Made by a program: the position numbers and the translations under genes. Shown piece after piece: positions 1 through 64,000 of a DNA stretch of 64,000 nt. The DNA is from Antedon bifida (Eukaryota; Echinodermata; Crinoidea; Comatulida; Antedonidae). Location: the NCBI GenBank assembly GCA_963402885.1, contig OY727095.1, positions 7,197,001 to 7,261,000 of the forward strand. The letters run 5' to 3'. The notes beneath the pieces are model-generated. The model was not told where the DNA came from. It did no database searches and saw only the letters and a program-made list of their open reading frames with translations. How positions within the stretch are numbered: position 1 is the stretch's first letter; each line of letters begins with the position of its first letter.

Positions 1-2494
1 GGTTGACTTGAATTCCAAGTACTTCACAGCCACACTCTGTAAAATAGTATGTTCAATATTTATAGAGAAACAGTTTTTAAATTGTATATTGCACGGGCAA
101 TGATGGATACATGTTAAGACAGCTAAAAGGCTCTAGTAAGTAAGTGGCCGAACCGTAATCCATAGCCATAATATTGGCTTACTGAGTCCATGGTTCTGGT
201 GGTAGAACGAGTCTTCTCGTATAAGGACTATTAAACCAAAGGTCCAGTGCACTAAATATTGGGGTTTAGTGTATTTGTGTAACATCTAAAGGAGCCACAC
301 AAATGAAAATTATTAGTTATTTAATACAGTAATAAGAAAATAATAGAAATTTGTCATTATTACTTTAAAAATGTCCACTATTTTAAAAATAATTTTGTAC
401 AGTAAATTGTATATGTTATTGGTGTTGACGAGAGAGTTATTCTGTTTAAGTTCATGACTATACTTGCTTTTAGTTTGATGTACTTTTTTTTAACTTGCCA
501 AATATTCCATTAACATTAGGTCGCCGCTATAAGGCCTAATCGTTAATATTAAATAGATTGACTTTCCAAAATTATTCACCTATTAGACTAAATAATAACA
601 GATCCGACATGTGAATTTCACATACTCATCCTAAAACAAAAATGATTTTCACAAGTAACGTAGCCCAAACAATAGAACAAAACACAACATGACTCATTCT
701 AATAACAGTTTTGCAGTATTAATGAGTCACATTGAGAACAGGTATTATTATAGGTTATTGATATAGTATATTGATTAGGCGTTGCTTAATATGTTAATGA
801 GCCATGGTTAGTCATGCCAGCTGGTCGAATCACAACCTCACACCTGTGTCTTACAATTCAAATATTTTAACAATGAAAATGACAGTTAAATCGTTGCTAT
901 GGTGATTGAATATTGATAATTAATACATCAAAAGGCATTGTTTAGTCATCTGACCACAGGGACTACATATGGAAACGCCCTGATTAAATCTTATTTTAGC
1001 AAGTGAAGTAAAATTAACAATATTTATACATTTAGTTCAAAACAACATTCAAACAAATATGAGTACAGGGTATAATAATAATATCAACAAGATAATGAAT
1101 AAATATAAATTTATAATTAAAAATACATTTAATTACTTATAATACATTATTATAAGATAAGATTATTGTTTACAAACTTTTATTTTCTCAACTTTTCTAT
1201 TTCACATTATGCAGTATTTTCTATTAGGTTTATAGTTTACTGTTTTTCTTTCTTTACTTCAACAATGTGTCCCCTTAATATGGGTACTTCCTGAATAGAA
1301 GGGATTCTACTGTATTTAAAATCATGTTAAACTCGGTCTAGACATTGAGGTCAATAAATATCAAATTTGGTATCGTTTCGTCAAACATCTACTGTGAAAA
1401 AATCTGTCTATGGCAACTAAGCTACAGTATTGTTCCACTTCTCAACTATTTCGGTTTTCTTTCTTCGATTTTTCTGTAAACATTTACATTTGTTTTTGTT
1501 CTGTGTTTTATTTGTTTTCTTTGTGTTTTATAATATGACAATACTGTAACGTACGGTGAGAGTCAATAAAATAAATGAAATGTTTAAACAATGTGCATTA
1601 GTATACAAATGTCATTGAAAGGGAAAACAATTATTAAAAACCCATCTTTTTACACAGGCTTATACACTATAAGCAAGCATTCAAAAGCGCCTTGAGCACC
1701 TTTGGTGGCGAAGTTCGCTCTATAAATCATTATTATTATTATTATTATTAAAGAATAAAATATTTTCTCTGTATTTAACAGGCTAATATATTTTAAATTA
1801 TTATTTAAATTTTATGCCAATATGTTTAAACAGACGGTATAGCTAGAATTTAATTAAACTAAAGTAAAACATGTTGTGCATTGTTAATGAACTCTGTTAA
1901 TTACTGTAGCAGCTAACACGATTTTAATTTACCGTTTGGTGAAAATTACTCCGAGATTTGATATCTAGGTTTTTTGCTAATTAAATCAATAGAACCGATA
2001 TTAAGCAAGTACTTAGTCAGTGGTAAAAGAAAACGCCCTGGTATGATGAACAAATACGGTTTATAAAGGAACAATTTCACAATCAATAACATGAATCGAG
2101 ATTAAAAACACATTTGGGCGTTCTCACGTTCTGAAGACTAGTGAGATGTAATTATGAATCTTTGGTTTAAAAAAAGCATCTGATAAATGTTCAATTTGTC
2201 ATCAATATTATGTACAAAATATAAAAAAGTGTTTAAATTTATGTTTTAAATGATTGGCTGTGGATGAATGAATATCAGCATAAGGATTACTGTACTAGCT
2301 GTATTCCATTCATGTGCACCTTTTTTATATTCAGGTCTTAGAGTACTAGTGAGATAGTTTGTGGTTTAAAGTAAAATTCCCACAATTTTGTTCAATATGT
2401 TGGTTTCTGACTTCACTACATTGCACTGAATGTAAAATAAAATAAATGTATACATACAGTATTAAAAATGAAAATTATGTTTCATTGTCCTTAC
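1..2494. other. Probable intron of the netrin-G-like gene, no exon found
   Basis: AT-rich DNA downstream of the last visible LE exon on the minus strand, which ends at a donor. I found no further Cys-rich exon on the minus strand, so the next exon probably lies outside the window. Only the (ATT)n-tailed repeat at 1686-1752 stands out. Confidence 0.5.
1686..1752 (+). repeat. SINE/LINE 3' tail with (ATT)n
   Basis: A block with two small hairpins (CACCTTTGGTG and GCGAAGTTCGC) is followed by TATAAATC and an (ATT)n run. This is the usual look of a non-LTR element's 3' end. No reading frame is attached, so it is a 5'-truncated copy or a SINE tail. Confidence 0.45.
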
Positions 2495-5400
2495 CTATGC
2501 AGGAATCGATATCAGATACTGGTGTAGATGTATTTCGATAATAACCATCCACACAAATCTCACAGAATTCTCCAAATGCGTTATCGTAACAATTCTCGCA
2601 GACGCCATGTCCACGAGTCTCATTGAAATGGCAGCTATCAGCATGGTTGTTACAATTACACTCTAAAAATGACCAAAAATATGTATCTCTCAGTAAAGCC
2701 ATTTTTATATATACTATATACACTCAAAACTAAATATATAGTGTACACAAGTAGGTCTACTCAGTGGGCTACAGATAAAAAACAAAGCATTATATCTAAA
2801 AATGTCAGTTACAGTAATCAAAGGTAACTTCATGTTGTTAAGCTCTGTCTACACTATCAAACTTTATGTGACAAAAAAATGTGATGTGCCCATATATGGA
2901 CATGATGATGTCATATCAATTTTATTATTGCTTTTTCTTTTATATCTTTGTTTATTTTTGTAAATATTGAATGTTAATAAATTTGAATTTGTATCACTAC
3001 CATATTTGGGCACATCACAGTTTTTGTCAAACTAGTTTGATAGTGTAGACAGAGTTTTGGATTGTACAGTAATCATAAGGCAAAAAAAGAATGAAAAACA
3101 CATAAACAGTAAATATAACCTCCTTGACAGAGTAACAAATGAAGAAATTAGGTTGAATACATTTTAGAATAATATATTAACTGCCAAAAAATAACATTTT
3201 AGGCAACATGTTCTTTCGTAGTCGATGTACTTTATTGATTTGTAATTTTTATTTAGTACTTATATAAACAAATCAACAAGAGGAAATAAAATACAGTACT
3301 GTATATACTGTAGGCATTAATAAAACGGTACGCACTGATCCCCACATTGTTTAGATTGGTAGGCATAGCAACATAAAACATCTAATAGTCACCAGACCAT
3401 TGAACCTCTTTGGAATAAGGAAATACAAAGAGGGGATTGTTTGGTACAGTTACAGTATAATCACAAAAGGGAATTAAACAGAAATACAAAGATGGTTTCT
3501 AAAATAATATGAAAGGATTTAATGAAGTTTACTACATACTGTACTGTACATTCATTTGTTTGTCTTTTGTACAGTATGTCAACTCTCCCCAAAATGGACC
3601 ATCTGAAATCTAGCTCCTCAAAAAGGGGATAGATTCCAAATTATTTGCTGTTAGTGTTAGGGCATTTTAATAATCAGCAAGCCAGACATGTTGTGCCAAC
3701 CAAAGTTTGGGGACTATAGAATATTAAATCACTGTAGATCAACTAAACAGTAGTGCAATATGGCTATCGAGCACTCACTGGCTAAACCAAGAGGACCCCA
3801 GCTTAAGGGGCCACAAAGCAATTGGCCTCCGTTGGAGGGCCCCTGAGGAGTGCTAAACCAGGGGCCTTTGCCCACTCTGTTACACTACACCACTGCATGT
3901 CTAAAGCGTACAATACCAATTTAAAAATTGGTAGTATGGTATGCAAAAAATTCTTTTGTAAACAAACTTACTCTCACATTCGTTTGCAGTTCCCGTAGGA
4001 TACGGGACGTACGATCCGCGTTGCCAGGGGCGATTATTATAAAGAGGTTGACAAACCTCGCAGTTATAACCCATAGTGTTGTGGTTACAGACGCATGATA
4101 CTATTCCGTCAGCATCTTCCTCACAGAATTGACCGTGCAGATTACAATCACAGCTGAAAATTAACAATTCTTTCAATTAAAATTAACACAACATTGGTAT
4201 ACTGTACTGTTGTACATTCTTTTTAATAATTTCTGGTACGTTTAGGATGTTATACCTTCCAAGTCCTGAGTAGGAAGAGGTTTGAACTGATTTAACATCA
4301 ATATTAAGCTCTGTCTACACTATAAAAATTAATGTGACAAAAAAAATGTGATGGACATGATGATGTCATATATCACTACCATATTTGGGCACATCATGCT
4401 TTGATAGTGTAGACAGAGCTTTAAATATTCTAAAACTTTAAAATCTAAGGCTACTGTACTATGAGTACTGTAACAGGCTCCACCATCATAAAAAATACAG
4501 CACATTTTGTAATCACTTTTAAAGTATCTTAATAATACAGTAAAACAATGAGGTAAAGCAAACTTACAAAACGAATGCGTTGATATTGGAAACAGCATAG
4601 TAATACGAAAGCAACGTTATACGCTCAGCTGTCCATTCTAGCCCGTCAGTTGCCGGATACAAGAACCGAAGCTTTAAATCTGTTAATCTTTGAAACTCCT
4701 GAAACGCTTCATTTAATTCGTAAGCTTCGTAAATATCTTCCGTCAACAAGCTGTCTGTTAATAGTTCCCATCGTGTTTGCAGAGGGAACACAATTACACC
4801 ATCTGAATAGGGTAGCGTCCCGCTGTACTGCTCCGAGCAAATCACCTCTGTCGGAGATTCAAGCTCAGTATTCAGTTTCGGGACCATGTCAAAGTCTGAA
4901 CAATCTTGAGCGTAGTACTGATACGGTTCCCATGACAACCCGTTGTCTGCAGATTTTTCAAGGATCATGCTCTTTGGCCGGCCTGATTGGAACGTTATTG
5001 TTATATCACTATTTAAAAAGTATGTGTGATTGAATTCTATGGACACGTTGATGTGTAAAGGAGTGGGATAATCATACCAGGACACAGATTGCCACCATGT
5101 ATTTTGGCTGGCATCTTGAGATGGCTCAACATCGTACATTAGGTGTGGTGGATGTGATAATTGCTCTGATGTAGCATCGCATTCAAAACACTCCAATTCT
5201 AAATTCTACACAAAATAAATAAATAAATTTAAATCAAATGTCAAGTTTAACAAGGTTCAACTCATATCTAATTATGTTTTATTGTAAAAAATAACAAAAT
5301 GCTATTCTTTTACTGCTGAATGAATAACACAAATATTTTATTGTAAATTAGTTTGATTATTAAATGTTTTTTATAATATATGCATAAATTACCTTACTTA

Positions 5401-7008
5401 TTATTTTTCCTCATTTAAATTTACAATCAAAATTGTTTACTGTACTGTAGTAGTTTCAATCTATTGTTTTTGGTATAAAGCAAGTTGCCAACAATGAATG
5501 AATGTAAAAAAAGAAGAATGTACAGAAATAAAATGAAAAACTTCACATACAGTATGCAATATTATTATACTGTAGTATGCTCACTGTATACTAAACACTC
5601 AGTTTTACAAGATTTCATTTCAATAAAAGGATGTTAATAAACAGTATTTCTGACTACAGTACAATACAGTAGTATATCTTTAAAGTACAGAATTTTCCCA
5701 ATACAATAATATGTAAAAGTAAAAAAGGAAGAGTGTACATATAAAAAAAAAACCCCAATCTTGTATCACACATGGAATATAATTACAGTATCCTCTACTG
5801 TATACTGTACTATATATACTAGATTTCATTTAAATATTATGAGTATTTTTACAAAATTATTATCTTAAAATTACACAATATTCCTTGTACAATAATATGT
5901 AGCTTTTAATCATAGAGCAAAGAAAATCTTATTTGAATTAAATATTGAATAACGACACAATTGAGAGACACATCATGCTTTGAATGACAGCTGTTGCTGT
6001 GTGTATCATAGCTATTGTTAAAGAAGATCCATACAGCTGTACTGTATGCCCTACACAAATAATAATTAGGAAAAATAAAAAAAAATCATTTAAAAGCACA
6101 AAATAGTTATTTATATTTAGAAATATACTCCAATATACACATAATATTTAACAGTAGGCCTACTGTACAAAAGGATATTACTGTAGGCCTACAGATGATC
6201 ATTTGTGATGACAGAATAAATGTTGGAATATTGAATCCTAGTATCAGGATGGAGTGTTTGTATTGAGTACAGGTACATACAGTAATCTCCTTACAGACAC
6301 TGTTCAGGGAACACCTATTATCCACTTTTATTCAGGGGACCCTACTCGAAAATAAAAACGATAGGCCAAATTTATATGTTTCAACATCAGCAAACACCTA
6401 TTCAGAAAGATAATTAATAATAATAATATCCTGGATTTATATAGCGCCTAATGTTGTGAAACCTCTAGCGCTGAACATTATTACCCCAGTCATTTTTTTT
6501 GTGGATCAAACACATATGGAAACATAGCCCTACAGCTCTATTATTAATAATACTTTGTTGGATCCAGATGTCACCTTAATGGCGGTTCAATAACTGTGTT
6601 TATGATTTTACAAAATGCATAATTTTAGACAGGATGCTTTTTGCTCTTGTCCTGTATACAGGTGTGTATACAGTACTATAAATCATCTTATTTGTGTTTC
6701 ACAAAAACTCCTATACTTACTAATGTGCAAAATGTTCTCCGGAATGGATCAGAGCTTAGTCCACATGTAGCATTCTCCGGTTCCACTAAAGACGTTATAC
6801 TTAACAAGTCCAAGCCCTCTGTGCTTCCAAGACAGGCGTAATATTCCACTGTACCATTAATGTCCGTTGTTTCACATGACTGCAGCGACAACTGTCCCGA
6901 ACACAGCCATGCTTGTGACAAAAGTATTAAAAGTAATAAATGATGTATATAATTCCGTAGAAAAAACATTTCGCATAGCTGTATTATTAAAGTTTGTGGT
7001 TTCTTCAT
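2495..7008 (-). CDS. Netrin-G-like protein, 5' part (signal peptide, laminin N-terminal domain, two LE modules)
   Basis: Four exons join in frame on the minus strand: 7008-6721, 5205-4568, 4153-3972 and 2662-2495. Each border has GT/AG signals and matching phases (0, 2, 1, then 1 out). The start at 7008 (or 6969) leads into a hydrophobic signal peptide ending near WLCSG. Next comes a laminin N-terminal domain with netrin-G hallmarks: [39 protein letters not shown] and [11 protein letters not shown]. Two Cys-rich laminin-type EGF modules follow; the first reads [15 protein letters not shown] then [19 protein letters not shown], much like vertebrate netrin-G LE1. Netrin-Gs are secreted or GPI-anchored neuronal adhesion proteins; whether this one is anchored cannot be seen because the 3' end lies left of the window. 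A laminin chain is less likely given the netrin-G-specific match. The MITE at 4305-4423 lies in the intron before the first LE exon. Confidence 0.85.
2838..3057. mobile_element. MITE family 1 copy with an internal insertion
   Basis: Near-palindromic element starting AAGCTCTGTCTACACTATC and ending with its inverse. The two arms (ATGTGATGTGCCCATAT and ATATTTGGGCACATCAC) are separated by about 80 bp of AT-rich sequence ending AATAAATTTGAATTTG, which looks like a short retroposon tail inserted between the arms. It lies in an intron of the netrin-G-like gene. Confidence 0.75.
4305..4423. mobile_element. MITE family 1 copy
   Basis: Same terminal inverted repeat (AAGCTCTGTCTACACTAT) and internal arms as the copies at 19868 and 32842, slightly shortened. 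Intronic in the netrin-G-like gene. Confidence 0.75.
6413..6500 (-). repeat. Retroposon 3' tail, minus orientation
   Basis: TTAATAATAATAATATCC followed by GGATTTATATAGCGCC is the reverse complement of a tail of the type GGCGCTATATAAATCC(ATT)n, common at SINE/LINE 3' ends in marine invertebrates. It sits in intron 1 of the netrin-G-like coding region. Confidence 0.4.
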
Positions 7009-7130
7009 TTTGATAGATTCAAATAATTGTGTAGTTTAATTAGCACCTATTTTATTGATGCATCAGATTATTGGAAGCCCATCAATACACTAGCTGTTTA
7101 TTAAAGCACTGAATGACTGGGATGCTTTGT

Positions 7131-7920
7131 CTGAAATAAAAAAAAAAATTATTTACAATACAGTACAATTTATGAAAATGATTTTTTAACTCATTTCTAG
7201 AAAGAAAGAAAACATTTTTAAGTAGTTTATATCAGCTGCTGCTTTTACGGATTTTTTCGAGAGCTTTTCCAACTTTCGTAAGTCCTTGATTGACACTGAA
7301 GTGTTTAAAGTGATATCGTGAATAATAAAAAAAATGTAAAATTTACCACTAAAAATTAAAGCATGTTAATCAAATGTACTTGACATCATTTTATATTTGC
7401 ATAATAATTCATATGGACTATCTAATCTGAAAGCAATTGGGTCGAACTACTATACCGCCCACCACCCCCCTGAAACTATGGAGCATGCTGAAACATTCCC
7501 CAGTCTGATTCAGATTGATCCATTTTTACCATAACAAATATTGCATTATATTTTATTTGACAGCGTTACCATAAAAAAAAAGAAATAAACGAAGTTTATA
7601 GAGCCACTGTTGTTGCTTGGCTTCACTCAACCAAATAAGAAAATAACACAGGATGCCTCATCATAGCACCGCAATGACAGCACACACACGTCACGTACTT
7701 AGCAGTAAACTTATTCAAACAGGTTGGCGGTGGCCTAGCGGGAGAAAGGCTTATTTTATACATTTTCATTAATTAATAAATACTCATTGCACGGAACAAC
7801 TAATGTATAACAGTGTGAATTATTTGACAAATTGTGTATCTTAATTGCTATCGTACTTACCAAAATAATTCCCATAGTTTTAGCAATTTTTGTATTATTG
7901 TTAGGGACGCTGTCCTTCCA
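7131..7920 (-). other. Possible 5'UTR exon and first intron of the netrin-G-like gene
   Basis: On the minus strand a good donor (GTAAGTAC) ends a stretch at about 7860, and a good acceptor (TTATTTCAG) opens at 7131, upstream of the start codon at 7008. This fits a noncoding first exon around 7860-7920 spliced to the coding exon. The predicted leader would carry a short upstream ORF that starts in the first exon and stops in the second. The evidence is splice consensus only. Confidence 0.35.
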
Positions 7921-10640
7921 TGAATGGAGCAGTTCGTGCTAAACTTGTTGAGAAAATATCGATCACTGATTGGCTGTCCCAATTCACGCATGAATATTAA
8001 TCAGGTATTCAAGTAAAGAGAATAATACAGAGATCACAATGTGGATACGATTCGCTAATCTCTGAGTAGATGGCGCTATCATATAAAATACTAGAGTATC
8101 ATAAAAAATATTACGATAGTATTTATTGTCATTTTTACAACTAGGGAATTGAATTTCACCCTTCCCTGCCAACTCAATCAAAAGATATTTTAATTAATTG
8201 TCAATAATTCTATTGTAACATTTTTTTTTAATTGATTGACTCGCACATCGTGGAAAATTTCTATTTTTGTTTGTGCCGTTGTGTAAAAAAAGGCACCTGT
8301 ACAATTTAGAGGATTCGGACCTCCGTGTTTGATTGCGGATTTAATTGACAGAAGCAATGGATCCAATCATAATATACATCAAAACAATTTCAGATAATAT
8401 ATCCTAGATTATTAGATAGAATATCAATAAAAAGCATCATTTTAATTAAGGAAAAATTAAACTGTTACGTCAAAAAGTCGAGCGGCGTTTTTTGTAAGAA
8501 ATATTTCTTTTATTTCATTTTTTCATTTCACTTTACTAATAACGTATATAAAGTGGAGGAAATCCCCCCCCCCCCCCCCAAAAAAAAAAAACAACTGAGA
8601 CTTCATATAATAATGAAGCCTTTTTGTTTTCTCCAATTGTATCAAGTTAAAAACATGAAAAACAGGAAGAATAGATTATATAAATTGTTGTCTATTTGTC
8701 AACTTTATCATATAGTTTACATGATGCAATAGTGAAGGCAATTGAAATATAGGCCTAGTTCTTTACAATTGCGCATGTGCAACCATAGAGTTATTATAAT
8801 GAACTATACTATTTCTCTATATGGTGCAACATCAATAACTTGAGGATTTTATACCTGCGGCTCCATTGACCAATAGTAACACTGTGTACAGATTATGGAG
8901 GCGGTCGTGGATTCGATGGTTGTCGTGATTGCTCTAAAAATTTACCTTTTTTAAATATTAATATGTCTTGAGTTGTATAATTTACAAGTCCCTGCTTAAC
9001 CTAACCCTCTAAATAATCACTATAAAGAAGCACCACGTTGCGGTTCGAATCCAGTTGACTGTTGAATACAATACACAAGAGACACGGATGAATGTTTATC
9101 AAACGCATTCGGTTCTGGAATACGACGGCGAGAAATTCAACTTTAAACTTCAATTTTATCAGTTTCTGAAAGAATTAAGCTTTGAAATTTGCAATATACC
9201 CTTAATAATCAATTCCAAACAGGTAGCTGCTCTCTGGTGGTAGGATTTATTGCTCTAGTAGGTATCTGGTGGTATCTGGTGGTGTTTAGTAGGACCGCAC
9301 CAAAAGCTACTATAATTATGTCCGCCAGAAAGAAGTGTCGTTAGGAAAGGCTATGTCAGTATTATCGGCGCATGGGATAGGTTTCTGTCAGAATAGGCAA
9401 TACGTGTACTGTTGTCTTGGTGAAGTTATAACACTCCACCCCCAGTGCCCAACCCCCAAATTGATACGACGGTACGGCGTCTTCCAACGTAGGCCTATTT
9501 GCTAAGAAAATGAAAGACATTGTTAGACGTTTGACATATCTTATTGTTGCATTCGTCATTATAACTTCATATTTGTATGTTGTTAATTGACAAGAATAAA
9601 TGTTTATTTGATATACGTACCAGGTAAACTTCATGAACACGATTGTTACACGCGCATCACACGTGCTATAGGCCTAACCAAAGGATTTTAATTGCAAACA
9701 GCAAATGATGTAGGCCTACCCTCATCTTTCGACGTTTGAACTGAAATATTTTGTTTTCAATTGTAAATTATGAAGGCGGTATCATTCCGCCTTGTCGATG
9801 GTTGTTCTGGGTGTGATCGTCCTTGATCCTGAACAAACCTTCTTTTTCGTGTGCAATTAAAAACGTACATACATACTTTTACATACTACAGTAGTAGGCC
9901 TACATTATTTTATATGGTTTACTAGGAGAGTAGGCCTCTTACTTGATTAGACTGATGCTGTCCACGGCGCCATATTTAATGTTGTATGTGCCATAGATAA
10001 CAAAGCTAAGACATGAAATAACTCTTTTTGATGAGAAACATTGATCTAGATATAGGCCTAGTTTGTCTATCCATATCAATGGTATGCGCTATAAACAAAT
10101 TAATTATTTTTACTTGGACAAATAAAATGTTGTGCAAATATAGACGAAGGCCTATTTTCCTTGTTTTGTTTGTTTCTTTGTTAGTACAATAGCGTCCACA
10201 GTCTTCCTGAATATTTGGGCATTAATAGACATACAGTGGCATTGATTTTCAGCAAAATTAATATGACTCATTCACAAAAGCTTGTTAAAACCTCGAGTTA
10301 GGCCTCTATCTTAATGAATTCGATAGCACACCCGCATTTTTTCGCTCAGACCAGGACTTAATTAATTTTGTGCGCTTATTTCAAACGTAGACTTACCGTA
10401 TTATGCCTTCAACAAACATTAAATATTATTTGAAAATGTGTACAAGGCTTACCGGTCCGACCAATGGAATTCGCTTTCATAATTCGCTTTGAATTATGTG
10501 TTGTGCTCCATCTCTATATCTCTTTATTTTTTCCAATGTTTATTTTTTTTATGAATATTGGACAATTAAAGTTTTTGAATTTGAATTTGTCAAGTAGGCC
10601 TATCATAGGCTGTAATGTAATGTCGTGTGTGTATGTGCAC
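7921..10640. other. Intergenic DNA, no supported gene
   Basis: AT-rich sequence with a poly-C/poly-A run at 8564-8591 and many TAGGCCTA motifs between 8750 and 10600. The short ORFs here show no recognisable motif or codon pattern. A tail-like stretch ending in TTGAATTTGAATTTG at about 10570-10588 may be a retroposon 3' end. Confidence 0.5.
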
Positions 10641-10652
10641 CATGTAGACTAA

Positions 10653-11200
10653 AGACTAGCCTAACCGTAATCTTAACATATCACAAATGCCACATGTTAC
10701 ACTGTATTAAATAATTTGCCATGATACTAGACAGAAAATACGTGTGTGGAGATACAGTGAAGAGAATCGGGTTTTACATCATAGGCTCGAAGACTAACCT
10801 AACCGTAACCGAAACATATCACAGATACCACATATGACACTGTATTAAATAATTTGACATGATACTGGACTGAAACTACAATGCGAATGTAGAGATACAA
10901 TAAAGAGAATCGGGTTTTACATCGTAGGCCTAAAGACTAACTAACCGTAACCTTAACATTATTACAAATGCCACATGTTACACTGTATTAAATAATTTTC
11001 CATGATACTGGACAGAAAATACCGTGAGAGTGTGAAGATACAGTGAAAAGAATCGGATTTTATATCATAGACCTAAAGACTAACCTAACCGTAACCTTAA
11101 CATATAACATGTGACACTGTATTAAAGAATTTGACATGATACTGTACACGAAATGCTATGCGAGTGTTGAGATACAGTGAAGAGAATATCGGGTGCTACA
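10653..11200. repeat. Tandem array of about 140-bp units (4 copies)
   Basis: Four head-to-tail units begin AGACTAACCTAACCGTAA near 10653, 10791, 10934 and 11077. Each runs through CACTGTATTAAATAATTTG, a CATGATACTGGAC block and AGAGAATCGGGTTTTA. Units are 138-143 bp and diverged by several percent, with the last one truncated. Confidence 0.8.
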
Positions 11201-12061
11201 ACATCAGTGCAAGCGCGGTACGATATGTAGTGCAAACTGATTAATTCCTCGCAAACATTCTGTGTAGTCCTATTGACAGATGTAAATTGGTAATGTATAG
11301 ATCTAAATTGCTGGTACCATTATTGTGCAATAAAATCTTTCGATTTAGAATTCCTATACATATTTATAATATATAATATTAATTACAGGTAGGGTATTCA
11401 ATTGTAGCCTACACTGTTTAAGGTATTGTGAAATTCAGGGGCCAAAAGTAAAACAACAAGTATATTCTGCAATTCTATATACTCCTATATATACATACAT
11501 TTTAATGCATTATTATGTATTATTTCTTCTGTAAACGATAAAAATGAACAATATTGAGAACGATTGGAAACGAAAATTAATAGGAGTGTATTTGTAAATG
11601 TTATTTTATATAAATCAAAATGCGAAAATGACAACGCTCTTATTTGGGAAAATAAAAACACCAACAAGCTAAATCAAAACGATAAGGCAAAACAGTCAGA
11701 AAAAAAAATTGCAGAGCTTTTGGGAAGCACTAACCCTACCAAATCATTCTTATGTTATATAATAATTATATAATAATTGATATATAAATGTGTAATAAAA
11801 TATTTATATATATATATCAATGATGAAGGGCTAGTGTTGCCCGAAAGCTCTGCTAACTTTTCTGGCTGTTTTACTTTATCGTTTTGATTTAGCTTTTCGC
11901 TTTTTTTTTTCTCCATTGAGATCCAGCCACTGATACGCACAGCATTGTCATTTTTTCAGTGCTTATTTTATTTGTATCTCCATTGAGATCCAGCCACTGA
12001 TACCCACAGCATTGTCATTTTTTCAGTAATTTGCCTTTGGATTTATATATATATAAATACA

Positions 12062-12979
12062 CAGTAGAAACTCTATTAAGGGGACACCATTGGGACCCAA
12101 CAAATTGTCCCTTTAATAGTGGAGTTGTGGCTTGGTGGTTATGATGCTTGGCTACCAAAGTAAGGGTCCTGGGTTCAAGTCCTGTCATATGTCAGGATTT
12201 GTTCTCATGACAATTTGCAACTCAACTCCCAAAGACTTGTAATAAGTCTTTGTTTATGTAGTGCATCTTGTGCATTTATTTGTCGTGTGAACAGGACAGC
12301 CACCTTTGAGAGGACAGTGATTGAGTTCACTTGTGGTTATCCTTGGCAATTTGCCTAAAATTGAATAGAATAGAATAGAATAGGAATGTCCCCTGAATAG
12401 CGATTGGCTATGATGAGTATTAAAGATGTATTGTCCCCCTTAAGAAATAATTCCTACAATTATTAATGTTGAATAAACCATTTTAATGTCACCTAATATA
12501 TATTCACTTTGACTAAAAATTGGATCGAATAGAAAAATGTATTTAGCAACAAAAAAAATGTAATTTAAAGATGTATTGTCCCCCTGAAAAAATAATTCTT
12601 AAACAATTTTTTGTTGAATATTCCATTTTAATGTAACATAATAGTTATCCACTTTGACCAAAAATTGGATCGAAAAAAATGTATTTACCTGAAAAAAATG
12701 TAATTTAAAGCAAAAAATGGTCAAATTGGCTGGCAGCCAATGGATTTTTGGTTGAAATTAACCATTTATAAATAAACATTAATTTTTCCGGGTTTTTTTC
12801 TACGTAAGTGATTAACTTTATTTAAACTACAAAATAATCTATTAAAAGTCTGATTTTATTAATATTTATTTTTCATGTTTTTGGGGGACAAAACATCTTT
12901 AAATCATTATATATTACCCTTCATTCGTTTTTACAAGAGTTTCCCCTAATATGGATGTCCCAAAGGAGTTATTCTACTT
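12062..12979. mobile_element. Non-autonomous pogo/Tigger-like DNA element
   Basis: The left end CAGTAGAAACTCTATTAAGG is mirrored at the right (AGTTTCCCCTAATATGG, then TTATTCTACTT), as in the CAGTAGAA... termini of pogo/Tigger elements. There is no transposase. The body has two diverged direct repeats of about 140 bp (12423-12562, 12563-12700), each starting AGATGTATTGTCCCCC. A SINE has inserted near the left end. Part of the body (about 12690-12910) recurs in reverse at 17046-17235. Confidence 0.45.
12115..12385 (+). mobile_element. tRNA-derived SINE
   Basis: It begins with a pol III A-box-like stretch (TGGCTTGGTGGTTATGATGC) and, about 30 bp on, a good B box (GGGTTCAAGTCC). A tRNA-unrelated body follows and the element ends in an (AATAG)n tail at about 12362-12381. 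The head cannot fold as a tRNA because no acceptor stem pairs, so it is a SINE rather than a tRNA gene. Confidence 0.6.
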
Positions 12980-13230
12980 TTATATAATTATTTTCTTTAA
13001 TTATAATAATTTTTGTTTGAATTATGCATTCTGTATGCTCTACAAAAACATCAGACTTTGTAGTTTTGACTTTTTTTTATTATACCAACAATATTTTTAG
13101 GGCTAGCATAACAAATATAATATACAGTAAAACCCATCCTTCGCGACATCCCTATTCTATTTAACCGACAACACCCCCCCCCCCCCCCACCACCCCCGGG
13201 GGTATTATTGGTGTTCTACTGCTTTTACTT

Positions 13231-13487
13231 TAGCTCTGTCTACACTATCAAACTTTATGTGAAAAAAAAACAAAGCATAAAAATAAAAATGTCAGTTACA
13301 GTAATCAAAGGTAACTTCATGTTGTTAAGCTCTGTCTACACTATCAAACTTTATGTGACAAAAAATGTGGTGTGCCCATATATGGACATGATGATATCAT
13401 ACCACTACCATGTTTAAGCATAACACTGCCATATTTGGGCACATCACATTTTTTTTTACATAAAGTTTGATAGTGTAGACAGAGCCT
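13231..13487. mobile_element. Nested MITE family 1 copies
   Basis: A left end (AGCTCTGTCTACACTATC) at 13231 is interrupted after about 40 bp. A complete second copy runs from about 13327 to 13487 and ends AGTGTAGACAGAGC. The DNA between them (GTCAGTTACAGTAATCAAAG and following) also precedes the MITE at 2838, so the two loci share flanking as well as element sequence. Confidence 0.7.
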
Positions 13488-13589
13488 TACATGGATATAA
13501 TAATAAAGCAACGAAGCGCTATTAAATTATAACCCTAACACCATGATTAGCGGTTAGTTTTAGTGTTAAAACCTTGTTTTTTTAAAGAG

Positions 13590-13690
13590 TTTTGACTTAA
13601 TATTAGTAAAAAGATAAATATGTTGGCACATATGGCGTTTTATACGTATAAACATCGAAAAGCCTCGAAATAACTACAGAATTTGGGCAA
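13590..13690 (-). repeat. Dispersed repeat, partner of 28523-28668
   Basis: The reverse complement of this block closely matches 28523-28668: AGTTATTTCGAGGCTTTTCG, GAAACGCCATATGTGCC and ATCTTTTTACTAATATTAAG occur in the same order in both. The family is unknown; there is no coding potential. Confidence 0.6.
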
Positions 13691-15193
13691 GTCAAAAATT
13701 CTTCCCCTAGTAGCTTAGTTCGTATCATGGAAAGGTGTCTCCTTAACAGACTGTATGTAAAACAAGGCCATATGCATGGCTGTAGTCGCGTGCTCAAATT
13801 TGAGTTAGTGTTTACCGACCGACCGACCAACCGACCGACATAGTGAACTGTAGAGTCGCGTTGCACTAAAAACGAGTTTCTATTAATCAAAACAATTCAA
13901 ATATTTTATGTTTTAATGTTTATTTTAAAAAGACCAAAATATTTTTAAAAATATACATTAGGCTACATATTTTCTATTCGTACGTATTTTATACTTGTTT
14001 TGGCTTACGTACATATTGCCTTATATATTTTGTAAGAAAAAACATCTTATAAGAAATCTGAGCATAATAATGCATGTACAGTTGCAATAAAGTTGAAATA
14101 AATAAACAATATTTAACGACAAGTGTGTCATTGAGAAATTATTGTTATTGAGTCTTATTAAAATATCACAGGTAGCTACAATTACAGTGACGGTATATAA
14201 AAGTTAATTTTAAATTCTGAAAGATAGTAGGCCTACACATGCCTTTTTTTTCTCTTTTGTGGGGCAGCCCACTTTTATTGCACATATGATAAACAATATG
14301 ATAAAAGTTATATCTATCTATCAATGGATATTTAAGTGATATTATACAGTCTGGGGTTAAAAGATTATAGAAAATATTTTGATATTGTGTTGTATGATAA
14401 AACAAATAAGACTAGTATAAACAGAGATTTATATTACAGAGCTAAAACGATATAAATATTGATAAATAATTTTGTGCAATATAATTTTTACTTATTACTA
14501 GAATTCGTCTCGAAAATCAGTTTTACTCGGGTCTATTTGTTAATAATAACTAATTTGACTATTAGTACAAGACGTTAATTAGTATTTTATAAATATTTTT
14601 TTCAACATGATTGTTTTCAAGCACATTTTTATCTATATTATTACTTTATTTTTTGTCTTTTGGTGTTTTTAAGGTATTTTATATTGTTGTCAAATGTCCA
14701 ATTTACGGACCAATAAAGAATCTTGGATCTTTACTATAACTTTGAAAATGAATATTTGAAATGTAAATGTTTTTATTGATATTCTGTTTTTAACCAACAA
14801 TCAATTTTATTTTATACCTGTTTGTGAAAACACAATAAAGAATAACTTGAACTTGAATATTTTTACTGAAACCAAAGCAAATTATGTGTTTTGTTCAAAT
14901 TGTTCTCATTTTATTGAATTATGCCTCTATTGCTTATTCCTAAAGTACTCCTATAGGCCCTACTGTTAGAACATGGAAGAATTACCCTCTTTGCACGTGG
15001 CATAGTTCGCGTGGCTGATGACCGACGGATATTGCTTATTAGCATGTTTTGTAAGCTATTGTAACTATTTGTTTAAATTGACATTCGAAAACAATGCATT
15101 AAATCATTTAACTAAACGGAAAGTTAATATTTAATAGTTATTGTTTGTACCAGAAAATTTCCCTAACAATACATAATTATATTCTAACATCGA

Positions 15194-15329
15194 ATGAGCG
15201 GGCTAAAATTTGAAAGTATAATTGCGACGGAGGTCCTTAAATATGTGGCGTTGTTGGAGGATAATCGCATACCTACCTCAAGTTTTGCTTGTGCTACACC
15301 ATTGGTACGTCCCGCAGTATTTTATTTCG
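15194..15329 (+). CDS. Possible orphan first exon, unknown protein
   Basis: An ATG opens a frame of 45 codons (MSGLKFESIIATEVLKYVAL, then LEDNRIPTSSFACATPLVRP, then AVFYF) that runs into a consensus donor (CG|GTAAGTC) at 15330. Codon use and base composition look more gene-like than the AT-rich surroundings. I do not recognise the family and found no convincing next exon before 19.5 kb. It may be the start of a gene with distant exons, a gene relic, or chance. Confidence 0.3.
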
Positions 15330-15332
15330 GTA

Positions 15333-15560
15333 AGTCAGTCTTAATTTCTGAAATATTTTACTATATATAACTCAAATTGTTAGTTTTTTGTTTGCTTAAA
15401 AATATCATAACTAGTCAGTCGCAATTTCTGAAATATTTTAATACTACTATAATTGTTAGTTTTATTATTATTATTTTAAAAAAATGTCATAGTCAGTGGC
15501 AATTTCTTAAATTTAATTTAGGCCTACTAATATAATAATTTAAGTTGTTTGCTTTTAAAA
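15333..15560. repeat. Three diverged tandem copies (about 80 bp)
   Basis: AGTCAGTCTTAATTTCTGAA, AGTCAGTCGCAATTTCTGAA and AGTCAGTGGCAATTTCTTAA start at about 15333, 15414 and 15492. They lie directly after the donor of the possible exon at 15194-15329. Confidence 0.6.
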
Positions 15561-15880
15561 AATTATCCTAACATTTCTCTTAATTTTATTGGATTTATTG
15601 TAAATATTTTATTGACTGGTATCAATTTAAAAATACTATTGCCATGAACAATGTTTTGGGGTATAAATTGTTTTTTCACTCATGTCTAGGGCTCGAAATT
15701 TACCCTTCGATATAGTAGTTTTTCATACCGTAAGTAGTTGAAAACTAGTTATTATTTGCTTAGTTATATTTGTTTTATAGTTACTTTTAGTCTAGTACTA
15801 TAAGTGCTTGATGCCTGCCAATTAATTGTTTTGGTAAAATTAATTAATTTTTAACCAATTTGCTTGCTTGCTTTTTTTTT

Positions 15881-17030
15881 GCTTGAGTTTGATTTTGAAC
15901 TAAAAGTTTTCTAAAATGAAAAGAGTTATTTCTATCCATGTGCCTGAATACAATAGTAGTAGTGTAAATAGTATTTTGATAAAAACCGATAATACAACTA
16001 AATCTAGGCCTATTTCAAATCAATTAATGATTTTCGCTATTTTTTTTGCTTGAGTTTGATTGTGAACTAAAAGTTTTCTAGTATGAAAAAAAAGTTAATT
16101 TCCATCCATTTGCCTGGATGCAATAGCAGTGTAAATAGTATTTTGATAAAAACCGATAATACAACTAAATCTAGGCCTATTTCAAATCAATTAATGATTT
16201 TCGCTATTTTTTTTGCTTGAGTTTTATTTTGAACTAAAAGTTTTCTAGTATGAAAAAAAAGTTAATTTCTATCCATGTGCCTGGATGCAATAGCAGTGTA
16301 AATAGTATTTTGATAAAAACCAATAATACAACTAAATCTAGGCCTATTTCAAATCAATTAATGATTTTCGTTATTTTTTTTGCTTGAGTTTGATTTTGAA
16401 CTAAAAGTTTTCTAGCATGAAAAGTTAATTTCCATCCATGTGCCTGGATGCAATAGCAGTGTAAATAGTATTTTGATAAAAACCGATAATACAACTAAAT
16501 CTAGGCCTATTTCAAATCAATTAATGATTTTCGCTATTTTTTTTGCTTGAGTTTGATTTTGAACTAAAAGTTTTCTAGTATGAAAAAAAAGTTAATTTCT
16601 ATCCATGTGCCTGGATGCAATAGCAGTGTAAATAGTATTTTGATAAAAACCGATAATACAACTAAATCTAGGCCTATTTCAAATCAATTAATGATTTTCG
16701 TTATTTTTTTTGCTTGAGTTTGATTTTGAACTAAAAGTTTTCTAGCATGAAAAGTGAATTTCTATCCATGTGCCTGGATGCAATAGCAGTGTAAATAGTA
16801 TTTTGATAAAAACTGATAATACAACTAAATCTAGGCCTATTTCAAATCAATTAATGATTTTCGTTATTTTTTTTGCTTTAGTTTGATTTTGAACTAAAAG
16901 TTTTCTAGCATGAAAAGTTAATTTCTATCCATGCGCCTGGATGCAATAGCAGTGTAAATAGTATTTTGATAAAAACCGATTTTGAACTACAACTAAAGCT
17001 AGGCTTTAATTAATGATTTTCAATTATTGT
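15881..17030. repeat. Tandem array of 163-167-bp units (about 7 copies)
   Basis: Units begin GCTTGAGTTTGATTTTGAAC at 15881, 16048, 16215, 16382, 16545, 16712 and 16875. Each contains TTTCTATCCATGTGCCTGG, GTGTAAATAGTATTTTGATA and TCTAGGCCTATTTC. The inner units are almost identical and the outer ones diverged, the pattern expected when arrays grow from the middle by unequal exchange. No coding potential. Confidence 0.9.
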
Positions 17031-17045
17031 ATTAAATGCATGTTC

Positions 17046-17235
17046 ATCTTAAAGATGTTCATCTCCCAAAAATATAAAAAGTGAAAATTAATAAAAATAA
17101 GGCCGTTTTGTAAAGTTAATCACTTCGGTATCAAAATAATGTTTTCACTTATATAAAGTGACAAAATAAAGGATAAAATTCAACCAAAAACCCATCGACT
17201 GGAAACCAATTTGACTATACTTTTTGCTTTGAATT
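17046..17235 (+). repeat. Reverse copy of the body of the 12062-12979 element
   Basis: The order of blocks (AAAGATGTT, AAAGTTAATCACTT, TTCAACCAAAAACCCAT, CAATTTGAC, TTTTTGCTTT) matches the reverse complement of about 12690-12910. It is a decayed second copy of that family. Confidence 0.5.
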
Positions 17236-17510
17236 AAAATAGAACGTGTCCTTTGGGGAAATCAAATGAGACATCACTGTATTAAGTGAACCAAACGATA
17301 TATGTTTTAACACAGCGACCAACCCTCAAACAAAAGTAATTGTAAGAAAAGTGTTAATTCAACCAAATAACTATAAATCAATCATAGTCTTTTTAATTAA
17401 TTTGTTTTATATATATTATGTGTTGTGTTAGAGACTTTCTATAGACTTACTTAATTATGTTTTAATTATGCTTATCATATTATTTATTGATATAATTGTA
17501 GATTCCCAGC

Positions 17511-17600
17511 TATTACGCTTACAGTGGGCAGGTATTAAGCTTACAGTGGGCAGGTATTAAGCTTACAGTGGGCAGGTATTAAGCTTACAGTGGGTACCCA
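17511..17600. repeat. 22-bp minisatellite (about 3.5 copies)
   Basis: Head-to-tail copies of ATTAAGCTTACAGTGGGCAG plus GT; the first has TTACGC in place of TTAAGC. Confidence 0.85.
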
Positions 17601-18556
17601 TTTCACTCAAACCATTATGTTAATATTTGTTTATCTATATACTTTTTTTCTGTTGTGGTGAAATTAAATTTTGAATTTAATTGAATAAAAGGATCCCAAT
17701 GGAAATAAGCTAATACTGTAGCTTCTTGGGCTATCCTGGAAAATCTATTATAAATGTATTTATTTGTAATGCCAGTAATTTATGTTACCATGTACTTTTT
17801 ATGATGATTTTCCTAATAAATTCAAATCAAATCACACCCCTACTATCTTGGAGATAACCCGAGCGGCTCATTAATTTGTAAAATAATAATAAAATCATCA
17901 TAATCAGCATCATCTGGTAAGAAAAACTGAGCAAATATTTACTATACAAGCAACCAATTTATTTGTATTAGTAATGATTGCCATTTTATGTTCAGAATTC
18001 TCTAAAATGATGATATCATTTGACTACATGTATAGATATAGATATATCATAAGTAAACAGGTATACACATTGAACGATTGTTTACTAGTAAAACCAGCAA
18101 CCAATGAATGAATGAATTAATTAATCAATTAGTACCGAACAGGCAATATCCTTAATCATATTATTCTAGGATTTATACTGTATAGGAATTTTATAATTTG
18201 TTGTAATGCAAATATACACAAGTAAAGATAGGTATGTAAATATACATAACTAAGTATGTATAATAGATGTGCTGGTAGTAATAATTGTTGTTTTAACTTA
18301 TTCGTAAGTAGGCAAAATAACGTTTTAACTTCTGACAGTTTGAATATGCTGGTACGGTAGTACCATAATTAATAAATTAATAACCTTTTATAGGCTGCCT
18401 AAGTTATTTTAACGAATATGTTGTCAAAATTGACAAAATTATACGAACTATTTTTCATAACGATAAATAATGACTGAACATAATTTTATTCTATAAATAG
18501 CAAAACATTAAATAATTACATAATGAAATGACGTATGTGTATAAAGAATATTTCTC
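17601..18556. other. Intergenic DNA, no supported gene
   Basis: AT-rich spacer between the 22-bp minisatellite and a decayed MITE. Two stretches ending in AATAAA-like tails (about 17640-17690 and 17755-17835) may be retroposon ends. I see nothing else. Confidence 0.45.
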
Positions 18557-18662
18557 ACTGCGCAACGTAATGTGTTGACCAATCACAAATGACAGTCACA
18601 ATCACCACGCCGTGATTGGTCAAATTACTTACAGTAGGCTTAAGCCCTTGCGTGGGAGCAAC
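18557..18662. mobile_element. MITE family 2 copy, decayed
   Basis: It carries the inverted pair GACCAATCAC ... GTGATTGGTC typical of this family, flanked by GCGCAACG and CCTTGCGTGGG. The outer inverted-repeat ends are eroded. Confidence 0.6.
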
Positions 18663-19263
18663 TAATTGACAACGTAAGCAAACATAAATCTAGGCCAATT
18701 ATTAATTTCCCTATCAATGACTTTAATTTATGTCAAATACTAATATTTATTTTTTCTATCGATATAGCATAAACGTGTATAATATAATATTTTGTATAAA
18801 GTACTTTTATCAGTTTTTCCATGTGTAATATCTCCTTTTTAAAATAATTTTTTAACTTTGATGTTTGAAAGCTTGTACCAATTTTATATGTAAATCTCTC
18901 GCAATTCAGTTTTATTTTATATAAACTGCAAAGAGAAATTATGAATAAAAGCAGAATGAATGAATATATATATTATTTATTCATTTTAACTAATTAATTA
19001 ATATATTGGATCAAATACTTAGATAATCAAAACAGATATTTAGGCTATATCGTTGATAAATTTAAATCGATTGTTATGAATAGTTTAATTGCATTCTTAG
19101 TGGTAAATTATTTCAATAATGTGAAATGTTCATTTTTATTATTGTATGCTTAGGGTCTTGGTGTAAAATTATCTTCACTATGCATTATCAATGTAAAGTT
19201 TAAACAATTATTGAACAATTTATAAACATTTCATTTTTTATACTTGCACCCAATTCTCAGTAC

Positions 19264-19438
19264 TGTATCTCCACATATGACGTGTATCTGTATCTAAATA
19301 GTCCTGTATCATAGGCAAATTCCATGAAACAGTACGCTCATGTGGCGGCTGTATCATGGAAGGTTACAGGAGCCACGTGTAAAAAGATACTCGGAATTTA
19401 CCTTTAGATACAGTAACGATTACTTATTATATTGTATC
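19264..19438. promoter_or_regulatory. Cluster of GTATC/GATAC motifs upstream of the first PKS
   Basis: Eight copies of GTATC or its complement GATAC lie within 175 bp (about 19264, 19283, 19289, 19305, 19351, 19386, 19407, 19433), ending about 100 bp before the start codon. A CACGTG E-box sits at about 19375. Two sites lie in longer similar blocks (CTGTATCATAGG and CTGTATCATGG). This is far denser than expected for a 5-mer in AT-rich DNA. The factor is unknown; the motif is not a clean GATA-factor site. Confidence 0.4.
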
Positions 19439-19540
19439 TTTTTTATTTATTTCCTACAAAAGCATATAGGCATATAGTCTAAAATATAAAATGTTTTTTT
19501 TTTAAGATTGTAAAGAAGTAACAACTAACAACAAAATAAC

Positions 19541-22500
19541 ATGGATATTGGAAATGGAAACGATTACTTTCGCCCAGTTGCCATCGTCGGCATGGGTAAG
19601 TTATAGATATTTTATTACTAATTTAGAGGACGTCATCTAATCGTTAAGCTTAGTTCCCAAAACGCAACGACTATGCATAACCAACTAAGTTGACCAATCA
19701 CAAGCGACAGTTCGGATGATCCATCGCGTCGTGATTGGTCAAATTACTTACGACGTGCATACATCATTGCGTTGCGTCCAAGTGGGAACCAAGCTTTAGA
19801 AAAATAACTGTTTATACAATAATTCTTTTTAAAAATAAATAAGCAAGTAGTAATACAAATGTTTTGTTAGTTCTGTCTACACTATCAAACTTTACGTGAC
19901 AAAAAATGTGATGTGCCCATATATGGGCATGATGACGACATTTGAGAATTTCACTACCATATTTGGGCACATCACACTTTTTTGTCAAACTAGTTTGATA
20001 GTGTAGACAGAGCTTTAGGAATATTAAACCAAATCGCAGTCTATAGAACATAAACTGATTTCACACTGTAGTTACAATATGTTGTGCCTAATTTCAATTA
20101 AATTCATTTATTTCGTTCAAGAACTCTGGCTTGTATACCCATACCTTAATTATCTGTTAATCCAATATTTGTAATGAATTCTTGTCGACACTGGCTTAGA
20201 TACTGTATAACTTACATGAATCATTTTGTAATTTATTCTCATTTGGCCCAACCAGCATTCGCTATAATGAATATATGCAATAAACTGAACTATAATTAGC
20301 ATTTATAAATAATATTGTTTTAAATATTAATTTATTATTGAATCTATTACAGGATGTAGAATGCCTGGCGGTGTGACATCACCAGATGACTTCTGGGAGG
20401 TCCTTCGAAATGGCAGAGATTGTGTAACTGAGATCCCATCTGACCGTTGGTCACTCGACACCTTCCACGATAGTGACCAAACCAAACAAGGCAAGATGGT
20501 GTGCAGACGAAGTGCATTCATCGATGGAATTGACCAGTTCGATAACACATTCTTCAAGATTTCACCAAAAGAGGCATCATCGATGGATCCCCAGCAGAGA
20601 ATTTTACTAGAGGTTACCCACGAAGCCTTTGAAGATGCTGGAATTGTTCCCGATGAATTGAAGTCTACGTGTGGTGTGTACGTTGGCATCGGACTGATGG
20701 ACTACAGTATACAGACATGTCATACTTCAACAATCAATGCCTACATGTTGACGGGTGCTGCACATAGCGTGGCCGCAAACAGGATATCGTACGCTTTTAA
20801 CCTGAAGGGGCCTAGCTTTGCTGTAGACACCGCTTGTGCATCGTCCATGACTGCTATGCAGCTCGCCTGCTCTGCTCTACAAAGGAAGGAATGTGATGTT
20901 GCCGTACTTGCTGGTGCCAATGCTTTAATTATTCCAGAAACATCTGTTGCCTTCAGTGCACTTGGCGTACTTTCACCAGATGGCAAAAGCTGTCCATTTT
21001 CTGCCTCAGCCAAAGGTTACGTGAGAGGCGAAGGATGGGGTACTATGATTCTTAAACCCCTGGACCAAGCTCTTAAAGACAATGATCACGTCTATGCTTC
21101 TATCGTCGGAATATCAATTGCCGCCAACGGTTACAGTCAGAGTCTTACTATGCCCTCGATGGTAGCACAACAACACACGATGGAAGAAACATACAAACGA
21201 TTTGGTGTCAACATGGCTGATGTGAATTACCTTGAAGCTCATGGTACTGGTACACCAGTTGGAGACCCAATTGAAGCAGAAGCTATCGGAAGAGCATTCA
21301 GTTCTCATCGTAAAGAGCCTCTGAGGATTGGATCTGTCAAGGGAAACTTTGGTCACAGTGAATGTGCTGCAGGAGCTGTTGCTACAATAAAAGCAGCGCT
21401 GATGTTAAACAAAGGATCATTAGTGCCAAATATCAACTACACAACAGCAAATCCACACATTCATTTAGACGACTGGAAGCTGAAAGTACAGACTGAAGTT
21501 GAACCACTCCCACGTACAGGGAAGAGAATAATTGGTGTTAACAGTTTTGGCTTTGCTGGAGCATTGGCTCATGCTATTCTACAGGAAGCACCAGAGACAG
21601 AAGATAAAGCTGCACAAGAACCAGTTGGGTGGTCGTTTGGTAACGACAAGACCAAAGGCAAACCTGTGTTAGTCCCACTATCTGGAAAGTCATCTAAAGC
21701 ACTAGAAGATGTAGCAACACAATGGATGGAATTTGAAACATCTGAAGACGCCACACACGCCATCGGTTGGCAATCAACTCGCAGAAAGCACCACGAAAAC
21801 CGACTTGCTGTCATCGCATCTTCAGGAGAGGAATTCAGAGAAAGATTGACAAAGTTCACCACAAATGAGAACGGAGAGGGAATATGGTCTGGAACAACAT
21901 ATAACCCATCACATAAAGTTTGCTTCGTTTTCCCAGGACAAGGACAGCAATGGGTGAATATGGGAAGACAACTCTACAAAACAGAACCAACATTCCGAAA
22001 CGTTATCAACGCCTGCGATGACATATTCTTTAAAGTTAGTGGATGGTCGCTGGTCAAATCTAAGGGATTGTTCAATGGTAACACATGTGCAAATATGGTC
22101 AACGAGGAAAATATCAACGATATGGAAATCAGCCAGCCTGCTATATGCTTCCTGCAGATAGGTTTATATGAATTATGGCGCAGTTGGGGATTGAAACCTG
22201 ATGTAGTTGTTGGACACAGTCTTGGGGAAGTTGCTGCTGCATACGCCAGTGGAGGGTTAACCTTAGAAGAAACTGTCAAAGTCATCTACTACAGAAGCAT
22301 AAATCAAGCACGTCTCAAGGGTGCAGGTAGCATGGTTGCCGTTCGCTTAACAACAGCTGAAGCAGAAGAGGTTTGCTCAAAATACAACGATTTGTACATA
22401 GCTGCTGAAAACGCACCCGGTTCACTAACACTGGCAGGATCTGAAGAAAGTATATTAGCTGTAGTCAATGATAAGAACATAAAAGCTAAACAACTCCGTG

Positions 22501-25500
22501 TGCAATGTGCTTTCCACACACCTTACATGGATCCTATGGAGAAGCCATACCGTGCCTCGATGAAAGGAGCTGTTACCACACCAGCAGGAACCCGCAACGT
22601 CAAATTCTATTCTACTTTGACTGGTGAACTCTATGATGGTGATTTTGGTACCGAGTACTGGTGGAAAAACATCCGAAGCACTGTCAAGTTTGAGTCTGCT
22701 CTTAAGAATGTCATTCAAGATGTTGATGCTAATGTCTTCATTGAATGTGCTGCTTCTAATACACTCATTTCTTCCGTCAAACAAACCGCAAAAGATCAAG
22801 GAAAAACTGATATCGTTACGGTAGCAACAGGAAAACGAAACGATGATGACAGAATGGCTGCACTTAACGCACTTGGGCAACTATACATCAATGGAGTAAC
22901 CTTAGATTGGAACAATATCACCAACGGCGATGGTAAATGGGTGGATGTACCAAAATACCCATGGCAACACTCATCATTCTGGAAAGAACCAGAACATACC
23001 TACAAGAAGCGTCTTGGTATTGATGACCCAACATACAGAGGTCAACTTGGTAAACTATCTCTTAACTCATTCCCATTCCTTGCTGATCACGTAGTGAAAG
23101 ATAAGGTAGTCTTCCCGGCCGCCGGTTATGTAGAGTATGCGCTACAGTCATTCTTCAAAGCAGATGAGTGCCCAAATCTGGATAATGTATCATTTAAACG
23201 TGTGTGCACATGGAACGATTCAAGCGTTGATGGATCACCTTACATTGAGTTGAACTGTACCAAGACTGGCAACCGTGTTGAGATTTCATCCGATAAACTT
23301 ATCTTCAGTGAAAGTGTAATCCCACGCTCCATTACAGAGACAAAAGTGGAACCTTTCGACATAGATGCCGTTTCAGCTAGATGTTCTCAGCGTCAAGATA
23401 AGGACGAATTCTATAGCAGCTTTACATCACTTGGTCTTAACTATGGCCCATCTTTCCAGGTTGTTTCTGACGTTTGCGTTGGTGACGGCGAAGTTATTGG
23501 AACCTTGATCGCACCAGAAGATAATAAACAACGTATACAAACAGCTCAACTAGATGGATGTTTCCAACTTCTACTACGTGCGGTTGGTGATACAACAACT
23601 CTTTACCTGCCCGTTGGAATCAAGAGCATCAGAATGCGAGTGCCAAAACTTCAACCATTCGAAGAGGTTCTTGCGTACGCTAAAGTTAATGAATGCGATA
23701 GTAAAACGATGACAGGTGATATTACAATTGTTTCAAAAAGTGGAGATGTATTAGTCAACCTTTACGAAGTTGAATTCAAGACAATCGACGGCGTCAAGAC
23801 CGACGTAAACATCGATGACTGTCTGTATGAAACAGTATGGCAACCATTTGAATCTTGCATGAACGATACATCAATCCTAAACCAAGTGTTCGACGAAAAG
23901 AACCTACACTCACGTTATCCTGATGAAATGAAAAGCATCGCAAAGGTTGAGAAATATGTAGATGATATTAAGAAAGTGTGTACATCGTATATTTGCCATG
24001 GATTGAACACCGTTGATCCAAAGCAATATGCTGTTCACCCTCGTTATCTAAACTGCCTGAACAATGTTGCTGCTAACACATCCAATCCATTGTCTTATGA
24101 GATGATCCAAAAGAAGCTGAACGAACTCGACGAACAAGTTCCAGAGATGAAGCATGAGTTAGGAATGATCAGAGGTCTAGGTGACAACTTCACCACGACA
24201 TTGGTAAACCCAGGTAGTGCAGTGAAACTTCTCTTCCGACCAGAATGTCTTCCAAGCTACTTTATCGACTCCATAACTACAAGGCTTTTCTACAAAACGG
24301 GAACAGAGGTAATCAACAAAGCTGTTCAAATGGCAGCTGAAAAGAAACAGGTTGTACGAGTCTTAGAGATCGGTGGAAGAATGGGTGGATTGGCACAATA
24401 CGTCTTGGAACCACTAAAACAACTTGGAGATGACCGCCGTCTTGAGTACATTTTCACTGACCTTAGTGTCACCTTTTTCATGCATGCTGAGAGCACACTT
24501 GCTGACTACCCATTTGTTAAATATCAACAACTGGACATTGAAAAAGATCTGGTTGAACAAGGATTTGCACCTGGCACAGTAGACCTTATTGTATGTATGG
24601 ATACCATTCACTCAGTTGTTGACATCAATGATACACTGTCTCGAGTAAAGGATCTTCTTTGCGATGACGGTTTGTTCCTGATGTACGAGGCTACCAACAC
24701 ACACTTCATTTCTGAACTTGTCTTTGGATCTCTTGACCTCTGCTGGGTTTACGATGATTTCAGAACAAGCAACTGCTGGCTCTCGAAGAAGCAATGGGCA
24801 GACTGCATGATCGACAACGGATTTGTAGATGTACAAACCGCTACAACATCTGGAGAGTTCTTCCACAGCATGTACCTTGCCAGAAAACCATCCTTCAAAA
24901 CCGAGCAGATTAAACCCACTCAACAAAAATACACGTTGATATGTGATCAGGAGACAAAACTATCAAAGGCCATCCAGAAAACATCTAGTTGTACATCCGA
25001 ATCATTAGCCACTGTCATGAAACGTTCGACTGATGAACCTCAAGAGATTGTTTATGTATGGAGTGAGTCTGATAGCAACTGCCACTCACTTCTCAAATTC
25101 CTTCAACACATTGATGAAAATCCAGCAAGTTTCAGCAGAGTTTGGCTCGTAACAGCCGGAGGAAACAAAGACAGTGTTAACGTTGAGGCTAGCAAAGCTG
25201 TTGGCTTGTTTAGAGCAGTCACTAATCAATCTGAAACTCCCATGTTCTCTATCGATGCCGACCCAAACAACTCACCACTAGCTCAGGCTGCACTCGTAAT
25301 GAAGTATATTATTAATAAGCCAGAGGGAGAAAGAGAAATTGTAATCCGTAACGACACATATCTGTACCCAAGACTTGCAAAATTACAAATCAAGAATGAT
25401 GCTGTTGATGTAAAAACACCATATTGGCAGCTAACACAGGACGGCGGACTTGCATCTTTGGATGATTTAGGAGTTTCATATACACCTCAATTGCCACCAC

Positions 25501-27689
25501 CAGCAGAGGGTAAAGTAGTAGTCCGTGTCAAGAGTACAGCATTGAACTTTAAGGATGTGATGATGGCACTTGGTATGCTTGAGGAATTGGTATCAGAAGG
25601 CGGCAGAAAGTTTGGTCTTGAAATGAGTGGTATTGTTGAGAAGGTTGGAAAAGGAGTGACGCACATTAAAGAAGGTGAAGAGGTTGTTGGATTTGGTGAT
25701 CATTGCTTTGCCTCACACGTTGTTTGCGATGCTAATCTTGTCGTCGCCAAACCATCAAATCTATCATGGGATGAAAGTGCTGGTATCGCCATCGTGTTTG
25801 CTACCTCGTATCACAGCCTGGTTGAGCGTGCTAATCTACAAGAAGGTGAAACAGTCTTAATACATTCAGCTTGCGGAGGTGTTGGATTGAGTGCTATTCA
25901 AGTAGCAAAGATGGTTGGTGCAAAGATAATGTGTACAGCCGGAACTCAAAAGAAACGCCAATATCTCAAAGAAAAACATGGCATTCAATATGTCTCGGAT
26001 TCACGATCAGATGCATTCTATGATGACGTAATGAAGTGGACAGATGGAAAGGGTGTCGATGTTGTGTTGAATTCTCTTGGTGGTGATCTGTTGACTAAGG
26101 GTATCAAGTGCCTTGCTCCTGGTGGTCGTTTCTGTGAAATTGGTAAACGTGACATATTGAAGAATGCGGATCTCGAGATGCAACTTCTTCTTGAGAATAA
26201 GTCATTCCTCTCTTGTCAAATCGATTTCATGCTGGATCTTCAAAAACCAAAAGCAAGAATTCTTTTACAGAAAGTATCTAAACTATTTGAAAATAACTCT
26301 CTGAAACCGGTTATATTTGAAGTGTCATCTATTGAAAATTACCCAGAAGTAATTGCCAGAACAGCCAAAGGCTCACATATTGGAAAGATGATTTTCAACA
26401 TCCCAGAAAACATGCAACCTCCCAGAGTAAACAAATCTTCTACGATCTTCAAAGACAATGCAACTTACATCGTCACTGGCGGATTTGGTGGAATTGGTCT
26501 TGCAATGTGCCGCTGGATGGCAGACAAAGGTGCTAAGCATCTTGCGATTGTGTCTCGTCGTGGATGTCGAAACGCAGCTGGACGACGGGCCGTCCAGTAC
26601 CTTCAAAAGAAAGGAGTCACAGTATACCAATTCGCAGCTGATGTTAGTAAACAAGAGCACATTAAAAAAATGTTTGAAGATCTAAAAGTGAAAAGAGCTC
26701 CAGCAATTAAAGGTGTATTCCATTTGGCCGGATACATCGCTGATGAGTCACTTCAGTCTCTTACATGCGAAGAAACCGATAAAATTCTTGATTCAAAAGC
26801 AACCAGTGCCAAGCTTCTAGATGCTTACACTAAAGACTGCGACCTAGATGTATTCTTCACTTTATCATCTGTAACAGCTACATGGGGTCATGCATCTCAA
26901 CCAATGTACATTACAGCAAACACATACCTTGATTCACTCGCTGAAAAACGAAGAGTTAGCGGTCTGCCTGCAATCAGTGCTCAGATTGGACCCGTTAGAG
27001 GTGCAGGATTTCTCGAAAACAGAGCTGAGGTCACACACAGTCTGGCATTAAAGGGACATCACTCTCTTCATATCGACGAATATCTTGAAGTATTTGGATC
27101 ACTTTTCCAATCAACAAATTCTCCAGCTGTCGTCTGCCTTGCTAATCAGGTAAGTTATATTAATTCACTATTACAGCTTTTTAAATAATTTAAGGTAGAA
27201 AATATTGACAGCGTTGTGATGATACGTTTTAAAACGATTTTTAAATTTCTCCTTTAACATTCTGTTTATGAAAACATTTATAAAATGTTCATATTTTTTC
27301 TGTAATTGTAATTAATGTCTTTTTTTCTGTAATTGTAGGATTGGGGAGCAACACAAATGTTCAGCTACAAAGAAAACATGAAGTACAAACACATGGCTGC
27401 TAGCGATAACATTTCAAAGACCGACTGTACACTAAGCCTAGAAGATGTAGAACAGCGTGTTAAGCAGAAATTGGGTGCGTTGTTGTGCGTCGACGCGGGA
27501 ACTATTGACATCAACCAGCCTATGATCAACTACGGAGTAGACTCACTGATGGCAGTCGAAATGGTTACATGGGCTAGTAAAGAATTGAATGTTGTTGTTT
27601 CACAACTTGATATCTTAGGAGGTATAACCACTAAGCTTTTGCTAGAAAAGTCTTTGAACAATGAAACTGTGTTGCCATTACCACAGTAA
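19541..27689 (+). CDS. FAS-like type I polyketide synthase, KS-AT-DH-MT-ER-KR-ACP
   Basis: Three exons: 19541-19595, 20353-27149 and 27339-27689, coding 2400 aa; introns in phase 1 and 0 with GT-AG ends. KS about 12-430 has VDTACASS (Cys180), EAHGTGTPVGDP and GNFGH. AT about 541-850 has GHSLGE (Ser641) and CAFHTPYM (His740). DH has His931 in LADHVVKDKVVFP (Asp where HxxxGxxxxP has Gly) and Asp1086 in QLDGCFQ. The methyltransferase has LEIGGRMGG (1356-1364) and YIFTDLSVTFF. ER about 1716-2035 has HSACGGVGLSAIQ. KR has TGGFGGIG plus Ser2191, Tyr2204 and Asn2208. The ACP has GVDSL (Ser2353). There is no thioesterase. All catalytic residues expected of a reducing PKS are present. Animal PKSs of this type use malonyl-type extenders in the cytosol; the product is unknown. 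A FAS is unlikely given the missing TE and the PKS-like MT. Confidence 0.93.
19644..19799. mobile_element. MITE family 2 copy in PKS intron 1
   Basis: It starts TAAGCTTAGTTCCC and ends AGTGGGAACCAAGCTTTA, with TTGACCAATCACAAG and GTGATTGGTCAAATT forming an inner palindrome. It lies in intron 1 (19596-20352) of the first PKS gene. Confidence 0.8.
19868..20015. mobile_element. MITE family 1 copy in PKS intron 1
   Basis: One of the best-preserved copies: AGTTCTGTCTACACTATC at the left, AGTGTAGACAGAGCTTTA at the right, arms ATGTGATGTGCCCATAT and ATATTTGGGCACATCAC. About 145 bp, almost wholly palindromic. Confidence 0.85.
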
Positions 27690-28230
27690 GTTAGCTAAAA
27701 AAAGCAGTAATAGTAATTAAAAAAAGTCCAAATAAACCGCTCAAAACGAAGAGAACTGGTGATAAGTAGTACGGAATGCTGTTATCAATTGCGATATAAT
27801 TTACTAACATGTAAAAATGTTGTTTAATCATACATGAAAATGTCTAGAAATGTATGAAATTTCTCTTAACAATTATAAAGTAGCTATAAAATGTTTTTAA
27901 GTGATTAAATGCAAGTAAAGTTTAGTTCAAGCTTAGTAATTTACCCGGGTAAGTTGGTTACCCAACCACCAAAGTTAGCGTTAATATTCGTCAATGAAGC
28001 CAACTTAGCGGGTAAATTAACAAAGGCTAAGCCATTAACTAAGCTTATCATACACATACTCTAGATAATGTACATAATAATGCATGCATGTGTTTAGTAT
28101 TGTGTTTTGTAATCAAATTATAATTTAAGAAGGGTTAAAGCATGAATATACTATTTATTATTAAAGGTAAATTATATAATTAATATTTATTTAATAACTA
28201 TGAATTTGTTTTTGGTTGTTGAGAGTTATA

Positions 28231-28236
28231 AATAAA
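28231..28236 (+). terminator. Candidate poly(A) signal of the first PKS
   Basis: AATAAA about 540 bp after the stop codon, followed within 40 bp by a T-rich stretch. It is the first plain AATAAA on this strand that I see after the gene. Confidence 0.4.
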
Positions 28237-28522
28237 AATACAAATGACGGAAAAGAAATGTTTCATTTTTTTTGTATATCCACTGTTTATTATAAAATAC
28301 AAACATGTGTACAATTATATTGATAATAGCTCCAGTTACAATAGACACATTATATTAGTATTACACATTTTAAGGTGAAAGTTTAGGCCTACATTTCAAT
28401 TAAAAACGCAAAGAAATAACTAATTGTGTTAATATAATATCTTAATAATCATCCTAATCTTGATCATCGTATGGAATCTTGAAGAGTATATCGGACCTAC
28501 AGTACCATCCATAGACTTGCCC

Positions 28523-28668
28523 TAAGTCTGTAGTTATTTCGAGGCTTTTCGATGTCCGAACCTGAAATCGGGCCTGAAATAAGTTTCAAGCTCAAAATAG
28601 TATACGTATGAAACGCCATATGTGCCAAAATATTTATCTTTTTACTAATATTAAGTCAAAACTCCCTC
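28523..28668 (+). repeat. Dispersed repeat, partner of 13590-13690
   Basis: Matches the reverse complement of 13590-13690 in several blocks, with an extra stretch between TTTTCGATG and the GTATGAAACGCC block. It lies between the first PKS and the GPCR gene. Confidence 0.6.
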
Positions 28669-28892
28669 TGGAACGCAGACTATCATCCAGTACCATACCA
28701 ACGTAGTTTTTCCGCGGATGACTTTCGGACAAAACGCGCGCAGATTCACTCAACCGTTACGGCATCATAGTGCTCTAGTGAAATGTCTATAGGCTTTTAT
28801 GCCTAATTAGGCGCAACTGCATTTTTTGTTACTAAAGAAGTCAATCTTGAAAACAATTGAGCAAGAGCTGACCGAAAATATTTCAATCTCGA

Positions 28893-29684
28893 CTAATAAA
28901 TGATTGGATTAGCAAAAGAATGAGTTATTAGAAAGCACACCAACACATGCTCGACGTTGGTGTTAGTTCTGATGACGCAAAACGTAGAAAGACATGCATA
29001 TATGACCGGAAATATGAAACAGACAAGCGAAACTCCAACAATGATAATAAAAGTATTCAGAAGTCTTCTAGACCGTTGTAATTCCTCTGCGTTCTGTTGA
29101 ATAACTGATGGATTATGCTGATTAAGACTTCGATATATTTTCCAGTAAAGAAATATTGTCAAAAATAATATTGTTAAATAACTCATGATGAAAAAGATCA
29201 TTTTTGCTTCAACTATTGCGGCGTATAACAAAGATGGGATTGTCCATATCAAAGCGCACACGATAATACAGCGTTTAACTGTGACGATAACGTCATAGTT
29301 GAATGGTGCCCATACAAGAGCGATGGCTCGGTCAATGGCAATGGAGCCTAGCGTTAGAACAGACGTGGTTCCTATGCCGCAGTAAAGCGTTTGTAAACCT
29401 AATTTATCGTGTTGAAATGCGTACATTTGCGAATTCATATGCATAACAGTAAGATGAACAGATAAAGTAATGTTACAAATTACGTCAGACAATGCTAACG
29501 AACAAATAAAAATATTTTGTTTTTTCCATAACCTAGGCGTGGACGCGATTATAACAGCCACAAACACATTTTCAAGCGCAACAAATGACGAGTAAAAAAC
29601 ATCAAAGAAGACGATGTCATCAATAGGTGATGCAGTGCCTATGCAACTAGAAACATTCATTCTGTCTCCCTTGTATTTAGTCAT
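28893..29684 (-). CDS. Class A (rhodopsin-like) GPCR, short, single exon
   Basis: An intronless 263-aa frame with seven hydrophobic segments. N-glycosylation site NVSS near the N-terminus. TM1 contains ALENVFVAVI, TM2 LALSDVICN, and TM3 ends SIAIDRAIAL (DRA in place of DRY). A very short second extracellular loop without the usual cysteine joins TM4 and TM5, as in the melanocortin/cannabinoid/lysolipid-type receptors. TM6 has CFIFP in place of CWxP, and TM7 ends NPIIY followed at once by a stop, so there is no helix 8 or C-tail. The ligand is unknown. It could be a functional chemosensory-type receptor, a 3'-truncated gene, or one whose tail is on a further exon. It lies between PKS and FMO genes, facing the PKS. 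Confidence 0.75.
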   Translation of the reverse strand: MTKYKGDRMNVSSCIGTASPIDDIVFFDVFYSSFVALENVFVAVIIASTPRLWKKQNIFICSLALSDVICNITLSVHLTVMHMNSQMYAFQHDKLGLQTLYCGIGTTSVLTLGSIAIDRAIALVWAPFNYDVIVTVKRCIIVCALIWTIPSLLYAAIVEAKMIFFIMSYLTILFLTIFLYWKIYRSLNQHNPSVIQQNAEELQRSRRLLNTFIIIVGVSLVCFIFPVIYACLSTFCVIRTNTNVEHVLVCFLITHSFANPIIY

Positions 29685-30265
29685 CCGAGATGTTCCTTCT
29701 TCAAAGACTGCATGAAGAACCTTCCGTTACGAATGGAACAAGGATAATATAGGTCGTACTAAACTGATTTCAAAAGTAATTTAATAAATTACTTTTAACC
29801 TTTTAAGAAATCCAAACAAAATCTGTCAATAGAACATCGCCGTGACCGTGCTTTTTTCTAAATGTATCTGATGAAAAACTATGAAATACAATAACACAAT
29901 GAAATTGCACAAAGCGATAAACTCTTTAATAAACTGTGAATGCATACACGTAATTTGAATAATGCCATTAATGTAATTTGAGGTAGATAATGTGAAATGG
30001 GAATACTCCAATTTAGCAGACTACAGACAGTGTTAATATAATTCAGAAGCAATTAATCTGTACTTAATCTCAAATTTCTACTTGTCTAATTGATGTTTGT
30101 TTGACGTTTCTTGTGTTTGATGGAAATAAAGGAACACTCCCTGATCAGATAACCGGCCTTACGTACGTGCAAAACATTACGAAGGCATTGTGAATGCTGT
30201 TTCATCAGGTATTGCAGCGCCATATTTAGCCATTATTACTGTAAATTCGTTTACGGATTTATATT
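29685..30265. other. Spacer, no supported gene
   Basis: Upstream region of the GPCR gene (minus strand). AT-rich, with no recognisable exon, repeat or promoter motif. Confidence 0.4.
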
Positions 30266-30426
30266 TAAGCGTGATTTCCACTAGGAGGTAACGCAAGGGC
30301 GAAAAATAAAGCGAGTAATTTGACCAATGACAATGCGATAGATGATGATCCATCGTGTCGTGATTGGTCTAACTACGTGTGTTGCGCTTACGTCCTTGCG
30401 TTGCGTTATAGTGGGAACGAAGCTTA
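30266..30426. mobile_element. MITE family 2 copy
   Basis: TAAGCGTGATTTCCACTAGG at the left; TGCGTTATAGTGGGAACGAA at the right; inner GACCAATGACAA and GTGATTGGTC. It lies between the GPCR and FMO genes. Confidence 0.75.
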
Positions 30427-30718
30427 ATGGGTTGTAAATATTCATGTCACTTGCAATGTGCAGTTAAATTACTCAACGACCAATGGAATAAAATCCTATT
30501 TCAGTGTCACATCTATTTCGTTTGCTTTTGTGTGTTTTTCAATCAATCAATCAATTTGTAAACTAAATATAAAAGGTGGTGTAAATATAAAATTATTAAA
30601 ACACAAACACTGAATGACGAATGTTAACGCTTTTTAGGAATTTGATAAATATAAAAATAAACAATTATAGAAATATATAAATTCTTTAGCGTTCCATGTA
30701 ATAAAACAGTCTCAATAA

Positions 30719-33700
30719 TTATGTTTTATAAATTCCTAAAATAACAATCAACATAGAAACGGTGACCACGAGAAGTGGTTTGAATATAGATGTGCGATTT
30801 TGCACATCAACTTGCCTTGTTTTTGTTGGATTTACTGTATTTCCCCATGCATTCATGATAGCTTGTCTCGCTCCATGCCATTGGTGTGGTCCCTTAAGTC
30901 GGTAGGACGAAGGGTATGCTGGTCCAAAGAACACCTTAGCAGCAAGCTTTGGGTCGGTCAAAAACAGCGTATAGCTCGGCCTAGCACCAATATCACCGGC
31001 TAATTCTTCCTGGTATGGTAGGTGTGAAATCTAAAATAAACGTCATGTATATGATTAATTAATGTCGTAAAAGGAGTAAAATTAGCAATATTGTTAAAAT
31101 AACTGTTTAACTTCTCATCTTCAATAGCATGTCACAGTACAGTAGGTTTAAACAATATATCTGTATTATTATACCTACTTACAGCTACTTTTAGGCAGCC
31201 ATGCCTTTTGATGAGAGAATCAATTCGATGTTTGGCATCACGTTGTCGAGTCTGTAACTCTGGAATTCGCAAGTTGCCAGAAAAGACGGAAGTAGCCCAG
31301 CGGGCTTGCAGCTCAGCCACCGGTATTGTAGATCCTCCTAACAAACTAAGAATGCCGATGAATGCAAGAGTAGGGTACTTAGGCGATAGAATATGCTTAT
31401 ACAGCTCAAACCTAGTGTCTGAAATACAAAAAGTACTTATTAAAGGCCTATGCGATGCAGTTGCAATAGGGAAGCAAGCATCTCCTGGGGTGGGGAGTAG
31501 AGGAGCCTCCTCCCAACTTGTTTCGATCTTCAGACGCAGCATTTAAATGTTAAGCGAACGTCAAAAACAATTACGGTAATTGACGTGATAGTAGTATTAT
31601 TTTTAATCAAGCAATGTGGATTCTTTAAAAATGGCCAAAACAGCAATTGTGGCACGTCACAAAATAAGCATCACTGTTTGTACATTAAATAACACATGTT
31701 TATTAATTATAGACGATTATGATGTCTATTTTAATTTATTTTTAATTTTTGCATGTTTATGTCTTATGTCACTAGAGATCAATGATATTGTTGAAATAAA
31801 TATATACAATGTCATGTTCCAAAAAATAGGACAGCTGTCTTTAATATTGCGCGTGTCACTGTTTATTCGATTTATTCAAAAAGTATTCAAAAATACCGGA
31901 TAACCGTTTATTAATATTACCGTCAAAAATATCAGGATCAAGGAATGGAAAAGTAGTGCGATATCCAGTGGCACAGATTACGATGTCAATATTGTCAATG
32001 TATGTCCCATCTACAAATTTTACACCAGTCTTCGTAAACATCTCAACGTTATCCTTAACTTTAATCGTTCCGTTCATGATCCGATCCGGAAATGTGTCGC
32101 ACATAATTTTAGATGCAGTAAAAATCGATTTGGTTGATCGGACACCGAGACTGTCAAAGTCTGCTCTAGATTCAAACATTCGTTGGATAACCATTGCTTG
32201 TATACATTCGGGTACGTGTAATGCGCCTCGACTTACTAAGGAGTCGAGCGGTTGTCCCTTAGGACCTCGTCTAGAAAGTAGATAACAACCGCTACGCATA
32301 CAGATATACGTCTGAGAAATGACACAGAGAATGAAGCAATTTTAAGGCAGTGAATAAAATATACCACAATCACATTTTCAGGAACAAAATTATAAAAAAT
32401 ATGATTATTTCCATCGAATTAAGGCCAACTAAGACAGCCTCGTACGACGAGGTCTGACGAAACGTATTGACTCTTCACTGCTGTTGAATCCAGACGAGAC
32501 GGGTGCGTGGCATGTGTTTTAAGTCTTTGGAAGACCTTTAAACATGTTTAATTTTCTCCCGACAAGACGACTCCTCTTTGCAAAGACAGTATTAGCTATT
32601 AGTGCTGAAAATAAAAACACGGCGAGTCATTATGCAATATGAAACAAATAATACATACCATGTTGGCATAGTAGCTACACTGGGTTGATATATCGCCTGC
32701 GGAATGAGACGCACCTACGGATAAATTAAAAAATATATATATAAAATATTTTAATGCAACGATGAGAATAAAATGAACAACTAGAATGAATGTTCATTGG
32801 AAAGTCTCCATAATGTAAAGAAAAAGAAAACGATTAAACTTAAGCTCTGTCTACACTATCAAACTAGTTTGTTAAGTTCCTAAATATGATATGCCCAAAT
32901 ACGGTAGTGATATGACACCATCATGGTCACATCATATGTTTTCGTCACATAAAGTTTGATAGTGTAGACAGAGCATTACAATCATCAATATAGTATCTTA
33001 AATAATGACTGTGGATGTGACTGATGACAAAACTGTAATAATTTCATCCTTACCAATAACTAAAACATTCTTTCCAGTAACTGTCTCTCCTTTTCTAAAA
33101 GCGTTGCTGTGCACCACTTTACCTTTGAACTCATCCATTCCTGGAAACACTGGCATTATTACATTAGAATGAACCCCAGTGCAAACCATCACACCATCGA
33201 ATACCGTCGTAACGGCCTGACCCTCTAGGCTTCTGGTTGTTACATTCCATTGTCCAACTCTGGCACTGTCACTTACCGGTTTGACGCCCGTGACGTCTGT
33301 GTCAAAACTTATGTAGTTTTCTAAGTCATAATGTTTAGCGTAATCGCGTAGATTTTTAATCACGTGATGAATAAGTAAATATGGCGGATAATCTTTGGGA
33401 AATGGGAAGTCGCTGAAACACATCATCTCTTTACTGGTATTGGTTACTAGGTTATCGTACATGGCACTAGCCTCTCCTCTGTTGGTATGTTCATCGTAGA
33501 CCCATACTCCACCTGAAAAAGATGTCAAACCAAACCATTACTATTCTGGAAGACCAATAGGAATTTCGTAAAAGTAGCCAGGTGTTATTGAACGCATTAA
33601 TTTTAATAAATACATGAGCACAATTCGCAAAATGTATAAAATGTGCTACGCTGTACGCCAGGGTAAAACGATAAAATAATAAACAATTGCACGCTGTTTC

Positions 33701-35569
33701 CGTAATAATTTGAGATGAAAGTCACGTTTTTACCTCACTCACCTGTGTGTTACCCTGCTTGTTGCCCTGGCAACACATGGCGGCGTGCAAAGGCACACTT
33801 TTCTTTGACCACACATTGCGATTTGTTTTACGAATTTAAACATGCATAAAGCTTAAGGAGACAATGCATAATTGTTACGATTGTGTCTGTACAGTAGAAT
33901 AAGGTAATTGCAAACATCAGGGGCGGTCGCAGGACTATTTTAAGAGGGTTGCCCAAAGACTCTAACACTGAGTATTTGAGCGAGCAATTTGTTAAATAAC
34001 ACCTCTAGATGGCCGCAAATGATACTCTCGCACGTAAAATTCATGATAAATTGCACCTCTAGTTCGCCGGAAATGTCACTCACTCTATAGTGCGCTATAG
34101 CAAACAGAGGATTGTAGACTATAATATTCCAGCGGTAGTAAACATACGCGACTAACAATATAGGATAACATTTTTTTTCGTTCAATGCAAACGTCACGGG
34201 GAAGTCCCCGATTAAGGTACTTTAATACATTCTAATAACTGTACTCAATTAATGTAAATTTATTATCAATTAATAATTTTAAAAATATATTGAGCAAAAC
34301 GTTGAATTGTATTATTTTGAATTAGGCTAGATGCTAAATAAAGTCAGATGTTAAAACCACAATTTCCAAAATTCATTTTTATTTATCCACTATAAACTTT
34401 ACAACGGTGTTGTTTAAACCACACTCTATTATTACTACGGAAATTCGGCCTAATATTTACGGACGTACGGAAGTGAAGATAAAGGGAACTACACGCATCG
34501 GAAATACAGAACTATACGGACAATTATGATTTGGCCTAAAAATTGGCCTTAGATTATGAAAAATATACCGGCAAAACGCAATATAAATTATGGACAAATC
34601 GATCATTGGCCTTTGCAATATGCCTAATATTTAAAAAGAATTATATATATATAGATATTACGGACGTATACAGAAATGAAGATAAATACACGGAAAAACA
34701 AAACTATACGCAAAATTATGATTTGGCCTTAAATTATGGAAAAACGCAATAATTATGAACAAATCGACGACCCATATGACGGGTTTTTCCCGAACACAGT
34801 GTGGGTTGGCCTCCTTTCGTACCTCTCATCAAGAGAGAGATACATCTCCCTGCTCTCATGACGCGCGCACCACAAGCAACTAGTCAATCAGAAATTCATT
34901 CTGCGCATGCTCAGAAACTTATCTACACTTATCTGTGCGCGGTATAGTGGGCCAATTGGTGACTGCTGTTTCTGCCAATTTACAAATATTCTCTTCCAGA
35001 CTGGACTTCTATAACGTATAAATATTGATATTGTATACGATGAAATGGGACTCAATTTTAATTTAGTGGCAGAAACAACATTTAGTATGAAATTAAGGGT
35101 GTTGCCCGGGCCACTAGGGCAACACCCCTGGGTCCGCCCCTGAACATTGTACAGTAGTTTCCTATCATGACATTGAGTCGCAATGCAACGTAGTGATACA
35201 ATCGTGGAATACAGAACAATCAAAACCTAGGCATAAATTCATCCTACATATGCGCCAATGATCACAGAGAATAAAACAGTATTTTAGTCCTATTGTGTGA
35301 AATGACCCTTGGATTCGTATACTGCATGGCCTACACTTCTTGGCCATAAGTAAAGCTTGGAAATCCGGATATTAAGCGTGACCCATTGAGTCACGTGGAT
35401 AGCCTAAGCCTACTATCAAAATCGGTATCAAAACGTATGATACGGCAAGCTTACCAATGGACGATTGCTTCTCAAAACAGCACGGTTTAAAGCCCATTTC
35501 TAGGCATGATTTGATGGCTACAAGACCGCTTATCCCAGCCCCTATCACGGCTACACGCTTCTCACCCAT
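30719..35569 (-). CDS. Flavin-containing monooxygenase A, complete
   Basis: Six exons on the minus strand (35569-35455, 33512-33054, 32714-32659, 32311-31921, 31418-31183, 31030-30719) give 522 aa, the usual FMO length. The FAD motif [11 protein letters not shown] is at the N-terminus, followed by [12 protein letters not shown] across the first splice. [11 protein letters not shown] is the FMO signature (FxGxxxHxxxY/F type). The NADPH site reads [12 protein letters not shown], and [13 protein letters not shown] is the conserved ATGY block. The C-terminal hydrophobic segment ([16 protein letters not shown]) is an ER membrane anchor typical of animal FMOs. The start at 35569 fits family length; an in-frame ATG at 35596 is an alternative. 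FMOs use NADPH and O2 to oxygenate soft nucleophiles; some act in secondary metabolism. The substrate is unknown. It sits between two PKS genes. Confidence 0.9.
32842..32978. mobile_element. MITE family 1 copy in FMO-A intron 2
   Basis: TTAAGCTCTGTCTACACTAT at the left and AGTGTAGACAGAGCATTA at the right. The inner palindrome is degraded compared with the copy at 19868. Intron between FMO-A exons 2 and 3. Confidence 0.8.
33918..35142. mobile_element. Non-autonomous hAT-like element in FMO-A intron 1
   Basis: The left end CAGGGGCGGTCGCAGGACT and the right end, which reads inward as CAGGGGCGGACCCAGGGGT, are hAT-type termini. No transposase is present. Inside are short repeated modules (TTGGCCTTAAATTATGG, TACGGAC, ACCTCTAG). 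An exact 8-bp target duplication is not obvious; AACAT occurs on both sides. It accounts for most of the 1.9 kb first intron. Confidence 0.6.
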
Positions 35570-35596
35570 TTTGTGATCTTTAAAATAACAACCCAC

Positions 35597-36094
35597 ACCG
35601 GTGAATATTAATTATATAAATCAGTCAACCGTGAACATGACTTAAAGGGTATACCGTGTTGATAATGATATACTGTAATAAAATAATACTGCGCATGCCT
35701 ATCGATACTATCGCTTTTGAAATATAGCGCGCGGCAAAGCTACAGATATATTTATATATTCCTTTCAGTGATACTTACAAAGGGGAGCACTGAGGAGAGA
35801 CAAGAGCTGTCAAAGACAACTATAGCCTTATAGGTACCACCGGTATTCGAATAAAATACGAATAATCAGAAACGTCAAATGCATGAAAGATTCGTGAATA
35901 GATCCCCAATAGATACAAGATATGAATGAACGCATTATGTTTTGTAAAACTGCAAAAATACTTTATTTCATCTGGTTATAAATGGTTCATAAAATGATAA
36001 ATACTACATTGATAAGACGTGTTCCACTTCAATCATAATGTACATCATAACATTAAGTACGGTAACATTAGAAAATAATAATTTTAAAATGTAA
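35597..36094. other. Intergenic spacer between FMO-B and FMO-A
   Basis: About 500 bp holding the presumed promoter of FMO-A and the 3' end of FMO-B. No repeat recognised. TTTATT at 35962-35967 reads AATAAA on the minus strand, about 130 bp after the FMO-B stop, a likely poly(A) signal. Confidence 0.5.
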
Positions 36095-38331
36095 TTATTT
36101 AGTACAATTCATTAAAATTATCAGAACCGAAAGTAACGAAAAAAGATAAATAAATGGGATGAAATGTGGGCTTATTTGAACTATTCCTGTCGTTTTACTT
36201 ATATTTTCCCCGCTTCTCATGATAGTCCGTCTCGCAACAGACCAGCGACGGGGTCCTTTAAGCCTGTAAGATGAAGGGTATGCTGGTCCGAAGAACACTT
36301 TCACAGCAAGATTAGGGTTCGTTAAAAATAAACCGAGTGTAGGCTTCACTCCAATGTCTCTTGCTAAATCGTCTTGGTATGGGACTGAGGGTAACTATTA
36401 TACAAAATAGAAATCAATTTATTAGTTAAACAATTACGTCATATGTTTAACATCATTTCTTTACGGGATTGAATGTAATCACAATTACACCTTTAAATAT
36501 GCTACTAAAGCCGAGTTTCCACTAGGCGAATTTGCTCGCGCGAATTGAAAACATGAGCTTATACGCATGCGTATTCATTTTTTCTTCCAAATCCCTCGCT
36601 CTGCGCATGCGTATAAGCTGACGCTGTCGATTCGCGCGAATGGTTCGCTAATCGGCTAAAAGTTACTATAGATATTCTTACTAAAATCTTTTGATAGCCA
36701 AATTTCTGTATTATACTATCAATTCGTGATTTTGCATCTTTTTGACGGATCTTCAATGCAGGTAAGATTATTCTGCCTGAAAGAACAGACGTAGTCCATC
36801 GAGCTTGTAATTCAAATATTGGACCAAGTGCTCCTGGCGACCCGACTGCTCCAATAAACGCAAGTGTCGGGTATTTTGGAGATAGAATAAGCTTGTAGAG
36901 TTCAAGTCTGGTTTCTGTTCGTAAAGGAGGATAAAACTTATTTTAATCAATTTCAAAACAAGAAACTGTGTATTTAATAAATATCAATTAAGTATAACAA
37001 ATCATTTGAAGTTTTTAAACTTCAAAATTGCTTCCAAAGAGTCCAAACCTTTTAAACCAACAAATTTATTTTAATAGTGATATTTTGATATGAATCACAT
37101 AACATTTACAACAAACGTTTAGCAAATGTTAAACGGAATTTCCTTACCATCTAAAATATCAGTACTAATGAATGGAAAGGTTGTGAAGTAGCCTGTAGCA
37201 CAGATCACAGTATCGACACATTTTACAGTCGTTCCATCCACAAACTTGACACCATCTTCAGTAAACATTTCCACACGTGACTTTACCTCCAGAGCGCCAT
37301 TGGCTATTCGGTTCAGCAGACTATCGTTTAACATAAAACTTCCACTAAGAAGGTCCTCTTTTACTGATTCGTTGCTATTGTTGACAACGATTCTCGATTC
37401 AATTAGATATTTCATTATTCCCAGTTGTATGGGTTTAGGCAACACAGTCAAACATCGACGGTTCATGACTGTATCGATTGGCATGCCATTTGGTCCTTGT
37501 CTTCCTAAAACGTTGCAGACTTTCCGAAAGCTGATATAAGTCTGAAATAAAAATCTTTTACTCTTGCATGGAAATTGACAAACGGTAACATATTTAAATT
37601 AAATATTGCGTTTTGTAATAGACCTTGACAGTTTAGGCCTCTGTGTACATGATAAGTATTATTATTATTATTATATGCTGTAGTAACTTAAGTTCTGCCT
37701 AAACTATCAAACTAGTTTGACCAAACAAGTGCGATGTGCCCAAATATGGCAATGACATCATCGTTTCCATATATGGGCAAATCACATTTTTTGTCACATA
37801 AAGTTTGATAGTGTAGACAGAGCTTTACCGCTTTTGCATGGTGACTACACTGCGTTGCTACATCACCCGCTGAATGAGACGCAGCAATGACAACAGTTTG
37901 ACCAACAAAATCTTTTCCATTTCTGTATTTATTGCTGTGCATGATATGACCTTTGAACTCGTTCATACCCGGATAATTCGGCATTCTGATTTTAGAGTAA
38001 CACCCCGTACAAACCATCACCGCATCATATATGCCACTGCTTTTATGCTTCCCATGTTTCGTTGTTACAATCCATTGACCCCCGGCGTCGTTTGCTGGTC
38101 TGACGTCAATAACTTCCGTGTCAAAAATAATATATTTCTCTAAATGATGATGTTTAACATAATCTCTGTAGTACTTTATCACGTGATGGTTGTTGAGATA
38201 AGTGGGGTATTCTGTTGGGTAGGGGAAATCACTTAAACACATCATATGTTTACTGGGGTTGGTAACCAGTCCATTATACATGACGCTTGCCTCGCCTCTT
38301 GTGTGTCCATCATTGGAAGTCCAAACACCAC
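36095..38331 (-). CDS. Flavin-containing monooxygenase B, first exon not found
   Basis: Four exons on the minus strand (38331-37829, 37541-37148, 36914-36682, 36394-36095) match exons 2-6 of FMO-A with the same phases, except that A's exons 2 and 3 are one exon here. Visible: GGVWTSNDGHTRGEASVMY, the signature FKGHIMHSNKY, the NADPH site VVIAASHSAGD (Ala where FMO-A keeps the first Gly), CATGYFTTFPF and a C-terminal anchor (FIPFIYLFSLLSVLIILM). The exon carrying the FAD-binding GxGxxG should lie upstream, above 38331. I searched the minus strand to about 43 kb by eye and did not find it, so the gene may be 5'-truncated or have a distant first exon. The rest is open and well conserved. The donor of the 37829 exon abuts a MITE. 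Confidence 0.85.
36511..36660. mobile_element. MITE family 3 in FMO-B intron
   Basis: Inverted ends AGCCGAGTTTCCACTAGGCG (left) and ATGGTTCGCTAATCGGCT (right), with inner arms GAGCTTATACGCATGCG and CGCATGCGTATAAGCT. About 150 bp, no ORF. It lies between the last two exons of FMO-B. Confidence 0.6.
37690..37827. mobile_element. MITE family 1 copy abutting the FMO-B splice donor
   Basis: Full copy with the usual ends. Its right end (GACAGAGCTTTAC on the plus strand) overlaps the donor of FMO-B: on the minus strand the exon ends GCG and the intron begins GTAAAGCTCTGTC, where AAGCTCTGTC is the MITE terminus. Confidence 0.85.
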
Positions 38332-38693
38332 CTTAAAATGTAATTTATACGGTAACCATGACATGACATGACATGTAGGCCTATAGGCCACCTTGTTTTG
38401 TTATAAAGTATTGTGTTTATATTATATATTACGGTATTTGATTTGATTTCGATACATTCAGAAAAAAAACGCAAATAAAAACATACAAAAAACATGATCA
38501 ACATCTGTATTTATTTATTAACATTTGGCAAATAGCGCAAGAAGAAACAATGGGCCATGGCCCAGCCCAGAAGTGAGAACCTATGTATGGCACCAAAAAA
38601 GGATTTACTTTGTCGGGGCTTAAAATGGATATTGAATAAAGTCTTTGAAACGGGGAAAACGCATCTTTTTTTAAATAAAATGTATATGTACAT

Positions 38694-38842
38694 AAAGCTT
38701 GGTTTCCACTAGGATGCAACACAATGACGTAAGGCGCAACGCAAACAAATTGACACATTCAAACGATGGATTATTCGAACCGTTCATTGTGATTGGTCAA
38801 TTCGCTTGCGTTGCGACTGACGTCCTTGCGTTGCGACTGACG
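38694..38842. mobile_element. MITE family 2 copy
   Basis: AAAGCTTGGTTTCCACTAGG at the left, inner GTGATTGGTCAATTCGC, and a duplicated CTTGCGTTGCGACTGACG at the right. The right terminus is missing. Confidence 0.7.
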
Positions 38843-39484
38843 TTGTCTGATATTGTAACTTTGTTATTAATATGAGAAAGATTGTTCGTTCATTACCCAT
38901 AAAAGTGGGCGAAAAAAAGAAATACGGTTTATTACGGATATGAATAGTCATTCTTCCAGGTAGTATTAAGTTTAGAAAAAAATGAATCTATTCAACTGGA
39001 CTTACTGGAATAATATAACTATGACGTTTCCAGGTTTTATTATCAGGCCGAATGATGAAAGTATCATTGTCCATTACCCGTATTATTGTGATATACAGTC
39101 AATATTGACACATTAAAAAACAAATACAACTTTAAACACAACAAATTATCAGCAGTTAGTGAAGAAGCTTTACCAGCAAAACATATTTTTATGGCAACAA
39201 TATTGATTTATAACGGATGCCGGTATTAACTTTATTTGACATTCAAAAATGCCAAATTCTACAAAAATGTAATGGCTGTTATAAAAGCAGTCACTGTTAC
39301 AGGCATCATTCATCTGGGCTCTACCTCTGTGAATGGATGACAGTTTGGGAACCTCTCAGTTGATCTTATCCAGTTCTGATACAATTTGAGGTAAATTTTA
39401 AATTTCATTTTGCACTATTTTCATATTAATGATCATATATATATATATATAGGTGTAGGCTACATGCAAGAATTGGTGGTATGA
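38843..39484. other. Spacer upstream of FMO-B, nothing recognised
   Basis: Possible location of the FMO-B promoter or first intron, but no FAD-motif exon is seen on the minus strand. A short (AT)n run lies at about 39437-39452. Confidence 0.4.
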
Positions 39485-39645
39485 AGGATCGTTCATACTT
39501 GTTCCGGAACGATTCCGGTCCGGCGCCGTCAACTCAAATCGAATGGACCAATCAATATGCACGCCCGCGTGAAAACGAAACATTAACGTTCGATTTGATT
39601 TGCCGGCCGGACTGGAACCGTGCCGGAACAAGTGTGAAAGATCCT
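39485..39645. mobile_element. MITE family 4 (GC-rich inverted repeat)
   Basis: AGGATCGTTCATACTTGTTC at the left is mirrored by GGAACAAGTGTGAAAGATCC at the right. Inner arms CCGGTCCGGC and GCCGGCCGGACTGG pair as well, and the centre holds GACCAATCAA. About 160 bp, notably more GC-rich than its surroundings, with no ORF of its own. Confidence 0.65.
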
Positions 39646-40439
39646 TGAGAGGAGAGTCTCCAGCACCTAAGCCCATCGTGGCGATAATGAGGTGTGTGAC
39701 ATATTTTGACAGGGTGAACAGTGTGAAAATAATCCATCAAGCCTTACGCTTTCACTTTCCTCGTGTTCACCCGTCATTTATTTCTCATATTGGGAGGGCG
39801 CGGCTACAAACAACTAAGATCAAATCAAGGTACAGTATAAAATGTTTCCTTCTTTTATACGAATCAACAGAGAGCAACTCGCCAATTATTCAGTATTTTA
39901 TTATTCAACTTCTGTTTTCAATAATAGTCAATATAATTCAATTATAGTTTTTGTATTATTATGATTACTGTAAATAATCACTGTATATACTTTATATTTA
40001 GTTTTTTTGTTTGTAAAAATCACTGTAAATACACGTTATTATGGTTACCATTATAATACCAAAAAAATGTACAATTGATTACATAAAGTTTACATATACA
40101 TTAAAAAAATTATACACAAATAAGATAGTTTAACAAGAAAGTTTTAATCATGTATTTTACCGCCATTTTTCATTTCTACATTTTAATTAACATCGTATCT
40201 AAAATTTTAAATGAGAAAAAATATGGTTAATACTGAATTCTGGCATCTTATTATGTAAATATACCTGTATTTTAACTACTTTAAACACTTACGTTTAATT
40301 GTCACAAATGTACTTATATGTATATAATATATTCATCAATGAGAATTTAAAAAAACGTGAGAAGAACTCACACAAGACAAAAAAAAAAAAAATTATACAG
40401 GACGGATTTATTTTATAATTTGTAATTTTATAATGTACC

Positions 40440-40565
40440 GTTTTAAAACTCAGTCTCATTTGAGCCTTAGCGAGTTCTTTAGCGAAAGAACCCTGGCACT
40501 AGGTCAGGATTGAACCCTGGACCTTGGGATTGGGCAATCACGTTAACCACCAAGCTTGTTGTAGT
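40440..40565 (-). mobile_element. tRNA-derived SINE head, minus strand
   Basis: On the minus strand an A-box-like stretch (AGCTTGGTGGTTAACGTGAT) is followed about 30 bp later by a B box (GGGTTCAATCCTG). The spacing and consensus resemble the SINE at 12115. No tRNA cloverleaf forms. Confidence 0.5.
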
Positions 40566-40859
40566 AAGAATATAAACAACCATATCTGTAAAATTATAAC
40601 TGAATAAACAAACAAAAACGAGACATCTTACAAACCGTTTAAAAATGGTATTAAAAATCGGTTCTTTTTATCAAGAATCCGTTTCTATTTCCAAGATTTC
40701 GATTGCTTTCAAATACGATGTTTAAATCCGTATTCTCAACATAATAAATGTCTTTCATGCTATAGATGCCTACCAAATTCCACAACATCATTACAGATGT
40801 TATACTATGGTGATGTTCAACCAAGCTGTAAATAGGCTCGCTTGGTCTCGTTTCTGAAA

Positions 40860-42400
40860 TAGTTTTTTTTAGTTATCCGCTTAGTAGCGGATAACTCCTT
40901 GTGATTGTATTGGATCAATATTTTTTTTCTGTATACGTTCTTCTTTCTTTCTCGCTATTTTTATGCATCGCGTTTCTCTAAAATGTGTAAACATAACATT
41001 TCATAACTTTGACAACATGTGGAAATTTACCTCCTATTTTTGAAAGACGTCAGAGTTGCGCAACGTGACTTACGCGCGATTTTATGAATTTCAATGATTG
41101 ATCATAGATTAAAAACCAAAAGTCATTTTGTATTGACACTTGGTGAAAATTTAAGTCATATCAAGGGCAAACTTTCTACGGATTAAAAATGCATGTTTCA
41201 CAAGAATTTACGCGCGCACGCGCATTTAAAATTTTAAAATGCGCAAAATTAATTTCTAATCAATTTTTTACGCGTTTCTTGTCATTTTGAGCATGTCAAA
41301 AATTCCCACGGGCGCGCAATTTTTTATGCGCGCGGTGCGCACGTAGCGTTAGAAACATTTTTTTCTCTTGAATTATATTTTTCAAGCCTTTCCTAGTAAT
41401 TTTGAAAACAATTTAGACCATTTGCACTTAAAATAACGCCATACGAACACGTTAAATTAGACAATTCGCGCGCGTTTTTTATGAAAAAGCTTAAAAAATC
41501 GTCAAAATAATGTCTTTTTTTAAACAGGCATAGTTTCTAAAGTAAACCATGAACCATTTATTTTTATTACAAAATCTAGAAGTTGATGAGTTGTAGATAT
41601 CGGATCATGCATCAATAAGGTTAAACAAACATTGTGACGTCATCGTATGGCCACTGGAATATAAAATATATAATATTTGTCTGTTTCGTTATTGCTCATC
41701 ACATTCAGTAGAGCGCAACTCGCTTATCCGTATTCCATTTTCCACGAGATTTTAATATTGTCTAGGTCAACCAAGTATCTTTCGCATGATTTAAAAATAG
41801 TTTAATCTTTATGACGTCATGTTTCAAAATGTAAATAACGTGAGTCACTTATTTTCATCTTTACAGTAAATTTTAATCTGTTATAGCTCGTCAGAATAAA
41901 AAGTGATAATCATGATTAAAACGTTTTCTGGAAGCTATTGGATTGTAGATACGAATTCATGTAAAAATATTGCCAATCAGATGTTGTGACGTCATCTTAT
42001 GGCCAGCTGAATAAAAAAATTCGTATTTTCATCTTTTGCGTCATAGTTCATCACATTTAAAAGAGCGCGCATCTATATTTTACGTATTCAAATTTCTTCT
42101 ACACGTTAATATATCCGAAATTGCTATCTTAGTGTTTCATTTTGATACCGTCGCCATGTTAAAAATAGGAATAAATGGCGGGTCCCGTAATTTAACCTAT
42201 GTATATAGATTATACTGTTTATACTGTATATACTATATGACACAAAATTGACAGAATTCAGCACTAACATATCATATTCTTCACACAGGTCATAATTTGT
42301 GTGCAATATTCCAACGTATGACGTGCACGCGGCGTTTGTCGTGCGGATAACTAACTCGTCAAAATGACGAGTTTCATGTCTAGTTTCTTTTTTTGTTGTT
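40860..42400. repeat. Noncoding repeat-like block with palindromes, family unknown
   Basis: It begins with a perfect hairpin (TTATCCGCTTAGTAGCGGAT) and ends with CGGATAACTAACTCGTCAAA followed by ATGACGAG, another hairpin. Inside are two diverged copies, about 352 bp apart, of a module with TTGTGACGTCAT, ATGGCCA, TCATCACATT and AGAGCGC (near 41631 and 41983), and several GCGCGC-rich stretches unusual for this AT-rich spacer. There is no long ORF. It looks like a non-autonomous element or a structured noncoding locus. Confidence 0.35.
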
Positions 42401-43560
42401 GAGAAGATCCGTTAATAAAGGTCGGAGAAAACCCGGTATTCTCGCCGAAAAGTTGACGGTTCGTTTTCTTCATGATGACCAGTGATTTGTAATAGTCGGC
42501 TTACAGCTCACTGATGATGACTCAAATGTGGGTGTATCACAGAAGCAAAACGAAAATATCAATCCGCGCGCGATGCATGCCGTAGTTATAGGAGCCATTT
42601 ACATTATTAGAATCTCTCTTTATTTTTTACATGTTTAACGTGTAAAGACAAAAAGGTTGTCGCAATGGCCATAGGATTTATTTTTGCAAATAAAATGTAG
42701 TTTGAGACCTTAAAATCGACCGAAATATGTAGGTAGTGTCTTTAAACGAAACGTACATTCATTTATTTATATTTTACAGGATAAAACATATCGGGTATAG
42801 ATGTAGCACTTGTTTTACATAATGGTCCTGTTTAAAATAAAAGGTTCAAAACATGCATAATATATTACTGACCGCCTAAGCTGTTTTCCCAGATAACCGA
42901 CTCTTTAATTCTTTTGAATTATAAATGCTAAGCGAATCAACGTAGAATTTTATTCGTTATTATTTAATATTTGGCCTGCAATGTTTTTAAATTTGCATCG
43001 GGTTGAATGTACTAAATTGTTGTATAATTGGTCAGGATCGATCATTTGACCAATCAGCCATGCCTAAATCTTCATTTGCGAAGATTCACATCGAGTTGTG
43101 ACTGGGTTTCATAAGACAAACAGTTTCAAAAAAGTATATACATATGAGGGTTATAATTCACATACATATTATATACATATATTATTCTGTAATTTCTCTG
43201 AGCATTTTTCATTTTTATCCAATGGTATTGCGTTTAACATACCAGCATCAATATTGTAACCTGTAATTGGAAGAATGCAATATCCAATAAAAACTTATAT
43301 TATAAATATACGTATACCCTTATATGTAACGTACATGGCGTGATCGATTCTAGATTCAATATATAGAAAATATATATGACTGATTAAGTAAATTTGACAA
43401 CGTATACGTGATAAAGTTATTGTTACTGGTACTTATATACCGAGTCTTTCCATCAGTACAGTTAGGAACATTATTTGTTCAGCCATCAATATATTCTTCA
43501 ATATATCGATTTTAAATACATAACCTGCCATTTAGGATTTCAATTTAATTATTTAAACTT
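42401..43560. other. Intergenic DNA, no supported gene
   Basis: AT-rich, with no recognisable ORF, element ends or RNA gene. I see nothing specific beyond one GACCAATCAG motif near 43050. Confidence 0.45.
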
Positions 43561-43614
43561 GGGTTTTCATTGCTAGCGATTGGAAGACGCAACGCAAGGT
43601 CGTAAGCGCAACAT

Positions 43615-43806
43615 AAAGCTTGGTTCCCACTAGGACTACGACGTAATCCCAACGCAAGCGGGGTTTACAAATGACAATTGGTAAAATTACCTAAGATTGT
43701 TTCCCAACGTAAGTGATTTATAATAACCAATCGCCAGCGATGGAATGGTCTCTTGCGTTGTGTCTATACGTTATTGCGTTGCGTCGCTACTGGGAACCAA
43801 GCATTA
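43615..43806. mobile_element. MITE family 2 copy at the edge of the satellite
   Basis: TAAAGCTTGGTTCCCACTAG at the left and CTACTGGGAACCAAGCATTA at the right. A partial copy precedes it (about 43575-43612) and another partial copy (43820-43900, with GTGATTGGTCAAATC) leads directly into the 50-bp satellite. Confidence 0.8.
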
Positions 43807-43870
43807 CGATGAAAAGCGTTGGAAGAATAATCCATCCCTTGTGATTGGTCAAATCATTTGCGTTGCGCTT

Positions 43871-46606
43871 TGTCATTGCGTCTCTAGTGGAAACCAAGCT
43901 TTAGGACATAAGTTATGCTTTGTCATTGCGTCTCTAGTGGGAACCAAGCTTTAGGACATAAGTTACGCTTTGTCATTGCGTCTCTAGTGGGAACCAAGCT
44001 TTAGGACATAAGTTACGCTTTGTCATTGCGTCTCTAGTGGGAACCAAGCTTTAGGACATAAGTTACGCTTTGTCATTGCGTCTCTAGTGGAAACCAAGCT
44101 TTAGGACATAAGTTACGCTTTGTCATTGCGTCTCTAGTGGGAACCAAGCTTTAGGACATAAATTACGCTTTGTCATTGCGTCTCTAGTGGAAACCAAGCT
44201 TTAGGACATAAGTTACGCTTTGTCATTGCGTCTCTAGTGGAAACCAAGCTTTAGGACATAAGTTACGCTTTGTCATTGCGTCTCTAGTGGGAACCAAGCT
44301 TTAGGACATAAGTTACGCTTTGTCATTGCGTCTCTAGTGGAAACCAAGCTTTAGGACATAAGTTACGCTTTGTCATTGCGTCTCTAGTGGAAACCAAGCT
44401 TTAGGACATAAGTTACGCTTTGTCATTGCGTCTCTAGTGGGAACCAAGCTTTAGGACATAAGTTACGCTTTGTCATTGCGTCTCTAGTGGAAACCAAGCT
44501 TTAGGACATAAGTTACGCTTTGTCATTGCGTCTCTAGTGGAAACCAAGCTTTAGGACATAAGTTACGCTTTGTCATTGCGTCTCTAGTGGGAACCAAGCT
44601 TTAGGACATAAGTTACGCTTTGTCATTGCGTCTCTAGTGGAAACCAAGCTTTAGGACATAAGTTACGCTTTGTCATTGCGTCTCTAGTGGAAACCAAGCT
44701 TTAGGACATAAGTTACGCTTTGTCATTGCGTCTCTAGTGGGAACCAAGCTTTAGGACATAAGTTACGCTTTGTCATTGCGTCTCTAGTGGAAACCAAGCT
44801 TTAGGACATAAGTTACGCTTTGTCATTGCGTCTCTAGTGGGAACCAAGCTTTAGGACATAAGTTACGCTTTGTCATTGCGTCTCTAGTGGAAACCAAGCT
44901 TTAGGACATAAGTTACGCTTTGTCATTGCGTCTCTAGTGGAAACCAAGCTTTAGGACATAAGTTACGCTTTGTCATTGCGTCTCTAGTGGGAACCAAGCT
45001 TTAGGACATAAGTTACGCTTTGTCATTGCGTCTATAGTGGGAACCAAGCTTTAGGACATAAGTTACGCTTTGTCATTGCGTCTCTAGTGGAAACCAAGCT
45101 TTAGGACATAAGTTACGCTTTGTCATTGCGTCTCTAGTGGGAACCAAGCTTTAGGACATAAGTTACGCTTTGTCATTGCTTCTCTAGTGGGAACCAAGCC
45201 TTGGGACATAAGTTACGCTTTGTCATTGCGTCTCTAGTGGAAACCAAGCTTTAGGATATAAGTTATGCTTTGTCATTGCGTCTCTAGTGGGAACCAAGCT
45301 TTAGAACATAAGTTACGCTTTGTCATTGCTTCTCTAGTGGGAACCAAGCTTTAGAACATAAGTTACGCTTTGTCATTGCGTCTCTAGTGGGAACCAAGCC
45401 TTGGGACATAAGTTACGCTTTGTCATTGCGTCTCTAGTGGAAAACAAGCTTTAGGACATAAGTTACGCTTTGTCATTGCGTCTCTAGTGGGAACCAAGCT
45501 TTAGGACATAAGTTACGCTTTGTCATTGCGTCTCTAGTGGGAACCAAGCTTTAGGACATAAGTTACGCTTTGTCATTGCGTCTCTAGTGGGAACCAAGCT
45601 TTAGGACATAAGTTACGCTTTGTCATTGCGTCTATAGTGGAAACCAAGCTTTAGGACATAAGTTACGCTTTGTCATTGCGTCTCTAGTGGGAACCAAGCT
45701 TTAGGACATAAGTTACGCTTTGTCATTGCGTCTCTAGTGGGAACCAAGCTTTAGGACATAAGTTACGCTTTGTCATTGCGTCTCTAGTGGAAAACAAGCT
45801 TTAGGACATAAGTTACGCTTTGTCATTGCGTCTCTAGTGGGAACCAAGCTTTAGGACATAAGTTACGCTTTGTCATTGCGTCTCTAGTGGGAACCAAGCT
45901 TTAGGACATAAGTTACGCTTTGTCATTGCGTCTCTAGTGGAAAACAAGCTTTAGGACATAAGTTACGCTTTGTCATTGCGTCTCTAGTGGGAACCAAGCT
46001 TTAGGACATAAGTTACGCTTTGTCATTGCGTCTCTAGTGGGAACCAAGCTTTAGGACATAAGTTACGCTTTGTCATTGCGTCTCTAGTGGGAACCAAGCT
46101 TTAGGACATAAGTTACGCTTTGTCATTGCGTCTATAGTGGGAACCAAGCTTTAGGACATAAGTTACGCTTTGTCATTGCGTCTCTAGTGGAAACCAAGCT
46201 TTAGGACATAAGTTACGCTTTGTCATTGCGTCTCTAGTGGGAACCAAGCTTTAGAACATAAGTTACGCTTTGTCATTGCGTCTCTAGTGGGAACCAAGCC
46301 TTGGGACATAAGTTACGCTTTGTCATTGCGTCTCTAGTGGGAACCAAGCTTTAGGACATAAGTTACGCTTTGTCATTGCGTCTCTAGTGGAAAACAAGCT
46401 TTAGGACATAAGTTACGCTTTGTCATTGCGTCTCTAGTGGGAACCAAGCTTTAGAACATAAGTTACGCTTTGTCATTGCGTCTCTAGTGGGAACCAAGCC
46501 TTGGGACATAAGTTACGCTTTGTCATTGCGTCTCTAGTGGGAACCAAGCTTTAGGACATAAGTTACGCTTTGTCATTGCGTCTATAGTGGAAACTAAGCA
46601 TTAGAA
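43871..46606. repeat. 50-bp satellite array, about 55 copies, with higher-order structure
   Basis: Head-to-tail 50-bp units of the form TTAGGACATAAGTTACGCTT, TGTCATTGCG, TCTCTAGTGG, then G/A-AACCAAGCT. The unit contains the right terminal sequence of MITE family 2 (CATTGCGTC..AGTGGGAACCAAGCTTTA). Units differ at diagnostic bases (AAACC/GAACC, AAAACAAG, TTAGAAC, AAGCCTTGGG, TCTATAG), which recur in blocks. The most regular block is an A-A-G trimer (150 bp) repeated about four times from 44171 to 44770. No coding potential. Confidence 0.97.
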
Positions 46607-46840
46607 TATAAGTTGAGGTTAAATCACATTCACGACTTGATGAAGCAGTACGAGAATAAACGTACTCTTTGGACCAAAAGTCATGAAAAAAGGTGAGGTT
46701 TAATAACAAAAAGTTTAAATTTAAGTTGATGACGGATATAGACGGGTAAATAATTCTGAAGGATGAAAAGAAACGTATGTGCTTTGCTGATCGATTGATG
46801 GATGGAATGATCAAGTAAAGATATTTTACATTTGATTCTC
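46580..46840. repeat. Segment duplicated at 48062-48300
   Basis: Beyond the last satellite unit, AATATAAGTTGAGGTTAAAT, CACATTCACGACTTGATGAA and GCAGTACGAGAATAAACGTA recur at 48062-48165, followed by looser similarity (GACGGATATAG, GACGGGTAAATAATTC). This is a diverged duplication of the satellite's right flank. Confidence 0.75.
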
Positions 46841-46849
46841 TATGTATAT

Positions 46850-46952
46850 CTTCCTACACTATAAAACTTTGTGTGATAAAAACTGTATTATTACCATATT
46901 TGGGCACATCACACTTTTTTGTCAAACTAGTTTTATAGTGTAGACAGAGCTT
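46850..46952. mobile_element. MITE family 1 copy, left arm degraded
   Basis: Right part well preserved (ACCATATTTGGGCACATCAC, then TTTTATAGTGTAGACAGAGC); left arm reduced to CTACACTATAAAACTTTGTG. Confidence 0.7.
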
Positions 46953-47064
46953 AATAAAAGAAGCCAAAAGTTTCTTTAAAACACAGGTATGATGTGTCAG
47001 TGTCTAAACGGGGAAAGAGAAATATGTCAGTAATAATATTTAATACATATAATACTGTATATAT

Positions 47065-47784
47065 TAATTATACCAGCAATTTACAGAAAATATGAAACAA
47101 AACTATATGTACTGTATAAGATGTTTGAGAATTATTTTAACGTGGTATTTAGTGGTTATAGTCGTGAATACTGTTTATTCTGTGTGCCTGCTAATTTAAT
47201 GTATATACAGTATATCATTATAAGGAATATACGTACTAATTGAATTTTATTATTATCGTACAAGGTTCATTCATACATTTACACATTTGTACTTATACAC
47301 CGCAGTCTAAACACTTCAACCATTTACATTTAACTGTTTCTGCACAAGATCACATCTAATGGGCGCATGGCCACATAGCAGATCACTAACGGTGATCTCC
47401 TTATCCCCAGACCTTACTTGGAACTAATTATACCAGCAATTTACAGAAAATATGAAACAAAACTATATGTACTGTATAAGATGTTTGAGAATTATTTTAA
47501 CGTGGTATTTAGTGGTTATAGTCGTGAATACTGTTTATTCTGTGTGCCTGCTAATTTAATGTATATACAGTATATCATTATAAGGAATATACGTACTAAT
47601 TGAATTTTATTATTATCGTACAAGGTTCATTCATACATTTACACATTTGTACTTATACACCGCAGTCTAAACACTTCAACCATTTACATTTAACTGTTTC
47701 TGCACAAGATCACATCTAATGGGCGCATGGCCACATAGCAGATCACTAACGGTGATCTCCTTATCCCCAGACCTTACTTGGAAC
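47065..47784. repeat. Perfect 360-bp tandem duplication
   Basis: Positions 47065-47424 and 47425-47784 read identically by eye, from TAATTATACCAGCAATTTAC to CCAGACCTTACTTGGAAC. There is no ORF beyond about 60 codons. It is either a very recent duplication or an assembly artefact. Confidence 0.93.
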
Positions 47785-47859
47785 TTTTCAAACACTCTTT
47801 TAGCTTCAATGCTCCAACTTTATTTAATTCATTTAATTTTTTATTCTAATTTTTTGTGC

Positions 47860-48020
47860 TTTATTTTATTTTGTTTAACTTTATAAATTCTATTTATTTT
47901 AATTTAATTTCTATTGTTACATGTTTATGTCTCGTCATGATTTTTGTGAGGGTCCCTAATGATCAGCTTCGGCTGGATGGACCACCCTCGTAAAATATTG
48001 TTTAAATAAATAAAGAGTAA
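47860..48020 (+). mobile_element. Truncated LINE 3' end
   Basis: T-rich DNA leads to GATCAGCTTCGGCTGGATGG (a CAGC-TTCG-GCTG hairpin), GACCACCCTCGTAAAATATTG and a TAAATAAATAAAG tail. This layout is typical of the 3' end of CR1/RTE-like non-LTR elements. No coding part remains. Confidence 0.5.
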
Positions 48021-48061
48021 CGTACTTTTTTGTAACTTTACTGTCGGCTGTTAACATTTCG

Positions 48062-48300
48062 ACATAGAGTCATTGCGTCTCTAGTGGGAACCACGCTTTA
48101 GGATATAAGTTGCTGTTAAATCACATTCACGACTTGATGAAGCAGTACGAGAATAAACGTACTTAAAAGGTGATTTTTAACAACAAATAGTTGAAATCAG
48201 TTGCTTGACGGATATAGGCCTAGACGGGTAAATAATTCCGAAGGATGACAGAGGCTCAACAAAAAGAACGTAATTGCTTTGCTGCTCGAAGAGAGTTTAC
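48062..48300. repeat. Duplicate of the satellite's right flank (46580-46840)
   Basis: One partial 50-bp satellite unit (CATTGCGTCTCTAGTGGGAA) followed by the same unique flank as at 46580. The TTTGGACCAAAAGTCATG stretch of the first copy is missing here. Confidence 0.75.
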
Positions 48301-48315
48301 ATTTAATTCTCTGTG

Positions 48316-48362
48316 TAAAGCTCTGTCTTCACTATTAAACTTTATGTGAAAAAAATTTTTAT
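48316..48362. mobile_element. MITE family 1, left-end fragment
   Basis: AAAGCTCTGTCTTCACTATT and AAACTTTATGTGAA only; the rest is absent or too diverged to see. Confidence 0.55.
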
Positions 48363-48831
48363 TACTACTATTGGGCATACTCTGAATAAACTGGGGAAGC
48401 TTATTTGTGCTGTGTGTAAATTAATAATTAAAGATAGCAAATATATTTAACAACAGTACAGTAAAATTAAACCAAAACTATTAAATACAAACCTTTGTTC
48501 CATTTATTTATAGAACTAAACACAACATTTGACCGTTTTTACTGTGAAAGGTTAACAGAAGAAACTAACAGAATCACGAAATTCTAATTATTCAATCTTG
48601 TCTTTTTGCATAAAAACTTTAAAATGTATTATCACCATCTTATTTCGAAAACGTTCTTGGCTACTTATTATATAGTTTTTCACTTCTTGTTCCCGTTATG
48701 TAAGTCCATGATGTAGCACACAACATTTTTAATTTTACTTCTTATTTAACTAATTTGACTTGTTATTAGTAATAGTATCATAACTATGTGATTTCTTTTC
48801 CATAGGCCTAGATTTACATTTAGTATACATC

Positions 48832-51800
48832 ATGAATGAAAACTCGAAGAAGTGTCCAATTGCTATTGTTGGCATAGGTAAGTTATTTTTTTTGTTATTA
48901 TAGAATAAATGAAAGGTCCAAATCCATAGAATAGTTCCACATTTCATTTCCTCCCTGCAAAATCTAAATCAATGTTATGATGGTTGTGGTCATATCATAA
49001 GAACCTTTAGAAAGAGTGCATGTCCATGGAGATAATCACGAAACGATGGCTCTCCCGAACTGTCGTTTGTGATTGGTCAACTCACTTGCGCAGCCCCACC
49101 CACGCCATTGCGTTGCTTTAGTGAGAGGCAAATAAAACAAAAAATACAGTAGATGATGCAATATTTTAGAATTTTAAAACCTCAGTGAGTATTATTGAAT
49201 GACTTTATTCTAGGATGTCGAATGCCTGGTGGAGTAACCTCGACAGAGGATTTCTGGCAGGTTCTTTGTAGTGGTAAGGATTGTATCACTGATGTTCCGC
49301 CAGACCGTTGGTCAATTGAAAAATTCCATGATGATGACCAGACGAAGCCAGGAAAGATGGTATCACCAAAAAGTGGATTTGTTGATGGAATCGACAAGTT
49401 CGATAACACGTTCTTCAAAATTTCACCGAAAGAGGCATCATCGATGGATCCCCAGCAGAGAATTTTACTAGAGGTTACCCACGAAGCCTTTGAAGATGCT
49501 GGAATCATACCGGATAACCTAGACTCGTGCGGTGTGTTCGTTGGAATTGGGTTAATGGATTACCCAATCCAAACACTCGATATCCATGCCAATACGGTAA
49601 ACGCTTACACATTGACGGGTACAGCGCACAGTGTCGCAGCCAACAGGATTTCATACGTGTTTAATCTGAAGGGGCCAAGCTACGCCGTAGATACCGCTTG
49701 CGCGTCATCGATAACTGCCATGCACCTTGCGTGCAAATCGCTTAGAGATAACGAATGTAAAGTTGCTGTCCTGGGTGGTGTCAACGCATTGATTCTCCCT
49801 GACACTACTGTTGGGTTCAGCGCTCTTGGAGTGCTGTCGCCAGATGGTAAATGTTGTCCCTTCTCTGATACAGCCAAGGGTTACGTTAGAGGCGAAGGTT
49901 TTGGGACGTGTATTCTTAAGACATTGGATCAGGCTATGAAAGACAACGATCATATTTATGCGACTATTATGGGAACTGCAATAGGATCTAACGGTTACAG
50001 TCAGAGTATTACTATGCCATCAATGCCTGATCAGCAGCGAATCATTGAAGAGACGTACAAAACATTTGATGTGAATATGGCTGATGTAAACTATCTTGAG
50101 GCACATGGCACAGGAACACCCGTTGGAGATCCCATTGAAGCAGAAGCTATCGGCAAATCCTTTGGACCAAATCGTGATGCACCAATTAAGATCGGATCAG
50201 TTAAGAGCAACTTTGGTCACAGTGAATGTGCTGCCGGAGCCGCTGCTACAATAAAGGCAGCACTAATGCTGCATAACGGCTACCTTGTACCGACCATCAA
50301 CTACAACAAGCCGAATCCCAAGATCAACTTAAAAGATTGGAAATTAGAAGTTCAAACCCAAATGGAGCGTTTGCCAAATGATGAAAAATCCATTATCGGA
50401 GTAAATAGTTTTGGATTCGCGGGCGCTCTAGCTCATGCTATTTTCCAAGAGGCGCCAAAACAAAAACATAATGCTTTATTAGATCCCGTCGGATGGGAAT
50501 TTGGTTCAAGCACAAAAGAAGGTAAGCCGCTGTTGATACCCCTCTCAGCCAAGTCGTCTGCTGCACTTACAGATTTAGCAATTAAGTGGAAAGAGTTTGA
50601 GAATAAAGAAGATGCTCTTCGTGTAGTGGGATGGCAGGCGACTCATAGGAAGCACCACGAATGTCGATTGGTAATATCTGCAAGTTCTGGATCGCAGTTT
50701 CAAGAAAGACTAGAGCAGTTTATTACCAATGGTGGTGGAGACGGTATCTCAACTGGCACGACATACAACCCAGAACATAAAATATGTTTCGTATTTCCAG
50801 GGCAAGGGCAACAGTGGATCAATATGGGAAGAAAATTGTACCAGACTGAACCAATATTCAGGGAGTCCATAAAAAAGTGTGACACGATTTTCCAGAAAAT
50901 TAGTGGGTGGTCTCTATTAAACGATAAAGGTCTGTTTAATGGTCAGAAAAACTTACTAACTGAAGAAAACTTCAATGACATGGTAATAAGCCAGCCGGCA
51001 TTATTGTTTCTGCAAGTCGGTCTATTTGACTTGTGGTGCTACTGGGGTGTTAAACCTGATGTGGTTGTTGGACACAGTCTGGGTGAGATCGCCGCCGCAT
51101 ATGCATGTGGTGGCCTGACGCTAACTGAGGCAGTACGAGTTGTCTATCACCGAAGTAAAAACCAATCCATGTTGAAAGGTTGCGGAAGCATGGCGGCTGT
51201 CAGGCTTACACTAGATGACGCCGAACAAATGTGCAACAAATATGAGAATCTGTACATTGCAGCCGAAAATGCTCCCGGGTCATTAACTTTAGCAGGATCA
51301 AATGAAAGTATCAATAGTATTGACAACGACGTCAATGTCAAATCAAAGAAGCTTAGAGTACAGTGCGCTTTCCATACACCAATAATGGATCCAATGGAAA
51401 AACCATTTCGAACATCAATGAAAGGTGCTGTTTCCACGCCAGCAGGAGTAAGATCTGTTCCTATGTTTTCAACATTGACCGGTGAAGTGTATGACGGTGA
51501 TTTTAACACAGACTATTGGTGGAGTAATATACGAAACAGAGTCAAATTCTGCCCGGCCATAGAAGGCGTTCTTCGTAACACCAACGCAAATATCTTCATA
51601 GAACTGAGTGCTTCAGTAACACTTGCATCGTCTATCAAACAGATTGGTAAGGGGCAAGGTAAGACTGACCTTATTACATTGTCAACCGGACAGAGAGAAC
51701 AAAATGACAAAGTGACCAACCTATTCGCACTTGGTCAATTGTACACAAGTGGCATAGATATTAACTGGGATAATTTTACCCGTGATGCTGCAATATGGGT

Positions 51801-54800
51801 TGATATTCCAAAATATCAATGGCAACACAATTCGTTTTGGATTGAGGGTGAAGAGCGCCGCAACAGACGTCTTGGTCAGGATGACCGGACATACAAAGGC
51901 CAAAACGGAAACATAACATTCGCGGTATTTCCTTTCCTGGCTGATCATGTAATCCAAGACAACGTTATTTTCCCGGCGGCCGGATATGTAGAGTACGCTT
52001 TGCAATCATATTTTGCCGACGATCAAATTCCATCTTTGGCAAATGCGAGCTTTAAGCGAGTATGTACTTGGCCAGACAACACTGATAGCAGTAACAATGC
52101 TGTTGGTCTTAATTTGACGTGTGTCAAAAATGGTAGCTACGTTGAAGTCACTTCGAACAACACTGTTTACAGTAGCTGTGAGCTGTTAACTACGAATAAC
52201 AAAGAAACGAAATCAGTTAAAATTGATAAGGAGAATATATTGAAAAGATGTACCACCAGCGTAACACAAGATGAATTTTACGGTAGAATGAGTTCAGTTG
52301 GTCTGAATTACGGAACTGCGTTTCAGGTGATTGAAGAGGTGATGGCTGGAGACGGTGAAGCATTTGCGTACCTGTGCCCTGCTGAAAATAATAATCAACG
52401 TATACAGACTACACAGTTAGATGGCTGCTTTCAGCTTCTTCTCAGTACCATTGGAGAGACAACAACGCTTTATCTCCCAGTTGCAATTGACAAACTTCAG
52501 ATGTTTGTTCCTAAAATACCACCATGTCAACAACTAATGGCATATGCTAATGTTACAGAATGCGATAGTAAGCTCTTGGTTGGTGATATCATACTATCTA
52601 CTAGTGACGGTTGTACATTGGTAAAACTTACGGGTGTTAGATGCCAAAACATCAACGGGACGCGTTCAGATGTTGATTTAGGTGAATGTCTGTATAAGAC
52701 GATATGGCAAACTTCATCTGCATGTATGGGAAACACGTCTGTAGTTAGTGAGGTGTTCGATGATATTATTCAAAGAAAAATACACACTGATGAAACAGAC
52801 GGTATAGCAAAGGCTGAAAAGTTCGCGCCTTTAATTAGATCAATATGTGCGTCTTATATTCGTCATGGTCTTAAAACGGTCGACAGTTCAACTTACAACG
52901 TGCACCCGTTGTATATACAGCGGTTGAGAGCTATAGCGGCCGATACATCTGTTAAAACGATTCCATTCGAAGATCTTCATAGAAACCTCGATGAGCTCTA
53001 TAAAGCTGTGCCAGAACTTGAACATGAAATTGGAATGATAAGAAACCTTGGAGATAATTTCACCAGAACTCTTATAGAGCCAGGAAGTGCTGTGAAGCTT
53101 CTCTTCAGACCAGAATGTCTTCCCAGCTATTTCATGGATTCACTTACTACAAAATTGTTCTACAAAGCAGGTACAGATATCATTGATAGAGCTGTTCAAA
53201 AGGCATTGAAAGAGAAATCAGTAGTGCGTGTTCTGGAGATTGGTGGGCGTATGGGTGGTCTTGCACAATACATACTCGAACCTCTAAAGAAGTATGGAGA
53301 AGAAAAGCGAGTTGAGTATATATTCACCGACTTGAGCGTCACATTTTTCATGCACGCAGAGAGCGCATTAGAGGAATATCCATTTGTTAAGTATCAGCAA
53401 CTTGACATAGAAAAGGACCTAGCTAGCCAGGGATTTGTTCCTGGTACGGTAGACTTTATCGTGTGTATGGACACAATTCATTCAGTTGTTGACGTCAATA
53501 TTGCTCTTGGTAGAATTCGAGATTTACTGACTGATGATGGATTGTTCTTGATGTACGAGGCGACAAATACACACTATGTAGCTGAACTTGTGTTCGGGTC
53601 TCTTGAGTTATGCTGGGTCTATCAGGACTTCAGAACCAACACCTGCTGGTTGTCTAAAGAAGGATGGGTACAAGCGCTTGTGGACAACGGCTTTGCTGAC
53701 GTAGAATCAGAAACAACAACTGGAGAATTTTTCCACAGCATGTTTCTTGGGCGAAAACGTTCTTTAACAGTACATAAAGGCATCAAAACAATTGATCAAA
53801 ACACAGAATGTCAGCGCTATTTGATTTTCACTGACAGAAAAACAAATGCCGTTGCTGACTGTCTAAGCAAATGTCTTAGTGCGGAAGTTATAATTCAACC
53901 ATTAACAGATATCAACAAAGGTATTCTCATCAATAATACAGAAACAGACAAAACCGAAGTAATATACTTGTGGAACTCAAATGATAGTAACTGTCATAAT
54001 CTCTTCAAGCTCTTACAACAAGTTGATAACTCGTCAGAAGCTTTCCAGAAAATATGGGTTATAACCACTGATTCGAATAATGGATCACAAAACATAGAAG
54101 GGAGCAAAGCCATTGGCGTTGTTCGGGCTATCACAAACCAATTTAATGCTCCAGTTTATTCCATTGACCTGGAGAGTAAGAGTTCTTCGCGCGCACAGGC
54201 TGAACTTGCAGCAAAATACATCATGTCATATGATCACAAAGAAAGAGAAATTGCTATTCGAGATGGTGCATACTTCTATCCTAGAATAATCCCAACAAAC
54301 ATCAACACTGAAAGCGTATCAACGAAGTACTGGCAGTTAACCCAAAGTTCATCATCGGCGCTAGCTTCTTTAGACGACTTAGGCGTTTCATACCTGAATG
54401 AAATGATTCCTGATGATGGAAAAGTACTGGTCAGAATCAAGAGTGCTGCTTTAAACTTCAAAGATGTGATGATGGCACTGGGTATGCTTAATGCGTTGAT
54501 AAAGACTGAAGAGAAGCAGTTCGGTTTGGAACTAAGTGGCATTGTAGAGAAAGTTGGTAAAGGTGTAGTAAACCTTAGAGAAGGTGATGAAGTTATTGGT
54601 TTTGGTGATCATTGCTTCGCTTCTCATTCAATATGTGATGCTCAACTTGTGGTAAAAAAGCCATCCAATTTAACCTGGGATGAGAGTTCAGGTATAGGAA
54701 TAATATTTTCTACCTCGTATCACAGTTTAATAGAACGTGCTAATCTGCAGCCAGGAGAAACCGTCCTAATACATTCAGCCTGTGGTGGGGTAGGACTAAG

Positions 54801-56792
54801 TGCAATACAGGTTGCCAGAATGGCCAAGGCTAACATCATATGTACAGCTGGATCTATTAAGAAACGACAATACCTTAAAGAAAAGTTAGGCATCAAGTAT
54901 GTATCTGACTCAAGATCAGATGCGTTTTACAATGATATCATGCAGTGGACAAACGGTCGCGGTGTTGACGTTGTGTTAAACTCGCTAAGTGGAGACCTCT
55001 TGATCAAAGGTATCGAATGCCTTGCTCATGGAGGCAGGTTCTGTGAGATTGGAAAGCGTGACATTCTACAGAATTCAAATCTCCAGATGCAGATGCTACT
55101 TGAGAATAAGACATTTATATCAAGTCAAATTGACATCATGATTGATCTAGACAAACCACGAGCAAGTAAGCTTTTGACTGAAGTGTCAAACAAATTCCAA
55201 AATGGAATCTTCAAACCAATCAAATTTGAAGTCTCGTCGATTGAAGAATACCAAGAGGTGTTTGCGAGAACCGCCAAAGGATCCCATATTGGTAAAGTAG
55301 TATTCAATATCCCGGATGAGATACAACCTCCCAAAACAAACCCAACAACCAAGCTGTTCAAACAAAACGCAACGTACATCGTCACTGGTGGATTTGGCGG
55401 CATTGGACAAGCAATGGCTAGATGGTTGGCGAATAAAGGAGCGAAGCATATCGCGTTAGTTTCCCGTCGTGGTTGTCGAAATTCGTCTGGTAGACGGACC
55501 CTAAAATACCTCGAAGCCAAAGGTGTCAATGTGTACAAGTACTCATTGGATTTAAGCATAAAGGATAATGTTCTAGCCTTGATGAAGGGATTACAGAGTG
55601 AACATGCACCAGAGATTAAAGGTGTGTTTCACTTGGCAGGATTTATTATGGAGGAGACATTCCAGAGCTTGACCAATTCAGAAATTGACAACATTTTGTC
55701 ATCAAAGGCTGGTAGTGCCCAGCACTTGCACGATGCCACTAAAGACATGAATCTTGAAATATTCTTCTTACTATCGTCTGTGACTACTATGTGTGGAAAT
55801 TCATCACAGTCTATGTACATAGCAGCAAACAACTTCCTGGATGCTCTTGCTGCAAAAAGAAGAGGTGATGGTCTACCAGCACTAAGTGTACAGTTGAGTC
55901 CCGTAAGAGGAGCGGGTTATTTAGAAGATAAATCCGGTGTTGCACAGGCTTTGAACATGAGAGGTCACCTGTCACTACACGTCGACGAATTCTTAGAAGG
56001 ATTGTCGAATCTTCTGCAATCACCTAATCAACCGGCCGCTGTTTATCTTGCAAATCAGGTACGTGGTCATTATTTTAAATATTATACTACATTGCAAATG
56101 TCATGTTCAAATTTATTGTATTTGGCAAAATATTTTTAAGGAAACAGACAGGGAGAAATGGCAAGTGTTCGGAAGCACTCCTTTTTTCAAAATGAGAGTA
56201 ACAAAAAGAGTGAAAAGTGAAATTTCGTTGGCCAAAGGCTAAGCATAATTATAACAACAAAAGATAATGGAATGAACCACGACGTAACGGATTCTCATTG
56301 TGTATCGTTTCCGATAACGTGTTGTATTGCTAGGATGCTACAGTATAACGCGTGTATCAGCAACTTAAATATGATAAAACGCACTGTATCTCGGAACTTT
56401 AGTTGATAATGTCTACCATTTTTCTTTTTCAGGACTGGAACGTGATGCAAATGTTTGTATACCCTGAAAGCATGAAATTCGTACATCTGGCAACGGGCCA
56501 ACAGGTCGCTAAAACCGATTGCTCTCTAAGCCTAGAAGACATCGAAAAGAACGTGAAACAAAAGATGGGTAAATTGCTCTGCGTTGAACCTGAAACCATT
56601 GACGTCAACCAACCAATGATCAACTACGGTGTCGATTCGCTGATGGCGGTCGAAATGGTGACATGGGCTAGTAAAGAGCTTAACGTTGTCGTGTCGCAGT
56701 TGGATATTCTCGGTGGCATTACAACGAAGCTTTTGCTGGAAAAGGCATTGAATAAGGAAGCTGTGTTGCCATTGAAATTGAGTGAAACCTAA
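48832..56792 (+). CDS. Second FAS-like type I polyketide synthase, KS-AT-DH-MT-ER-KR-ACP
   Basis: Three exons (48832-48877, 49214-56058, 56433-56792) code 2416 aa, with the same intron phases (1, 0) and the same breakpoints (after the KS VGIG and before the ACP linker) as the PKS at 19541. KS: VDTACASS (Cys178), EAHGTGTPVGDP, SNFGH. AT: GHSLGE (Ser637), CAFHTPIM. DH: His927 in LADHVIQDNVIFP and Asp1085 in QLDGCFQ. MT: LEIGGRMGG (1356-1364) and YIFTDLSVTFF. ER: HSACGGVGLSAIQ. KR: TGGFGGIG, SSVTT and Tyr2217 in QSMYIAANNFLD. ACP: GVDSL (Ser2366). No thioesterase. The ACP region is almost identical to its paralogue's in protein although the DNA differs at many codon third positions, a sign of purifying selection. 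It is a tandem paralogue and was probably duplicated in this lineage. Confidence 0.93.
48990..49132. mobile_element. MITE family 2 remnant in intron 1 of the second PKS
   Basis: Only the right half is clear: GAACTGTCGTTTGTGATTGG, TCAACTCACTTGCG and CATTGCGTTGC..TTTAGTGAGAGG. Intron 1 spans 48878-49213. Confidence 0.6.
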
Positions 56793-57061
56793 ATTTGAAT
56801 TCTGTAAATTTAATCATAAATCAATGTTAAAATAGGATAAGAATGAATCTCGTTATTTATTTTTCAAATATTTGCGGCGTAGGATTCATATAATGGTAGC
56901 CAATAGAGACGAAGAAGTAGCGTTCTTTTGGAAATATGTGATGTCAAACAAGCTTTTCATTACAGTAATTTAAATTATTGCCATCGTGATCTGAGCAATT
57001 GAAAAGATCAACTGTTGCTAACTATTGCTAATATTTAAGTAAAGTAAGATTCAAAATTCGG

Positions 57062-57067
57062 AATAAA
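57062..57067 (+). terminator. Candidate poly(A) signal of the second PKS
   Basis: AATAAA about 270 bp after the stop codon; a second AATAAA follows at about 57073. Confidence 0.4.
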
Positions 57068-57459
57068 TTATGCCAATAAATAATTGTGATTGAATATTAC
57101 AATATATAAAAGAGTTATTAAAAAAAGATAAAGAATTAAGATAAAAAAGTTACACAAAAACATTTTTTTTTTTAATTAATACATTATTGAGTTAATTGGA
57201 TATAGAAATCAAAAACAATTTGATTTTTAAAAAAAGTTAGTTAAAATATTGTATAAAATGTATGCAATGTTGGCTAAACAATTGAGATGGGAACATTCCA
57301 TTGGTGGAAAACTTCAAAGTTAGTGATGAATGTCTTTGCTCTTTCAGTCTTAACCTTTGGTAAAGTAAACTGCCAGTCATATTATACAGGAGCACGGGTT
57401 AGGAGGTAGTAACAAAAATAGTTAAATACAGTAGTAGGTTGTGTTTGTTTCTCTATTGC

Positions 57460-57540
57460 TGTTAGGTCCGTGTGTTTTCTCTGAGAAACAAGATTTCAGC
57501 CTTTGGCTGTTTTTCATTTGAATTAATAAAGTATACCTGA
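57460..57540 (+). repeat. Retroposon 3' end-like stretch
   Basis: GATTTCAGCCTTTGGCTGTT (a CAGC-CTTTG-GCTG hairpin) followed by TTAATAAAGTATACC resembles the hairpin-plus-tail layout at 47960-48018. It may be a different LINE family's 3' end. Confidence 0.35.
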
Positions 57541-57978
57541 ATATGATTATCGGTTTTAAAAGAGTGTCAAAAATTAGGCTACAATGTACTGCTTCCAAAT
57601 ATCAAAATAATATTACACAGTGATAGTAGTAAACAATTTTATAATCAACAATGATAAATACGTGATTACAATAATAGGTTGTAATAGTAAATCAGCCTAT
57701 TATGCGGGCATACAAATAGCTGAAAAGGAATGCCCAATAATCAGGAATGTATGAAAAAGTAAATTTAAATATTTTAGGACTAAGTAGAAGAAATGTTACT
57801 ATTCTAATTATTATTAAGATTATATTTTTAATGGGATATCTATTTATAAGCAAGTTTAAATGTATTAAAGTTTGGGATTCTTATATTCTACAATATTGTT
57901 TACTGCTGTTGATTAAGTGAGAATCAATAAACGAATAAATTAGTTATAACGTGAGCATATTGCATTTATTGTCTACAA

Positions 57979-58108
57979 CTTAGTTTCCGAAGTAACGCAA
58001 CCAATCACAAGCGGCAGTTCAGACGATGATCCACTACGTCGTGATTGCCCAAATTGTTTGGACCGCTTACGTCCTAATTGCGTTTTGTGTCCGTGGGAAC
58101 CAAGCTTA
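57979..58108. mobile_element. MITE family 2 copy upstream of the beta-lactamase-like gene
   Basis: CTTAGTTTCCGAAGTAACGC at the left, CGTGGGAACCAAGCTTAA at the right, inner CGCAACCAATCACAAGCGGC and GTCGTGATTGCCCAAATT. It ends about 120 bp before the start codon at 58230. Confidence 0.8.
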
Positions 58109-58229
58109 AAAGCCTACGTGACGTGACCCAGGGTATTCAATCAGTGTTTACACGAGTCGTGATAAACATATCGCCGTGCTTACTAGACTATGAGTAACAT
58201 TGATTACACAGCATTTATAGCAAGGCAGT

Positions 58230-61200
58230 ATGTCGATCCTAAAGCAGGCCTTAGTCGTAGCTGTTACTGCCGTAGCCGTCTTGTATCTACCAGGACTATG
58301 GAAGGAGAAGTTGCCAGTTATATTTGACGGCCGAGTGGAACCAGGCTTCGAAAGAGTATTTGAAGCATTCAAGTGAGTACTGTATTCATATATAGGAATG
58401 CTATAGTGTTGAAATATATACAGCGTTATAATGCAGCCCACAGGAGCGATATACTGTACAATACAATAGAGGTCAACTACTATAATCCTATTGAAAAAAA
58501 GCTCCTATACACTAATACACTGAGCGTATTATAATCTACATACAGGATATGGTTTAAATAAGGTATACTTCGCACGCGTGTAAAGCCCTGTTTACTACAA
58601 TCATGTCATATCACTACCATATTTGGGTAATACTACCATATTTAGGTACATCAATTTTTTTTATCAAACTAGTTTGATAGTATAGACAGAGCTTTGGAGC
58701 AATAAACACAGAAATTCAATGTCAAAAAAACTTTATTTAGGCCTACAGCAAAATATTAACAGACATGAATATCAAAAGATGGCATAATGTTATACAATAT
58801 GAGCCTATATTATATATTTGGTATTAGCCTTACACTTTTTTTGTTTAGAGAGCATTACAGAAATGGCATAGAACCGTCTGACGGTGGATCAGCTTTTGCG
58901 GCGTACCATAAAGGTAAGAAGGTAGTTGACATCTGGGGTGGCTATGCTGACAAGGAGGCCCATCGACCATGGAAGCCAGACACACTCCATAACATTTACT
59001 CGAGCGGTAAGGGTGTGGCTGCTATATCCATCGCCATGTTAGTCGACCGAGGTCTACTCAAGTACAGTGATAAGGTTGTAAAGTACTGGCCGGAGTTTGG
59101 TAAGCATGGCAAACAAGACGTGACTGTTGAAACTTTGCTCAGCCATCAGGTACGTAGGCATATGATCGATACCTGGATCTGATACCTGGTTACAATACTC
59201 TCGGCACTTCCAAGCTGAATGGTGCCCCTCTCAATGATAATTATACAGGCAATCTATTCCTACAGATTACAGGCCGTGCATTGACCACCAGAAGTAAACC
59301 GGCCATAAACTTTAAGTAAAAATGGCCAGCTGCCTATTACTAATACAAGCAATTGCTTAAGAGTATAGCTATACATAAAAACGTATCAATATTCATAAAA
59401 TGATGTTTTCTTCTTTTAATTGATGACGTAGGCCGGTATTCCATTCCCAAATGAATCGCTTTCTTGGGATTTGTTTCGAGATCATGATCGCTTGGCTGAT
59501 GTCCTGGCAGACTCTGTGCCACAATGGGAGATAGGTACTGGACATGGCTACCACGCTGTGACGATGGCGTCTTTCTGTGGCGTTCTTTTGAAGAAAGTTG
59601 ACCCGAAACATAGAGCCCTTGGTCAGTTTGTCCACGATGAATTGGAAGTACCATTTGGTAAGTATCTGGAACGGAAGGACTGCACTCTGTCGATTGTGTT
59701 GTCATTGCGTAGTCTAGACATGGCCCCTTCTCTTTTCTCGACAAAACAAACGTCTCTAAAAAATCCTTATTCTCATTTCAACAAACCAATATAACAACCC
59801 GGCAGTTGTACAGATACTGTACTCACTGTCTTAATATATTGTTTTACCCTAATGTCGCATGAAATATTTTCTGCAGTGTGGACAGGCTTTTGGTAGCACG
59901 CGCGCTGGTAAACAGGATATCAAAATATTTTTTGTTTTGAAAAATAACAGTAAACATTTTTATATTTTAAGGAATTGACATCCATTTTGGACTTCGCAAA
60001 GAGCTATTTTACAGAGCGACACGGATGGAGGAAGACAAATACACTACCAGTCAAATGTTATCTGTAATGATTAATAATCCATTGATGCGCTCCTACATAT
60101 TTAAATCATTGTTTGGCGGAAGCGATACATTATATGACAAAATGCTTAAGAATACGGAACAACTGTTGATGAATGTAAGTTTGAGTGAGCGAGCGGAGCG
60201 GTAGGTATATTGACATGAGCGTTGGTGGGTAACATGACACGAGCGGTGGGTAAACTCGACACGAGCGGTGAGTAAACTCGACACGAGCGATGAGTAAACT
60301 CGACACGAGCGATGAGTAAACTCGACACGAGCGATGGGTAAACTCGACACGAGCGGTGAGTAAACTCGACACGAGCGATGAGTAAACTCGACACGAGCGA
60401 TGAGTAAACTCGACACGAGCGGTGAGTAAACTCGACACGAGCAGTGGTAACTCGACATAAGCGATGAGTAAACTCGACACGAGCGGTCTCGACACCGGAC
60501 ATTATTGTGTCTTCCAGGGCGTGTCATACATGCGAACCATGCAATTCCTATGGATAACATTTCCTAACTTTTCCTGAGTTACTAAACATACGTTTTGATA
60601 TGAGAATATCTGATGAAACTTTTTATATAATTTCAGCCATACAAATTAAATGATCCCGAGAACAGAATTGTTGAAGTTCCGTCTGCGTTTGGTGTTGGCA
60701 CAGCCGAGGCCCTAGCTAAACTATACAGCATCTTGGTCAACGGAGGGGAATTGAACGGGAAGAGGATCATGTCCGCGAAAGCAGTTGAACAGTTGAATAC
60801 AGTCGTTACTAAGGGCATGGACAAAGTTGTTATGATAGATGTTGAGTTTGGACATGGTGTGATTATCAGCAAAAGTCCGGTAAATCAAACTGAACTTTGA
60901 AGAATATTCATATATCTAGCAATAGGCCTATAGTATATAATAGTAATACTAATTGAGTATTGAGGCTTTATATTGGTTTCAATAATTAAAAAAAAATGAA
61001 TGTTGATTACAATATATATTTGAAATAACATGATTTGGTTTCAATTTCACAGATTGGTAAAGCGTTTGGACACAGCGGAGTAGGTGGCCAAGAAGGCTTC
61101 GGAAATCTCGAATTAAAACTAGGTTACGGATATGTGACGAATACACCGACCATTAGCCTAACGGAAGACGGCCAACGATATATATTGCTACGCGACATAC

Positions 61201-61235
61201 TTTACGACTGTGTCAGAAAATTGGAAGAAAAATAA
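58230..61235 (+). CDS. Serine beta-lactamase-like protein 1 (beta-lactamase domain family)
   Basis: Six exons (58230-58372, 58849-59149, 59432-59657, 59972-60174, 60637-60879, 61053-61235) join in frame to 432 aa. An N-terminal hydrophobic segment (ALVVAVTAVAVLYLPGLW) suggests a signal anchor. The beta-lactamase/transpeptidase fold motifs are SSGK (SxxK, Ser99 and Lys102), GYHAVT (Tyr188, in the YxN position but with Ala for Asn) and GHSGVGG (HSG near residue 379, in the KTG-box position). Animal members of this family are hydrolases or acyl-transfer enzymes of uncertain substrate and are not antibiotic-resistance genes. A tandem duplicate follows 0.6 kb downstream. Intron 4 carries a 22-bp minisatellite. 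AATAAA at 61486 is a likely poly(A) signal. It lies just downstream of a PKS that has no thioesterase. Confidence 0.88.
58585..58695. mobile_element. MITE family 1 copy, left arm degraded
   Basis: Right end GTTTGATAGTATAGACAGAGC; the left shows only AAAGCCCTGTTTACTAC. It lies in intron 1 of the first beta-lactamase-like gene. Confidence 0.65.
60235..60488. repeat. 22-bp minisatellite in intron 4 of the first beta-lactamase-like gene
   Basis: About eleven copies of ACACGAGCG(G/A)TGAGTAAA plus CTCG. Because 22 is not a multiple of three, all three minus frames stay open, giving overlapping spurious ORFs. The unit contains GGTGAGTAAA, a consensus 5' splice site, in several copies. The array starts about 60 bp after the real exon 4 donor. 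Confidence 0.93.
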
Positions 61236-61485
61236 GAGTAAACATAATCATATTCAACGGTCTCTTTTATCTACTGTGTGTTCAACCATGGACCTATACA
61301 TCTAATTTATAGGTCAATGGTTGAACCAAACATCTTTCCACTGGTGCCGAATGCTACTAGTACTATGACGTCATAATGTGTAAATGCTGCGCCGAATGTC
61401 TTCTCCACTTTAATGACATTAAATGTATTTAATTATTGTTTTCGATAATCGTTTTTAAAAGATCAAGGTATAAAAAATTGTTTGC

Positions 61486-61491
61486 AATAAA
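61486..61491 (+). terminator. Candidate poly(A) signal of the first beta-lactamase-like gene
   Basis: AATAAA about 250 bp after the stop codon, followed by a T-rich stretch. Confidence 0.5.
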
Positions 61492-61838
61492 ATATTCAAT
61501 TGGTGTTTATTTTTTATTTTCTGTATTCATGGAGATATACCTTTATGCTGTATTTCGAAATCTGCATTAAAATATTCAACAACAAAAATTAACATAGTTC
61601 AATATATCTTTAAGGAGAGTCAATACATTAATACAGTCGTTATAACATGACTGAATTATTTGAAAGAACCTGTCTGTGTAGACCCTTAAGGTAAACACAC
61701 AGTACAACAGGTCAAGTAAAAATAAACCTTAATCATTGTTTAAACAAGTAATAGTTTAAATATAATATCATCGCCACGTTGAATAACATGATTGCACAAC
61801 TCGTTAAACATTGAACACAGCATTTATAACAAGGCAGT

Positions 61839-63801
61839 ATGTCGATCCTAAAGCAGGCCTTAGTCGTAGCTGTTACTGCCATAGCTGTCTTGTATCTACC
61901 AGGACTATGGAAGGAGAAGTTGCCAGTTATATTTGACGGCCGAGTGGAACCAGGCTTCGAAAGAGTATTTGAAGCATTCAAGTGAGTAGGCCTATACTCC
62001 CGATATTATTCGGGTTGCTTGGGTTTCTGTATATACAGCGTTAGTACGCGTTCTTATAAGTCCGAAACATAACACAATCAATATATAGATCAATTGAAAT
62101 CCGATAGCTCCCATACAAAACAGTTTAGTCCAGTACTTTGATTTGCCATTTTTCCAGGACAGAAAAATATTGAGTTTATATTGCCATTATACATTGATTA
62201 ACATGCCTACCATTAATATAGCCTAGAAATTGCTGGTAGCGTATTGTTCAGTAATATTCAAAGGCCTACTCAAAGTATAACAAATAATTTTGCAGGGAAC
62301 ATTACTCAAATGGCATAGAACCGTCTGATGGTGGATCAGCTTTTGCGGCGTACCATAAAGGTAAGAAGGTGGTCGACATCTGGGGTGGCTATGCTGACAA
62401 GGAGGCCCATCGACCATGGAAGCCAGACACACTCCCTACCATTTACTCGAGCGGTAAGGGTGTGGCAGCTATAGCCGTCGCAATGTTAGTCGATCGAGGT
62501 CTACTAAAGTACAGTGATAAGGTTGTAAAGTACTGGCCGGATTTTGGTAAGCATGGCAAGCAAGACGTGACTGTTGAAATGCTCATCAGCCATCAGGTAC
62601 GTATACCCACCGATGTCTCTTCTGAATTTGACAACCTCCCCACCTGGCTGGTTCGAGTCCCAGTCCGGGTTAAATGGTGTCCTCGAACTACAATTACTGA
62701 GTTTATACAGTAAATGCTATATCTATAATGCCAGGTTTAATGACACTGTGGTCCTAATTGTTTTCGTAACCTACGGAGTGAACGTTACGATATCATGATT
62801 TTCAACACGAATCCAAATCTCTGCAACAGTAATACTAATAGGGTCTCAAATACACTGATGTACATAGTTTTAAAGATGTTTCCTTTTATTAATGGGATTT
62901 AGGCAGGGATTCCATTTCCAAATGAAACGCTTTCTTGGGATTTGTTTCGAGATCATGATCGTCTGGCTGATGTTCTGGCAGACTCTGTGCCACAATGGGA
63001 GATAGGTACTGGACATGGCTACCACGCTATAACGATGGCGTCTTTCTGTGGCGTTCTTTTAAGGAAAGTTGATCCGAAACATAGAACTCTTGGTCAGTTT
63101 GTCCACGATGAATTGGAGGTACCATTTGGTGAGTATCTATAAGCCAAGCTTACTTTCTTTCAAGTTTGAATTGTCCCGCTTTTATTATGCTGTTGCCTTT
63201 GAATGTGCAGCAAATATAGTAGTGAACAAATGTCTTTTTATTTTAAGGAATTGACATCCATTTTGGACTTCGCAAAGAGCTATTTTACAGAGCAGCGCGA
63301 ATGGAGGAAACCAAATATACTGCCAAACAAATGTTGACAGTAATTAGTACTCCATTGATGCGATCAACCATATTAGGGTCAATTTTTCGAGGAGAAGATA
63401 CTTTGTGGAATAAGATTATGAAGAATATGGGATCAATGATGTCAAATGTAAGTTTGAGGAATTTTAACTAACTCAAATGTAGCTGGGGCGAGGGGAGGGA
63501 GAGACAGACAGGATAAGTACGGGGTAGGGAGATTAAACTATCATGTTATACATTTCAGGCATACGCACTTAACGATCCCGAGAACAGAATTGTTGAAGTT
63601 CCGTCAGCGTTTGGTGTTGCTACGGCGGAGGGTCTAGCTAAACTATACGGCATCTTGGCAAACGGAGGGGAATTGAACGGGAAGAGGATCATGTCCGAGA
63701 AAGCAGTTAAACAGTTGAATACAGCCGTTACTAAGGGCATGGACAAAGCAATCATGGTAGATGTGGAGTGGGGACCTGGCGTGGCTATAAGCAACATTCC
63801 G
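61839..63801 (+). CDS. Serine beta-lactamase-like protein 2, 3' end beyond the window
   Basis: Five exons (61839-61981, 62296-62596, 62903-63128, 63248-63447, 63559-63801) match exons 1-5 of the gene at 58230 with identical phases. Exon 4 is one codon shorter. Exon 1 is almost identical to its partner in DNA. SSGK, GYHAIT and the N-terminal hydrophobic segment are conserved. The last exon, with the HSG motif, must lie past position 64000. It is a recent tandem duplicate: exons 1-3 are nearly the same, while exon 4 has drifted (SIFRGEDTLWNKIMKN against SLFGGSDTLYDKMLKN), so the copies may be diverging in substrate. Confidence 0.86.
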
Positions 63802-63857
63802 GTAAATGTGTTTGAAACCTTCTCATCAGAGAAAATAGAGCAACACTTATTTAGGTC

Positions 63858-64000
63858 TAAAGCTTGGTTTACACTTGGACGCATGAGAACGCAAAGGACG
63901 TAAGCTCAACGCAATTAAATGACCAATCACGACGTGATGGATAGAATGATCAAATGCGTCATGATTGGTCTAATTACTCGATCCATTTCGTGATCGGTCA
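63858..64000. mobile_element. MITE family 2 copy, cut by the window edge
   Basis: TAAAGCTTGGTTTACACTTG at the left; inner ATGACCAATCACGACGTGAT and TCATGATTGGTCTAATTAC. It lies in the last visible intron of the second beta-lactamase-like gene. Confidence 0.75.

Follow-up and report, generated by a model that had tools for sequence, protein, structure and literature searches.

Results

The locus runs from position 19541, the start codon of PKS1, to position 63801, the end of the final esterase exon that the window contains; by the window we mean the whole 64,000-nucleotide stretch of Antedon bifida DNA that was analysed. The gene models are conceptual, having been predicted from the DNA sequence, and are collected in Table 1 together with the other features of the locus.

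Table 1. Predicted genes, domains and repeats at the A. bifida locus, with positions in the window.
Feature	Position	Strand	Description
PKS1	19541..27689	+	2400 aa; exons 19541-19595, 20353-27149, 27339-27689
PKS1 domains			KS-AT-DH-MT-ER-KR-ACP, no TE found; KR Tyr2204 present; GLMD at residues 132-135
GPCR ORF in one exon (7tm_1)	28893..29726	-	277 codons; between PKS1 and FMO-A
FMO-A	30719..35569	-	complete, 522 aa, six exons; last exon end taken from ORF
FMO-B	36095..38331	-	475 aa, four exons; FAD-binding first exon not found in window
50-base satellite	43862..46614		~55 copies; between FMO-B and PKS2
PKS2	48832..56792	+	2416 aa; exons 48832-48877, 49214-56058, 56433-56792
PKS2 domains			order as in PKS1, no TE found; KR Tyr2217 present; GLMD at residues 128-131
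BLA1	58230..61235	+	432 aa, six exons, PF00144; stop taken from ORF
BLA2	61839..63801	+	five exons, 371 codons; last exon not in window

Both PKS genes have open frames divided into three exons by GT-AG introns, the positions of which are common to the two genes, and the predicted proteins are 62% identical. A thioesterase domain was sought in both through ORF reading and Pfam, and none was found. The catalytic Tyr, Ser, Lys and Asn of each KR align with those of the AmphB KR; the ER of each carries a nucleotide motif, and the ACP exon of either gene is hit by a model whose name refers to the ACP of a highly reducing PKS. The SAM motif of the MT reads GGRMGG in both proteins, versus GAGTGG in CurJ, and the MT retains the His and Glu found in active enzymes. 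Identity between the two proteins is 73-77% for KS, MT, ER and ACP, 65% for AT, 58% for KR and 49% for DH, and since the KR and DH are less conserved than the KS, MT, ER and ACP, it is less than certain that the reductive cycle works. The KS of PKS1, the one of the two that was scored, gave 284.8 bits against LovB, compared with 241.2 against the non-reducing norsolorinic acid synthase and 229.1 against CTB1, and many microbial PKSs outscored human FAS (268.5 bits). The PKS1 KS does not show the feature of the animal FAS-like PKS (AFPK) type, a KS nearest to animal FAS; EcPKS1 and EcPKS2 are absent among the 60 of its 77 KS matches that were listed.

Both FMO genes between the PKSs belong to PF00743 (E 5.5e-143 for FMO-A). 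FMO-A carries the FAD GxGxxG motif, FKGxxxHS, a variant NADPH motif and ATGY, and ends in a hydrophobic C-terminus. FMO-B lacks the FAD GxGxxG motif and has Ala for the first Gly of its NADPH motif; as modelled, it is probably unable to bind FAD. Its first exon was not recovered by a motif search of the minus strand from 30 to 49.2 kb, by a motif search from 38.3 to 49.5 kb (a single match at 49.1 kb, which does not resemble an FMO), by a tblastn search of the entire window with the peptide of FMO-A exon 1 (next-best match E 3.5, no FMO-B exon), or by Pfam scans of six frames at 38.35-48.35 kb and of the minus frames at 48.3-49.8 kb. As a control, a scan of this type picks up exon 1 of FMO-A by itself at E 2.4e-10. 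The missing exon may have been lost with sequence around the 50-base satellite, or may lie outside the window.

BLA1 has a hydrophobic N-terminus and the motifs SSGK at 99, GYHA at 187 and HSGVG at 379. BLA2 is 85.7% identical to it over 371 codons and has the S-x-x-K and Tyr motifs, whereas any HSG-type motif would fall in the exon outside the window. The solved structures closest to BLA1 are the carboxylesterases 5gmx, 8j5v and 5gkv (5gmx at E 2.8e-65, over most of BLA1), which we take to be of family VIII, and on similarity of this kind carboxylesterases are closer relatives of the two proteins than class C beta-lactamases are. NCBIfam scores for BLA1 fall under the curated cut-offs (LipL, 181.5 versus 650). 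BLA1 shows the feature set of family VIII, namely S-x-x-K, the Tyr motif, an HSG-type motif and membership of the beta-lactamase fold family; S-x-x-K is the motif stated for family VIII carboxylesterases in PMC4844572.

These models agree with the first-pass annotation in its two complete TE-less PKS genes and in the linkage of all the enzyme genes within 44 kb, for which 19541-63801 proves exact. Its two FMO genes are both of that family, but FMO-A alone is complete; its two serine beta-lactamase-like genes hold as a PF00144 protein and a close copy, but they are esterase-like and BLA2 runs out of the window. The family assignments of the genes lie well outside what chance would give, as the E value of FMO-A illustrates. 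The GPCR exon was absent from that annotation.

The relative ages of the gene pairs were judged from 4-fold sites instead of Nei-Gojobori estimates, which gave pS 0.76 for the PKS pair (beyond correction) and dS 3.7 for the FMO pair. By this measure the PKS pair and the FMO pair are old duplicates and the esterase pair is young, and the old FMO pair sits within the old PKS pair.

Pfam scans covered six frames at 1-19.5 kb, 38.35-48.35 kb and 27.6-30.9 kb and the minus frames at 56.8-58.3 and 33.6-36.1 kb, and yielded laminin-type domains, the GPCR and pieces of FMO-A only; the rest of the window was examined as ORFs or gene models. Using what we take to be the Gcm consensus, 3 Gcm-like sites were counted versus 3.16 expected, with at least 3 in 58 of 100 shuffles, which is chance level. 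Rfam at gathering thresholds and a tRNA scan returned nothing, and viral contigs gave no match to the PKS patterns. In a bacterial collection, 4 relatives of the KS-AT region were found among 329 candidate stretches, at 25-27% identity, by a scan of two peptide patterns only that is weak as evidence of absence; the closest KS in the genome of the best bacterial relative is 39% identical. Microbial contamination was rejected, as each of the six enzyme gene models is interrupted by GT-AG introns.

Discussion

On balance, we lean slightly toward the view that PKS1 and PKS2 are two working paralogous type I iterative PKSs of the animal kind, with the architecture of pigment synthases and a predicted ability to reduce part of the chain. 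The AT of each enzyme would load malonyl units and the KS would condense them, and the complete KR catalytic residues, along with an ER bearing a nucleotide motif, would allow at least partial reduction of the chain, unlike in CrPKS and SpPks1. The MT is probably structural; its place among the best conserved domains and its retained His and Glu count against this. As neither protein has a TE, the chain would leave the ACP by cyclisation or via a separate enzyme. This view is favoured by the open frames and common intron positions of the two genes, by their TE-less domain set, ordered as printed for S. purpuratus PKS1 (PMC4604110) though with the KR intact, and by GLMD in both proteins. The leaning of the PKS1 KS toward LovB, the alignment of the KR with that of AmphB and the highly reducing ACP model are in favour of a reducing PKS. 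Enzyme activity, the degree of reduction, the class of product and any shared pathway are what we infer here, unlike the gene models, domain order, catalytic residues and linkage.

A tie between sea urchin pks and fmo genes and pigment had been drawn in the first-pass annotation, and it accords with the report that PKS and FMO3 act on the same sea urchin pigment (PMC7005274). By extension, the locus could be a bundle for an aromatic crinoid pigment, in which the chain would stay unreduced despite the KR, with FMO-A oxidising the ring and the esterases freeing the chain or making it shorter. Both proteins have GLMD beside the KS active site, as does the 14-carbon synthase CrPKS; PMC11414698 reports this form from 17 of the 18 crinoid genomes and GMMD from the 77 other echinoderms on its list, which fits a crinoid origin of the locus. 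The domain order is that of SpPks1 (PMC4604110), clade 1 fmo genes are described as enriched in pigment cells (PMC7455242), and hydrolytic removal of a side chain has been proposed for one crinoid pigment (PMC11414698). Against this, the KR Tyr is intact in PKS1 and PKS2 and is reported missing from both characterised aromatic pigment synthases, CrPKS and SpPks1 (PMC11414698), and no place among the urchin fmo clades could be assigned to FMO-A; we regard such a bundle as quite improbable. The link to naphthoquinone-type pigments is supported in part, by architecture and GLMD; as the KR Tyr is kept, a naphthoquinone made without reduction is not the product to expect by default, and PKS1 and PKS2 may be paralogues of a reducing kind instead of naphthoquinone synthases.

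The physical linkage of suitable enzyme genes that marks animal biosynthetic gene bundles is present here, and we regard the locus as a testable candidate for a gene "bundle" with a putative shared pathway. FMO-A and the two esterase-like genes would be chemically suitable for tailoring and release; that they act on the product of PKS1 and PKS2 is a tentative proposal which we hold to be rather doubtful. The scales are evenly poised as to whether these genes are coincidental neighbours, the PKS copies and the FMO pair being old, the esterase pair recent, and their functions unconnected, for instance in detoxification or in the hydrolysis of esters. Every gene type is present as a tandem pair, an arrangement presumably common in animal genomes, a GPCR exon is interposed, FMO-B is missing its first exon, the three pairs differ in age, and Gcm-like sites are no more frequent than expected. 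Coincidence is less easily reconciled with the nesting of the old FMO pair in the old PKS pair and with the linkage itself: from the 26,838 genes reported for A. japonica (PMC7351957) and the 22 FMO genes reported for H. pulcherrimus (PMC7005274), an FMO gene is expected among six PKS neighbours by chance in ~0.5% of cases, a rough figure that takes its counts from two species and carries no correction for the choice of the window on this very feature. Coincidence is a matter of the neighbours, and can hold together with the reducing-PKS reading. It is also conceivable, if unlikely, that the genes are bundled for making a reduced polyketide with no relation to the pigments, with oxidation by FMO-A and release or acyl transfer by the esterases; the intact KR and ER residues, the lack of a TE, the serine esterase-like genes adjoining PKS2 and the documented occurrence of animal bundles with interposed unrelated genes (PMC12833800) are consistent with it.

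Echinoderm tailoring genes have been described as unclustered, and the tailoring steps as unsolved for that reason (PMC11414698, 2024), which would make a genuine PKS-FMO cluster a novelty. We think it improbable that the locus is the first echinoderm polyketide gene cluster, in which a tandem pair of KR-competent, TE-less PKSs would work together with the linked FMO and with linked serine esterases as the enzymes that free or trim the chain. In that event, animals would have a counterpart to the fungal PKS clusters that include stand-alone release enzymes, and its polyketides would differ from the CrPKS pigments. The PKSs linked to FMO and esterase genes provide named candidates for echinoderm polyketide tailoring. 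Furthermore, two KR-intact PKSs of pigment-synthase architecture would suggest that the enzyme family has reducing members, and would turn the pigment line's loss of KR function into an event open to test.

Among known systems, the oro bundle of sponges likewise consists of linked biosynthetic genes with unrelated genes interposed; it is described as conserved among producers and biochemically validated (PMC12833800). The carboxylesterases 5gmx, 8j5v and 5gkv have the S-x-x-K and GYH motifs in common with BLA1, which differs from them in its animal origin, its five introns and its hydrophobic N-terminus. CrPKS of Anneissia japonica resembles PKS1 and PKS2 in its domain order with cMT and ER, its lack of a TE, its GLMD and, to judge from its residue numbers, its length; compared by description, it differs in the reported absence of the KR Tyr and in its indifference to NADPH (PMC11414698). 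SpPks1 of the purple sea urchin has the corresponding order KS-AT-DH-MT-ADH-KR-ACP and differs in a KR marked as missing an active-site residue (PMC4604110, Table 2) and in having GMMD for GLMD. Knockdown of sea urchin PKS-2 is reported to impair spicule formation, and a role in skeleton formation could be imagined for PKS1 and PKS2 as counterparts of that enzyme; S. purpuratus PKS2 is, however, printed as KS-AT-DH*-KR-ACP-TE (PMC4604110), whereas PKS1 and PKS2 have an MT and lack its C-terminal TE, which makes this role highly improbable. Lancelet PKSs, BRAFLDRAFT_87410 and 87413 among them, are comparable by description, listed as KS-AT-DH-MT-ADH-KR-ACP with no KR defect marked (PMC4604110, Table 2).

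Results

Table. Features of the window, from conceptual gene models
Feature	Position	Strand	Description
Laminin-type gene	2500-5205	-	Laminin_N exon 4564-5205; laminin EGF domains at lower coordinates
PKS1	19541-27689	+	2400 aa; three exons, GT-AG introns
GPCR (7tm_1) frame	28893-29726	-	Single exon, 277 codons; between PKS1 and FMO-A
FMO-A	30719-35569	-	522 aa, complete; between PKS1 and PKS2
FMO-B	36095-38331	-	475 aa; between PKS1 and PKS2
PKS2	48832-56792	+	2416 aa; three exons, GT-AG introns
BLA1	58230-61235		432 aa, complete, PF00144; 3' of PKS2
BLA2	61839-63801		First 5/6 exons, gene cut by window edge; tandem with BLA1, 3' of PKS2

Polyketide synthase (PKS), flavin-containing monooxygenase (FMO) and hydrolase genes are linked as the first-pass annotation described, with exact coordinates in our models (64,000 bases, 0 N). 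The models of PKS1, PKS2, FMO-A and the esterase-like BLA1 are intact; for FMO-B no FAD-binding first exon was found, and BLA2 runs past the window edge. The laminin-type gene at the left was the only other gene found in the parts of the window scanned.

Each PKS model was built out from one long open frame. Pfam detected KS, AT, DH, MT, ER and KR domains in both, an ACP in the final exon of each, and a TE domain in neither. The proteins are 62.4% identical (2416 aligned columns) and have both intron positions in common, the first following AIVGMG/AIVGIG and the second preceding the ACP exon. By domain, within borders we set ourselves, identity is 76% for KS, 77% for ACP, 73% for ER, 65% for AT, 58% for KR and 49% for DH; the MT (24195-24884 in PKS1) and its PKS2 counterpart are 74% identical, on par with KS and ER. 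Tandem arrays lie upstream of PKS1 at 10649-11187 (143-base unit) and 15873-16980 (167-base unit). Two 360-base tandem copies (100% match) at 47065-47785, 1 kb upstream of PKS2, either were duplicated very recently or stem from an artefact of the assembly.

Among the best 60 of 77 matches to solved structures, the PKS1 KS scored highest against microbial PKSs; human FAS reached 268.5 bits, with many microbial PKSs higher and some lower. On this evidence, in which the KS of PKS1 only was compared, the protein is a PKS rather than an AFPK. The same KS scored 284.8 bits against the fungal reducing LovB and 241.2 and 229.1 against two non-reducing synthases, the ACPs of both proteins match a model named for highly reducing PKS, and both ERs retain the nucleotide motif. 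The KR tyrosine is kept (Tyr 2204 in PKS1, Tyr 2217 in PKS2, aligned to that of the AmphB KR), as are the KR Ser, Lys and Asn and the nucleotide-binding motif in the same alignment; we take the Tyr, Ser, Lys and Asn to be catalytic. Both MTs retain the His and Glu that active enzymes have, and their SAM motif reads GGRMGG in place of GAGTGG.

FMO-A residues 2-499 align to the ancestral mammalian FMO 6sek (E 7.8e-118), and the 475 open codons of FMO-B score 354.5 bits against PF00743. A Pfam scan that recovered FMO-A exon 1 (E 2.4e-10) found no FAD-binding first exon upstream of FMO-B, and tblastn across the whole window matched the FMO-A copy only. The GPCR frame ends directly after its NPIIY motif, and is either a copy in decay or one exon from a larger gene. 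Between FMO-B and PKS2 lies a 50-base satellite (43862-46614, about 55 copies, 96% match), with 9 more partial matches beyond the array (blastn, window), the best at 48069-48108 (95% identity over 40 bases).

The two hydrolases had been called serine beta-lactamase-like. The family assignment stands for BLA1, of which BLA2 is a copy (85.7% identity over 371 codons, dN 0.087, dS 0.241), but among solved structures BLA1 is closest to carboxylesterases (5gmx, E 2.8e-65; 8j5v; 5gkv), with class C beta-lactamases far behind (E about 1e-6); no NCBIfam model reached its curated cut-off against BLA1. Intron 4 of BLA1 holds a 22-base minisatellite (60236-60487, about 11.5 copies), and the corresponding BLA2 intron is only about 110 bases long.

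Four-fold-site identity is 41.5% for the PKS pair (655 sites; shuffled mean 29.7%, 0/1000 shuffles as high), 30.4% for the FMO pair (112 sites), which is saturated since 209/1000 shuffles are as high, and 85.8% for the esterase pair (141 sites). From these identities, the PKS and FMO duplications are old and the esterase duplication recent.

Discussion

The first-pass annotation read the locus as a naphthoquinone pigment cluster, a reading weakened by the intact KR of both synthases. Several lancelet PKSs of the same domain order have no KR defect marked (PMC4604110), so the intact KR may be the older state. The lower conservation of KR and DH counts against a working reductive cycle. The MT is expected to be structural because of its altered SAM motif, although its high conservation argues against a purely structural role.

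Chain release in a TE-less PKS needs another route. A serine esterase would suit this role as a candidate, its action on the chain being putative. In a sea urchin, pigment is lost on PKS knockout and altered on FMO3 knockout (PMC7005274), and the fmo genes of clade 1 show pigment-cell enrichment (PMC7455242). Animal gene bundles with interposed unrelated genes are documented (PMC12833800), and we found no report of an echinoderm PKS-FMO locus among the papers listed by a literature search that covered few subscription journals. We put the chances of mere coincidence at about even. An FMO would fall among six PKS neighbours by chance about 0.5% of the time, a figure that mixes published counts from two species and is uncorrected for the window having been selected; Gcm-like sites are at chance level. 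The FMO pair is nested within the PKS pair, and both old pairs have stayed in one place, which may mean that the linkage of PKS to FMO is old as well. That the locus is some real functional bundle we consider possible but rather doubtful; the value of the region lies in its being directly testable and in its KR-competent PKS pair.

The first-pass guess of a crinoid origin fits the GLMD next to the KS active site in both copies; according to PMC11414698, GLMD occurs in 17/18 crinoid genomes and GMMD in the examined sea urchins (45), sea stars (21), sea cucumbers (8) and brittle stars (3). As printed in PMC4604110, S. purpuratus PKS1 is KS-AT-DH-MT-ADH-KR*-ACP, an architecture identical to that of the PKSs described here, whereas S. 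purpuratus PKS2, KS-AT-DH*-KR-ACP-TE, is unlike them.
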